Source: Castor canadensis | Lineage: Eukaryota; Chordata; Mammalia; Rodentia; Castoridae | Direction: 5' to 3' | DNA length: 64,000 nucleotides | NCBI RefSeq assembly: GCF_047511655.1 | Contig: NC_133394.1 | Coordinates: forward strand, 144,125,343-144,189,342 | Shown here: piece after piece, positions 1-64,000 of the stretch | Layout: each line of letters begins with the position of its first letter | How positions within the stretch are numbered: position 1 is the stretch's first letter | Notes under the pieces: generated by a model | Seen by the model: only the letters and a program-made list of their open reading frames with translations | What the model was told of the DNA's origin: nothing | Databases searched by the model: none | Program-made: the position numbers and the translations under genes

Positions 1-250
1 AGCCCTGCCCCTTAGCAAAATATCTCCTGCTCCAAGACAAGCTCCACCCAAGCTCCACCCCCATCAGAGGCCCCAGCACATGCGTTTCCCTCCCTCTTCT
101 ATAAAAAGTCATGCCTGGCCTGGACTCGCTCTGTTCCTGTGCCATCTTTCCCAAGTCAGCCAGGTGGCTCCTGCCTGTTATTAAACCCTGCCCTTGGACA
201 TGAGATTTTCTTGCGAGCTTTCTTTGTGAGCCACATTTTTCCTAACACTC
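1..250 (+). mobile_element. Fossil LTR, 3' part (ERV or MaLR type)
   Basis: The stretch has the look of the downstream half of a retroviral-type LTR: a TATA-like TATAAAA at about 100-107, a polyadenylation-like ATTAAA near 180, and an end in a ...CTAACA terminus. The upstream part lies outside the window. The family is not resolved. It is a broken fossil, interrupted at its right end by a SINE. Orientation is inferred from the order of the TATA-like and polyadenylation-like signals. Confidence 0.5.
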
Positions 251-252
251 TT

Positions 253-335
253 TTTTTTTGGCAGCACTTCTGTTTGAACTCAGGGCTTCATGCTTGCTAG
301 GCAGGTGCTCTTATCATTTGTGCCACTCCACCGGC
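253..335 (-). mobile_element. ID-type SINE with exact 15-bp target duplication
   Basis: This is a minus-strand tRNA-derived (ID-like) SINE. It begins with a T tract, followed by the complement of the usual box B/tail region (GAACTCAGGGCTTCATGC, then GGCAGGTGCTC). Exact 15-bp direct repeats TTTCCTAACACTCTT flank it at 238-252 and 336-350, which proves insertion by L1-type target-primed reverse transcription. The target is the end of the LTR, so the SINE is younger than that LTR. Confidence 0.85.
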
Positions 336-579
336 TTTCCTAACACTCTTAACACACATCAATTCCTCCCTAAGCAAAACCTGAATGTGTCTCCCCTCAT
401 GAACCCTGGAATCTCCAGTTCATTCCTATCAGAGGCTGCCTTTCTTACTTATCTCCAGCCAATCACACAGGGCCCAAAGCCCCAACCTTCACTTTCCTGC
501 AGCAGCTATGGGGTACCTTTAGCCCCTTCATCCGCCCCCACAACACCACTTCCGGTCTCACTGCAAAACCCCACATCCA

Positions 580-827
580 GCCGGAAGAGGGCTGGATCTG
601 CGGTATACGCATGCGCAGAACTGCTTTTCGCTTCCCAGCTCCGAGGCGCTCACGGAAGTCTCGCGGTATTTCCTCCTCGCGCGGGAATTATTTGAAAGCT
701 CCGGCGGTAAGCACGCCTTGGACGCTTTGAGGCCAGCGGGCAGGAAGAAGTCCGAGAAATCTGCGAAGTGGGGCTTGGGGCTGTCGGTCAGGTGCCACGC
801 CGCGCGGGAAGTGCTCGTCCCGACGCC
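580..827 (+). promoter_or_regulatory. NCAPG: NCAPG-type cell-cycle promoter (CpG-rich, NRF1-like, E2F/CDE and CHR)
   Basis: GC-rich sequence lies directly upstream of the NCAPG start codon. Visible motifs are an NRF1-like GCATGCGCA (609-617), an E2F/CDE-like GCGCGGGAA (679-687) and, immediately downstream, the cell-cycle homology region TTTGAA (691-696). Known biology: E2F/CDE plus CHR pairs bind the DREAM and B-MYB-MuvB complexes, which repress in G1 and activate in G2/M; condensin genes are in that class. The transcription start is not determined. In human this promoter region is shared with the divergent gene DCAF16, but no DCAF16 exon can be recognised here. Confidence 0.6.
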
Positions 828-938
828 ATGGGAGCCGAGAAGAGGCTGCTGTCCGTTAAGGAGGCTTTTCAGCTGGCGCAGCAGCCGCACCAAAACCAGG
901 CGAAGCTGGTGGTGGCGCTGAGCCGCACCTACGGCACG
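828..938 (+). CDS. NCAPG: NCAPG coding exon 1 (condensin I subunit CAP-G, N-terminal 37 residues)
   Basis: The exon encodes 37 residues starting MGAEKRLLSVKEAF and ending VALSRTYGT. It matches my recollection of the human CAP-G N-terminus with about four substitutions, and ends at a good splice donor (GTAAGC at 939) at the expected place, in phase 0. CAP-G is the HEAT-repeat subunit of condensin I that helps the kleisin NCAPH bind DNA during mitotic chromosome compaction. The ATG lies in a good Kozak context (GACGCCATGG). Frame, donor and promoter are intact, so the exon looks functional or recently copied. The next exon, expected to begin MDDKTVFHEEF, and all others are not visible in the window, although the whole human gene spans only about 34 kb. 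This may be a partial duplicate, a breakpoint or an assembly junction. The residue at position 36 is Gly where human has Arg. Confidence 0.85.
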
Positions 939-1177
939 GTAAGCGCCGCGCTGCTCCCCGTCCAGGTCCAGGTCCAGGTCCCCGGCCTCGGCGCCGCCCC
1001 CGGCCCCGCCCAGCTCGGATCTGGGTCGTTACCTTAGTGGGTGATTGTGACAGTTCTTGTGCAAGACCGCAAAGATTTCTCAACTTTGATACCGTCTTAC
1101 CTTGCTACTTAGAGTACTCCCTTGTATTTAATAATCACAGTATTTCTTGTGTCTCTTTAGCAGTCCATTGAATTTTA

Positions 1178-1980
1178 AAACATTTTTATTTAGCATATCT
1201 TAGTTGTACAGGGGGGGGTCATTGTGATACTTCCACATATGCTTATAATGTACCTTGGTTAGGTGCATCCCCACCATCATTCTCCCTCATCCCCTTCCCT
1301 TCTTAAAATGATTTCAGCAGGTTTCAATGTTCTGTCTTCATACAAGCATATAAAGTACATCAACCATCTTCACCCTCCTTTGCCATCGCCATTTGCTCCC
1401 ATACTCCCATTAGTACTCGTTCCCTAACAGGGACCTGGCTTCTATTCCTGTCCTTCAATATTTAAGTGTCTGTTCATTGTTCAAAGGAGTTTCTCCATGG
1501 AATTTCACCTGTGACTATATTATACTTTAACCAGTCTAACCCCTCTACTACTCTCCCTTATCCTTTCCCCCTACCCAGCAGCTTTCAGTGCATTTCTTTA
1601 TACTATCTTCATTATGTTTCAGTATTATTTACTGTCATTCTCTTTTCCTCTCCTGCCTCCCTCTAGCCCCCTCAGACAGTTCAGTAATACAAACATGTTT
1701 TATATATGTATGTATATATACGCAGACATGTATATATAATCATGTATGTATTTATAGATACATTTATCTTTTTCTGAACCTACCTTCTCTTAACATGATG
1801 ATTTCCAATTCCATCCATATACCTGCAAACAACATAATTTCCTTCTTTAGGGCTGAATAATACTGCATTGTGTATATATAATCACTTTTTCTTAATCCAT
1901 TCATCAGTTGTAGGGCATCTGAACTTTTTCCATAGTTTGTCTATTGTGAATAGTTGTTCAATAAACATAGATGTGCAAGT
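1178..1980 (-). mobile_element. 5'-truncated LINE-1 (3' UTR piece) with 12-bp target duplication
   Basis: On the minus strand this is L1 3' sequence. The left edge has the T-rich TTTTTATTTAGCATAT end also seen at 52.2 kb, and the right part contains the common L1 3' UTR complement (...TTGTGAATAGTTGTTCAATAAACAT). Direct repeats CATTGAATTTTA lie at 1166-1177 and 1981-1992 and fix both ends. It sits 240 bp downstream of the NCAPG exon 1 donor. Confidence 0.8.
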
Positions 1981-2629
1981 CATTGAATTTTACAATCTAC
2001 AATTTCATTAAATAGGTTTAATGTATATATTTATATCTGCCCTGTAATGATTTGAATGAAACATATCTCTTGATCATTAACAAATGAGTCAGTGCAAATA
2101 AATGAATCTTTGTTACAAACCAAACACTTTTCTGGTTGATGTATTTATTGTCTCCTTATAACTTAAGAAATAGGAAAAAAGGTATAGAAGTTTAAATTTC
2201 AACTCTGAGGTTTCATATGACTGTTAGCATTTCTTTTCCTGAAACTGCTAATTTCATTACTTGAGAGGTTAATTAGACAGTTTTTTAAAAATTTGCTTCT
2301 CTTCAGGAGTGCAATCAATTAAGCAGAATAACTTGTAAAGTTGTAGAATAACTGTTGACAACAATTGTGTATTTAAAATAGGTAGTAGAGAGGATTTCAA
2401 ATATTCTTACACAAAAATGAGAGATGCAATAGATAGACCAGTTAGCCTGATCTAATCATTAAGCTTTGTAGACAGGTATTGAAGTATTACATTGTACCCT
2501 ATAAATATGTATCCATTATGTATCAATTAAAAATAAAGAAAATTTAAAATGAATTTTGCTTCTCCTGTTTGGATTTTTTTAAACTACTTTTTGATTAGCA
2601 ATATTGACATGGCTTAAACTATAAAAAAA

Positions 2630-2990
2630 GAAATGCACCAAGAATACTCTCTTCTGCTCTAGTTCCCATCCAATTCTATTCCTGATAGTCTACAAGTAAG
2701 CAAACCTTGTTTATTCTTCCATTCTTCATGTACATACAAACATGAGAGTCTACATTCTTGTTTCCCTCCATCCCTCCTTCAGTAGTTTCTGTATTGCTGC
2801 ACTTTTTCACCGAGCAGTATATTTTGGATATTCCTCCGTACCACTATTTAGTTAAACTCACTCATCTTTTTCCTTTCACATATTCCAATTTATACAGTCA
2901 GTCCCTAGAAATGGACACCCGTGTTGTCTCCAGTCTTTGAATATTAGAAAAAAATGCTTCAGTGGATAATGTCACTTCCTCCTTTTGCAG
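2630..2990 (-). mobile_element. Old L1 3' UTR-like remnant
   Basis: AT-rich sequence resembling the complement of an ancient L1 3' UTR, with phrases such as ...CCAATTTATACAGTCAG and a trailing AAAAAATGCTTCAGTGGATA. No ends or target repeats can be fixed. The call is by style only. Confidence 0.3.
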
Positions 2991-3279
2991 GGGTAACTGT
3001 CAGATTCCCAGAATTTGAGAACTGGATCAAAGAAGAAATGTATTTGCAAATGTGATAATATTAACAATTGCCCTTGACAGAGGTGGCCCATTCTACACTA
3101 TTCATCAGAGAATGGAGGGTATTTTTTTTTTGAAAAGGAGTATAATTGAGGGGGATTTTTTTTTTAATAGATGAGAGAAATTATAAGCAGAATCCTAAAA
3201 AGTTTTGGAATATATGTTAGAGTGATAAAAAAAGAAAAAAACCTGGGAAAAAATTTTAAAGGGGAAAAATATTAACTTG

Positions 3280-3432
3280 TGTTTGGCTGGGGTCATGGCC
3301 CCTAGTTCAAATCCCAGTACCACAAAAAATATTGCTGGGCTGGGATGTGGCTGAAGTGGTAGAGCACCTGCCTAGAAAGTATGAGGCCCTAAGTTTAAAT
3401 CCTAGTACTTCCTCCCCACCTCCTCCCCTCAA
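3280..3432 (+). mobile_element. Two ID-type SINE pieces in tandem
   Basis: A fragment of ID tail (GTTCAAATCCCAGTACCACA) at about 3303-3330 is followed by a more complete ID unit starting GGCTGGGATGTGGCTGAAG, with box-B-like sequence near 3390-3400 and a CT-rich, then A-rich end. Confidence 0.7.
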
Positions 3433-3583
3433 AAAAGAAATTGCTGTGTGATATGAAGGCTTAGTGTCAAATGGCAGTATTGAATTGGGACCATTCTTTT
3501 AAAAAACTGATACATTTCTCTAAGCAAATTCAAGGATATTTAGAAAAGTCAAACTTTTTGTGATCAAAGTCTATACTGCCTTA

Positions 3584-3750
3584 AACCGAGTGTGGTGGTT
3601 CATATCTGTAATTTCAGCACTCAAGCAGCATGTAATTCTAGTACTTGGAAGGCAGAGGTGGGAGTTTGAGGGAGAGTTTGAGGCTACCCTGGACTACATA
3701 GCAAGTTCAAAGTCAGCCTGAGATACATACTGAGAACCTGTCTCAACTCT
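3584..3750 (+). mobile_element. B1-type (7SL-derived) SINE
   Basis: A degraded 7SL-related unit: GTGTGGTGGTTCATATCTGTAA at the 5' end, GGAGTTTGAGG in the middle, and GAGAACCTGTCTCA before the tail. It contains an internal partial duplication (two copies of the TGTAATT...CAGCACT-like segment). Confidence 0.75.
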
Positions 3751-4476
3751 CCCACCCAAATCCACTCTAAAATCTGTACTACCTTGAGCTATGACAAAAG
3801 TAATTCAATCTCGGGGAACACATGGGTAGATCTTACACAAGTTTGTTTTCCATAGTTTCTTCTACTGGATATATAAAGTAAGAATTATTAAAGGGTAAAG
3901 ATTTTAGCTTGAACAGTTAATACCTTGGAATCTTAGTGCTGTGGCCAAAGGCTTTTATCAATGTAGTTTGTGAAGGGTTTGTTTTATATTTCTGGTGATC
4001 AATAAAACAGTATTTCAAGAAGCATTTGTTCATTGTATTAAATGAACTATGATGATCTGTAAATATGAACCAGCAGTAGAGTGAGAAACAGAACTGAGAG
4101 CAATTAATTACTTCATTTTACCAAACAGAAGGAAAATAATGAGTGAGAAAGATGAAAGCAATGACATTTCAAGCAATTTTAATTATTTTACTTCTTGAAT
4201 ATATTCTGGAAATTTTGTCAGTTTTTTTTTCTAAAAGAAAAAAAAAGATAGCAAACTCAAGTTAATACGCAAGAAAAAATTTCATTCATTGATGTATCTG
4301 AATAGTATAAAGAAACTGTCTGCCCCATATCTGTCCGTTATGATTTCACTCAATTCGTCCCGCTCATCAAAAGGCAGCTTTTATTCTAGGGAGGTATGGT
4401 GACAATTAGAGAAGTATTTCAGCCCAATTTGTGTATCAGCCTCCCAATGTCAATTTTTATTAAAAGTTTTCTGGGT

Positions 4477-4605
4477 CAAGCCAGGCACCGGCCGCTCACA
4501 CCTGTAATCCTTGCTGCTCAGGAGGCAGAGATCAGGAGGATCGTGGTTTGAAGCAAGCCCAGCAAATGGTTTGTGAGACCCTATCTCAAAAAAAAAAAAA
4601 AAAAA
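4477..4605 (+). mobile_element. B1-type SINE with long A tail
   Basis: A 7SL-derived unit (GGCTCACACC-type start, TGTAATCC, GGAGGCAGAGATCAGGAGGA, GAGACCCTATCTC) ending in 17 or so A residues. Near-matching direct repeats TCTGGGT(C/T) at 4470-4477 and 4606-4613 mark the insertion. Confidence 0.8.
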
Positions 4606-5557
4606 TCTGGGTTGAAAACCATAAGGTCTTATATCATTTAGAGAAAATCCAGCCAGGGGTTTAAAAATGTAGGTAAATATTTGTTATGTTAAAGTGACCC
4701 TATTAATATTTTTATAGGATAAAATATTAGGGTTGTAATTAGAAGCTGATTTATTAGATAAGGTTAGTTTTAAGTTAACAACTATATGAAACTCCAGTTT
4801 CAGGCAAATATATTTAAATGAGTGTTCTACTTGGGAGACAAAAGACTTTTTTTTTTTTTGGCCAAAATTTAGTGTGCTTGTTATTTGGCAAATATTTCAG
4901 AAGAGGATTATTTTGAGATTATATAAAATATATATTTAGTATGCCTATTTGTGAAATTAGCATTATAGCTTTTTTTTGCATGAATTTTAGCCACCTCATG
5001 AGTTATTATGAAAGTCTTAAGTTCTGAATTTGGGGAAAAGCAAATGGTTATTACAATGCCACCTGAGAATAAGTTTTGATTTGTTTTTGTTTCAACACTG
5101 AGGCACAGAGCAATGGCGTTCAATTTTTATTTAGTGTGACAAATTCTAGAGAAGTGTGGGAAATATGCCAGAAAATGCCCAGATTGGTAATATTTTTTAA
5201 TAAAGTTAATGAAGCCAATCCCATTGTACTGGAAGATAAAACTTCAAACATGAGAATACCTGAGTCCCGGCTCTTTCAAGATTTTAGACCTATGGATAAT
5301 GACTTACGTCTTTCTTCAAGGTAGGCGTAACTTCATAGTTTTGATTGGAAATTTGCAGCACTTGGATTTTTTCCTTATTACATACATAAAGCATCTACAT
5401 GATAAGCACACTAAAGATATATCCTGTCCAGTGGGAATTCTCTGACATGGACATTCTATAATTCAGTTCAATATTGATACTAATCTCACAGAATTTGAAC
5501 CAATCTCACAGGTTAAGGGCTCAGTGCCCAATTTTACAAGACTGCTCCCACTTCAGA

Positions 5558-5978
5558 CTAACGTAGAAAATAGACGGGATGAACCAGTTCAGGCTGTAAT
5601 ACATGTATACATGGAAATGTCACAATGAAACTCCCTGTATAGCTATCTTAAACAAAAATGTCATTTTTCAAAAATGGAGAACAGGAAGGAAAACAGTTCC
5701 TGTCTGGAAGTTGGTACGGGTGGGAGCGGAGAGGATATAAGGAAAGGGTATAGGAGGGTGAATATGATGGAAATATCTTATACTTATGTGTGAAAATGAA
5801 AAAAAGTCCTGTTGAAACTATTCCAGGAATGGGGGAAGGGAGATAAAGGAGAATGATGGAGGGGGTGAATTTAACTATGATGTATTATAAGAACTTTTGA
5901 GAATGTCACAATTTACCCCCAGTACAATAATAATACAATAAAAAATGCTTGAATGACAAAAAAAAAAAAAAAAAAAAA
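5558..5978 (+). mobile_element. 5'-truncated LINE-1 3' end with poly(A) and ~20-bp target duplication
   Basis: Plus-strand L1 3' UTR (ATACATGTATACATGGAAATG...AACTATGATGTATTATAAG...) ending in a run of about 20 A residues. Diverged direct repeats of about 20 bp, AAGACTGC(T/C)CC..CTTCAGA, lie at 5538-5557 and just after the A tail (about 5977-5997), which supports one insertion event. Confidence 0.75.
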
Positions 5979-7029
5979 AGACTGCCCCTGCTTCAGATGC
6001 TTGCTGCAAGTCTCAGGGATCTTTTAAGCTACTGGCACTTGTGCTTGGCTGACTCTAAATTCAGGGGTTCCCACAATTCTCCTGCACACACTCTGGTTTA
6101 TAATTTGATAGAATGACTTACTTAAAAAACTCCGGAATGTGCTATATTTACTATTACAGTTTTAATGTAAAGGATACAACTTTGAGAATAATCAAATATA
6201 AAAGACAGGGAAAGGAATGGGAGACAGGACAAAGCTCTCATGCCTTCTCTGCATGTGCTATCCTCTCAACACATCTGTGCATTCCCTAGACTGGAAGCTC
6301 TTTTTTTTTAATTCATTTATTCACACGTGCATACATTGTTTGGGTCATTTCTCTCTCCTGCCCCCGCCCCTACCCTCTCTCCTCTTCCCCCCACCCTTTC
6401 AGGCAGAACCTGTTCTGCGCTTTTCTCCAGTTCCATTGAAGAGTAGAAATAAGCTATAATAAGAAAGACATAGCATTTTTGCTAGTTGAGATAAGGACAG
6501 CTAAACAGAGAGATTCCTAGCATTGCTTTCATGTACAAATGTGTTAGGACCCATGTTGACTCATCTCTAACTGAGCTTTACACTAGTTCCTGATCCCCTT
6601 CTCGTGTTAACCTCTGTTGCTTTAAGGTTTCTGTATTGGAAGCTTCTTGAGCCTGGTTGGTTGAGAGCTTTTATGTGAGCTTCATTGAGTAGACATGGTT
6701 GATTAATCATTGGCCACTTGCTTGAACCCAGACTTGATCTGTCTCCCATTCTCACACATGGGGGATGGGTTGAAAGTGCCAACTCTGTATATACCTAACT
6801 GGTTTTCCTGGTGATCAGCCTCCATCCTGAAACTACCTAGGGTTCCTCTCTACCCTCCACCTCCCATGTGTCACCTCATTAGCATAATTGAAAGGAAAAC
6901 TATGAACTACAAAATATATTCTTGTCACTCAGGAAATTCCAAGGGTTTAAAGAGCTCTGTACTAGGAACCCAGGACAAAGAACAGATGTATTTTTATTGT
7001 ACCTCATAAAAGGATAATAAAATGAAAGC

Positions 7030-7450
7030 ACATACTCAAGATCCAAGTTAAGAAACAAAATGTCCAAGTAGCTTTTATACCTCCAGTGTTTCTTTCTGAA
7101 TATATTCCCTCTTCCCAGAGGAAACTACTATCTTGAATTTTCTATAGTTTGCTATAGATTTAAGGTTTATCTAGATGTATCCCAACTATATGTGTTGTAT
7201 CTTTGTCTCTCATTGATTTCAGTATTAATGGAGTTGCACTGCATGGATGCTTGTGTGATTTTTCCCTATCTATGACTGCTTCTAAGAGTAACCCAAATTT
7301 ATATACTACAGTTCTTCCCTTGTCACTGATGTATTGTATTCTGTTTTAGATACACAGCACACTTGAATTATTCATTATATTCCTTGCTATTCTGAACTGA
7401 ACTGTTATCAGTGTTCTCAAACATGCAAAAATTCCTTGGCTAATATGCCC
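7030..7450 (-). mobile_element. Ancient L1 3' UTR-like remnant
   Basis: The sequence reads like the complement of an ancient mammalian L1 3' end (for example ...GGAGTTGCACTGCATGGATG, then ...CCTTGCTATTCTGAACTGAAC and ...CCAGAGGTAGGG). Heavily diverged; ends not defined. Confidence 0.35.
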
Positions 7451-7458
7451 AGAGGTAG

Positions 7459-7835
7459 GGTTATGAACTGAATTTTCTTACCTCAAAATTTGTGTGTTGA
7501 AGCCCTAACTTCCGGTACCTCAAAATGTGACTTTATTTGAAGATAAGACCTTCAAGGTTAACTTTAAAGTTAAAATGAGGTGCATATGTGGGGTGCTAAT
7601 CCAATCTGACTGATGTCCTTAAAAAAAGCAGTTAGGACATACAGAGAGATTCCCAGACACACACACACAGAGGAATGGCCATGTCAACACATCTCAAGTG
7701 GGCAGCCTCAGAAGTCAAACCTGCTGGCATCTTGATCTTGGAGTATAGCTTTCAGAATTGTGAGAATATAAAATACCTTTCTATTGTTTAACGTACCCAG
7801 TCTGTTATTTTGTCATGGTGGCCCTAGCCAACCCA
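7459..7835 (+). mobile_element. MaLR LTR fossil, MLT1-like
   Basis: Hallmarks of MLT1-type MaLR LTRs in order: TTGAAGCCCTAAC, TGTGACTTTATTTG, CCAATCTGACTGATGTCC, the late AGAATTGTGAGAATATAAA and ACCCAGTCTGTTATTTTGTCA. A solo, old, degraded LTR. Confidence 0.75.
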
Positions 7836-7930
7836 TAGTTAGTATTGCCAGATGGTAGAATTGTGCAACACATGGCTAAATATTGTTGAGATTTTTCTAA
7901 AGACGTTGGACCAACTTAGAATTTTATGGT

Positions 7931-8285
7931 TTAAACATGGTTTGTCCATTCCAAAAACCAGTGTTGAAATTTAATCCCCATTATGAGATACTAAAAGGTG
8001 AGACCTGATGAGAATTTTAAGGGGTGATTAGGGCTCTGCTCATGAATGGGCTAATCCTTTCACACAGTTAGTTGACTGATGGATCATCTTGAGGATGGGT
8101 TTGATATAAAAGCCAGTTTTGTTTACATCTCACCTTGTGATGTCTTGCACTGCCCCAGGACTCTGCCAATAAGAAGGCATGTGGACCATAGACCTTGGGC
8201 CAGAAGTGTGAGGCAAAATGAACCTCTTTCTTTGTAACTTACTCATTCTGTCATATTGTACTATTAGCAACAGAATAGAACAGAT
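7931..8285 (+). mobile_element. MaLR LTR fossil, MST/THE-like
   Basis: Hallmarks are GTGTTGAAATTTAATCCCCA, GGTGAGACCTGATG, ...CTCATGAATGGGCTAATCC and the final GAGGCAAAATGAACCTCTTTC. Same orientation as, and about 100 bp from, the MLT1-like LTR at 7.46 kb. A solo, degraded fossil. Confidence 0.75.
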
Positions 8286-8639
8286 GTAGACTTATTCTAC
8301 ATCTTTGCCAAAACCTGGTATTAATAGCCAGTCTGGTGGAAATGAATGAAATCTCATTGTCATTTCAATTGTTCTTTCTTGTTTTTACATCAGTAAAATG
8401 CCTTTTCATATCTTTTGTTCCACTTCTCTGTTGTAATGTTTGTTTGTTTTTTTCTTAATGATGCCTTGGAGTTAATGTTAATAAAAGCAAGATTTATTTG
8501 TCCTTTAATGGCCTGTCCTCCTTTATGGCTTAAGAAAGTCTTCCCAACCTCTAGAATAAAAAAAAAATGTCTCTCAAATTTTCTCTGAATGTTTTACCCT
8601 TTATATCTTTAATATTTTCACATCTTTAATCTACCTAAC

Positions 8640-8770
8640 ATTGTTTTTTGTTTGTTTGTTTGTTTGAGTCAGCGTATCGCTATATAGCCCAGGCTGGCCT
8701 CGAACTTTCAATCTTCTTGCCTTGGCTTCCTGAGTATTGGGATTACAAGTGAGTACTACCACACCTGCTT
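8640..8770 (-). mobile_element. B1-type SINE
   Basis: Minus-strand 7SL-derived unit: T-rich tail (TTTGTTTG repeats), then GCCCAGGCTGGCCTCGAAC, CTTGGCTTCCTGAGTATTGG and GGATTACAAGTGAGTACTAC. Confidence 0.85.
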
Positions 8771-9296
8771 TGGAAATTTGGAAATTGATTTTTTTGTGTT
8801 GAATTTGAGATAGGTATGCAATTTCATTTTTTCATATATTTTTTCATTATTTATTGAACTCTTTTTCTCATTGGATTGATAGTTCCAACTCTGTCATACC
8901 TCAAGTCTGCATGCAGTGTGATTTTTCTTTCTGGCCTCCAGTTTGTTATTATTTTGCATCACATTGTCTTGATTGGGTTCTATAGACGTGTAGTAATTGA
9001 ACATTTTTATCTTACATGGTAATAAGTGTATAATTATGTAATATGTCATGATCATGAGCCTCTACTGTGAGGGAATAGAGCTAAGTGTGTATTTTGGCAT
9101 AGGAAATTTGTTTTCTTCAAAGGCCAAAAACAACTCTTTCAAAGAGAACACAAAAATTAAGCCAATGAGGACCTTTAAAAAAGCCATTTCTAATGTAGGA
9201 CCTGGGCTTTGAGCGTATCTTTGGTGGGGGGCTTAGATGAAAAAAGATAGGCTGTGAGTTGATAATTATTGAAGCTGATTGAGTATGTTAATTAAA

Positions 9297-9700
9297 CTTT
9301 TGTCACTGTGACAAAGCACTTTATAGAACAACTTGAAGAAGGATTAATTTTGGCTCACAGTTATAAGGGTTTCATGATTGGTCAGCTCTGTTGTTTCTGG
9401 GCTGTGGTGAAACAGAGCATCATGGTGGTAGGGCATGGAGGAATAAACTTGGTCACCTCATGGCAGCCAGGAAGCAGAGAGAATGTCAGCTCTAGTGGGC
9501 TCCTCCTTTTCTACTTTCCATCTGGACCCCCATGCCATTGGAGAGTGCAGCCCACATTCAGGGCAGGTCTTTCCCTTGCAGTCACTTGCTGCATGTCAGT
9601 TGTCTCTGGAAACACTCACAGACACACAAGAAGTGTTTTACTAAGCTCTGAGGCATCTCTCAACTCAATCAGGTTGACAGTCAAGATTAACTATCACATT
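9297..9700 (-). mobile_element. Rodent MaLR-type LTR fossil (antisense)
   Basis: The left edge TTGTCACTGTGACAAAGCAC and right edge TTGACAGTCAAGATTAACTA are the complements of the ends of the sense copies at 19.7 and 22.1 kb, so the three belong to one family. A MaLR assignment is inferred from the general layout. Old solo LTR. Confidence 0.6.
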
Positions 9701-10629
9701 GAGTGCATTAATTTTATAGGTTTCAGTGATTTATTTTCTTGATATAGAATGTAACACTTTATTAGGTACTGTATTGGACCATTAATGACTAATTGTCTTG
9801 TCTTAGGTTTGTTTTCTTATCTCAGAGAATTCTGTTTCTTCAACAAGGATTAGTGATATGTAATACCTCAGGTAACAGGTATGTAAAGTTGAATTGAAAG
9901 TCATACGTTTTTAAATGACTTATTATGAAAGTATTCATACATACACAAAAGGAAAGAATTGTGTAATTCATCCAATAACTCACCATCTTGCTTCAATATT
10001 TGGCCAGTCTTGTTTCTATTCCCTCCCCCTGTCCATACATGCATATCCTCCATGCACTCCACTCTAGTTAGCCTGAATTAGTATTTTTTTCAACAAGAAT
10101 TATTTTGAAGCAAATCTGACATAACATTTCATCTACTATCTAATGGTTTGGATTTTTCTAATTTTTTCAAAAACGTTTTTGTACTTGTTTCTTTGGATTG
10201 GGAACTAGCTATATCTGTACATTTCATTTGGTTGGTATTTCTTGTATCTATTACAACCTGTAACAGGAATCCTCTCCCCTTTTTCCTTGAACTGTCAAGG
10301 AAATTTCATTTGTTGTGGAGATTGGGTCTTTTGTCTTGTTGAATTACTCATATTTTGTATTAAACTGTTTTCATTCTCATTCTGTCATTTACTCTGTTTC
10401 ATTATGTATATGTCTTATAGACTGACAGTAATATCTAGATGCTTAACTAGATTGAGGTTTGGTTACTTTTTAGTGTGTTGGGGGTAACAATTATGTGATT
10501 GTTTATAAACAACCTGTAACATAATATCATGAGGTGAAAGGCTTTGATGATATTTTTGGAAGTGTCTTAATATGCATACATGAATTAGGTATTATAGCAC
10601 AATCATATACTTTCCATTAGCTGTATTCT

Positions 10630-10760
10630 TTTGTAATGCCATCTCCTTTAACCTCCCTAGTTTTACGGATAGAAAAACTAAGACCCAGAGAGTTAAATAT
10701 TTGCCAAGGCCAAACAGCTAATTAAATAGTAGAAGCAGGGTTTTTTCCTACCCTCCACCT
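10630..10760 (+). mobile_element. MIR SINE remnant
   Basis: MIR-style signature: ...AACTAAGACCCAGAGAGTTAAATATTTGCCAAGGCC-like run followed by ACAGCTAATTAAATAGTAGAAGC. Ancient, diverged. Confidence 0.55.
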
Positions 10761-12631
10761 ATTTTAAACCTTTGTCTCAATTGTATATACCTATATCTAA
10801 TGGTATCTTGTCCCCAAAATAGTGAGAAGTAATGAGGTTAACATTTCTGCCTGTCCAACTAGAGATTTTGGGACTGAGAAGTTAAAACATTGTAAAGTTT
10901 CAACTCCCTTGAGTGTTTCTATTTTGTACTGCCAGTGAGGTAGCTAAGTCTTGAGTTCAAAGCAGTTGGGCTTAGCTAGAACCTAAGCCTGGAGCCTACT
11001 AAATCTAGGATAATAAGAATGCAAGAAAATCTTTATAAACTAAAATAGTTATCATTTTGTTTGTGGTACTTCATTTTTTATTTTAGTATTTTCACTTCCC
11101 ATTTTAACTTCTACTTGTCTTATGACTATTAATCATAAGTCAATATTAATATGAAGATGAATGATGGGAGAAAATACAGGAAGTAAAAACTCGAGGGGGG
11201 TTGCATTCCTGTGCAGCCCACATGAATGAATGTGAAATCAGTTTTGTGGAAAATCTGTAAGCTTGGTTACACTTCACTGCAACATCTTACAGTTTGCTTC
11301 AGCTGGTCTGTACAGTGGTTGGCAGCTGCAGGCTCACAGCTTTCTTCTTCAGTGACTTACAGTGAACTGATGGGAATTTACAAAAACAAATATACCTAAT
11401 ATGAGAAATGAATATGATCAAAAACTATTACTTCAATCACTTTCTAACATGATAGAAATGAATTGGCGACAGAGAGAAAAGTAGGTTTCATGAACAACAG
11501 TAACTTTGTATGAAGAAAGTTACGGTCACATATCACTTCACTAATATTCAAATGCAGCAGAGAAATAGTATCAAATTAACAATACAAATAAAACTGGGGA
11601 ACATTTTATTTAATGTGGTGAGTGTGCTGTCTCTTCATAAGTTCATTCTAGTCTGGGGCAATTCCCATATCTGGTACACTTAATCCTCTTTATTTCTTTT
11701 ATTTCCTTTGTGTTAATATTAAAGTACTGATGACAGTACTATATCTACTTAGCAATGGACAGTCTTATTTCATCCAAAAGAACAATGTGTTTAGTGTTTC
11801 ATAATCATTTTTAATGTTTATGAAGTAACATAATATTTCATATTCTTGATGCATCAAGTATAACTCCATTTTAGATTCTTAGTTTTGGAAAGCAAATGAT
11901 CTATATAGATATTTTCCTGGAATGCATCAAGTGGTTTTTTTTTTAGGACGTAATGTTTAAAAGTTTGAGATAGGTTAGAAACCATAAGAAATGAACAAAA
12001 TATGTGAAACAATGTTTTCCAAGATATCAGACACCAGTCAATGGAACAGTGAACACTGATCAACAGGAAAATGATGTGAGTTCTATGATTGCCTGAGTTT
12101 ACTGCATTGGGAACATGTGTAGGCCCAGAGAGGGGCGATAGCACAGAAAGGGTGAATACATGCAGCCTGGTGGAATGAATCCCTGAGTGAAGACCAGAGT
12201 CTGGTGAAACCATGGCAGCCAGCGAATGCAGCACAGAGTACTAGATAGGAGAGAGCTGCAAATAAATAATTCTAGAGCTCTGGATTGGATCTCCCTTGAG
12301 TTTTCAGCTAAATTCTGATCAGTGCCTATATGTGAGGAAAAGGCCACCCCACAGTATGGTAGTAATGGTGGTGTGCTCAGAGAGGATGGGAATAATAGCT
12401 GTTCCCACAAGACCAACTGGAAATGTCATCATTCACAGAGCCCTGACTAGTATACACGGAAGACTCTTGCCTTCAACTGAGCACTGTTCCCGTCTTGCCG
12501 ACAAATGTTTAAAGTAAGACCTGAAAATGTCGAACTTTCCAAGAAAATGTATAGGGTTACTACACTATCCAGTGTTCAGAGATATATTTCACAAATGTAC
12601 AGCCCCCAATCAAAAGTAACCCAGGACCAGA

Positions 12632-12706
12632 GCTAAAGGTGTAGCTCAGTGGTACAGCACTTGCCAGAGGCCCTGGGTTCAATCCTCAGCCCCCCACAAA
12701 AGACTA
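12632..12706 (+). mobile_element. ID-type SINE
   Basis: A compact ID unit: AGGTGTAGCTCAGTGGTACA, CACTTGCCAGAGGCCCTGGG, TTCAATCCTCAGC. The A and B boxes of the tRNA-like head are recognisable; it is a SINE and not a tRNA gene. Confidence 0.8.
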
Positions 12707-12729
12707 CAAAGGATGCAAATAAGCAGGAA

Positions 12730-13540
12730 AATAGAACCCATAAGGAGAAGACAGATGACATGTTAGGATTCACAGACATATTGTTATTCCAAATACTCAA
12801 AAGTTAAGTAGGAAGATGGATGGCAAACTGTTAGAGATGAAAACTACACGATGTGAAAATATAAAATACGATAGGTGGAATTAATGGCAAATTAGGCATT
12901 ACAGAAGAGCATTCATGAGTTTAAGGACAAGAAACTAAAATCAAAATAGATGGTCAGAGAGTTGTGCACAATTTTAAACAGCCTAATATTCCTATAATGG
13001 GACAGGGTGGGGTGCACAAAATATGTGAGGAAACAATAGTTAAGAAATTTCCAGATTTGATGGAAACTAAAGCCACAAATCCAAGACCAGTGAGCTCCAA
13101 GCACAAGAACCATGGAAAAATCTGCACCAACGCACATCATAGTCAAATTGTTTAACAACAATGATAAAGGTAAAATCGTCTTTAAAATTGAATTGATTTT
13201 TATTTCCACCTGTAGGGGGTGCACCATTTCTGGAAGTACTGCTATACCAGATCAATGCAGGGAGTGGATGGAGCAAGCTGCTATTCCATCTCCTATTTCC
13301 AAAAATCCATTTAAGGAATGGATACCACACTTGGTCTTAGCCAAAAGGCTGGGAAGCAATAATAAAGATAAAAACTTAAGAGATGGAAGGGGGAAACGCA
13401 CTGGAAGTGCCTTTGCTTCCAACTTGGAAGCAAACTTACAGGGGTGAACATGACAACAGATTTCTTGTGGCAAACAATTCAACTGAGAGGTATGCAGCAA
13501 ACATATTTCAAATACTGGGAAAAACAATCTAAAATTCTAT
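12730..13540 (+). mobile_element. Old L1 fragment hosting the U2 pseudogene
   Basis: The flanks of the U2 copy read as one old L1 piece: AAATTTCCAGATTTGATGG, then ATCTGCACCAACGCACATCA, ATAGTCAAATTG, and after the U2 insertion the continuation GGGGTGAACATGACAACAG and ...AATTCTATGCTC. This resembles the ancient mammalian L1 region with ...CACATCATAATCAAA... The U2 insertion splits it. Confidence 0.5.
13217..13360 (-). pseudogene. U2 spliceosomal snRNA retropseudogene (RNU2 copy, internally deleted)
   Basis: Read on the minus strand this is U2 snRNA. The 5' end at 13360 (ATTGCTTCCCAGCCTTTTGG, with changes from the functional gene) passes through CTAAGACCAAGTGTGG and the segment GGATTTTTGGAAATAGGAGA, and ends at GGTGCACCC (13217). 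About 45 nt of the middle (the branch-site-pairing downstream and Sm-side stem region) is missing, and substitutions are scattered, so it is non-functional. Imperfect 17-bp direct repeats, CAATGATAAAGGTAAAA (13159-13175) and CAATAATAAAGATAAAA (13357-13373), support retrotransposition into an old L1. About 41 nt between the left repeat and the U2 3' end belong to neither. Confidence 0.9.
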
Positions 13541-14357
13541 GCTCAAAGAAAATATCTTATTATAATTATTAACACATAGTAATTATACATACTAGTGGTT
13601 TCACTATGACATTTCCATTCATGTGGATATCGTGATTTAAGAAAACATCTTTGAAAAACAAAGACAAAATGCTTTTCAGAGAACTAACAGAATTCATCAC
13701 TTGCAGGTCTGTACTAAGAGCAATTGAAAAGAAGTTTCGTCTTTCAGGCAGATGAAAATACACTAGGGATTGGCAAACTATGAGCTACAGCCTGCTATTT
13801 CACAAGCTAAGAACGGTTTTTACTTTTTTCAAGAGTTAGTAAAGGAAATAGAAGCAATGGAAGTGTCTATTCATTAATAGATAAACTGGTATACAATGAA
13901 ACACAAAAACAATATCTCTAATTGTGCTTCTTTCTAAATAATGTTCTCATTCACATATTGCAAAAATCCAGACATATGTACTAGTTAGAGTGATTACTGT
14001 CAAAACATGTCTTTTTGAACCTTGGAAAAAATTGCTGAAATAGATGCTTTTAGTTTTAAATAAACACTATTTATCTATGCAATGTTATTACTTAGATGTA
14101 CTTAGATGTTGTCTTTGGAAATGTTTACCAAAGAATAATTGCTTTTCAACTGGAAAAATAGTTAACCAAATAGTAGTATTACTAAAAACTTTTCACAGTA
14201 CGAAGTCAACAGAGTGTCTTTGGATACCAGAGTTTTGTTACACTGTATTAGTTGATACTTGTTGAAGCTAGGTACATGAGGGGAGTTCATTATCATTCCT
14301 TCTACTTTTGTGCTGACTTGAAGTTTTTCATCATAAAGCATTTTTTAAAATTTGTGT

Positions 14358-14422
14358 CACTGGGCTGGGGGCATTACTCAAGTTTGCCTAGCGAGCTCAA
14401 GGCCCTGTTCAAGCCCCATACC

Positions 14423-14425
<3 letters not shown>
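14358..14425 (+). mobile_element. ID-type SINE, partly deleted
   Basis: GGCTGGGGGCATTACTCAAG, TTGCCTAGCGAGCTCAAGGC, then CAAGCCCCATACCTCCA. Part of the unit between the A and B boxes is missing. The tail has become the AT microsatellite that follows. Confidence 0.7.

Positions 14426-14426
<1 letters not shown>

Positions 14427-14476
<50 letters not shown>
14427..14476. repeat. (AT)n microsatellite, about 50 bp
   Basis: An uninterrupted run of alternating A and T, grown from the 3' tail of the preceding SINE. Likely length-polymorphic. Confidence 0.95.
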
Positions 14477-14478
<2 letters not shown>

Positions 14479-14684
14479 TAGCAATATATATTTCACTCCT
14501 TTAAGTATATCTAATTCAATTTTGTGTGAGGTTATTTTTAAACAACATAATACCCTTTAGTACATACATCTGACAAATTGAGTGTATTATGCAGCTTATT
14601 CTCAATAAGCTGGAGTATGAAATCTGTACAGACTTGTGGTAAGTATTGCTGCTAAATGTTCTACAGCATTTGAAAGTAACTGAG

Positions 14685-14780
14685 CTGGGACTAGGGAATA
14701 GCTTAGTGGTAGAGGGTTTGCCTAGCATGTGCAAGGACCTGGGTTTTACATGCACTACTACAAAATAATAATAATGATAA
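14685..14780 (+). mobile_element. ID-type SINE
   Basis: GGAATAGCTTAGTGGTAGAG, TTTGCCTAGCATGTGCAAGG, ACCTGGGTTTTACATGC and an AATAATAATG-rich tail. Confidence 0.8.
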
Positions 14781-15044
14781 TGTGAATGAGCTATTGTCTT
14801 GTCACTGTTACTGTGTGCAGTCTTAATTAAGCAAGTTTTAAAGTTGTACATAGCATATACAAACATGTTAAAAGAACATATGTGAGTTGTTTTCTTTCCC
14901 ACAATATTCTTAAATGATGATAATAAGACTTTATCACTCACAGTGGTGGAATAACTAAGAAATTTGGCTAAGAAGTTGAATATATTATTTTTCTCTTTAT
15001 CAATAAGTTGTTTGATAAAGGGAAACATTTGTTGTTTCTAATTT

Positions 15045-15130
15045 TGTTTTTTCTTCAGTGCTGCATATCAAACCCAGGGCCTCACATGCTTAGACAAGTG
15101 CTCTACCACTTGGCCACAGCCCCAACTCCC
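15045..15130 (-). mobile_element. ID-type SINE
   Basis: Minus-strand unit: T-rich tail, AAACCCAGGGCCTCACATGC, AGTGCTCTACCACTTGGCCA, CAGCCCCAA. Confidence 0.8.
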
Positions 15131-16615
15131 AAATGGCTTTTTAGTTTTGAACATTTTAAACTTATATTCAGGAATATCATTGGCATATTTAATAAACCTA
15201 CATATTAAATTACCTTCATTATAATCTTTTGTATTTTTTTCCTGTTTAGAATGTAGTTTGAAGTCAAAAGTTGCTATTTAAAGCCAACATTTTTCTTCAT
15301 ATTATCACTTATTTTACATCCCAGTTCAAGCAGCTGGACTTGACCATTATTTCTCATCACCATTTTTATCATTTTTGTTTTTTAAATATGGTTTAGGTAC
15401 AGTTTGTATTACTTTGATTAAAATATTACAAGTCATACATTCAAAAATCTCAAAATAGATCATGATTTGACACATGAGCTAAATACTTATAACTGATACC
15501 TTTATTTTGTCTTGATACTTTTGTCAGTAGTAGATGAAATTCATTCACACATTGTCACGACTAATTGAATTACATTAACCAAAATTTAATTTTACAGCTA
15601 TTTAGCTTTTTCACTAAAATAATAGTTAAACTGACATCTTACACCAGGAAATCCAATTCAAACATAGCAATCAAAATATCCCGACTAATTCATGTTTCAT
15701 TTCTCCCATCCTCTTCATGAATCATTTCTCAAAATAATGACTACATCTGGTCATGGTATTTGTGGAAGTGGACACAGTCCTTGCTCAAACTTTGAGTAAA
15801 CAGCTCTGCTGTTTCCTATTATAAAGAATCATTGGTTTCAATCCACAATTAGCTTTTGGTTGGTAGTGTTTAGAGGTAATGTGGGACTTTCCTTGGTCTC
15901 ATTTGAGCATGATGAGTCTTTCCATATCTATATGTCAAATATGAGGATACTGCAACTTATTATGTAAGTCATAAAGAAGGTAAGTTGTTTAATACAAGTT
16001 AAAACTTCCATTTTAATAATTAGATGCCTGTGTGAGATAACAAGAACTGTGTCAAGCACTTTTCCATGTTTTCTCTGGTTTGCCATAAAGGTTAAAGAGC
16101 TTGTCCATGATCATATAATTGTTTAGTGAAAGAGCTAAGAAGAAAATCCTAAGAACTGTAACATATATTCAAGAGCCATTTGCATTATCCCATGATTCAA
16201 ATCATTTTTCAAGATGATTTAACAGTTGCAATTTCTAATAGTACTTTTTTGGTTTATAATGTTCACATTAAACTAGAAATTATTCAACAACTAATTTCTT
16301 ATTCATTTTTATTGATATTTCATAATTATATAATTTGTGTATTCAAATGTGATATATATATAATCAATGTGGAATGATTAAATCAATTAACATCTTTTAC
16401 CTTACTTAGCACACTTTACAATGAGACACTTAAAATTTACTTAGTTATATTAAAATAACCTTATTGTTTTTTGACTACAGTCACCATGCTATATAATACA
16501 TTTCAAAATCTATTCATCCTATCTAAAACTTCGTAGTCACTGATCAACACCTTCTTATCTTCTCTCTCCCCACACCCCATGAGTTCAACGTTGGTGGAGT
16601 CCACATGTTGGAATT

Positions 16616-17007
16616 AAAAGACCCTCCAGTGCCGAAGACACACAGGAGAGACAGAGAAAATCTTGGCAAGGCAATTTCTTTTGATCAAAATGGGTGCAAG
16701 CACGTATTCACTCCAGCTGAGTGTACACAAAAGCACAAAATGACTGACAGTGGCTTCTTATATCCCTGACACAGATGTACCTGCGCCTGGGATGTGTCCA
16801 GGTCAAAGGTTCACAGTCTTTCTTGATTGGCTAAAAGACTTGGGGGATGGGTTACGTCATGTGATTTGGTGGGCAATTTTCAAGAACCCAGAAATAGAAA
16901 CAGGAACCCTTTAAACAATGCAAGTCCCCTAAGATGGCGACCTGAGGAGTTTGAAGTAATCTAAGAGGGTGACAAATACTTTGACAGAAAAGATCATTTT
17001 TCTTACA
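16616..17007 (-). mobile_element. Solo ERV-type LTR fossil
   Basis: A 392-bp block bounded by TGTTGG... on the left and ...CTTACA on the right, so in sense (minus) orientation it begins TGTAAG and ends CCAACA, as retroviral LTRs do. No flanking internal region is seen. Clear target repeats were not found. It looks less decayed than the MaLR copies, so it is probably of intermediate age. Confidence 0.55.
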
Positions 17008-18494
17008 CACTTACAACCAAGACCATGCGTTGTCTTTCTGTGCCTTCCTTATAGTAATTTCTTTTTAAATGAAGCTTATTTAATACCAGTGAATTAAAAC
17101 ACTAGCCCACTTAAAAATCCTAACTAGTAAGCAAGTGGGTAAATTTTTTCATTAGTACTATACTCCCTAACAGGCTACAGTTTAATCAGAAAAAATAACA
17201 CAATATAAAGCAACTACAACAACAACAAAAAATCTCATTTTTAAAATCTGAAAAGGCAAATCAACCAAAAGGATTTAACTTACATGAGCAAGATAAGGAA
17301 ATGTTCTTTAAAAAGTATCAATAGGAAATTGAGGCAATTCTGTGTGCATTTGGTCACAAGAAAAGTGAATCAACTTCTTCTTGCTTCATCCCGAGGATGT
17401 GGTAACGTGTGTAGTCTTGGACGGTTCACATAATTGTGACCCAGGTTCCTGTGGAGGGTGCTATAACATAGATACCAGTAGATAGTACTCACCAGAATCC
17501 CAGCAACAGCCAAATCCACCTCAGTTAAGAATCATGTTTTTGTTTTCTGAGTTTCCCCCCCAAAATAGCAGAATTTCTGTGCAGTTTCAAGTAGGAACCA
17601 GATAGTCTCAGTCCAAAGTTTGTGTTCCTTTCCTTAGATAAACTTTAATTCTGCTCAAATGCTATAAATTTTAATTTTTATTACATGTTCAAAAATAAAT
17701 TGTTTATTAACTCTTTATTATCCCAGAGCTCTATGGTAGGCAATGGAGTTGGGTGGGAAGGCGTGAGAGAAATATAAGGTTTGATTATACACTTTGAGCA
17801 TTAGCTGTGGATACCTCATGATTCCAATAATTTTAGATACATCTGGTAATTTTGTAGAGTGGCCTCATAAAAATTTTGCCAAATTAGCTGAGGTAAGTCT
17901 GGTGAGGCATATCATCCTAAGAGAAGAAATGAGCTGTATCAATTATAAAGCTGTGTGGGAGTGAAGGAAGGATTCTGATTATGGGCTATATCTCAAATTT
18001 TCCCTAGCTCGTATTCAGTGCCCAGGAATCTACAGGGTTCTAAGTGAATACAATTTAAAGTTATTTCATTAAACACACTGGCTGAAACAGTCCTCCACTG
18101 GGACTCTTAACAGATATCACAAAGGAGAAAGCCATCTTTCCTACCTTGACACTTAAGCCCATGATGACTACTTGAGAATAGAAGGGATACATTGATCTTT
18201 CATCTGAGGTATCAGCATAGCTATATTGGGAACAAATTTATGACTGAGAATGTGAGAAATGTCTTTGAGGACCCAGAAGGCCTTTGTATTAAGGGTAGAG
18301 AGGACTTTGCTGAAGCTGGAGGTTCTAAACTTGAAGGTGGTCAATGAATCATTAAGAGTCACATATCAATAATATTGTGACCTTATGTGTGCCTTTGGGC
18401 AGTTGGGTATACTATACGTAGATGAGCAAAACAGTGTCTCTATGTCTACCTCCCAAAATGATTCACTTTAGTGAGGAAAAAAGATGTATCAATG

Positions 18495-18590
18495 AGGCTG
18501 GCAGAGTGGTTCAAGCAGTACTAGAGCGTCTGCCTAGCAAGCGTGAGGCCCTGAGTTCAAACCACAGTGCTGCAAAAATAAATATAAGTA
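18495..18590 (+). mobile_element. ID-type SINE with ~17-bp target duplication
   Basis: GGCTGGCAGAGTGGTTCAAG, GCCTAGCAAGCGTGAGGCCC, GTTCAAACCACAGTGCTGC and an A-rich tail. Imperfect direct repeats AAAGATGTATCAATGAG and AAAGACGTATTGATGAG flank it. Confidence 0.85.
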
Positions 18591-19131
18591 AAAGACGTAT
18601 TGATGAGAATTAAATGCAATATATTTAACTATAAATAGGTACTGTACTAGGTGCCTCACTGAATGATTAACCTAAAGAGCCTTTGGGTCCCATTTGTTAG
18701 TAATTGTGTTGTCACTCAATGTTTAGCAAAAGGAGAGAGTCATTTTTCATATTTGTGTTTTAGAAATGTTTCTGACTAGTTGGTTTGGCAGGCGGATAGA
18801 ATTGAAAAGCAGAAGTAGGGCCTCAGTTAAGTCTGTATTAGTGTAAATAAACAGTGGATGTTTTAGAGATATTTAAGAGGGCTATGTACCTTTCTAGAGC
18901 TAGACTGCCTATGTTTGAATATTGGCTTTGCTATTTACTTAATGGAATAGACTTGAGCAAGTTATGTAACTTCATAGATATATTACTTCATACAGTCATT
19001 CATACAGTCATTCTGTGAATAGTAATAAGTTCATGACTGAAAATCCTAGAATAGTGCCTTGCAACCAGGTTTATTTGCTATCCTTATTCTAGCTTGGGTA
19101 CATACATAAACAGTGATCATAGTCAATGAGA

Positions 19132-19226
19132 GGTCAGGTGTGGTGGTACATATAGAAGTAGGATAACTTAAGCCCAGGAGTTCAAGATCAGTCTGGGCAA
19201 CATAGCAGAACCAGGCTTAAAAAAAA
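19132..19226 (+). mobile_element. B1-type SINE, short, with exact 11-bp target duplication
   Basis: CAGGTGTGGTGGTACATATA, GCCCAGGAGTTCAAGATCAG, CTGGGCAACATAGCAGAAC, then an A tract. The exact repeat AGTCAATGAGA is present at 19121-19131 and 19227-19237. An internal segment of the B1 is missing. Confidence 0.85.
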
Positions 19227-19395
19227 AGTCAATGAGATGAGAAAAGAGAAGACTTAACAAAAAAGACAGAGAACATGGTTAGTTCATTTTTTGACATGAT
19301 CGATTAGTAGTTTCTGAGCCACAGAATGTTTGTTGAATAATAACAGAAATAAGCATATTTTTCTTTTCTTTTTATAAGTACTTTTAAAAAAGTCA

Positions 19396-19610
19396 TTTGC
19401 CAGGCACTGTTGTATACTTTTTACCTACACAACCTCTGCTGACTTAGTAGTATAGTGAGCAAGTTTATGGCTTAACAATATTGGCTTCTTTCCCAGGAGG
19501 CAAAAGAGGTTCTCACTTACCCTGCTGGTGGTAAGAAGTGAATCAGCTGGAATTTGAACCCAGATGATCTGATTCCAACACTGATGTGCAGAATCACTAT
19601 AATTATTCAA
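19396..19610 (+). mobile_element. MIR SINE remnant
   Basis: MIR layout in order: TGCCAGGCACTGTTGTATAC, ...CCTACACAACCTC, ...GGTAAGAAGTGAATCAGC and TGGAATTTGAACCCAGATGA then TCTGATTCCAAC. Confidence 0.7.
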
Positions 19611-19709
19611 ACCATTTGAAACAGCAGGCCCTAAACATTTCAATACTAGAGTCTATTAAGATATGACATCCTATTTCGAAGTGTTAGATGTTTAGTAGTA
19701 AAGATACCT

Positions 19710-20045
19710 TTTAATGGTTAATCTTGATTGTCAACTTAATTGGATTGAGAAGAAACTAGGAGGAAAGTAGTAAAGCACACCTCTAGGTGTGTCAATGAGG
19801 GCATTTGCAGAAAGGATTAACTAAGGTGGGGAGGGGAGAGGCACACCATCCAAGAGTCTCCCTCTCCCTCCCCCTCCCTCTCTACTTCCTGGCTGCCAAA
19901 ATGTGAACTGCTTTGGTCTGCCATGTCTTCCTTGCCATGATAGACTAAACCCTCTAAAACTGTGAACCAAAACAAATGCTTCCTCCCTTAAATTGTTTCT
20001 CTTGGGTGCTTGCCATAGCAAAGAAAAGTGATTAACACAGAAAAT
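19710..20045 (+). mobile_element. Rodent MaLR-type LTR fossil (sense)
   Basis: Starts TGGTTAATCTTGATTGTCAA, contains CCTCTAGGTGTGTCAATGAG and ATGATAGACTAAACCCTC, and ends AACTGTGAACCAAAACAAAT...GTGATTAACACA. The TGTGAACCAAAACAAA block resembles the MaLR signature TGTGAGCCAAATAAA. An internal CCCTCC-type simple run sits near 19,856-19,885. Confidence 0.6.
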
Positions 20046-20254
20046 TGGCAATGAGAAGTGGGGGGTCAATGTTTTGACCATGTCGGATAGAAGCCTTTAG
20101 AATTGGTGTGTGGGAGGAATTTGCAAACATTTGGAGACACAGTCTAGAGAATCCCTAGAATGCTACCAGCAGAGCTTCAAAAGCAATTCTCGAGGGAGCT
20201 AAGAAAACCAGAAAACAGACAGGAATGTGAATAATAAAGATTGCTCACAAACTG

Positions 20255-20490
20255 GGCATTTGTGGCTCACGCCTACTATAATCCTAGCTACTTGGGAGGT
20301 TGAGATCAGGAAAATGGAGGTTCAAGGCCAGCCAAGGCAAATAGTTTGTGAGACCCCCATCTTCAAAATAACCAGAGCAAAATGGGCTGGAGGTATGTGT
20401 CAAGCAGTAGAACACCTGTTTTGGAAGCATGAAGCGCTGAGTTCAAACCCTAGTCCTGCTCCTCACCCCCCCCCTCCAGAAAAAAAAGAT
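20255..20490 (+). mobile_element. Composite B1 + ID SINE
   Basis: First half 7SL-derived (GGCTCACGCCTACTATAATC, CTTGGGAGGTTGAGATCAGG, GAGACCCCCATCTTC). Second half ID-like (GGGCTGGAGGTATGTGTCAA, GTTCAAACCCTAGTCCTGC), then a C-rich run and an A tail. The same head-to-tail fusion recurs in the FBXL5 introns. Confidence 0.8.
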
Positions 20491-20789
20491 TTCAGATGGA
20501 ACTCTGTTAGCATTAGACTAGAGATCATGCATGTTATGTTTTGGCAAAGAATATCTCTACATGTTGTCTGTGTTCTGAGACTGAGTGAGGCTGAATATAA
20601 AGATAATGGCCTACTTAATCTGACAGAGGAAATGTCAAGGCTGTGGAGTGTTCAAGCTTTTGCATGGATAATGTTGGCTGCTTTTAGTCAGGTTTACAAT
20701 GATAATTGTGAACAAAAAGCAGAGCAGATTGGTTTAAAAATCTTGTAGTTTCATCAAAAAAGTCCACATAAAGTTGGGGCTAAGGAAGG

Positions 20790-21100
20790 TTTGTTACTCA
20801 CACTTTGAGTCATTGTGACAAAATACCTGACAGAGCAACTTAAAAAGAGGAAAGAATTATTTTGCTCACATTTCAGAGGTTTCTGTCCCTCATGGCAAAA
20901 GTGCATGTGGAGCAGAACTGTGTCAACTCATGGTGGACAAAGATCAGAGATAGAGATAGAGAGGTGGTAGTTCTTTAAGCTAATACCCCTGCACCCAAAA
21001 TTTCTAGAATGACCCAAAATATCTCTACAATATGGCGACCAAGCATTCAGCACATGAACCAGCCCATGGGGGACATTTCATATTCAAACCTTAACAGAAG
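20790..21100 (-). mobile_element. MaLR-like LTR fossil (antisense)
   Basis: CATTGTGACAAAATACCTGA at the left and GGGGGACATTTCATATTCAA then ACCTTAACA at the right match the complement of MaLR-style LTR ends. Degraded solo copy. Confidence 0.55.
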
Positions 21101-22064
21101 GCATAGTTTCTGAAGAGACTAACTCCTTCCCCCCACAAAGAAAGAAGTAGTGTACTTTGCATCAGGACAATGAGAAAGAGGCCTTGAAGACATCTCATAC
21201 ATTAACAGACACCTGCCCATCACAGACTCAGTGGTAAAAGTTTTAAGTCATTTGAAAGAGTTTGCTTTGAAAATAGAGCTCTGAGTCTCTCTGTTCACAC
21301 AGAGCCACCCAGAGAATTATTTCCCCCATTCATCCACACATGCACTATGAAGCTTTGGTTCAGGGGTCCCAGATCTTGCTTGGGCTGGCAGCAGACCTTG
21401 GCATTGACTACATGATGTTAGTTTTGCAGGCATGCAAAGTACAAGTTACCAGATTTGAAAAGATGTGAGAAGCTAGGCAATATGTATCAGGGGCAGAGTT
21501 CCTGTGGGGAGCCCCTGAGAGAGCAATGTGTTAAGCTATGAGAGTAAAGTTGAAGACATAGTGGAGACCCCAGGAAGTTAGAGGTGCCAGAAATGTGGAA
21601 CATCTTCCAAGGAGAACTGTAGACAATGAGTGAAGCCAGCCTGTGCAAGAAACCATGTGGGCAGTAATCAAGGCTATAGGGGCAGGGCTGCCCAAGCCCT
21701 CGGGAGCTTATGTCACACTATTGTGTACCCAGAAACAGGACATGGAGCTTCAGGATTTAATGGTTTACCCTGAAGGAGTTCATTCTTGCTTTGATCCAGT
21801 CCTCCTTTACTATTGTTCTATTCCTCCCTTTCAGATTGGGAATGTTCACTCAGTGCCATTGTATATTGGAAGTATGTAATTTTAGAAAATCTTTTTACAG
21901 GACATGCAACTAAGAGTTTGCCTTGAGTCTCACAGGAGACTTTCAACTTGGACTTTTGAACAATGTTGGATCTGTTAAGATTATGGGAGCCTTTGGAGGT
22001 GATGAATGGAGTGGAATGTTATGGTTTAAGGAGGTGTGTTTGGGTGCAAAGTCGACAATTGCAT

Positions 22065-22430
22065 GAACTTGTGATGATTAATTTGATTGTCAACTTAATT
22101 AGAATTAGAAGCACTTTAGGAGATCAATCAGTCCTTCTAGAGAGGATTAACTAACTGGGGAAGAACCCATTCTATATGTGAGAAGCAACATCCCGTAGTG
22201 TACGGGCCTGGATGGAATAAAAGGGTAAAAAGGAGAAAGCTCTTGAGCACAGGCATTCTCTCTGCTTCGTGGACACCATTATGTGAGCTGCTCTGTAACA
22301 TCATGTCCTTCCCACCATGGTGGACTAAAACCTCTGAAACCATGAGCCAAATTAAATCTTTCCTCTTAATTTGTTTCTCTTGGGTTTTTGTCACAGTGAT
22401 GGAAAATCTGACCAACACACCTATCATTTT
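22065..22430 (+). mobile_element. Rodent MaLR-type LTR fossil (sense)
   Basis: Same family as 19.7 kb: TGATTAATTTGATTGTCAAC, GAGGATTAACTAACTGGGGA, ...GATGGAATAAAAGGGTAAAA, AACCATGAGCCAAATTAAAT, TTTTTGTCACAGTGATGGAA. Old solo LTR. Confidence 0.65.
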
Positions 22431-22434
22431 TTGA

Positions 22435-22660
22435 ATGACTACTATGCTAAGCATTACACATACAGTACTGTCTTTAGTCTTCATAGCAACCTATGTATAT
22501 ATTGATATATATATTGATATATATAATCAATGTTTATTGCAGTGTATAGAAGCTAAGGCTCACAGATGTTCAGAAATATCCCCATAGTTGTATAACTACT
22601 AAGTAGCAGAAAAGGTCTGAGCACAGGTCTGTTTGTTCCCAAAGCATATACTATTTCTTT
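22435..22660 (+). mobile_element. MIR SINE remnant with inner TA-rich repeat
   Basis: MIR-like: ACTATGCTAAGCATTACACA, ...TCATAGCAACCTATGT, CTAAGGCTCACAGATG, ...GTATAACTACTAAGTAGC. A tandem TATTGATATATA block (about 22,500-22,528) lies in the middle. Confidence 0.55.
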
Positions 22661-22682
22661 ACTGATCTAAATTTAGCTGTAT

Positions 22683-23032
22683 TATATATTCAACCCTCTA
22701 TAGCCACAGGTTCTGTATGCATGGATTCAAATCAACCATGAATTAAACATAGTTTGAGAAACAATTGTGCTATAAATGTACGGACATTTTTCTTGTCGTC
22801 ATTCCCTCAACAATGGAGCATAACAAGTATGGACTTAGTACTTACTGTATTAGATATTATAAGCAATCTGGACGTGACTAAAGTGTATTGGAGGATGTAC
22901 ATAGGTTATATGCAGATATGATGGTATCTTACATAAAGGCTTGGGGCTTAAGCATCTGTGGAATTTGGTATCCTGGTGGGGAAGGGAGTGTTCTGGAAGC
23001 AATACTCCAAGGATACTTAGGGATAACTGTAT
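22683..23032 (-). mobile_element. MER2-like Tigger (TcMar) DNA transposon remnant
   Basis: About 350 bp with MER2-style content: ...GCATGGATTCAAATCAACCATG near the left end, CTTGTCGTCATTCCCTCAAC and TAGATATTATAAGCAATCTG in the middle, then AGGATGTACATAGGTTATAT, AAGCATCTGTGGAATTTGGT and AGGGATAACTGTA at the right end. The ends form a decayed terminal inverted repeat. Non-autonomous, no transposase. Strand assignment is by recall of the family consensus. Confidence 0.65.
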
Positions 23033-23109
23033 TTATTTATCATATCCTTGTGTTTGGCACTTAATACCATAACTTCCATGGGCTCTGCATCCATGCCATT
23101 GCATTTGAA

Positions 23110-23330
23110 AAAGTTTTAAAATGAAAGCATGGTTAGTAACTGGAATAGTATTCCTTAAACTTTAGTTCCATAGAAATCATATGTAGAATCCTAGGCTTTG
23201 CCCCAAATGCATTCAGATTTCTAAGGTTGAGTCTTGGATATTACATCATAAGAGTACCTGATGTGATTCTGATATAGCCTCTCCAAGGATCATACTTTGA
23301 GGACACTGTAAAGGATGAGGCTATTAAGAT
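23110..23330 (+). mobile_element. hAT-Charlie-like (MER20-type) remnant
   Basis: Fits the pattern of short hAT-Charlie elements: CTTAAACTTTAGTTCCATAG, ...AGAATCCTAGGCTTTGCCCC, ...CCTGATGTGATTCTGATATA, ATCATACTTTGAGGACACTG. Ends not defined. Confidence 0.45.
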
Positions 23331-24454
23331 ACCCTTGACATTTGGACTCTATTTGAAATTTTACTGCAGTTGCCTTGTCAGTACCATAGAGTTTATTACT
23401 TCTTATTTATTATTTCACATCTGTTTTGTTAATTTAACTGAAGGCAAACACATACCTAAGAATCCTGAAACAAATTGTACCTCTGCCTCCTGCTCTGTTG
23501 TTCATTACTTTCTACTCTATACCCCTTCCATGATGAGGTGTCTAGCAAGGTTACATGGTCAGACTTGTTTTAAACAGAAAGTTAGAGATATGATAGTTTT
23601 ATAAGCTTCAAATTCTATTCCCCCTCTGAACTTTGGTTCCCTCTTCTTTAAAACTGAGTTGACAGACCTTCCTTCACAATGTTCTGAGACAACAAGGTGG
23701 CTAGTATATAGTTAGTCTTTCAATCACTGATGGCTATGGTCAAGACATAATGATACACCTTACCCTTGGAGAGGAAGATCACAGAAGCATTATGCTATAT
23801 GAAAAGGAAGAAATACCATTTCTTTGGAATGTTCAGTAAGAAACTGACAATTTTAAACTTGCGCAAATCTGATGTTCCTCATAATTAATGGCATTCCTTT
23901 TATTCCAGTCCATCCCAAACCTGACCCAAAGTAGATATTTACATTTGGCAAATAGTTCACAACCATCTCTTATTTAGTACTTGTTCACCCTGAAGACTAG
24001 GTCAATATGACCTGCTAATTTATTTTATGAGTCAGTTATTAGCTATCAAAATGTTATTTTGACAAAAGATCTGGTAGAAACAATTACGCACATTTATACT
24101 TTTTTCTGGGAATTAAATTGTCTAGTCACAAACTGCTGCTCCTTGTCTGCAACAAGAATATCTTTGCAAAGGAGAAAATTATAACTTACTATAGTATCAA
24201 ATACCTAGGAATATTTAAATTACATGAAAATGATGGTGTAATACAATTTTAACCCCTTCCAGAAAACAATTCAGGAAAAGGATTTTATTATTTTAGGTTG
24301 GAAATTGTGAAAGGAGGTCATTTGAATTATTCAAGTTGAGCTTTTTAAAAAATTACCAATGATTTCTAAGTGATTTTTCGAAGGAACAAGACATCTCCAA
24401 TGATCTCTTGGAATACTCTTATTGTTTTAGTTTAGCTTATATAATAAATTATTG

Positions 24455-24670
24455 AATACTTAGTGTGCCAGGCACTGTGAAAGCCTGTTACACTAATTAA
24501 CTCACTTAATTCTCAAAAACAGCAATACGAGGTATTATTTCTTCTCACAGTTTATAAGTGAGGACTCACACTTGTTTTTAGAGGAAAAGATTTTCCAGAG
24601 GTCACACAACAAGGAAGGATGGAGCTGGGGTGGAGAACTAAATCTGATTCTGATCTCAGAGATCTAACAC
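24455..24670 (+). mobile_element. MIR SINE remnant
   Basis: Clear MIR order: CTTAGTGTGCCAGGCACTGT, ...TTAACTCACTTAATTCTC, GAGGTATTATTTCTTC, ...CCAGAGGTCACACAAC, then ...CTAAATCTGATTCTGATCTC. Confidence 0.8.
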
Positions 24671-24984
24671 ATTGCTATTCTTCCCATTAACACTCAAAAG
24701 TGAATTAGTTTGGGAAATAAATATATGCCATTGTTTTAGGTTTTTGAAAATGGGATGCCATAAAGTCAAACAAAATATGACAGATCTTGGTAATTCCAAC
24801 TAATGGAAATCCCTGTTGTATGCATGTCTAATTTATTGGCAAATTGGTTACCTTTTCATTTCATGGTGATTATTCCAGTTTGTTTTCAGGAATTTCCCCC
24901 CAAACATTTTAGTTATTACAGTAGAATAGACTAGCACTTGCAAAGTGTAGGAAGCAATACAGCATTTTTTGTTTTTGTTTTTGC

Positions 24985-25110
24985 TTGTTTCTTCTTGGTT
25001 CTTTGAGACAGAGTTTAACTATATAGACCAGACTGGCCTTGAATTTGTGATCCTCCTGTCTCAGCCTCTGATTGCTGGAATTATAGGTATATACCACCAT
25101 GCCTGGCCAG
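24985..25110 (-). mobile_element. B1-type SINE
   Basis: Minus-strand 7SL-derived: GAGACAGAGTTTAACTATAT, CAGACTGGCCTTGAATTTGT, CTCAGCCTCTGATTGCTGG, ACCACCATGCCTGGCC. Confidence 0.85.
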
Positions 25111-25449
25111 CATTGGGTTTAATGTTTATTAGCAATGTGACTGATGCTAGTGCCTTGGTTTACCTCATATGTAAAGTATGGTATACTAGTAAAACTTTCA
25201 TAAGGTAGAGATACAGAAAATATTTTCTCTATCAAGATATAATGAATCTTAGGTATTTAGAACACTGCCTATCATTTATTTAATATTCAATAAACGTAGC
25301 TTTGCATTTGTGATTACATTTGATTTCCAAATAATTCTGAGATAGGTAATATTAATATGTCTATTTTCATCTAGAAAATCTTACTAAAATTTTCACTGGT
25401 ATATTTTGCTTTCCAGGATCCTGGGTTATAGACCATGAAAAATAAGAAG

Positions 25450-25535
25450 GTTAGGGGTCAGGGATGTAACTCCATAGCAGAGTGCTTGCTTAGCATGCGT
25501 AAGGCTCTGGTTCAATCCCAGCACCTCGAAAAATG
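25450..25535 (+). mobile_element. ID-type SINE
   Basis: GGGGTCAGGGATGTAACTCC, GCTTGCTTAGCATGCGTAAG, GCTCTGGTTCAATCCCAGC, ending ACCTCGAAAAA. Confidence 0.8.
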
Positions 25536-25619
25536 TAAGATGGTTCAACTTTTGTTAAGAGGCGCTAGAGACTAAGAGAGAAATGAAATGCCATATTATT
25601 TGTCAAATGAGTCCTTTGT

Positions 25620-26560
25620 CAGAGATCTCTGTTTGTCCCCTATGTCTTTCAACTTATTCTATAGTAATGGATTCCCTGGGTTTTGGCTTGGTAAATGGCT
25701 ACCCAGAATACATAGTCATACTTCCTATCTTCCTTGCAACTCAGTAAGCTATGTGGTGTAAGTTCTAGTTTATGGAGTATAAGTGGGGGTGTCATTCAGA
25801 AACTTTCTTGCGAGATTGCTAGAGTGTATAAACTCTTTGACTCTCTTCTTCCTTTCTTCCTTTTTACTGCCTAGAATGAAAATGCCCACCCTCTTGGAAC
25901 TTGAAAATGAAGATACACCCTAGAGTTGGTAGCACAATGAGTTGGAAGGTACTTGTGACCCTATAAACAAAATGAAGTAGAGCTGCCAAACCAAGCCTGG
26001 TATTCACATGAGTGTAGTAGCCAGCTTTCAAGAGTACCTGAAATAATCCTGGTGTCCGGTATATACACTCTTGTGTAGTCTTCTCCCACACTGTACTGGG
26101 AAGTCATGTGTCTGACCAGTAGCATAGAAGTGATGATGCGTGTCTTCTAAGATTACATTATAAAAGACTGGTTGATCTTCGGTGTTCAAACTCATTTTCA
26201 CTTGTTCTTTTTCTCGGCACTCACCTTGGGGAAATCAAACTGCCACAATTCTTAGAAAACCGTTGAAGAGTCCTGCGTGGTGAGGACCTGGGAACCTTAA
26301 TATTATAGCTTGTGAGGATCTGCCACCTCCCCACAGCCACTTGAGCAGATTTGTCAGTCCCAGTTCAGTCTTGAGATGACTGCAGTGCTGGTTGCCCACT
26401 TAGTTGCAACCTCTTAAGAGAACCTAAAGTAGAACAATGCAGTTTAAGCCCCTCCAGAATTCCTGGTCCTTTGAAATGGAAATATGTTGCTGTCTTAAGC
26501 CACTAAATTTGGGGTAATTTGTTCTGCAAGAATAAATGATTAATACAAATACATGAGAAA
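25620..26560. other. Repeat-like stretch of unresolved family
   Basis: Moderately repetitive-looking sequence ending in TCTTAAGCCACTAAATTTGG and ...AATAAATGATTAATAC, a phrase common at the 3' end of ancient LTR or L1-like elements. No coding exon recognised. I cannot assign a family. Confidence 0.3.
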
Positions 26561-26769
26561 AAGAAAATAAAACCTTATCTTGTACAAGCCACTATCATTT
26601 TGTATTTTCTGTCACTTGTACCCAAACTAAGGTCCTTTTTTAGTTAAATTAATTTGTAGAATTAACCTAAAGAAATAACTTTCAAGGTACTATACTGAGG
26701 GTTCCCAGAAATTGAGAACAGGCAAAGGCCAAAGAGAACATCTTATCCAACCTCCTTATTTTACAGGTA

Positions 26770-26930
26770 AAAAGTAAGAGCTACCATTTAGTATTTCTTA
26801 TGCCCGGCTCTCTGCTTAGTTCTACACATTTCATTGTCAGGATAATCTGTGAGGTAGGGACTCATTCCATTTTACATCTGAAGAGACTGGGTCCATACTC
26901 CTACCCATTTTACTTTACAGTCTCTCTACC
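26770..26930 (+). mobile_element. MIR SINE remnant
   Basis: GAGCTACCATTTAGTATTTC, ...CTGCTTAGTTCTACACATTT, CTGTGAGGTAGGGACTCATT, TTTTACATCTGAAGAGAC. Confidence 0.65.
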
Positions 26931-27249
26931 GTTAAAGAGTACTTTAAAAATGATTCCAAGGATGATAGAACACATACTTAGTGTGGGTTCTGTACCCAGC
27001 ACCAAATAGAAAACAAATCAATTATAACTATATGTCAGAGTTTTGTTATAATCTTGCACACTGGGGAAAAGATCTAAAGTAGTCCAAAGAATCAACTTGG
27101 TAGATATATTTTTGGACAAGTGGATGAAGCTAGTTATAGTTTAACTGGTTACATAAAGAAAATAATGACTGATTAAAGATCACCTGACTCTTGACTGGCT
27201 TATCTGGTTAGTTGGTGACTGGTTTCTCAGAATAGGTAAGCACTTATGT

Positions 27250-27420
27250 TTTTGCATGTGTTGTTCTTTAATAATATTAATTATTTAGCACTCCTTATCA
27301 TTCATTAGCATCCCACACCAAGTCTGCAGGTGAGAAAACTGAGGCCTCAGAATAGGCAAGTGATTAGCTCACAGGCCCAGGTAAGCAGAGGTGAGACCAG
27401 AACTCAGGTCAGTGTTTTAT
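27250..27420 (+). mobile_element. MIR SINE remnant
   Basis: MIR core and tail: AGGTGAGAAAACTGAGGCCT, CAAGTGATTAGCTCACAGGC, CAGAACTCAGGTCAGTG. Confidence 0.65.
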
Positions 27421-27522
27421 ATATTAACTAAGCTGTTCCAAAAAAAAAGACAGTTTTCAGTTATTGAAGAGGAATCCCTGTCTTTCCACCTACATAGCTC
27501 TCAGCATTTTAAAATTTTTAGA

Positions 27523-27612
27523 GAGATGGGCTGGAGGTGTGGTTCAAGTGTTAGAGCACCTGCCTAGAAAGCCCTTGGTTCAAACCCCAGTACCACCAAC
27601 AACAAAAAATTT
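27523..27612 (+). mobile_element. ID-type SINE
   Basis: GGGCTGGAGGTGTGGTTCAA, AGCACCTGCCTAGAAAGCCC, GGTTCAAACCCCAGTACCAC, then an A-rich tail. Confidence 0.85.
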
Positions 27613-28039
27613 TTTTTCAGTGAGTTGTTTTATTTAACTGGGAATATTTTTTTGTACTCTGTTTTGAGATTTTTGTCTTTTTGTTTTCATCAGGGGTAGG
27701 AAAGAGGAAACAACTGATATTTCCCTAAATACTTTTTTTTCCTCCTCTCTTTGGACAGGGATTAAGCAATCGCCTGCCAGATTTCATCATTATGATGAAT
27801 GTAAACCCGACTATTTACAGGAAGCTTATCATTCTTTTTCATTCCAGAAACTTGTGATACTTTCCCTTACTACATGGTGCAAACAGTTCACTGAGTCATC
27901 CATAAAGCTAGCTACCTTTCCCTCAGGCAATACACACTACACCCTGCAAGCCAGCCCATAACAGAGCCTTCGATTGTTGGAATGGAAGCCAAAGAGTTGG
28001 TGTTGAGTTAGCAATATTTATTATGAACAAGATAGGTAG

Positions 28040-28130
28040 GGGCTGGCTGGGGATGTTATTCAGTAGTAGAGAGCTTCCTAATATGCACAAGACCCTAGGT
28101 TCAGTCTCCAGCTCTGCAATAAACAAATGA
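28040..28130 (+). mobile_element. ID-type SINE
   Basis: GGCTGGGGATGTTATTCAGT, CCTAATATGCACAAGACCCT, AGGTTCAGTCTCCAGCTCTG, AATAAACAAATG tail. Confidence 0.75.
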
Positions 28131-28804
28131 CACACCATAAAAAAGATAGTGACAGCCCAGATATGTTTAAGAAACAGAAAGCTCTTGTCTCTGGAGTGTT
28201 TGTAAAGAAGGATGGAACCATTTATACATTAAATCTCCAGATTTGTAAGGAAGCAAAGTATGGTTTTATCATTATCGAAACTACTTGTCATCAAAAGGTG
28301 ATCTAAGGAATAAAGTTTATTCCATATTTGGACACTTGAGTTGTTTATGCTGTAATTTACATTCTTTTGGGAGAAGGAATTGGAATTCTGGGTAAAGAGG
28401 TGCCCCCAGGTGAGCCTCACCTAATACCCAGTTTAGGAATGACATCTTGCTTCAGGGACCAAAATGAAAACCCTTGAAAGGTAGAAAACAATTGTTCAAA
28501 GTCTGGGCTTCAAATATAGCACATTGGGATTATTTTTTTCTGAAAAACCGTTTATGTACACTGAAAAACAAAAATTTTTTTGTAAAGGTTTTAAAATGTC
28601 CATTCATTCATGTAGCAAGAAATATATTTTGCCTACTATGTATGCCTGCCACTTGTTCTGGTGATATGGATAAAGGCAGATATAAGCACATTACAAAACC
28701 AGGTACTTAAAATTGCCAAGAAATGAGATAAAGTCATTAGTAGATTAGTCTTTTATTCATGTCATAGTTCTGATTTTTTTCTTGTGTTAAAAATATTACA
28801 TAGT

Positions 28805-29090
28805 GCTCTTTCCAGCCAGTGCAGAGTGATGGGCATCTCTTGGGACAATGGGCACAATTGCTGCAAGATGAGTGCAGGAGAAAGCTCTGCTGTAAGAAGT
28901 GGAAGTATGTGCTGGGTTGCCCTGCTCCTGACACTAAGATTGGCTCCCACCCCAGGCACATAGCCCAAGTTCCAGGAGGCAACAAGAAGTACTTCATTCT
29001 GGGGCTGGCTGTGGGGAACTTCTATGGTTCTGATCCTCAATAAACAAGGATCATTGATGTCATGTACAGCACATCCAATAATGAAGTGGG
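28805..29090 (+). pseudogene. RPS8P: RPS8 processed pseudogene, 3'-truncated
   Basis: A retrocopy of the ribosomal protein eS8 (RPS8) mRNA. It opens with the RPS8 5' UTR (CTCTTTCCAGCCAGTGCAGA, 28805), followed by an ATG at 28829 and a MGIS.DN.H-like start. The best-preserved part encodes KKWKYVLG.PA.DTKIG and VPGGNKKYF.LGLAVGNF, matching RPS8 KKRKYELGRPAANTKIG and VRGGNKKYRALRLDVGNF. Homology continues as TRIIDVMYSTSNNE and fades near 29,090, so roughly the last 60% of the coding sequence is absent. A frame slip after the start and an in-frame stop (TAA, about 29,041) make it non-coding. There are no introns, as expected for a retrocopy. Loss of the 3' end, not the 5' end, is unusual for a target-primed insertion; the adjoining antisense MaLR LTR at 29.2 kb suggests later deletion or replacement. 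Confidence 0.88.
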
Positions 29091-29209
29091 GAGCCACCTC
29101 TAGGGAAGAAAGCTCCATACATTAGAAAAGTGCACAGCATGTAGTACCCATATTCCAATCCGGTGCTCTATCCTTCATGTCAAGAATACAAGCCATATGC
29201 TCCAAATAT

Positions 29210-29590
29210 ATTGCCTTAGTCAGCTTTCTGTTACTGTAACAAATACCTGAGATAAGTTATAAAGAGAAAAAGTTTTGTTTGATGGCCACTTTTGGAGGTT
29301 TTGGGTCATGATTGGTTAGCCCTGATGCTTTCGGACCTGTGTGAGGCAGCAATCATGGTGGCAGTGGGAGGCAAAACCTCATCTCATGGCTGGGGCATGA
29401 AAGAGGAAGAAGAAGGGGCTGGTGTCCCAATATCTCCTTCAAGGGCACACCCTCAATGACTGGAAGACTTCCACTAGGCTCCACCTTTTAAAGATTTCCC
29501 CACCTTTCAATAGCATCATAGGAGGGGGACCAAGCTTTTGGGGGACACAGGCAAACTTAAAGATCTGAAAATGGACACTAAGACTCATTG
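29210..29590 (-). mobile_element. MaLR-like LTR fossil (antisense)
   Basis: AGTCAGCTTTCTGTTACTGT, AACAAATACCTGAGATAAGT, ...CATCTCATGGCTGGGGCATG, ...GGACCAAGCTTTTGGGGGAC. Complement of a MaLR-style LTR; solo and degraded. Confidence 0.6.
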
Positions 29591-30496
29591 TGGGCACAAA
29601 AGAGCCACTAATCAGGAAAATGCCCAAGGTAAGAAGACATGTTCTCAACTTTCTAGCCTTTAAAGAGTTCTGGTAACAACTTTGGCTGGCCATGAAAACC
29701 TAGCCAAAGCAAGGGTGTTCTGTGTGTGTCATGCAGGAAATGGCACAGGGACTTGATGGTGGTCTAAGGAATAGAACCCGGGAAGAACTCATTGAAATGG
29801 CTACCTAATGACAAGCTGGGGGACTTCTATGTCAGAAGGATTAGATCATATAGCAGGAGATGGAGCCAAAGATCGCTAGGCACAGGTATAGGAAGCATCT
29901 TGGTATGTCTGTGAAGGAGGATGGGCCTCCCAGAAACTGTACATAATAACTCTGGTATTACAGATTAGAGGTGGTTAATGTTAATTAAATCAAAAGCTTA
30001 AAAAAATCTTAAATGTTTTCCAACTCATAATTTTGGGAAATTTTTTGTTAAAATTTGGCGGGATATGAAGTTCCCCTCCAAATCAGATACAGCTTAGTCA
30101 CTAAAAAACAGTGGACGGCTACTGTTATCATTTTGATATATGTAAAAAAATATTAAAACTGCTCATTTATAAGAAAGGTATATAACTGCTTTCTATTTCA
30201 GAATCACAGCTTGCAAGTTTCTGTTATAATTCTAGAAATATTTTCTCCATAAATGAGAGCATATTTAACAATGTTCTTTCTGCTTTTTTTTTTTTTTTTA
30301 CTTGAGAGTGAATCTTGGCTTCATTTCACATCAGCAAATAGAGATCAAGCTTATGCTTTTTATAGAGGCATATTTTTCAATCAAATGGATGTGCCATAAT
30401 TTATCTAATACCCAGTATCTTACTGATGGACATTTATTGTTCCATTTTTATCAGTGTGAGAAAAATTGTATTGTGTCTTTGGAACAAGTCTTTCTT

Positions 30497-30865
30497 TCTG
30501 TATTGCTATGCCTGATTTGTATCTCCTCAAAATTCTTACCTTTAAGCCCTAGCCACTGATACCTGGAATGTGACTGTATTTGGAGATTTGGCCTTTAAAG
30601 AGGTGGTTAAGTTAAAAGTGAGGTAGTTGGAGGGACAATCCAATATGACTGATATCCTTATAAGAATAGGATCAGACATATACACACAGAGAGAAGGAGG
30701 CCATCTGCAAGCTGCGGAGAGAGGCCTCAGAAGAAAACAAACCAGTTAACACCTTGTTCTTGGACTTCTTGGACTTCAGACAGTGAGAAAATAAATTTCT
30801 GATGTCTCCGTTAAAGTCACCCAGTATGTGGTATTTTGTTATGGCAGTCATAATAAATAAATAAA
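30497..30865 (+). mobile_element. MaLR LTR fossil, MLT1-like
   Basis: TATTGCTATGCCTGATTTGT, GGAATGTGACTGTATTTGG, CCAATATGACTGATATCCTT, ...GACAGTGAGAAAATAAATTT and GTGGTATTTTGTTATGGCAG. Same subfamily style as the LTR at 7.46 kb. Confidence 0.75.
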
Positions 30866-30975
30866 CATGGCAAAGAGCAACATGTCTATAATTATATAGT
30901 AAAAATCAATGGGGGAAATAAATTCAGTTTAATTGAAACAAAATTGTGCAAGGATTTGGGGGAAACTATAGACAA

Positions 30976-30977
<2 letters not shown>

Positions 30978-31014
<37 letters not shown>

Positions 31015-31023
31015 TACACACAT
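30978..31023. repeat. (AT)n then (CA)n compound microsatellite
   Basis: Alternating AT from 30978 to about 31006, followed by CACACACATACACACATA. Confidence 0.95.
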
Positions 31024-32539
31024 ATGTACATATATTTTATTGACTAAGGTCCTTTTGTATATGAAGTATGGTAAAGGAAAATTGAAAAAAAAAACATAGC
31101 ACTTGGCATTGCATTTTGACTCACTAGCTATCTTTTAATACCATTATTCATACTCAAACCTTACTCTTTAATCAACATAACTTGCTGCAGCAGTTTATGA
31201 TTGGCTATTTTGACAGGACAGTGAGGATGAACTCTGGTACTGAGAAAGGACTATAATTCCAAATGTTTTATAATTGCAACATTCTTTCATTGCTTAGGTT
31301 TATAACCAACCCTGTACTGGGAAGTGCTGTCACTTACTGGAATTAGAGTTAAATGTCTTAGGATTGATTGCTCTTACTAAAAATTGTTCTCTCCCAGAAC
31401 CCTCAAAACTAAAGTTGGAAAATTCTACAGAAAAGGCCTTGTGTCATTATATTTTTAGTTTGCCAGGTAATGATTTAACTTTTTCTTTTTTTAAGCTTTT
31501 TCAGAGAGATTGACTGGCAGCAGTGGTGAAGAGAGAGACCTACCAATCTTACAAGGCACTCTACCATGTGGATTTTCCACTGCGCTGCTCACAGCTTATC
31601 CAGTTTCCTTGTTGTGGTCAATGGCCAGATGGCCTGTTAGAATTTGTCTTGCGTCATATCTGAAGAAATCATATAGAGAGGTAACTAAATGGACAGCCTT
31701 CGCCCTGGTAGAATTTCCTATCTGCTCTAGTAGTAGGCATCACAGTGACACCAACCAATGTCTGTGTCTCAGTTAAACTTCAATATAATCATATTTTCTG
31801 TGTATCAGATGATTAATTGCTACATTACTCAGCAGATGGACATATGTTAACAGCTTCATTCAAAAGGAGAAATGACCTACAGGCCTTTTTAAAAAATCAC
31901 TTTCTTTCATTTTGGCATCTTAAGCAAATTTCTTGAAACAGCCAGAGTCCAAAGTAGCTGTTACTACTCTTTGACCTACTACACAGCTTCAGAAAGGGGT
32001 TACAGTGAAACTGTGTGTGGATAGATATTTTTGTTGTTAAACACCTTCTGAATGTGCCTGGTTCCAAGGATAAGCTAGTGAACACCACAGATGCAGATAG
32101 GTGAATGGGAAGCACAACATTCGGTGTATTAAAAGTCAGTTAAAAAGAAGAAATTACAAGAATGCCATGAAGTTCCTTTATTCCTTCTTTCTTTATTCCA
32201 CAAATATTTGAGGGTGTCTTTTGAGGGATATTAAAGTACAGAGACAAAGCCCTAGTGAAAGAGCAAAGGAAAATACAGGGAAAAAAACAGCATGAGAGGG
32301 TAACAGGGAGAGGGAGAGAGTAATCTGTCAAGGACTTTGTCTCTTTTTCTGTTCCATAAGCATTTGTTTCTTTAGGATAAACTATATAAAGCCATCTCTG
32401 TATCTCAACTTACATAGTAACTGGGAGAGTACTGTCAGACCCAGATTTATATGACCATATTATTCACTTCTTAATTTGTGAGCCCAGCAAGTACCAGAAT
32501 GTTGATAGTTTGTGTTTTGTCTAATATTAATACTTTACA

Positions 32540-32765
32540 GACAGTATTTACTTTGTGCCACATAAACCTATAAGCACTTAAAATTCGCTTAATCCTCACA
32601 AAAATTCCATGAAGCAGGTATTTTTAATCCCTATTTTATATAAAAGGATACCAAGGCACAGAGAAGTCATGAAATTTGCCCAACGTCCTACAACTAGTCC
32701 TTGTTGAAACCAGGAACCGAACTTCCATTTCTAGAGTCTGTGTTGCCTACTGCTCACAATGTCTG
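32540..32765 (+). mobile_element. MIR SINE, relatively complete
   Basis: Near full-length MIR: TTACTTTGTGCCACATAAAC, TCGCTTAATCCTCACAAAAA, CATGAAGCAGGTATTTTTAA, AAGGCACAGAGAAGTCATGA, GCCCAACGTCCTACAACTAG, ACCAGGAACCGAACTTCC. Confidence 0.8.
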
Positions 32766-33973
32766 TCAATAAATGACACATGGTAAAATTAGAACTAAGC
32801 AGATACTGCAGTGCAAGTCTCTTTCTCTTTCTGCTCCATCATTCCTATTCGTGGAACCCCCTGTTGTCATGAAATCGTGGTAGATAACGAGGGGCTACAA
32901 GGGTAAACACAGCCTATCTGGTTTTTGCCCTCTTGGAGCTCATGGCAATTAAATAACATACCCTTCCCAAGGCCCTCAACCTTGCCTATTTCTTCTGTTT
33001 CCCTCCCTGAATCATCAAGGGTTGATGATGGGTTGAGTGGAGAAGGAGTCTCCTGGAGAGCTGGGGCGCGGACAGATGACCTATGGGGATGAGGCAGCTT
33101 GACCTTTCTTTGGGCAGTGATTTAAGTCTCTTCCTTTCTCTGTGAGCCTCGGCTTAAAATGGCGGGACTTGTACCAAGGCCGTTTTCCTGCCCTCCCCCA
33201 CCCCGGGCCCATCCGGCTAATCCACGATCCTGCGGTCTGTCCTGCGCTTCAGGACCCTCGGGTCACTGGCCGGACAATGTCCTCGTCCCTGGGCTTCTGC
33301 AGCCCAAGCGGCCCTTCCTCCCGACCCCCATGTTGCCGCGGGCCCAGTCACGCGCGTTTCCCGTGTGGACCACACGTTCTTGGGAGCGTCTAAGTCCTGA
33401 TCACTCAGCCCCTAGGCGGGAGCCAGGCGAGGCCCTGACCAACATGGCCAGGGGTGTGTGTTGGGGGGGGGGGCGACCCTCGAAGACCTCAGTATGGCGA
33501 ATGGCGGCTCGAGGGGGTTGGGTTGCGAGCGCGCGCGCGCGCTGCCCACCCAGGCCAAGGGGTCACTTGGCCAGGCGCCCAAGCCCGAACCCCGACCTTT
33601 GCGTCTGCTGTCTCGGCCTCATGGGGCTGGTGGGCGGCGCGGCAAGGCCGAGAACGCCCCCAGAACGTTTTTAGGAGGCGAAACAACAGGGAGACTCGGT
33701 TTCTTGCCGCGCACACTAAGACAAGGAATTCGGAGAGCGGAGGCGGGAGGTGGAAGACGCCGGGAGCCTGCCCGCGCGCCGGTCACGTGCGCCGCAGGCA
33801 CCGCATGGCGTCGGCCCGCGCGCGCCCGCGTCTCGGCCGGCCCGGCAGCTCGGGCGCGCGCGCCGACGGGGCGGGCGCATGCGCAGGGGGGCGCGCCGCC
33901 TCTGCCCCGCGGCGAGGGTGTCTATGGAGAGGCGGCGGCCGCGGCTGCTGAGGCGGAGGCTGAGGCAGTGGCG

Positions 33974-34057
33974 ATGGCGCCCTTCCCTGAAGAAGTGGAC
34001 GTCTTCACCGCCCCACACTGGCGGATGAAGCAGTTGGTGGGGCGATACTGCGACAAG
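33974..34057 (+). CDS. FBXL5: FBXL5 coding exon 1 (residues 1-28)
   Basis: Encodes [11 protein letters not shown].. to ..GRYCDK. The start ATG (33974) follows GGCG and is the conserved FBXL5 start. His15, the first iron ligand of the hemerythrin-like domain, is encoded here (TAPH). The exon ends in phase 0 at donor GTAATA (34058). Confidence 0.97.
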
Positions 34058-34437
34058 GTAATAACAGAGCGAAGGGCCTCCAGCTCGGGGCGGCGTGGAG
34101 GAACGGGCGGGTCCCCGGGGCGGCCTGGCCTGCGCGGTGACCGCAGCCCCCAGGGCCGCCTCCCTCCGCGCCAACAGCCGCCTGCGCAGTGTCAGCGTCG
34201 CGCGGCTCCCTGCCGCTGCCCAGCCCGCCCGGGTCCTCGGGGAGCTCGCGGTCCCGCCCGCCGCGGCCTCGGACGTGCCCTCGGGGCGCGCGGCGCGATC
34301 CCCGCGCGTCCGGCCGCGTCCTCGTCCTCCCTCCCCCTTCCGAGGGCCCGGCCCTGCGCACCGGGGAGGGGCGCGCCCGGGGCCTCCGCGGCTGCCCCTT
34401 GGGTGCGGAGCCTGCGAGCCCTGGGAGACCCTAGGGG

Positions 34438-34577
34438 ACCCCCTCCCCTCCCCTCCGCTCCCCTCCCTCCCCTCCCCTCCCTCCCCTCCGCTCCCCTCCC
34501 TCCCCTCCCTCCCCTCCGCTCCCCTCCCTCCCCTCCGCTCCGCTCCCCTCCCCTCCCCTCCGTTCCCTCCCCTCCCC
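34438..34577 (+). repeat. C-rich CCCTCC simple repeat (G-quadruplex prone on the minus strand)
   Basis: About 140 bp of imperfect CCCTCC/CCGCTCCC units in intron 1, some 380 bp downstream of the exon 1 donor. The complementary strand carries many GGG runs spaced by 1-4 bases, which can form G-quadruplexes or, with the purine strand, triplex DNA. Confidence 0.9.
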
Positions 34578-35429
34578 GTGGTACATTTCCCACCCGCGCC
34601 CGCAGGCCGCTTCTGCAGTTTCCTCGTCCGCATTGCCATCCCCCCAACTCCGGCCGCGCGCATCCATCCTCCTGAACCTCGGCTTGCTTCCTTCCTGGCT
34701 CTGTGGACGCCTTCTCCCAGCTACCCCTGCTTGTTTTATCCCCTGGTTTTTCTCTGGTTTAATTTGGGAGGGAAAACAACAACAAAACAAAAAACAGAAA
34801 CAGGGTTAGAAACTAGTAGAGGACCATCAGCCTTCATTTATGGTGTTTTTTTTCCCCCCCCCTTGCAACTTTTATTGACCCGGATATTTTATTTTTACTC
34901 GATGGAGATTTTGTTTTAAGACAGCTATTCGTCTGTTGGAATTCTTTACTTGGGCTCAAATACAAGGGGCCTCGGGAAAAGTTGGTTTGACTGTGGTGGA
35001 ACCTTTGTGGATTCTTGGGTGCAGCATAAGCTGAGAATCGATTTTGTGGAGGCAGCTTACGGCTTTGTGCTAAGGATATGAAAACAATATTACAATTGCC
35101 CGTATTTGTCAGTTCATTTTGGGAAAGTCATATGGGTACCCTTAAAACTAAGGGCAGTCCTGTTTCTTACAAGAGTGAGCCACATAGCATTTAAACGAAA
35201 TAAACTTAAAAATTTTCAGACAGTACATAGTATTGAGCAGCATCACTGAACAGCAAAGAGGGGGTGCATTGTAGTCCAGAGAGGCGGATGGAGGATGACC
35301 AGTTTTTTCATGGCCAAGCCACCCACAGCACCACCAATTTGAAGTTTCAGATCTTAGCATCCCTGCCCCACAACCATCTTCTCCCTCCATTTTGAAAATT
35401 AAAACAAAGCAAAACACACTCCAAATCAG

Positions 35430-35630
35430 GTTTTAAATACCAGGACTGTTAACATTGTCATTCTCAGATTGGTTACTTATTAGGATTAGTTGAAAGCTGT
35501 TAAAAAATCCTGATGTCCAAACCCCGCAACTAAAATTAGGATCTCTGAGGATGGAACCTAGACATCAAGTATAATTTAAAGCTCTCCAGGTGTGCAGCCA
35601 AGGGTGAGAACCATTTTTCCGGGAGAAGCA
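35430..35630 (+). mobile_element. hAT-Charlie-like (MER20-type) remnant
   Basis: GTCATTCTCAGATTGGTTAC, ...AAAAAATCCTGATGTCCAAA, GGATCTCTGAGGATGGAACC, ...CCAAGGGTGAGAACCA. Non-autonomous and degraded. Confidence 0.5.
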
Positions 35631-36099
35631 TAAGGCATGGCTAAGCTGGTGATCAAAAGTGTGTAAATCTGTATTTTTCAGTTGTCAGCATTGCAGTGTG
35701 TTTTTCTTCACTGCCTTTGAAACAGTATCCTTTGATTTCTGGAAAGAAAAAATAAGGTGGGTTTTCACTTTCTCAGAAATCAAAAAGGGGGTGATGAGGG
35801 CTAATGGAATCCAAGGTTTTTTCCTCCAGTTTATATTGGGAAAAGGTAGTCCAGAGATTCTTGGGTATTACAGAGAAAATTGCCATTTTCCTAGGAGATT
35901 TCTAGGATTTCCTGGGAAGTTTCAGATTTTATGCCTTCCTAAAATAGTCATAATTTTATTTAGTTGTATGCTATGCTAGACTGTCTAGCCTTATTTAAAA
36001 AATTTGAAGAAGTCAGTCATTATTTTTGTGTTTCTTTTTCTGGTGATTGAGAATACTTAAATTTTGAAAGTGCAGTTGCCTTTTTTTTAAATCTGAGTC

Positions 36100-36345
36100 A
36101 AGATCTTTTTTTTTTTTTTTTTTAATGGAATTGGGGTTTGAACTCAGGGCTTTGCACCTGCAAAGCAGGCACTCACAAAGCAGGTGCTCTATGGCTTGAG
36201 CCACACCTCCAGTCCATTTTGCTCTGGTTGTTTTGGAGATTGGAGGTGGGGGGGGGGTTGTCTCTCAAGCTAGTTGGGGCTGGCCTATCTCAGCCTCCCA
36301 AGTAGCTAGGATTACAGGCAGGAGCCACCAGTGCCCAGCTAAATA
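36100..36345 (-). mobile_element. Composite ID + B1 SINE with internal duplication
   Basis: T tract, GGGGTTTGAACTCAGGGCTT, GCTTGAGCCACACCTCCAGT, then the 7SL part (TTTTGCTCTGGTTGTTTTGG, CTCAGCCTCCCAAGTAGC, GGATTACAGGCAGGAGCCAC). A segment AAAGCAGG.(C/T)(A/G)CTC is tandemly duplicated at about 36,163-36,188. Confidence 0.85.
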
Positions 36346-37069
36346 AGATTCTTTTCAGTATTTAAACGTTCCCTCTTGCATAACTAGTTTAATAAGCATT
36401 TTCAATTTGACATTGCATAATTCAGAATTATCGCTAATTTATCTCAGCACTGCAAAATTTATCACTAATTCTGGATTACATATAGTTAATGAGATTACAT
36501 ATGTGTACATCAAGATGAAAAGTCCAATTTTTGTGACCAAGGTGATTTAGCAAAGGAAAAAACTGCATAGGAATTTTATGCCATCATTTCTTCTTGATAC
36601 CGAGAGCCACTGGAAGTCTCTTAGGATGTCCTTTGTGTGCAGGAATAGGAAAATAAGTATTTTGTGATGACCAAATGATCTTAAAGGAGTTAGTTTCTTT
36701 CTTTCTTTTTTTTTAAAATGTCTCACATTTTACCTTCACTGTCCTTTGTATAGATCAAGGATATCTAATCCAAACAGACTACAATAAAACTAAAAAGCTA
36801 CATCATACATTATTTCACTGTATTCTAAATTTTGACTCTGAATGCCCAGTAACTATAAAGAAGTTAGTTTTATTTCCAATACTGAACTTTTTAAGTACAA
36901 TATACTTTAGAAGCATCCATTTATTTACTAGTGTTAAATCCGTTATTTGTATAATTAGATTAATTTACTTAGAACAATTTATTCTGAAGCTGTAGGGTAT
37001 ATTAAATACTGTATTATACTAAATTTAATATTTTGCTTATGGATTTTCTCTTTTATAAATGGTCTTACA

Positions 37070-37250
37070 GAAAGGTTTTTCACCTTTGTTACCCAGATAA
37101 TAGTCCTTTGGGGTAGGTACAGGCAGGGGGTATTTCTGTCTTTTAGCCTGGAATTTATAGGCCTAGATTAGATAGCGTAAGGATTATGTAAGCAGTTAGT
37201 GATAGACTGAGATGGAAATCCAAGTCAGGATTAGGACTGCTAGCTTCATT
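37070..37250 (+). mobile_element. MIR SINE-like remnant
   Basis: Weak MIR resemblance (TCCTTTGGGGTAGGTACAGG, ...GGATTATGTAAGCAGTTAGT, GAAATCCAAGTCAGGATT). Diverged. Confidence 0.4.
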
Positions 37251-38029
37251 TTCTTCGAATGAAACAATAGTAGTTTCTGATTTGTATGGTAACAGTCTGC
37301 TAAGAAATCTTTTTTGGTAATTTACTGTCCTTCCACATAGGAATTATTTTAGTAAAAATTTCTGTTCACTATCCTCTTCCTGTTTCACTCTGAATTCTCA
37401 GCCTTTCCTCTGATCCTCATAACTGAGCTCTGTTAGTCCTGTCAGTGAGAATGGAGTTTCTGCTTGCCAGTCTGCCCTTGTTAGCTTGTGTTAGCAATGT
37501 GAGACATGGTCACTGGTCTTGAGTTCATAATTTAATATGTAGTGAGTGACGTCTGCGCTAGGAAGATGTCCAAACAGGGAAGAGTGACAGCAAAGGAAAG
37601 TGTATGGTCAACTCCGTGAGAAAGTATCAGAAGTTACCTCTTTGATTGATTTCTGAGAACAGTTAGGTGGCTGGTGGAAGGATGTGCTTAGTATGGACAT
37701 TCTCAAGATTTATACATAAATGAATTGTAAAAAAATTCAAGTGGAGGAAACCTTAGGGAGTGCCTAGGTATTTTAGGTGAGTCCCATCTACCTCATTTCA
37801 TATAAAAAGGGACATTTTATAACCAGAATTCTAAGAAGAAAATAATTTCAGAATAATTTGAATAGATTATTATTTTTTTTTAAATTGAATGAATATAGTC
37901 TCATGGTCAGTTCTTTTTCTTCTCATTTGTCTTCGTACCTATAAAAACTTACTGTGTTTGAGAGGATTGGTTTATAGGAAGGAATATTGAATTGAGAGCT
38001 GAGAGAAGAAGGAAAGGGGAATATAGTAA

Positions 38030-38200
38030 GTTTTTACTACACACTTGATGTTATTTCTTCTAATCCTCACAAGAGCCCTGTAAGACAAGTATTATCTCTC
38101 ATTTAAAAGTGAGGAACGTCTTAGTGGTTAAATAACTTACCACTCATCCAACTTGTAATTAGTAAAGCCTGAGTTTTAATCTTAGAGTTTTTTTTTTCCC
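38030..38200 (+). mobile_element. MIR SINE remnant
   Basis: TAATCCTCACAAGAGCCCTG, GACAAGTATTATCTCTCAT, AAAGTGAGGAACGTCTTAG, ...CAACTTGTAATTAGTAAAGC. Confidence 0.7.
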
Positions 38201-38796
38201 CTTCTGAAGTGCATGTTCTTTTGCCTTATCTCACTCGTTACTTACTACTAACTCTATGATTTTATGCAAAACAGTTTTTCTCTAAACAGTTTTTCTCTGG
38301 GTCATCGGTTTTTCCATCTGTCAAGTAAATTTGACCACTTAAGGTTTATTCATTGAGTGTAAATTTCCCTTGATTAAATGAAAGCATTGTCTAACCAAGT
38401 GGACAGAAAATTAAAAAAAATTATTCGGGACTTTGTTATGTGTTTTTATATCTATATTTGAATTTACTGGCTTTAAGAGGCACAACACTTGAGAATCAGT
38501 TTGAAGCCAGGTTGTTTTATTTTAGGTTGTTAATTTGGAGTATCTGAGACATAAAGTCAGTTACAAACTTTTTAAAAAATATGGAAGATACTGTGTTGCT
38601 GTTTGTTAATATCTGTTGAATATGTGTATCTTGTTCCATAAAGATTCTTCATTGAATTTGAAGACACCAGAGTATATTACCATATGGTCAGTAGTAACCT
38701 TTAGAGTCTACAATAGAGCACTGTTTTATAATATATGTACTATGATTCATTGGTAAATCATAAATTGATTTTGTGGATCAGAAATAGTATTAAGGG

Positions 38797-38882
38797 CTGG
38801 CAGAGTGGCTCAAGCAGTAAGAGTGCCTGCCTAGCAAGAGTGAGGCCCTGAGTTCAGACCCCAGTACTGCCAAAAAAAAAAG
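38797..38882 (+). mobile_element. ID-type SINE, well preserved
   Basis: GGCTGGCAGAGTGGCTCAAG, GCCTGCCTAGCAAGAGTGAG, GTTCAGACCCCAGTACTGCC, then ten A residues. Low divergence from the inferred family form suggests a fairly young copy. Confidence 0.85.
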
Positions 38883-39079
38883 CTTAGAAAAAAGTGAAGT
38901 GGAAAAGTAAATACTAGAGTATATCACAAGTTAGAGAGGGAGATACTGTTTCCTGAAGTCTGCTTAAAGGTTTGTGATACGTGTGTATGTGTGGATTGTA
39001 TTGCATTTTATCCAGTCTTGGGAACTGACTAGGTCATGGTGAACAGTGTTTCAGAAACATTTTGTCAGAAGCAGCTCAC

Positions 39080-39275
39080 TGTTGCCTTTTTGGGCTTGGT
39101 AATTCTTTGTTGTGGGGGCTGTAGAATGTTTTCAGAGGCATTCCTGGCTTTTACCCACTAGATGTCAGTAGCACTTCTCCAGTGGTAGCAGCTGAAACTG
39201 TCTCCAGACCTTGTCCTTTATCTCCTGGGGGGGGCAAAATTGTCCCAATAGTGAGAACTTTTGCTTTAGAGCAAG
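39080..39275 (-). mobile_element. MER5A (hAT-Charlie) element
   Basis: Complement of MER5A: TTCTTTGTTGTGGGGGCTGT, AGAATGTTTTCAGAGGCATT, CCCACTAGATGTCAGTAGCA, GTCTCCAGACCTTGTCCTTT, GGGGCAAAATTGTCCCAATA, GTGAGAACTTTTGC. Non-autonomous and ancient. Confidence 0.8.
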
Positions 39276-39794
39276 TATTCTTCCTGATTACTTACCAGCT
39301 TGGATTTGGAAAGGTAGCTTTATGGTTGAGACAACATTGTACCTTGTGGAAAGAGTATAGGTGTTTGAGACATAGAGACAATCTGTTTCATTGTCTTCTG
39401 CATAGTTCTGTGATTTAGGCTAAATTGTTTCTCTGAGCCTGTTTTTAACCTTTAAGATGGGGATGATAATACCTGTGTTCTAACACCTAGTATAGACTTA
39501 CAGGCCATTACTATGTACTTGAAATTATTAGTGTCCTGGTTTATTTTTTTCCTGAATTAAGTCTAAGTGCTTGAATTACCTTAGTAGAGGCAGTCAAAAT
39601 TTTGAAAAAAGTATTCATAAAAGCAGACTTTTTAAAGAGTCATATGTGTTCTGGTTATTCTTTTAACTACTAAATCTACTAACTTTCTGTATTAGATTGA
39701 AAGGATTTGCACTTTTCAAAAACTGATTTATTTTAACTAATTTTGGGCCTGTCTTCACTTGCTCATGAAATTAGCAAACACTGATTGAGAACTT

Positions 39795-39860
39795 AGCAGA
39801 AATGAAAGTCATGTTTCTTCAGCCTATTGTATAAACCTTTTTCCATTCTCCCCCAAGAAT
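39795..39860. repeat. Left arm of a perfect 66-bp inverted repeat
   Basis: This arm begins AGCAGAAATGAAAGTC and ends CCCCCAAGAAT. It is the exact reverse complement of 40405-40470. The pair encloses 544 bp, and identity stops abruptly at both ends. This arm lies just outside the L1 remnant. Confidence 0.97.
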
Positions 39861-39889
39861 ACGTCTTTTCATCTGTTGATCATGTTTCC

Positions 39890-40665
39890 CAGCTGTATTG
39901 GGGGTGTAATTGACAAATAAAGTTGTACGTTCAAGATGTACAACTTGATAATTTAATATACATACACATTGTGCAATGATTACCACAGTGTAATTAATCA
40001 GCACATCCATTGTGTGTCTGTGGGGGAGATAAGGACACTTAAGATCTGTTCTCTTAGCAAATTTCAAGTAAACAAAATAGTATTGTTAGCTGTACATCAG
40101 ATCCTCAAAACTTAAGCATCATATAACTGAAAACTTGTGCCCTTTGATAATCAGCATCTCTCCATTTTCCCCACCCACAGCCCTGGCAGCCACAGTTCTC
40201 TATGAGTTTGAGTTTTAATAGTTCCACTTGTACGTGTGACCATACAATATTTGTTTTTCTGTGTCTGGCTTCTTTCACTTAGTGTAATGTTCTTCAGGTT
40301 CATCCATGTTGTTAGAAATGGCAGAATTTTCTTCTTTTTTAAATGGTTGAATAATATTATGCTATGTATGGATATATGTGTTTATCACATTTCCTTTTCA
40401 GTTCATTCTTGGGGGAGAATGGAAAAAGGTTTATACAATAGGCTGAAGAAACATGACTTTCATTTCTGCTGACATTTAGGTTGTTTTCATATCTTGATTG
40501 TGAATAGTGCAGTAATGAACATGGAAGTATAGAGACTTCTTTGAGATACTGATCTCACTTCATTTATACATACACCCAGAAGTTGTTTTTCTATTTTTAA
40601 TTTTTTTTTTTTTAAGGAACTTCTATGCTGTTTTCCATAATGACTGTGCCAGTTGTTTTAGGGCC
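39890..40665 (-). mobile_element. Ancient L1 3' region (L1MA/MB-like)
   Basis: Complement of an old L1 3' UTR/ORF2 end: GGTGTAATTGACAAATAAAG, ...GCACATCCATTGTGTG, TGTCTGGCTTCTTTCACTTA, TTCATCCATGTTGTTAGAAA, GGTTGTTTTCATATCTTGAT, TACACCCAGAAGTTG, GCTGTTTTCCATAATGACTG. It is interrupted at 40405-40470 by the right arm of the inverted repeat, which replaces the usual CATCTGTTGATG segment. Confidence 0.75.
40405..40470. repeat. Right arm of the perfect 66-bp inverted repeat
   Basis: It starts ATTCTTGGGGGAGAATGG and ends TCATTTCTGCT. It sits inside the old L1 where a short conserved L1 segment is missing, so this arm is likely the derived copy and 39795-39860 the template. Confidence 0.95.
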
Positions 40666-40719
40666 TTCTAATGATAGTTTTATTTTAGGTGAAATACAGC
40701 AATAGTGACAGAAAAGGCT

Positions 40720-40930
40720 AAGTAGGGCTAATATCTGTTATATTCTGTGTTCTTTAAATATATTAGCTTATTAAAACATCACAAGAACTCTATGAAGTAG
40801 TTAATATTACTAGCTCTATTTTTCAGATGAAGAAACTGTAGGGCTATTTAGTGACTTGCTGTCAGAGTCCATTATTACTTGGCTTTAGAGTTAGTGCTTT
40901 GAATCACTGCTTGGCTTGACTCTTAACATA
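40720..40930 (+). mobile_element. MIR SINE remnant
   Basis: ATTAGCTTATTAAAACATCA, CAAGAACTCTATGAAGTAGT, TTTTCAGATGAAGAAACTGT, GGCTTTAGAGTTAGTGCTTT. Confidence 0.65.
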
Positions 40931-41814
40931 GTCAGGCTTTTATAATAGCTAATGTGCTTCTCAGGTTGTAGCATGAAATCTTAGCCTATTCTTTAAAAGA
41001 ATTTCCAACGAGAAATAATATGCACAATTTCCTGCGTAACTTTTAAGATGTTATTTTCCTTAACTCGTGAGAGCATTGTTTATTTTGATATTTAAAAAAT
41101 ATAGCCATTAATTATATGCTTTTGATTTATGTCATATTTCTATTAAGAAATATTTTCAAAGATTTTTTCCTTTTTATCTTTCTTTAGTTAAGTAAAATAA
41201 CACATAATATTCCACATCCAGCTATCAGTCACTAATGAATTTTGTCATAATCTGGTGTGGCATTTCTTAGCATTTAAAATATATACATGAATTTGAGCAC
41301 ATCTGCTCTGTGTACTTTTGTTAGATGGCTCAAAAGCTAAGAGTTGTTTTTACATTGTTACATGGTTGAAAAAAATTAAAGGACTATTTTGTGACATGTG
41401 AAAAGTTGGATAAATATTAAATTTCATTGTCCATAAATGCAAAATTTTATGGAAATGCAACCACAGTTTGTGTACATGTTGTCTGTGGCTACTTTTTACA
41501 CTGCAGCAGATGAGTTAAGTGGTCACTGCAGATCATGTGCTCTGCAAAAGTTAAATAGTTACTGTGTGGCCCTTTGTAGAAAATTGCTAAACCCTGTTCT
41601 AGGTAATTACTCATGTATTTAGTTAGGTTAACTTTTTTTTTTTTTATTAATTTCTCTTTGTAAAAGTGTAAACTCCATAAAGACAGAGGTCTTCATTTTG
41701 TTTACTCATGTGTCTTAATTACCAGGAACAGTGCCTGGCTCATAATAGCTACTCAGTAGCTAGAGTAAAAAGTGCATGAATTTATAAAAAATGAATGACT
41801 TAATTTTCAAAATG

Positions 41815-41990
41815 ATGATAACTCATCCACCCATGTAAAGTATAGGTGTTTTATTCCCATTTAACACCAAGAAGAAACGAAGATACTGAGAGAGAAAAGT
41901 AACTTTGGTCAGTTTACACACTAAATAAATGGTAGAACTGGCATCAAATCCTAGGAATCTGAGTCAAGGGTCAGTTCTCTGTCACTCTTA
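41815..41990 (+). mobile_element. MIR SINE remnant
   Basis: TATAGGTGTTTTATTCCCAT, ...GATACTGAGAGAGAAAAGTA, ACTAAATAAATGGTAGAACT, GGCATCAAATCCTAGGAATC. Confidence 0.65.
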
Positions 41991-43188
41991 TTGTTAATCA
42001 GTCTGCATTTTGTAGAAAAAACTTAGTTCTGTTATATGCAGTGGAATTGCTTTAGGAGTTTGTGTCACCTTTTTCTGTGCTGTCACCTAGACCACAGTTT
42101 TTGCTGTGAACAGGCTAGTATAACAGCTTAGATTGTGCTCCGTTTTAGAAATACTAGATAAGACTTTAGAAAGCAAGACTATAAGCATGTTGTTAGCATT
42201 TGCCTCTTGTTTATCTACCGGGTGTATTTAATCTAATTGTTTCCCCTATAAAATTTGAAGCTAGGATGGGTATAAGGCAGATTTAATATAGAGTATGGAG
42301 GATTTGACTGTTATTTTGAATTTTTTAACTTGAAACAGGTTTTTTGATAATGTGTTTTTAAATATTAGAATTTGCCACCAAGTATATATAAGAGTTGTAC
42401 AGGAATTCTAAATTTCTTTCTTTCTCTTGTTGAATACTAGAATTAAAAGAAAATGATGGTATATTTCTCCATATTTTCATTGATTTGTATCTTTTCTTCA
42501 AGTGGATTTACTTTCTCATGTTCTGGTGTATTAAGTTTCTGCATTGCACTATTGTAAGGCCTCCAGCTCAGATAAGTAGATGATTTCCTATATAAGCTAT
42601 TAAGCATTTATATCCATTTTCTTAAAAAAAATAGCTTCCTTAAATTATCTAGTCATGTGCTAATGTTTTATATTTCCAGACAGACCTTTTTCATTTTGAT
42701 AATAAAGTTTAAACAAGCTACAATAGAATATTTCTGAATTTTTAAATTTTATAAGTAGTATAATAGCATATAGAACATTCTAAACAAAGAACAAAGCACT
42801 TACACCATTACTCTAACTTAACTCTGTAAATGTTTATGTATGTCTTTGGGATGTACCTGCCTGTATTTTTGATACGTACAAAGTAATAGGAGTTTAGGTT
42901 TGGAGGGAACCACGTCAAATTCTTTTTTATTTAAAGAAACTATGTGACTTATGCGTGCTTCATTTTTCTGTATCACTAAGTCCTTCACAATGCAATCCAC
43001 TATTTCCTGGCATAGTGTACTTCTAAATTATAACTTGTTAATTTATTTGTACTTAACATAGCCAAGTATAAGGGAAATATATTGCTGTGTAAAAAAGTAA
43101 ATAGGAATACATTTGAATGCTTCTTACTGGTATATTGTTTCATGTTTGCATGTATTTATATGCCTTTTCTTTCTATGTTTTTTTTTAG

Positions 43189-43404
43189 CTTTCTAAAACC
43201 AACTTTTCAAACAACAACGATTTCCGTGCTCTTCTGCAGTCTTTGTATGCTACTTTCAAGGAGTTCAAAATGCATGAGCAGATTGAAAATGAGTACATTA
43301 TTGGTTTGCTTCAGCAACGCAGTCAGACCATTTATAATGTCCATTCTGACAATAAACTATCTGAGATGCTTAGCCTTTTTGAAAAGGGACTGAAGAATGT
43401 TAAG
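43189..43404 (+). CDS. FBXL5: FBXL5 coding exon 2 (residues 29-100)
   Basis: Encodes [10 protein letters not shown]..to..KGLKNVK. It carries four iron ligands of the hemerythrin-like domain: His57 and Glu58 (KMHEQ), Glu61 (QIEN) and His80 (NVHSDN). Known biology: these helices bind a di-iron centre whose loss unfolds the domain and lets FBXL5 be degraded. Acceptor TTTTTTTAG; donor GTAAGT. Phase 0 at both ends. Confidence 0.97.
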
Positions 43405-44157
43405 GTAAGTTGGAAAACTTGGTGTGTTAGTATTACAAGTTGTGCCATCTGGTCATGTTATTGGCAAAACTTATTAACAATTTATAGTCAATGCTACTAT
43501 TTTAAAGAAAAATATTTTTCTTGTTGATGATGACTAGAAAGACTATTCCAGAGGACTGATTTCAGTGGAGGCTTACAGTAAGAAAGAGAAATCTGGTTCA
43601 TTTGAATATAAGGACAAGTAATGGTTTATACCTGGGGAGACAGGTAGAGGGGTCAGTGTGTGGAAAAATTACTGATGGGAAGCATCAAGGCCAGGAGGAT
43701 TCTCGATAAATAAATAGGATTTTTGCTGAAGGCAGGCCAGGAGAGTAAGGTACTGAGGAGGATGGTAGCAAGGAATTTGTTAAGATATTGAACTGTTCAA
43801 ATACCAAGGGCAAAGGATTTTTGTTAGACCAACTAAGGAGGATTCTTGCTAAAACTAGACTAACACGTCTAAGGTCAGACCCTAGTGGAGAAGAGCCTGG
43901 CTTAGGTTTGGCTACAGTGTTTGTCAGTTGCTGCTTTATTACTGTTTAATAAAAATTTATAGAGAATTGTGCTCACCAAGTTTTAAAGTTGTTTTTATAA
44001 GTTGAAATTTTAATTACCATGAACTTGTTATATTTTGTTAACATTTGCTGAATTCTTAAAGGAAAGCTAATAATGCAGATTACTGATGACTTAAGGTAAA
44101 ATTGTTACTTAGAATGAATAAACAGTTGAATTTTATAAATTTTATTTAATTTAAAAT

Positions 44158-44250
44158 TGAGGGTTGGGGATGTAGCTCAGTAGTAGAGCTCTTGCCTAGC
44201 ATGTATGAGGCTTTGGGTTTAATCCCCTGCAAAACAACAACAAGAAACAA
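44158..44250 (+). mobile_element. ID-type SINE
   Basis: GGTTGGGGATGTAGCTCAGT, CTTGCCTAGCATGTATGAGG, TTTGGGTTTAATCCCCTGC, AACAACAACAAG tail. Confidence 0.85.
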
Positions 44251-44540
44251 GACTTGAACATCAACTGTAATGTTTGTTGTATTTTATTTTTTCTTATTAT
44301 TGGAAGCAAGGTAGTTATATAAGATAATTTCAGTTGTACAATATAAAGTGAAAGGCACTTTTGAGTATAGTTTGGGATAATGATATAGACATTTTCTTTT
44401 TAATTAAATTTATGAATTATAGGGTATAGAAATTTGATGTTACTTCCCTTTCAGTTCAGGGATGCATAGGCTTACACTACAACTCTGTCAAACCACCATG
44501 CACCTATCACTTAGAGATTTTGTTCTAGAAAGGCTATTCA

Positions 44541-44734
44541 AGCTGGGTGCCATTGGCTCACACCTATTATCCTTAGGTACTAAGAAGGCCAAGATCAGGA
44601 GGATAGCAGTTTGAAGACAGCCTTGGCAAATAGTTCTCGAGACCCTATCTTGAAAAAAATCCTTCACAAAAAGGACTGGTGGAGTGGCTCAAGGTGTAGG
44701 CTCTGTGTTTGAGCCCCAGTACCACACACACAAA
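44541..44734 (+). mobile_element. Composite B1 + ID SINE with 12-bp target duplication
   Basis: 7SL part (GGGTGCCATTGGCTCACACC, AGATCAGGAGGATAGCAG, GAGACCCTATCTTGAAAA) joined to a short ID part (GGACTGGTGGAGTGGCTCAA, GAGCCCCAGTACCACACACA). Direct repeats AAAGGCT(A/G)TTCA at 44529-44540 and 44735-44746 flank the whole unit, so both halves moved together as one SINE. Confidence 0.88.
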
Positions 44735-45299
44735 AAAGGCTGTTCATCAGGGAGGAAGATGGTTGAAGAAAAGAAAAACTGAACAGGAAGATTAGTATTA
44801 AAAAATTGTTCTAATCTTCAGAGGCATACTGAGTAGCTACTTGATAGGGAGGTAAGAGATTGAATAGGGTGGCTGATGGAAGGGAGGGGAGATTTACTTT
44901 TCTGTTGAATACACCTTTAATTTTATACCATATTCATGTATTACCTGTTCAGAAGATCTGAACCAAAGTAGTGACTAGTGGATGTAGAGGGGAAGGGAGA
45001 GCCTTAACAGTCATAGAAAGCAATGATTGTATATAAAAGGAGGGAGAAAAGAGAAAAAGAAATGAATGAGGATTGAACCTGACTTTCTAGGCCAAACAGA
45101 AGAGAGTGAAGAAATACAATCTGTTCTGGACACATTAGATTTGAACTACTGTGTAATTCAGGTAGACATTTATTAATAGGAGGAGAAGGCATAGCTGGGT
45201 TTGAAGGGCATAAGAATGATCTGGTGTAGAAAAGAAAATGTATTGTTAGGATATATGTGGAATTGGAAACCATGTGGGCATGCTTAAGAAACAACATTG

Positions 45300-45390
45300 T
45301 AGGGAGAGTGAGGCAAGAAGATTGTTAAGTTTGAGGCCAGTCTGAGCTATATAGTGAGATGCTGTCTCAAAAAACCAAAAAAAGAATATA
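45300..45390 (+). mobile_element. B1-type SINE, 3' part
   Basis: TTTGAGGCCAGTCTGAGCTA, TATAGTGAGATGCTGTCTC, A-rich tail. Confidence 0.75.
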
Positions 45391-45974
45391 AGTTTGAATT
45401 AAATAGAAACAGTTGAATAAGGAAAAGAGGAGACAGGATTCAACAGGGATGAAATAGTCCCATGTTTGTTTTTTTAGATTTCATTATACTGTAAGTTTTC
45501 TACACTTTTGAGAGGATAGGTACAGAAGAGGTGGATAAGTTACAGGGAGAAATGGTGTTAGTTCGTATGAGTTTGTAGCTGTTGAGAGTTGTCTAAAATT
45601 GGAATGATTTATTTTAAATTGTACTAAGACCCTTGCCTTTAGAAGGTGTGTTGATACTAAGGTGTGTACATTTTGTCAGGGTAAATAAAAAAAAAAAAGT
45701 TCCTGAATTTTTTTAGTAGCGAATATACTAGATTAGATTAGGTTATATGCAATAGCTCTTAATTGGATTATGTTATGATACATCCAGTATCATATAGAAT
45801 ATTCAAAGTTAATAGAGAAAACTGACATATAAGATTATATAACATCAATCAAATTAATAGAAGTTTTTGAGTAGATACCGGCTATTTTTAGACTTTTTAA
45901 TGAGATTTTAAAAAAAAAGAATTGAGATCAGATTACTAAAGAAAAAATTCAAAGCATATTATTCTTAGGATGTT

Positions 45975-46075
45975 TTTGTTTGTTTGTTCATTTGTTTTTG
46001 CAGTGCTAGGGATTGAACCTAAGGCCTTAAGCATGTTAGGTAAGCTTTCTACCACTGAGCTGTACCCCTTCCCCT
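45975..46075 (-). mobile_element. ID-type SINE
   Basis: Minus strand: TTTGCAGTGCTAGGGATTGA, ACCTAAGGCCTTAAGCATG, TCTACCACTGAGCTGTACCC. Confidence 0.85.
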
Positions 46076-46237
46076 AAGGACGTCTTGTATACAACAAGTA
46101 TAGAGACCACTTTGCTCTGTGTGTTTTGTTCTGAGGTTTTATGTTGAAATAGCTGAAAGTTAAATTGACTTCCTGGGATCAGGCACAATATAAATGAAGA
46201 AAAACTTTCCCAAAAATACACAATTTTTTGTTTCCAG

Positions 46238-46333
46238 AATGAATATGAGCAGTTAAATTATGCAAAACAGCTGAAAGAAAGATTGGAAGCTTTTACAAGA
46301 GATTTTCTTCCTCACATGAAAGAGGAAGAAGAG
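46238..46333 (+). CDS. FBXL5: FBXL5 coding exon 3 (residues 101-132)
   Basis: Encodes [19 protein letters not shown].. to ..HMKEEEE. It supplies the last two iron ligands, His126 and Glu130 (PHMKEEEE). Acceptor TTTCCAG; donor GTAAGA; phase 0. Confidence 0.97.
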
Positions 46334-46854
46334 GTAAGAATTATTTTTCCTCATTGTCATTTAGATTTATAAAATTTTTAAAACACTGTTTTGCCTTAGG
46401 TTCTACAAAATAATGTATAGAAAGATGTAGCCAGTTTATGGAGAGAAGCTTCCAGTTCCTTTTGGGAGCTTTAGTTTTATTTCCTTAGAAAGGTTGTTCT
46501 TACTGAACAAATAATTTTATTTATTCAAGAAATGCATATGTGTTGATGACACTGTTAATAACTTTACATCACCCTAATATTTTTCAGAATCTTTAAAGGA
46601 CTCTGTAAGTCTTTAGATATTTTCTGTATGATAAGTTTAAAGAATGTTTAGTTTCTTTTTCAGTAGTAGGCTTCAGTAGTTAAATTTTAGTTCAAATTTA
46701 TCAGTGTTAGGTTTAATACACATATGTATTAGGCTATCATTAAACAGATGGGCAAAATTTTCTTTTTTTTCTCTATCATGGGATGATAATCAGGAATAGA
46801 TACCATGACAGTATTCTATGGAAGTTGGATGGTTTTTCAGCTGTAACTCAGTTA

Positions 46855-47190
46855 CTATAGTGATTCTCAACTGTGGCTTCACCTTGTAATTAGATTCTTA
46901 ATTAAGAATAAAATAGAGCCTACTTCTTAAGCTCTTCTAAGACCAATTAATCCATATGGGAGGCATTGGCATGGTAGTTTGTCAGGGTTCCCCAGCTCAT
47001 TGTAATACGTAGCCAGCATTCAAATCACTTATTGTAGCAATATTTCTTAACCTGTGATACCCATTAAAATTATCTGTGGAACTAAAAACAATGAAAAAAA
47101 ACCAGCCTTATTTCATCCTCTAAAGATTATACTATAAATTGGAGCCATGGATCAGTTTCATACGAATCACTGTAGTAAAGTAATGATTTG
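46855..47190 (+). mobile_element. hAT-Charlie-like (MER20-type) remnants, possibly two
   Basis: AGTGATTCTCAACTGTGGCT at the left, and a second similar phrase TTTCTTAACCTGTGATACCC at about 47,043. Degraded; boundaries uncertain. Confidence 0.4.
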
Positions 47191-47645
47191 AGGAAACATC
47201 TTCAAAGTCCAGAAAAGACTTCAGTAGAGTTGTGATTTTTATGTTTCCAGTATATTGGTAACATTGTTATTTGAGGTAAAGGCTCTATTTGGGTAGAATT
47301 CAGTTACTTAATACCTACCGGAAGGTAATTAACTGGTCTAAAATGTCTAACAATAAGAGAAGGATTAAGAGTCTTTGGCAAATTCTATACAGGAAAATCT
47401 TGTAATGCTTTAAAATTGCTTATGGCCTGACTTACTAGTTGGAGAAACTATAGACAGAAGGAACTTTTTTGGCAATATTCTTTGTAGTTTTTGTATAAAC
47501 TAACTTAACATTAATAACTAAATTCTTTGATGCATATGTTCATAATACTACACTGGAACCATTAACAATTGAAAGGGTACAGAGCAAAACAAAACTAATA
47601 AGCATCTTTCCTCATGAGCATTTTGTTACATTCTGTTCAATTTAG

Positions 47646-47832
47646 GTTTTTCAGCCCATGTTAATGGAGTATTTTACCTATGAAGAGCTTAAGGATATTA
47701 AGAAGAAAGTGATTGCCCAACACTGCTCTCAGAAGGATACAGCAGAACTGCTTAGAGGTCTTAGCCTATGGAATCAAACTGAAGAGCGACAGAAGTTTTT
47801 CAAATATTCAGTGGATGAAAAATCAGATACAG
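47646..47832 (+). CDS. FBXL5: FBXL5 coding exon 4 (residues 133-194)
   Basis: Encodes [20 protein letters not shown].. to ..DEKSDT plus one base of codon 195. It completes the hemerythrin-like domain (last helix to about 161) and the hinge before the F-box. Acceptor TTTAG; donor GTGAGA. Confidence 0.97.
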
Positions 47833-48047
47833 GTGAGATTAATTTATCAGTTTACTTATTCAAGGCCACTGCTACCTTGTTATGAATTGCCAATTTTGTA
47901 ATTTAAGTCAGGCTTGCACCGTGGTCAGTTGAAACCTTATTTTCACATGTAAATGTAATTGAAGACAGTAGTTTCTACTTCAGAATTTAGTGTTTATGGT
48001 AATCTAACATATACGTGGGCCGTATGCAATAGTGTTCCTTGAATGAG

Positions 48048-48275
48048 GTTTTTTTTTTTTTTTCCTTGGTGGAACTAGGGTTTACACTTGGGGCTTCCCC
48101 CTTGCAAAGCTTTAGCATTTGAGCCCCACCTCCAATCCATTTTGCTCTGGTTATTTTGGAGATGGGGGTCTTGAGAACTATTTGCCTGGCTGGCCTGTAA
48201 TCACAATCCTCCTGATCTCATTCTCCCAAATAGCTAGGATTATAGGCACGAGCCACATGAGCCACTGACACCTGG
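48048..48275 (-). mobile_element. Composite ID + B1 SINE
   Basis: T tract, GGTGGAACTAGGGTTTACAC, TTTGAGCCCCACCTCCAATC, then 7SL part (TTTTGGAGATGGGGGTCTTG, CAATCCTCCTGATCTCATTC, TAGCTAGGATTATAGGCACG). Similar TTC(C/T)TTGAAT sequences flank it (about 48,033 and 48,276). Confidence 0.85.
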
Positions 48276-48469
48276 CTTTCTTGAATAAATTTATATATAC
48301 ACAATAATTACAGTTACTGTTGTTACTGTGACCCATCAAAATTGAGAACTATCATGTTCAGAGCACTTTTGAACTATTATCCGACTTTCTGAGTTCCATT
48401 GACTATAGTGGCTGCCTTTATCTTTCCTTGTGTTTTTTCATCAGTTTTCAAAATCAGTTATGTTAAAAC

Positions 48470-48785
48470 ATACGGTCCATGACTTACCATGGTTTCACTT
48501 ACAAGGTTTTGACTTTTAAATAGCACAAAAGCAGTTCACATATTATACTTCAAATTTTGAATTTGGATCTTTTCTTGGGTTACCTGTATGCTGCATGATA
48601 TTCTCTTGCAATATGGAGCAGCCATGTGGTCACCAGGGGAAACAAATGATACTTCGTAGTACTGTTTTTAAGTATGATGTTTGGTAGGCTAGATATATTT
48701 AATGTATTTTTGCTCTTGGACGTATTTAACTTACTATGGCTTCATTGTGATGTAACCTCTTTGTAAGCAAAGGAGCATCTGTAGC
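48470..48785 (+). mobile_element. Tigger-like DNA transposon remnant
   Basis: Ends resemble a decayed terminal inverted repeat pair: GGTCCATGACTTACCATGGT on the left and TTTGTAAGCAAAGGAGCATC then TGTAG on the right, with ACTTACTATGGCTTCATTGT inside. It fits the short non-autonomous Tigger group; subfamily not resolved. Confidence 0.5.
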
Positions 48786-49454
48786 TTTATTTTCATCCTT
48801 TGCTGTTTATCATTGTCTCCATTTAATTCTAGTAATATTCAGAGTACACTTACTTCTAGAATACAAGTGAGAAATGCAAATAAAATATGCCTGCCTTTTT
48901 TTCTTAATAGGCTACTTCCTTATTTTTTATTCTTATTTATCTCAATAGGTTTGCCTTTTAAAATATCATTAAAAAAGCAGTTGACATTCTTAGGCTAGTA
49001 AAAATTCTTTTGGCTTCTTGTAGGTGGACAGTAGCAATGTCATTCCTGTTAAAATAGCATACAATTTTGTGAATTTGATCCTTTTTTCATATTTTAACAA
49101 AATTTCATCATGTTGAAACAAAATGATGTAAGTTAAGCTATGATTAAACCCATAAAGCTTGTCAGCTTTACTCTGAAGTATAGCTTGTGCCTTAGATACC
49201 AAGCGAAAACCTGCTGTGTCTTGTTTAATTATAATTATAATATGGGATTTAAAAGCATCACACTTACTGTATTTAATTTTCCCACTCCTTCAAAGCAAAT
49301 TATAGTTGCATTATGTTTAAAACATTTGGCATTTAAAAAGTGGCAGTTTAAAGTAATTTGATCATTGCATTTCTATATTTAAGTTGCTTTGTGAAGTCAA
49401 ATCAGATATACAAGGTACTCAAATAATCCATAGTATTTTAGAGAATTTTGTGTG

Positions 49455-49670
49455 TGTGTGTGTGACTGGAGTTTGAACTGAGGGCTTTCACACTTGTGAA
49501 GCAGGTGCTTTACTATTTGAGCCAAACCTTCAGTTCATTTTGCCCTTGTTATTTTGGAAATGGGGGTCTCTAGAACTATTTCCCCAGCCTGGCCTCCTAT
49601 GGAGCTATTTGATATCAGTCTCCCAAGTAGCTAGGATTACAGGTGTGAGGCACTGGTACCTGCCTTAGAG
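49455..49670 (-). mobile_element. Composite ID + B1 SINE
   Basis: Begins in a short (GT)n run, then GGAGTTTGAACTGAGGGCTT, TTTGAGCCAAACCTTCAGTT, TTTTGGAAATGGGGGTCTCT, GTAGCTAGGATTACAGGTGT. Confidence 0.85.
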
Positions 49671-50397
49671 ATAAATATTTTATACATTATTGTAACACTC
49701 CTCATTTTTCTTTCACAAAATTGCTACTGACATGGTAAGTTACAATAAATTGTATATCCACTGACTTTCCACAATACTTGCTATAAAGATTTCTTATCAA
49801 TGCATCAGAAGTAAGTATGTCATCTCAACTAGTGTATAAATAATTTAAGTAGGTTAAGCCATCTGCAGGCTCAAATTAGATTTTATAGATCTTTTATCTT
49901 TCTTTTTTATTTGAAATGTGAAATTCAAAGAGGGAGCACAAGGAAGGTGCTAACAGGGGTCATTATGCCTGCGTAGAGAGTGTTGTGAGATTTGTATGTG
50001 TCATTAAAGATTTCTTGGAGCTCTCATAATCTAGCTGACTCTACTGTTGTTAATTTAAAGTTGTATAACCTGTTTGACTCCTTTTTCGAATGATGCTACA
50101 AAGTGAGTATTGTCTTTTTTTTATCTGATGCCTTTGTAAGAGGAAGTCAATTCTGTGTTCATTATTGTTGTTCTACTGATGAAGTATGATCTGGGCCATG
50201 ATAGTTTAACCCTACAGGTTCTTAGCAAGTTTAACATCTCCATGTTACCTCTACTACGTGTTACTTCCTTTTTCCATCTTGCAAGCAGGAAGGAATTAAT
50301 TTCAGGCACTGAATTTTACTTACAGAAATGTGATTGTGACTTCTTACTGTATTTGCTCTTGTAGCCTTTACTGCTAAATCTTTCTTCTTTATTTCAG

Positions 50398-50580
50398 AAG
50401 CAGAAGTGTCAGAACACTCCATAGGTATAACTCATCTTCCTCCTGAGGTAATGCTGTCAATTTTCAGTTACCTTAATCCTCAAGAATTATGTCGATGCAG
50501 TCAAGTTAGCACTAAATGGTCTCAGCTGGCAAAAACTGGATCGCTGTGGAAGCATCTTTACCCTGTTCATTGGGCCAGAG
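50398..50580 (+). CDS. FBXL5: FBXL5 coding exon 5 (residues 195-255, F-box)
   Basis: Encodes the F-box, about residues 202-248: [20 protein letters not shown], then [11 protein letters not shown] and WKHLYPVHW. The LP..V/I..IF.YL..ELC..S.V...W pattern is the SKP1-binding motif that docks the protein into the SCF ligase. Acceptor ATTTCAG; donor GTAGGT. Split codons at both ends. Confidence 0.97.
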
Positions 50581-51404
50581 GTAGGTAAATGGGATTTTAA
50601 TTTAAAAAAAAAAAATTTTCAATCTGCATTCCTGGATAAATATTCACAGCCATTAATGAGTAAGGCCAGGAAGGGGACTGAGAACTTGACCAAAAGTAGA
50701 TTTTGTAGTTAGGTGATATATTTTTGGTATACATTTTATAAAAGCTAACAATGCTAAAGTATTCATGGATAAGTTATTTAGAATAATTAGGAAAAAAGTT
50801 GGAAGGAATAAAAAAAATTGGCAAAATGTTGATAATCATTAAAGACAGGTAGTAGGTGACTGGGATTCATTATACTTACTGGTTCTTTCTACAGACTATG
50901 TAATGTGTACAATTCTTCATAGTAAAGACTTAAAAATAAGTATAATTGGTTTTCAGAATGCTTTAAATAATTGGATTGAGTATTTTAAAAAAAACAGAAT
51001 AAACTCTAAAAATTTAAAGATGATACATCATTATGGCTTCCTTTTGGTTGTGGCTCAAAGTATCTGTTAATCTTGTATTTAGCATCTTTTTTTTTTGTAT
51101 GTGGTTAGTAATGCCTCGTTCTCTAAACCAAAATTTCACTGTGGTAAGTTACCTTTAACATATGGACAATTAAAGAAAATGTTCTTTCCCTGAACATATA
51201 ATGCAATCATGGCATATATGCAGCTATTTAATGCGGTATATATTTTTCTGTTACTGAACTAAAACAGTTCTTCTAGTTAGTATTAACTTCAAAATTCATA
51301 TTAATTTTTTATAGTTTTCTATTATAGGTAACTTTAATAGTCTCACATGATTTTGTCTAATATAAATTGTGAGTCTTAATGTAAAAGTTTGTTATTATTT
51401 TTGA

Positions 51405-51525
51405 GGGGAATGAAGGGAATGAGATTTGTACCATGCAGCTCAGGCTACCCTCTAACTTACTGTCTTCCTGCCTCAGCCTCCCAAGTGCTGGAATTAAAAC
51501 CCTGCCGTCACATTTGACTTGCAGA
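51405..51525 (-). mobile_element. B1-type SINE
   Basis: Minus-strand 7SL-derived: CAGCTCAGGCTACCCTCTAA, CTTCCTGCCTCAGCCTCCC, AAGTGCTGGAATTAAAACCC. Confidence 0.8.
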
Positions 51526-51899
51526 ATTTTTAAAATAAGCTGTTGTTAGATATTTAATATTTTTTTGAGTGAAGATATTTGATATATTGGGTAGACTAAT
51601 ATAACCCAGGTAATAGAATTATTATTTTTACGTGGATTATTTTTTTCCTGTTAGTTGTAGAATAATGAAATAGCTAAAAAGTAAAATAAGGCAACTACGG
51701 ATGTAGTGAATACTTTTTGTTCAGCTGTTTTTAATTAAGAGTTATTAAGAAAAACATAATTAGATACAATTTGATACATCATCAAATGTGAGAATGCTGT
51801 GCTAACTTCCATGAAGTCACTCAGATCTTACACTTTCTAAAAACATTTAAACAAAATGTTCAGTGAAATGATTTTTAATTATTCATGGTATTTCATTGT

Positions 51900-52075
51900 T
51901 TTTGACCCCCCTCTCAGACATTTGAAATGTCTGGAGACATTTTTTCTTGTTCCATTTTTGAGTAGTGGACTATCATCTAGTTGGTCCTAAGCACCCTACA
52001 ATCAATTTGTCTGCTCCTCCGTGTCAAAGAGTTACTCAGCCTAAAATGTCAATGTTGTCTAGGTTGAGAAACCTA
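51900..52075 (+). mobile_element. MER5A (hAT-Charlie) element
   Basis: MER5A in sense: AATGTCTGGAGACATTTTTT, GGACTATCATCTAGTTGGTC, CACCCTACAATCAATTTG, GAGTTACTCAGCCTAAAATG, TCAATGTTGTCTAGGTTGAG. The opposite orientation of the copy at 39.1 kb. Confidence 0.85.
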
Positions 52076-52164
52076 AAGTAAATATAATGTTAAGATTTTA
52101 GTAAATTCTTTCTTGTCTCTTGGTTTCATGATCATATTCTTTGGTTATAATATGTTCTCTAGGA

Positions 52165-52375
52165 TCTATAAAATTTTTAAGCATTTTTATTAGCAGATAC
52201 TAGTCATGCAGGGGGAATTCATTGTGGCATTTCCATATAGGCTTACAATGTAAGCATTGTAAGGTTAGGTTCACCCCACCATCTCTCTCTCATGTCCCTC
52301 TCCCCTACTTTAAATGATTGCAGCAGGTTTCATTGATCTATTTCACTTAAGTATATAAAGTATTTATTTATGGAT
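52165..52375 (-). mobile_element. 5'-truncated L1 3' UTR piece
   Basis: Same 3' UTR type as 1,178-1,980: TTTTTATTAGCAGATACTAG, AATTCATTGTGGCATTTCCA, GGTTCACCCCACCATCTCTC, GCAGCAGGTTTCATTGATC-like. Short. Confidence 0.8.
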
Positions 52376-52642
52376 TTACTTTACCTTAGTTTTTTTCTTT
52401 GACTTTTGTTCCTACCTACTTTTGAATTGCTGACTGATTCACTAATGATTACAAAGTCCTGCTTCCTTTTGTTTAATTAGCGTCATTGTAATGAGATTAT
52501 TCTGGAGCCAGTGTGAAAACATGGTAGGGAAAAAAGATTAGGTCAGTTTCAATGATTTTAAAAATTGCATGTAAGGCTAATAATAATTTTTCTTTGAAGT
52601 GGGAAGGTAATCATTAAGCTTATTTCCCTAAAAGGTAAAATT

Positions 52643-52738
52643 TTTTTTTTTTTTTTTTTTGGCAGTACTGAGGTTTGAACTCAAGGCCTCTCACTAGTTA
52701 GGCAGGTGCTTTACCACTTGAGCCAAGCCTCCAGCCCT
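52643..52738 (-). mobile_element. ID-type SINE, young, exact 14-bp target duplication
   Basis: T tract of about 20, GGCAGTACTGAGGTTTGAAC, GGCAGGTGCTTTACCACTTG, AGCCAAGCCTCCAGCCC. The exact repeat TAAAAGGTAAAATT is at 52629-52642 and 52739-52752. The unbroken T tract and exact repeat indicate a recent insertion. Confidence 0.92.
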
Positions 52739-53108
52739 TAAAAGGTAAAATTGAAAACCTTCTTATGTAGAGTAGGTACATAGCAGGCAGATATATAGAA
52801 AATTAAAGTTTTTTTGTAGTTCTGTTTCCTTAGTTTTAGGGAGATTTACTTTGGGATAATACCAACTGTTAATTAATTAGTATTGTTAACTGAACTGTAA
52901 TAGTCACAGTTTATTTTCAGTGTTCTTGAAATTGAATCCTTTGCTTATTTAAGTATAACTTTTTAAACCATAACTAAATATTCCTAAAAATAGCTGTCCC
53001 ATTTCCTGGAACTGATATATTTCTTGCATGTAGAGATTTTAGTGTAAATGCATTATTTTGGTAATGGTAGACAATGCACTCTTACTCTTAATTGTTTATT
53101 CATTGTAG

Positions 53109-53234
53109 GTGACTGGTACAGTGGTCCTGCCACTGAACTTGATACTGAGCCAGATGAGGAATGGGTGAAAAGTAGGAAAGATGAAAGTCGTGCTTTTCAG
53201 GAGTGGGATGAAGATGCTGACATAGATGAATCTG
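53109..53234 (+). CDS. FBXL5: FBXL5 coding exon 6 (residues 256-297, acidic linker)
   Basis: Encodes [20 protein letters not shown].. to ..DEDADIDES. An acidic, probably flexible linker between the F-box and the leucine-rich repeats. Acceptor TTGTAG; donor GTAAGT; split codons at both ends agree with exons 5 and 7. Confidence 0.97.
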
Positions 53235-53459
53235 GTAAGTCATGCCTGGAGTTACATTATTTCATGGTGTTTTAATAGCACATTAATTATAATTACTAGA
53301 TATTAAAAATTTGTGTATTTTGTGGGTTTTGTTTTCTGAAGAAACTTGTTTTTAAGTTTACTGCTTTTTAAAAATTTGGAGTATAAAAGGCAAATTTAAG
53401 ATTTATTGTGTTTGAAGTGTTTTTTTAAATATATGTAGTGTGTTTTCCCCTGTGGTTTG

Positions 53460-53795
53460 TTTTCAGTACAGGGGTTTGAATTCAGGGCCTCACACTTGCT
53501 AACTTGCTAGACAGACATGCTATCACTTGAGCCACTCAGCCAGCCCTTTTTGTATTGGTTATTTTTGAGGTAGGGTCTTGTTTTATGCCCAAGCTGGCCT
53601 GAACTTTGATCCTCCTGTTTGTGTTTCCCTGCCATAGCTGGATGACAGGCATGCCACAGCTCCCAGCCATTCTTTGGTTGAGATGGGGTCTAACAAACTT
53701 TTTACCTAGGCTGGCCTCAGACCATGATCCTCCTATCTCTGCCTCCTGAGTAGCTAGGATTACAGGTTTGAGTTACCATGTCTGGCCCTCCTAAT
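53460..53795 (-). mobile_element. Triple SINE: ID + B1 + second B1
   Basis: Minus strand: an ID part (GGGGTTTGAATTCAGGGCCT, CACTTGAGCCACTCAGCC), then one 7SL part (AGGTAGGGTCTTGTTTTATG, CCTGCCATAGCTGGATGACA), then a second 7SL part (GAGATGGGGTCTAACAAACT, CTCTGCCTCCTGAGTAGC, GGATTACAGGTTTGAGTTAC). Either a trimeric SINE or a dimer with a second insertion; no flanking repeats were found between the B1 parts. Confidence 0.8.
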
Positions 53796-54042
53796 TTTTA
53801 ATATTAAAATTAAAAACCAGAAAATGATGACTACTTTCTATATGGAAGTAAAATACATTCATTATAGTGCTTTATAATTTACAATATGCTTTTTAGGGCC
53901 TTTTTGGTTAATCATTTTATCAGAACTCATGTCACTTCATTGAGTCAGTGTTTCCCAGAAGAAGGCAACATACAGCTGTTGAGTATATTCATTTGTAAAG
54001 TCTTAACGTCCCTCCTAAGGTTGCTGTGGAATCTAGGCTGGG

Positions 54043-54132
54043 GTGAAATAGGAAGCTCAGTGGTGTAGCACTTGCCTAACATGTGTAAGGGCCTGGTCAG
54101 GGTTCAGTTCCCCACATCACAGAGAGAAAAAA
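54043..54132 (+). mobile_element. ID-type SINE
   Basis: GCTGGGGTGAAATAGGAAGC, TCAGTGGTGTAGCACTTGCC, GTTCAGTTCCCCACATCAC, AGAGAGAAAAAAG tail. Confidence 0.8.
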
Positions 54133-54394
54133 GCTTCATATATGAAAATTCTTTGCTTTACCACACAAATATAAGGAGAGCCAGATAGTAGGTAATGTGG
54201 GAAAGCTACCCTTAAAAAACTCAGAAGTCATGGAAAATTGAGTACATAATTCTTAATCCAAGGTACATAATGAAAAAATGCTGTAGTAGAAGTACAGAGA
54301 TGTTATTTTGGTATATGAAAGAGGAAGACATAAGTTCTAGATAATGTAATTATTAAAAAAACAGTGAAATAGTAGAAGATTAACAAATGAGATC

Positions 54395-54515
54395 TTTTTG
54401 TGGGGATTGATTTAGTTCTCCCTGTGTAGCCCAAGCTTGTCTTGAACCTATGATCCTCCTCCTCACCTTCTCACGTGCTAGAATTACAGGCATTTGCCAC
54501 CTTGTCTGGTCAGAT
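54395..54515 (-). mobile_element. B1-type SINE
   Basis: Minus strand: TCTCCCTGTGTAGCCCAAGC, TTGTCTTGAACCTATGATCC, GCTAGAATTACAGGCATTTG, CCACCTTGTCTGGTCAG. Short repeats (A/G)ATGAGAT lie on both sides. Confidence 0.8.
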
Positions 54516-55255
54516 GAGATATTCTGTTTAATAAAACTGAAGCTGTAGGTAAATTTCTACAGCTTCCTACTTAAAAACAGTAGGCTAGTTTGGTGAAATA
54601 TGTAAACATGGACCATAAGAACTAATAAGTACAAAGATTAGTATTTTAGCAGCTAAAGTTTTTTTTTTCTTTTAAATGAAAAAGTCACATTTTGGAATGG
54701 TTTTGAAAGTTTGGAAGGTCTTTCATGAGGAAGAGATTTATTTTCATGAAGGGTGTAGCCATGTGCTTCCCTGTGGCAGGCACTGTTCTAGGTATGAGTT
54801 TGTAATTACATACATATGTGTATGTAATGGTGAACAAAATCGAACAAAAAAATGCTGTTTTTGTTGAGCCTAAGAATTGGAGAGGCAGATAAGAAATACA
54901 GGCAAAATACATATTCTATTAAAATATATACTTCTCTACAAGTGTTGTAGAGAAAATAATGAATGGAAAAGATGCCAGAACGAGGGAGAAAGGTTGCAGT
55001 TTTAGGTAGAGTGATTGTTTAGGTTCTTGGAAGAATTTGAGTAAAGAACTGAAGGAGATGAAGTTCTTTGCTTCGATATCACCTTAGGGAAAACTTAATC
55101 TTTTCTGGGAAAATTGATAATACCCATGATAGGAATTTAAATGTCTTCCTAACAAAACTTACTATGTTTGTCTCAACACTCCAAGACAGCAAAGGGATGA
55201 CCATCTTTTTCCTACATATTGAAAAGGAAAGGTTAAAACTGTCAAGATTGAGCCT

Positions 55256-55338
55256 AAGGCTGGGGTTGCAGCTCAGTGGTAGAACACATGCTTAGCACGT
55301 TCAAGGGCCTGGGTTGATCCACAGTGCACATGCACGCG

Positions 55339-55341
<3 letters not shown>
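55256..55341 (+). mobile_element. ID-type SINE
   Basis: AAGGCTGGGGTTGCAGCTCA, GTGGTAGAACACATGCTTAG, AAGGGCCTGGGTTGATCC, leading into a CA-repeat tail. Confidence 0.85.

Positions 55342-55370
<29 letters not shown>
55342..55370. repeat. (CA)n microsatellite
   Basis: Fourteen or so CA units, grown from the 3' tail of the preceding ID SINE. Confidence 0.95.
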
Positions 55371-55372
<2 letters not shown>

Positions 55373-55473
55373 TGAAGCCTTTCTAAGATATTACATCAAT
55401 TCAGTTGATTAAAAAGACTTAAGACTAAACTTTGAATCTTTCACCTGCTTCAGTGCTTTTTCAGGTTAGCAGT

Positions 55474-55682
55474 ACAGGGGGCAGTACTGGGATTTAAACT
55501 TAGTGCTTGCTAGGCATGCACTCTACCACTTGAGCTGTGCTCCCTGCCCTTTTTGCTTTAGTTATTTTTTCAGATAAGGTCTTATGTTTTTGCCCAGGCT
55601 GGCCCCAATTTGCAGTCCTCCTATCTCTGCCTTCTAAGGAGCTGGGTTTATGTGCATGAGCCATTGGGCACCTGGCCTCCAA
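55474..55682 (-). mobile_element. Composite ID + B1 SINE with 9-bp target duplication
   Basis: ID part (GTACTGGGATTTAAACTTAG, CACTCTACCACTTGAGCTGT) and 7SL part (TTTTTGCCCAGGCTGGCCCC, CTTCTAAGGAGCTGGGTTTA). The repeat GTTAGCAGT is at 55465-55473 and 55683-55691. Confidence 0.88.
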
Positions 55683-56104
55683 GTTAGCAGTCTTTGCTTA
55701 TCTTGCAGAAAAACTACTATTCTTCACAGGATATTTAATTTTTAAAGATTTTCTAAAATAAACAATATACATTCAGGTAGGGAGGGCCAAAAAACTCAGA
55801 AGAATGGCTTAGCAATAAAATTTTATAGTAGAATAAGTAAGGTTTACTAAAGTAATTTTAATTTATATTTCATTTATATGTCTGGCTAAAGGAGGAATTT
55901 AAGCTAATATCGATAAATAGGAAATCAGTAGTAAAACATTTGGTAATTCTTTTTATTTATATTCCTTTGGTGTTTATGCTCCATTTTATTTTAATTAAGT
56001 CTTCCTTAGTCTGTTAAGCAGCTTTATTTTTCGTAAAGCATTCAAGTTAGGCATTAAGGTAAGCACAGCAATAAGATTCTGAAAAAGGTGATCAAAATAC
56101 AGTT

Positions 56105-56202
56105 TTTCCTTTTTGGTGCAGTGAGTGTGGTGTTGGAGATTGAACCCACTGCTTCACACATGCTGCAGAAGCAGTCTGCCGCTGAGTTAACATCTCCAGC
56201 TC
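56105..56202 (-). mobile_element. ID-type SINE
   Basis: GGTGTTGGAGATTGAACCCA, CTGCTTCACACATGCTGCAG, CTGAGTTAACATCTCCAGC. More diverged than neighbouring copies. Confidence 0.75.
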
Positions 56203-56444
56203 CATGGTTTCTTGTGGTGGTGGTTGTAGTAGTATAACCTGTTGTAAATATCTAATCTTCATAGATGTTGCTAAAAATTCAAAAGCTATACTCAATTTTA
56301 ACTACTTCACATTTCTGTGGTACTTTCTTTTGTTTGATTTTTTTTTGATCAGACTAATTGAGTTCAGTTTCAAATTTCTTCTTTGTCTCTTTTATTTAGG
56401 CACAATAACTGATGTTATTTATGGATCGTTTATTCCTTTGAAGT

Positions 56445-56665
56445 CATACTTTTTTTGTGGTCCTGGGATTTGAACTCAGGCTTCATGCTTGCAAAGCAGG
56501 CACTCTACCCCTTGAGCCATACCTACAGTCCATTTTGCTCTGGTTGTTTTGGAGATGGGGGTCTTGTGAATTATTTCCCTGTGCTGGCCTCAACCTGACT
56601 GTCCTCCTAATCTCAGTTTCTCAAATAGCTAGGATTACAGGAGTGGGGCACCAATGCCGGCACTT
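56445..56665 (-). mobile_element. Composite ID + B1 SINE
   Basis: TTTTTTGTGGTCCTGGGATT, GCACTCTACCCCTTGAGCCA, TTTTGCTCTGGTTGTTTTGG, ATAGCTAGGATTACAGGAGT. Confidence 0.88.
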
Positions 56666-56859
56666 TTCTATTCTTTTGAAGAATTTTTTGCTATTTTTTC
56701 AGTGTTCAGCAATCTTTTCATTGCCTAAAATTAGAATTGTTTGCAGAAAGGAGTTTAAAGACAGCACAAAGTATTTTACATTTAATGATTCTATGAGTCT
56801 CTAATAGCCTAATTATAATTAATTTATTAAGTTCTTTGGATGTTTGAATTATTTTACAG

Positions 56860-57008
56860 AAGAGTCTGCAGAGGAATCAATTGCTATCAGCATTGCACAA
56901 ATGGAAAAACGTTTACTCCATGGTTTAATTCATAATGTTCTACCATATGTTGGTACTTCTGTAAAAACTTTAGTGTTAGCATACAGCTGTGCAGTTTCCA
57001 GCAAAATG
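56860..57008 (+). CDS. FBXL5: FBXL5 coding exon 7 (residues 298-347)
   Basis: Encodes the end of the acidic segment ([11 protein letters not shown]) and the entry to the repeat domain: [18 protein letters not shown] and [16 protein letters not shown], the latter the first leucine-rich-repeat-like strand. As I recall the human protein it has Ser where this has Cys in LAYSC. Acceptor TTTTACAG; donor GTATGT. Confidence 0.97.
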
Positions 57009-57074
57009 GTATGTATAAATTAACACTAGTTTGTGTATTAAAAAACATAACAGTGATAGAATTTTGATTTGCAA

Positions 57075-57125
57075 ATTCAATTAAGTGAAATTAAGTGAAA
57101 AAGAGTTCAATTAAGTGAAAAAGAA
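57075..57125 (+). repeat. Tandem AATTAAGTGAAA repeat
   Basis: Three imperfect copies of (TTC)AATTAAGTGAAA(AAGAG) in intron 7. A local tandem duplication with no evident function. Confidence 0.85.
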
Positions 57126-57144
57126 TAATTGAGTACCTTCCCTT

Positions 57145-57320
57145 GGGTAGGTATGCACTGCTAGCTTTCAAATTATTTCACTTCTTATGACCACCTTTGT
57201 AATGTAGATAACATTGCTCACATACTATAGATAAGGTAACTGAGACTATGAGAGGTTAAATGTTTTACTCAGTTTCCTATATGTTACGTGATAAAGCCCA
57301 GTTTTATGTGATTCTTTATT
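57145..57320 (+). mobile_element. MIR SINE remnant
   Basis: AATTATTTCACTTCTTATGA, ...ATAGATAAGGTAACTGAGAC, TATGAGAGGTTAAATGTTTT, GTTACGTGATAAAGCCCAG. Confidence 0.6.
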
Positions 57321-57399
57321 ATATGTAAGGCATGGTAAGATGGACAACTGAGATGAAATCACTGTTTTATAGAAGTGCAACCTCATATCAGAATCTCTT

Positions 57400-57509
57400 T
57401 GAGTATTCTTTATGACTTCTTACATTAAAACAGCCTTGGGTATTCCTTAAAAATGCAGATTTCCTGGGTCCAATGTCACAACTACTACAAGAGACTAAGT
57501 TTTGAGCTT

Positions 57510-57556
<47 letters not shown>

Positions 57557-57602
57557 GCACTATATGAATGATTTAAAATCTGCATGTTTGAGAACCACTG
57601 GA
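57400..57602 (+). mobile_element. hAT-Charlie-like remnant with (GT)n insertion
   Basis: TATTCCTTAAAAATGCAGAT, TTCCTGGGTCCAATGTCAC, and AAATCTGCATGTTTGAGAAC then CACTGG at the right. The sequence is split by the GT microsatellite at 57,512-57,553. Confidence 0.5.
57512..57553. repeat. (GT)n microsatellite, 21 units
   Basis: An uninterrupted GT run of about 42 bp in FBXL5 intron 7, about 120 bp before exon 8. Confidence 0.97.
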
Positions 57603-57677
57603 TTATGTTAACTTGTTGTCTTTTGCTTATTTAACTGAAAGTCTGCAGATCTTCACAGTGACTTTTTCCCTTTGTAG

Positions 57678-57760
57678 GTTAGGCAGATTTTAGAGCTTTG
57701 TCCTAACCTGGAACATCTGGATCTTACCCAAACTGACATTTCAGATTCTGCATTTGACAG
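57678..57760 (+). CDS. FBXL5: FBXL5 coding exon 8 (residues 348-375)
   Basis: Encodes [20 protein letters not shown] then ISDSAFD plus two bases of Ser375. It holds one canonical leucine-rich repeat ([14 protein letters not shown]). Acceptor TTTGTAG; donor GTTAGT. Confidence 0.97.
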
Positions 57761-58591
57761 GTTAGTTATTTTAAAATGCTTAAATATAATAAATTCTAAG
57801 TATGGATCAGTAGAATTGTTCTGTAATTTTAATTTATTTGCATAATTGCTATTTAATCACACTGTTGTTTTTACTAATAAATCTAGATGACTGTAACTTG
57901 GTAGCACCTCCAGTTTTTTTGTCTTTTATCCATAGCTTCTTCTTAATCCAAAAGTTTTGTATCATCTTTTCATCTCTGTGATCTTGTACTGTGTCTAGAC
58001 CTTTGAGCCCTGCTTTGTAACCATCTTGAACTACTAGATGTTTCTACGATTTCACTTGGACTCTTAAGTGCCATTTGGCAAAGCTCATTTTAATTTTAAC
58101 AGTTTTTTTGGTACAGGAGCACTTCAGGCTACACTTTTTGCAGATTATACTTCCTTGGATACTACAAGCTTTCCCGTAGTGCAACCACTTTTCTTATCTG
58201 AGCATGTCCTATCACAGAGGGAGACTTATACCCTTCTTTAGCTAAGCAGAGCTTGTTTGTTCTTTACCTTCTCTATTAATCATTAGTTATTACTGGCTTT
58301 TATGTGTATATTGCCTCTCCTCTGCTGCTTCCTTTTAACATGATAAACTAGGTCTCTCCTGTCCTTATTCTCTCATGTTAGTTAGCAGTGTTATTAGTTC
58401 ATTACTACCCTTACTATCTTTTTTATCCCTGCCACTAAAAATAGTGCCTGATAATAGATATTCAATAAATGCTTGCGTAGTTACATTAGATTTTAAATCT
58501 TTCTTCTAATACTTATCTGTATACATGTAGTCAAATGCTTTTGGGAAATTTAACAATATCCACTAATAGTCTTCTTACCTCTTAATTATAG

Positions 58592-59314
58592 TTGGTCTTG
58601 GCTTGGTTGCTGCCAGAGTCTTCGGCATCTTGATCTGTCTGGATGTGAGAAAATCACAGATGTGGCTCTAGAGAAGATTTCCAGAGCTCTTGGAATTCTG
58701 ACATCTCATCAGAGTGGCTTTTTGAAAACTTCAAGTAAATTTACTTCTACTACATGGAAAAATAAAGACATTACCATGCAATCCACCAAGCAGTATGCCT
58801 GTTTGCATGATTTAACTAACAAAGGCATTGGAGAAGAAATAGATAATGCACACACTTGGACTAAACCTGTTTCTTCTGAAAATTTCACGTCTCCTTATGT
58901 GTGGATGTTAGATGCTGAAGATTTGGCCGATATTGAAGATACTGTAGAATGGAGACACCGAAATGTTGAAAGTCTCTGTGTATTAGAAACAACATCCAAC
59001 TTTGGTTGTTCCTCATCTGGTTGTTTCAGTAAGGATATTGTTGGACTAAGGACTAGTGTCTGTTGGCAGCAGCATTGTGCTTCTCCAGCCTTTACATATT
59101 GTGGTCATTCATTCTGTTGCACAGGAACAGCTTTAAGAACTATGTCTGCACTCCCAGGGACTTCTGTAGTGTGTAGAAAAGCATTAAGGACTACATTGCC
59201 TAGGGGAAATGACTTAATTTATTTTGGGAGTGAAAAATCTGATCAAGAGACTGGACGTGTACTTTTGTTTCTCAGTCTGTCTGGATGCTATCAGATCACA
59301 GACCATGGTCTTAG
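58592..59314 (+). CDS. FBXL5: FBXL5 coding exon 9 (residues 376-616, large exon)
   Basis: The largest coding exon (723 nt). It opens with a repeat ([20 protein letters not shown]). Next is the long insertion typical of FBXL5 (Ser/Thr-rich, with the conserved [18 protein letters not shown] block and a Cys-rich part [29 protein letters not shown]), and then another repeat ([18 protein letters not shown]). Compared with human, one residue is missing around [11 protein letters not shown]. The C-terminal repeats and the human Fe-S cysteines follow in exons outside the window. Acceptor ATTATAG; donor GTAAGT. Confidence 0.97.
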
Positions 59315-59531
59315 GTAAGTAATAAGTATTAAGAAATGGAAATGTGGTCATTCTCAAATGAAATATAAAAATTTTTGATCTAAGTTCTTCCTTTTGGTTG
59401 ATTTATTTTAGCAAGAGGGTTAACTAAGGTTTGTCTTCAGAGGAGTAAATCTAACTTCTGTTATCAGCATGAAGTTTCATTTCAGTACATTCAGATCCAT
59501 TTTGATATATACAAGAATGTAAGTTTTAAAG

Positions 59532-62500
59532 TTTTTTTTTTTTTTAATAAATTTTTATTAGGAAATATTCATTATATGCTGGGGGGGTGGGGATTTGTAG
59601 TGACAATTTCAAATAGACTTACATTGTACATTATTTATATTCCCCATTGTCTCTCCCCCTCAGCCTCCTTCCCACCCCACTTAAAGCAATTGCAAGAGTT
59701 AGTTCTGTTTGATACAGATATTTGAAGTCCATCAACCATATACTATCACCTTAATCTCTTTCGTTCACACTTTCCCTCCCACCAGTAGCATTTGTTGAAG
59801 AGGCTGTCTTTTCTCCACCGTGGGGATTGGGTGACTTTGTCAAAGATCAGTTGGCTATAGATGTGTGGGTTTATGTCTGGATATTGTGTTCTGATCCATT
59901 TGTCTTCCTGTCTGTTTTGTGCCAATACCATGCTGTTTTTATTGGTATGGCTCTGTAGTATAGTTTGAAGTCAGGTATTGTGATGCCTCTAGCATTGGAC
60001 TTTTTGCTCAGAATTGCTTTGGCTAATTGAGATCTTTTGTGTTTCCATATGTATTTCACGATTTTTTTTCTATTTCTGTGCAGAATGTCATTGGGATTTT
60101 GATAGGGATTGTGATGAACATGTAGATTGCTTTTGGTAGTGTGGCCATTTTCACAATGCTGATTCTACTGATCTATGAGCATGGAAGGTCTTTCCATCTT
60201 CTGATGTTTTCTTTGCGTTCTCTCTTCAGTACCTTATAGTTTTCATTAAAAAGGTCTTTGGTTTCTTTCATTAAATTTATTCTGAGGTACTTTATTGATT
60301 TTGAGGCTATTGTAAATGGGACTGTTTCCCCGATTTCTTTCTCAGTCTGTGCATTGTTGGTATATAGAAAAGCTACTGATTTCTGTATGTTAATTTTGTG
60401 TTCTGCTACTTTGCTGAGAGAGTTTATGATTTCTAGTGTTTTTTTGGTAGAGTTTTTGGGGTCTCTTAGGTATAGGATCCTGTCATGTGGAAATAGGAAT
60501 AGTTTGAATTCTTCCTTCCCCATTTGAATCCCTTTTGTTTCTTGCTCTTGTCTTATTGCTCTGGCTAGGAATTCCAAAACTATATTGAATAGGAGTGGAA
60601 AAAGCAGACAGCCCTGTCTTGTTCCTGCCTTTAAGGGGAATGGTTTCCGTTGTTCTCCACTTAGTATGATGTTGGTTCTGGGTTTGTCATATATAACCTT
60701 TATTATGTTGAGGAACATTCCTTCTATTCTTAGTTTCTTCAGTGCTTTTATCATGAAAGGGTGTTAGATTTTGTCAAAGGCTTTTTCCTGTATTTATTGA
60801 GAGGATCATGTGGTTTTTGTTCTTGTTTCTGTTTATATGCTGTATTACATTTATGGATTTACATATGTTGAACCATTCATGCATCCCTGGAATGAAACCG
60901 ACTTTGTAATGGTTTATGATCTTTTTGACATGTTGTTGAATTCTGTTTGCCAGTATTTTGTTGAGAATTTTTGTGTCTGTGTTCATTAAGGATATTGGTC
61001 TATAATTCTCTTGTGTGGTTACATCTCTGTTTGATTTTGGAATGAGTGCAATACTGGCTTCATGGAATGAGTTTGGTAGTGTTCCTTCCCTTTCTGTTTC
61101 CTGGAAGAGTTTGAGGAGTATTGGTGTTAATTCTTTGTAAAGATTTGGTAAAATCTGGCCATGAATCCATCAGGTCCTGGGCTCTTCTTTGTAGGGAGAC
61201 TCTTTATTACTCCTTCAATTTTGTTGTAAGTAATAGGACTATTTAGCTGGTTAATACCTACTTGGTTCAATCTTGGTTGATTATATACATCTAGGAATTT
61301 ATCCATTTTGTCTAAATATTCCAGTTTACTTGAATATAATTTTTCAAAGTACTCTCTAATGATTCTCTGGATTTCATTGGTTTTTGTGGTTATGTCCCTT
61401 TTCTACCTCTGATTTTATTAACTTGGGTCTTTCTTCCCTCCTCCATTTACTCATGTTGGCTTAGGGTTTGTCAATTTTGTTAATCTTTTCAAAGAACCAA
61501 CTCTTTGTTTCATTAATTGTTTGTATGCTTTGTTTAGTTTTAATCTCATTGATCTTGGCCCTGTTCTTTATTTTTTGTCTCCATCTGCTGGTTTTGGGTT
61601 TGGTCTGTTCTTGTTTTTCTAGGAGTATAAGGTATATCATTAGATTGTTTATTTGAGAGGTCTCTGTTTTTTTAATGTAAGCACTTACAGCTAAATTTTT
61701 TCCTGTAGCACGGCCTTTCCTGTGTCCCACAGATTCTGGTAGGTTGTATTTCATTTTCATTGAATTCCAGGAACTTTTTGATTTCTTCCCCATTACTTTG
61801 GTCACCCGTAGGTTTTTTAGCAGTGTGTTGTTCAGTCTCCATGTGTTTGAATATTTTCTGGGATTTCTTTTGTCATTGAGGTCTAGTTTTATTCTGTTGT
61901 GGTCTGATACAATGCAAGGAGTTTCTTCGATTTTCTTGAATTTGTTGAGACTTGCTTTGTGCCCTACAATATGATCTATTTTGGAGAAAGTTCCGTGAGC
62001 AGCAGAAAAGAATGTGTATTGCCTAGTTGTTGGGTGAAATACTCTGTAGATATCAACCTATTTGGCCTAATGTGTGGAGTAGCTCTGAAGTTTCTTTGCT
62101 GATCTTTTATCTGGACAACCTATCTATTTGTGACAGTGGGGTATTCAGGTCTCCCACTATGTCTGTGTTAGTGACTATCAGTGCTCCTAGGGCCAGTAGA
62201 GTTTTTTTCATGTAGACAGGTGCCCTTGTATGTGGTGCCTATATGCTAAGGATTGATGTTCCCTCTTGATGAATTGTTCCTTTAATTAATATGAAGTGAC
62301 CTTCATTGTCTCTCCTGATTGATTTTAGTCTGAAGTCTACTTTGTCACAGAGTATAGCTACTCCTACCTGTTTATGGGGTCCATTTGCTTGGAAAACTTT
62401 TTTCCAGCCTTTGACTCTAAGCCAGTGTTTATTTTTTTTTCAGTGAGATCAGTCTCTTGTAAGCAACATATGGTTGAGTCTTGTCTTTTAATCTAGTTTG

Positions 62501-64000
62501 CTATTCTATGTCTTTTGGTGGGGCATTGAGGCCATTTATATTCAGTGTTAATATTGAGAGGTGCTTGTTGTTTCTGGTCATTCTTGTTTAGTCTTACCTA
62601 TTCCTTGTTAATTTGACTTCTTGCTCAAAAGGGTTTTTCTTTCTTGAGTCTTCTGTCTCACACTAGTTTCTTCTTCTACATGTAAATGTCCTGTAAGTAT
62701 CTTCTGTAGTGCTGGCTTGTTGTAGTACTTGTCACAAATTCCTTTAGTTTTTCCTTGTTGTGGAAGGTTTTAGTTTCTCCTTCATTTAGGAAGGATAGTT
62801 TTGCTGGGTATGCTAGTCTAGGTTAACAGTTGCTTTCTTTCAGGGCCTGAATTATGTCTTTCCATGACCTTCTTGCATTTAGAGTTTGAGAAATCTGCTA
62901 TTCTGGCGTGTTTGCCTTTGTATGTAACTTGTCTTTTTCTCTTTTGCAGCTTTCGGAATTCTTTCTTTGTTCTGTATGCCAAGTGTTTTGATTATGATGT
63001 GTCTGGGGGTGTTTCTTTTTTGGTCCTGTTGGTTTGGTGTTGTAAGGTTCCTTTACCTGTGTGACTCTATCTTAAGGTTAGGGGAGTTTTCTGCTATTAT
63101 TACATTGAATAGGTTGGCAGTGCCTTTAGTTTGTATCTCTTCTTCTTCTACACCCATGGTTTATAGGTTTGGTCTTTTCGTGGTGTCTCAGATATCTTGC
63201 ATGTTCCATTCGTATTGTCTTAGGATTCTTTTATGATCATTTACTGTTTGGTGTAATTCCTCTACTTTGTCTTCCGCTCATGATACTCTATTTTTAACTT
63301 GCTTCACTCTGTTGGCCTAGCTTTCAATTGTGATATTTATTTGGAATATTGAGTTGTTTATTTCGGATTATTTGTCAGGGTTTCCATATCTTTATTGGTT
63401 TCTTCTTTCATATCTTGGATAGTCTTCTTAATTTTATTCATCTGTTTGTCTGTATTCTCTTTTGAGCTCATTTAATTGTTTATTAACATTCTCTTTGAAG
63501 TCATATACTAACTTTTGTGTTGCTTCTTTGAGGTCGTTAGTCATTTTTACTATTGTTTTTTTGAAATTCATTATTTTTTAACCATGGTGGAATTGGCTTT
63601 TGTTTCATTCTGAGTTGAGATTTAATGCATCTGGAGTTGTTTTTAGTTAGGGTTTTGGTCCCTTACACCCCTTTAGTTGGGGTTTTGAATTTTTTCTCCT
63701 GGTACTCCCAGCAGTGTTCCTCAGACAGAGGTATGCTGGATATGTTACCCCTTGCAGGGTTCTTGTTGTGGTGTTCATTACCTCTTTTCTTTCCTCTGGA
63801 GTTTGTGCTCTTTGATGGGGGCATGGGGACTCTCCTGCAGTCACAGTGTTGGATCTCTGTGCACTCTGGGGGGCGGGCCTCCTAGCACCAGCAGAGTACT
63901 GGATTGCCACTCCGTGGAGTAGCTGGGGTTCCAGCTCTTGGACAGGAGAAATGTGACTTTTCTGCAGGGAGGTGCAGTGTGAAGCACTGGGCTTCTGGTG
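59532..64000 (-). mobile_element. LINE-1, antisense in FBXL5 intron 9, nearly full length but decayed
   Basis: Read on the minus strand: 5' UTR beyond about 63,600, ORF1 about 63,590-62,600 (starts MNFKKTIVKMTNDLKEAT with a coiled-coil-like charge pattern), ORF2 about 62,580-59,780, 3' UTR to the T tract at 59,532. ORF2 shows typical L1 blocks: SWFFEKINKIDKP (61,461 side), [38 protein letters not shown] and [19 protein letters not shown]. The catalytic FADD box reads FPHD, and the frame is broken into at least five pieces. About 1 kb encoding the ORF2 C-terminus is absent: after DKVTQSPRWRKDSLFNKC the sequence runs straight into 3' UTR. The 5' end is outside the window. Confidence 0.9.

Follow-up and report, generated by a model that had tools for sequence, protein, structure and literature searches.

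The stretch of DNA analysed here, called the window throughout, comprises 64,000 nucleotides of the genome of the beaver Castor canadensis (C9:144125343-144189342), taken from an assembly of 2.81 Gb in 181 contigs. Near its left end lies the first coding exon of NCAPG, placed 33 kb upstream of FBXL5; as the preliminary description had recognized, this exon has 37 codons and an intact splice donor, and it corresponds to residues 1-37 of human CAP-G, the condensin subunit 3 (E 1.2e-15). The features on which the argument rests are the following:

577..653, + strand: older upstream flank, read as unconverted, homologous to C9:142209789-142209692 (51/77 = 66.2%)
654..1014, + strand: young tract, running from the proximal promoter through the 5'UTR, exon 1 and its donor to 76 bases into intron 1, matching C9:142209691-142209331
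681..696, + strand: candidate CDE (GCGGG, 681-685) upstream of a candidate CHR (TTTGAA, 691-696), read from the sequence by eye and unscored
828..938, + strand: coding part of NCAPG exon 1, 37 codons from the ATG, ending in phase 0, with a GT donor at 939
3995..4186, + strand: remnant of NCAPG exon 2 with two stops in frame, aligned to residues 38-100
5067..5346, + strand: remnant of NCAPG exon 3 with three frameshifts and one stop; 5100-5281 aligns to residues 110-170
33974..34057, + strand: FBXL5 exon 1, 28 codons, ending in phase 0

The remaining FBXL5 matches extend over 43189-59315, on the same strand as the window NCAPG exon 1. We take the CDE/CHR-like pair to be a cell-cycle promoter arrangement. 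The observed/expected CpG ratio is 0.96 over 560-1013, the same figure as for the young tract; it is 0.86 in the unconverted flank (560-653, 7 CpGs) as against 0.31 in the sequence just upstream (460-559). Resting on seven CpGs, the level in the flank hints that the island may have stayed unmethylated and the promoter long active. Positions 1-240, just upstream of this promoter, presumably represent the end of an endogenous retrovirus LTR, and approximately 28810-29700 resembles, to our eye, a processed ribosomal protein S8 pseudogene that has been interrupted.

The peptide encoded by the window exon 1 is identical at 37/37 positions to the NCAPG protein of Castor canadensis (P0077, 1010 aa), and the same 111 bases are found in the window copy and in the working gene. 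Of 952 NCAPG proteins in all, 120 were listed, and among those P0077 alone shares all 37 residues, the next best sharing 35. Separately, two felid proteins, P0155 of Panthera onca (LOC144616200, 120 aa) and P0152 of Prionailurus iriomotensis (39 aa), have starts resembling NCAPG exon 1, with 32/37 and 33/37 residues respectively identical to felid NCAPG, three changes common to both, and continuations that differ from NCAPG; the tail of P0155 had no match in the DNA stretches compared. Judged from these proteins, cats may also possess a second copy of exon 1, on a contig about as long as the felid NCAPG contigs.

The working gene and a decayed copy

A genome search with NCAPG returned 20 matches. 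Nineteen of them make up a single reverse-strand gene (C9:142169723-142209517); the twentieth is exon 1 in the window. The second NCAPG with an exon 1 of its own, for which the preliminary description had recommended a search, is thus present in the same assembly. The matches of this gene follow exon order from the first to the last residue and cover 949 of the 1010 residues; the uncovered 61 fall in two places with runs of N close by, and the protein P0077 is itself full length. The two copies of exon 1 lie 1.92 Mb apart in opposite orientation, and the starts of NCAPG and FBXL5, taken from match coordinates, are 1.95 Mb apart and divergent. BST1 matches C9:144089357-144111435 (- strand), upstream of both the window and FBXL5. 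In human, BST1 and FBXL5 lie near each other with FAM200B in between, and the beaver genes appear from their match positions to be near each other likewise. A DCAF16 protein query found no match in the 70 kb around the working NCAPG. The ordered exons of the working gene and the position of BST1 upstream of FBXL5 contradict the earlier suggestion of a rearrangement with its breakpoint in NCAPG intron 1, and nothing in the sequences compared requires a breakpoint inside NCAPG at all.

The same description had reported that no downstream NCAPG exons precede FBXL5. This does not hold: decayed counterparts of exon 2 (3995-4186) and exon 3 (5067-5346) follow the window exon 1 in order and on the + strand. 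The decayed exon 2 begins at residue 38, directly where exon 1 ends, and keeps 24 of 63 residues; its acceptor reads TG in place of the AG of the working gene. Its DNA is homologous to the working gene over 3953-4208 (E 1e-25), and a protein-to-DNA search places NCAPG residues 40-99 at 4001-4189 (E 3.7e-4) across two stops. In exon 3, 30 of 60 residues survive; its DNA homology has E 8e-28, and the protein-to-DNA search gives a weak trace of it at 5100-5258 (E 0.55). Frameshift-tolerant alignment with beaver NCAPG gave scores of 115 for exon 2 and 114 for exon 3, against control maxima of 52 (reverse complement), 57 (reversed sequence), 53 (complemented sequence) and 50 (window from 34 to 64 kb); under stricter penalties the two scores were 91 and 85. 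Other high scores at 4124-5691 were read as parts or run-on of these same alignments. Exons 1, 2 and 3 are therefore colinear with the working gene (starting at 828, 3995 and about 5067), and introns 1 and 2 are retained. The latter feature led us to reject a processed retrocopy as the source. Also rejected was the idea that the decayed exons lie inside the working intron 1, which at 939 bp is too short for the 1.35 kb over which they extend.

No convincing exon 4 or later exon was found in the window, including a search for colinear exons 4-6 by frameshift-tolerant alignment. Two residual matches were not counted as exons: residues 240-256 at 9802-9852 score 42, where 30 null stretches gave no more than 38 but another control gave 43; residues 720-746 at 25458-25540 score 51, against at most 43 in the control, and lie far from exon 3, the exons in between being absent. 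The latter region resembles a SINE. A genome search with 3953-5346 returned, among the best 40 of 2721 candidates, only the window itself and dispersed repeats; as this search missed even the exons of the working NCAPG, another decayed copy may exist. The tree of the decayed-exon protein was uninformative, with 119 sites and a pseudogene branch length of 1.1. Taken together, the matches describe what appears to be a copy of the NCAPG promoter and exons 1-3, situated between BST1 and FBXL5 and inverted relative to the working gene.

Two small-RNA-like sequences were also observed. A full-length SCARNA8-like sequence at 4314-4446 (- strand; 133 bits, gathering score 53) lies inside the pseudogene intron 2. 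The stretch around it has relatives of 85-95% identity at seven places on other contigs, and it looks like a dispersed retroposed copy. A U2 snRNA-like sequence at 13214-13360 (- strand; 99 bits) is probably a pseudogene.

The 361-bp tract and its edges

The divergence between the window copy and the working gene is partitioned unevenly. Over 654-1014 the two are identical at 357/361 positions (98.9%), the mismatches being restricted to 679, 713, 735 and 801, so that exon 1 and the first 76 bases of intron 1 show zero differences. The tract and the working gene agree in all 25 intronic codons, among them a repeat with CAGGTC as its unit; therefore, selection on the protein cannot explain the identity. 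Outside the tract, the exon 2 piece is identical at 165/254 positions (65.0%) and the exon 3 piece at 186/275 (67.6%), whereas 20 shufflings of the exon 2 piece gave a mean of 43% and a maximum of 51%. The part of the left flank at 577-617 reaches 78% (E 0.001), and two short, weakly supported intron pieces have 74.6% of 71 and 71.2% of 59. The Kimura two-parameter (K2P) distance of the three larger flank pieces is 0.43-0.51. The four main pieces together offer 967 sites with 208 mismatches, and the longest run of matches is 217 (213 within the tract, the remainder arising from the joining of pieces). In 10,000 permutations the longest run reached at most 59 and in none (0/10,000) the observed value, indicating that the mismatches are clustered.

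At its left edge the alignment is gapless and in register, with 630-1014 corresponding to 142209715-142209331; it is at this edge only that register is seen directly. To the right of 1014, no homology to the working intron 1 is seen up to a weak piece at 3430-3504 (E 0.007), after which exon 2 follows. This right edge had been placed at 1013-1014 before the genome comparison, from the translation of exon 1 and the intronic read-through, which matches the 73-residue JGI metagenome protein P0122 for 62 residues and then departs from it. The read-through of the working NCAPG is identical to P0122. All four tract mismatches fall within its first 148 bases, a clustering that is compatible with nested events, as weak evidence.

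Annotated as a "hypothetical protein" on 3 JGI contigs, P0122 corresponds to beaver NCAPG exon 1 continued into the following intron, and probably represents host DNA mistaken for a microbial gene. A comparison of the exon 1 read-through with viral contigs and plasmids found no relative.

The copy accordingly combines segments of two ages. The decayed exons keep 54 of 119 residues, and a neutral-decay simulation places them at about 0.4 substitutions per site. In simulated decay of at least 0.2 per site, all 37 exon codons remained unchanged in 0/4000 runs, and likewise all 62 with the read-through; at the decay levels of the flanks (0.3-0.4 per site), all 62 codons were intact in 0/4000 at each level. 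In contrast, K for the tract is 0.011 (four differences in 361), which, at the usual mammalian substitution rates, suggests that it was copied within the last few million years. The K2P distances of the flanks suggest that the duplication itself is far older than the tract, and it probably predates the beaver family. The earlier proposal of a partial duplication of the NCAPG 5' end hence stands in outline, but not as a fresh event: the copy is an old one in decay, in which no more than 361 bp are young.

Origin of the young tract and its implications

We posit, with a probability of about 0.85, that the window contains an old, 3'-truncated, unprocessed NCAPG pseudogene whose promoter and exon 1 were recently overwritten by interlocus gene conversion. 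Under this proposal, a truncated NCAPG duplicate would have arisen upstream of FBXL5 and decayed, after which a non-reciprocal conversion would have transferred 361 bp from the working NCAPG, an inverted copy 1.92 Mb away, to the pseudogene. The direction is suggested by the tract exon 1 matching the conserved protein while the surrounding pseudogene is decayed. A review reports average tract lengths of 200-300 bp (yeast) and 287-296 bp (hamster cells), with an efficient segment of about 200 bp, and describes conversion as occurring mainly above 80% identity while being possible below it (PMC3924818); a human study considers the rate below 88% identity likely negligible (PMC3790853). The distance of 1.92 Mb is unremarkable, since human intrachromosomal conversion tracts were on average 14.4 Mb apart in that study (PMC3790853). 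The limit on the proposal is that the present flanks, at 65-68%, lie below the identity usually needed. Earlier rounds of conversion might have kept the CpG island similar enough for exchange, which is the weaker part of the reconstruction; alternatively, repair could have copied the island by template switching. The result is ordinary in kind; what is unusual is an exchange between copies whose flanks today fall far short of the identity that such events normally require.

That alternative, in its full form, is a templated insertion, in which break repair or replication template switching copied the 361 bp without classical homologous recombination. It accounts for the sharp edges, the low flank identity (65-68%) and the abrupt end of homology at 1014; yet the tract occupies the place of the pseudogene's exon 1 and is in gapless register on the left from 630, and we consider this origin unlikely, if worth keeping in mind. 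An artefact in which working-promoter reads were assembled into the pseudogene is a good deal less probable still. The sole outside sequence, P0122, carries the tail of the working gene, as such an artefact would have it, but the window has no N in an assembly of so few contigs for its size, the left edge is in register inside the old copy and the tract has four differences of its own, which also makes the misjoined assembly once suspected here unlikely. The CpG level of the flank could be taken to mean that exon 1 and its promoter were merely preserved by selection within a dead gene; against this, the edges are sharp and the first 76 intron bases are identical down to the copy number of the repeat. 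That identical intronic part refutes preservation by selection unless it is itself functional, and we regard the idea as very improbable. Scarcely credible, finally, is a recent duplication or inversion that broke within NCAPG intron 1. A second near-identical exon 1 in opposite orientation, 1.92 Mb away, is what it would leave, but here decayed exons 2-3 follow the exon, the working exons are in order and BST1 lies upstream of FBXL5. Segmental duplications are defined by at least 1 kb at 90% identity or more; only 361 bp here attain 98.9%, and the other homologous pieces have 65-75%, which does not amount to a recent one.

As for function, the decayed exons would exclude a full NCAPG protein from the window copy, and the refreshed promoter might at most drive a short or non-coding transcript. 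It is a long shot that repeated conversion kept the promoter and exon 1 alive over tens of millions of years, acting as a cell-cycle-controlled promoter upstream of FBXL5. Were this true, a non-coding RNA or a chimeric transcript would be expected; as the first exons of NCAPG and FBXL5 share a phase 0 end, splicing of the former to FBXL5 exon 2 would keep the reading frame. From their arrangement as an inverted repeat, the two tracts could also mediate inversion of the 1.9 Mb between them, and because exon 1 is identical in both copies such an inversion would not break NCAPG. More generally, the locus illustrates how a reading of sequence alone can see a broken essential gene in what is a converted pseudogene. 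It also offers a clean natural case of ectopic exchange, involving a promoter CpG island in inverted copies whose surroundings have diverged far past the usual limit.

A word search of the 2017 beaver genome paper (PMC5295618) found neither NCAPG, condensin nor segmental duplication. A search of open-licence papers, judged by titles and the starts of abstracts, turned up no report of this locus. LCORL is a neighbor of NCAPG. Segmentally duplicated LCORL retrocopies described in equids (PMC10249811) resemble the beaver locus in being extra copies of this neighbor gene, and differ in being retrocopies, whereas the beaver NCAPG copy keeps its introns. With unprocessed pseudogenes in general, the copy shares ordered exons and introns, a promoter, stops, frameshifts and a lost splice site; unlike them, it keeps a functional-looking promoter and exon 1, as these have presumably since been overwritten. 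A further parallel is interlocus conversion between a gene and its pseudogene, as exemplified by CYP21A2 and CYP21A1P. Like these exchanges, the beaver tract is short (361 bp), sharp-edged and non-reciprocal, over a distance that is not unusual; it departs from them in running from the gene to the pseudogene and in being set between flanks of 65-68% identity instead of more than 80%.
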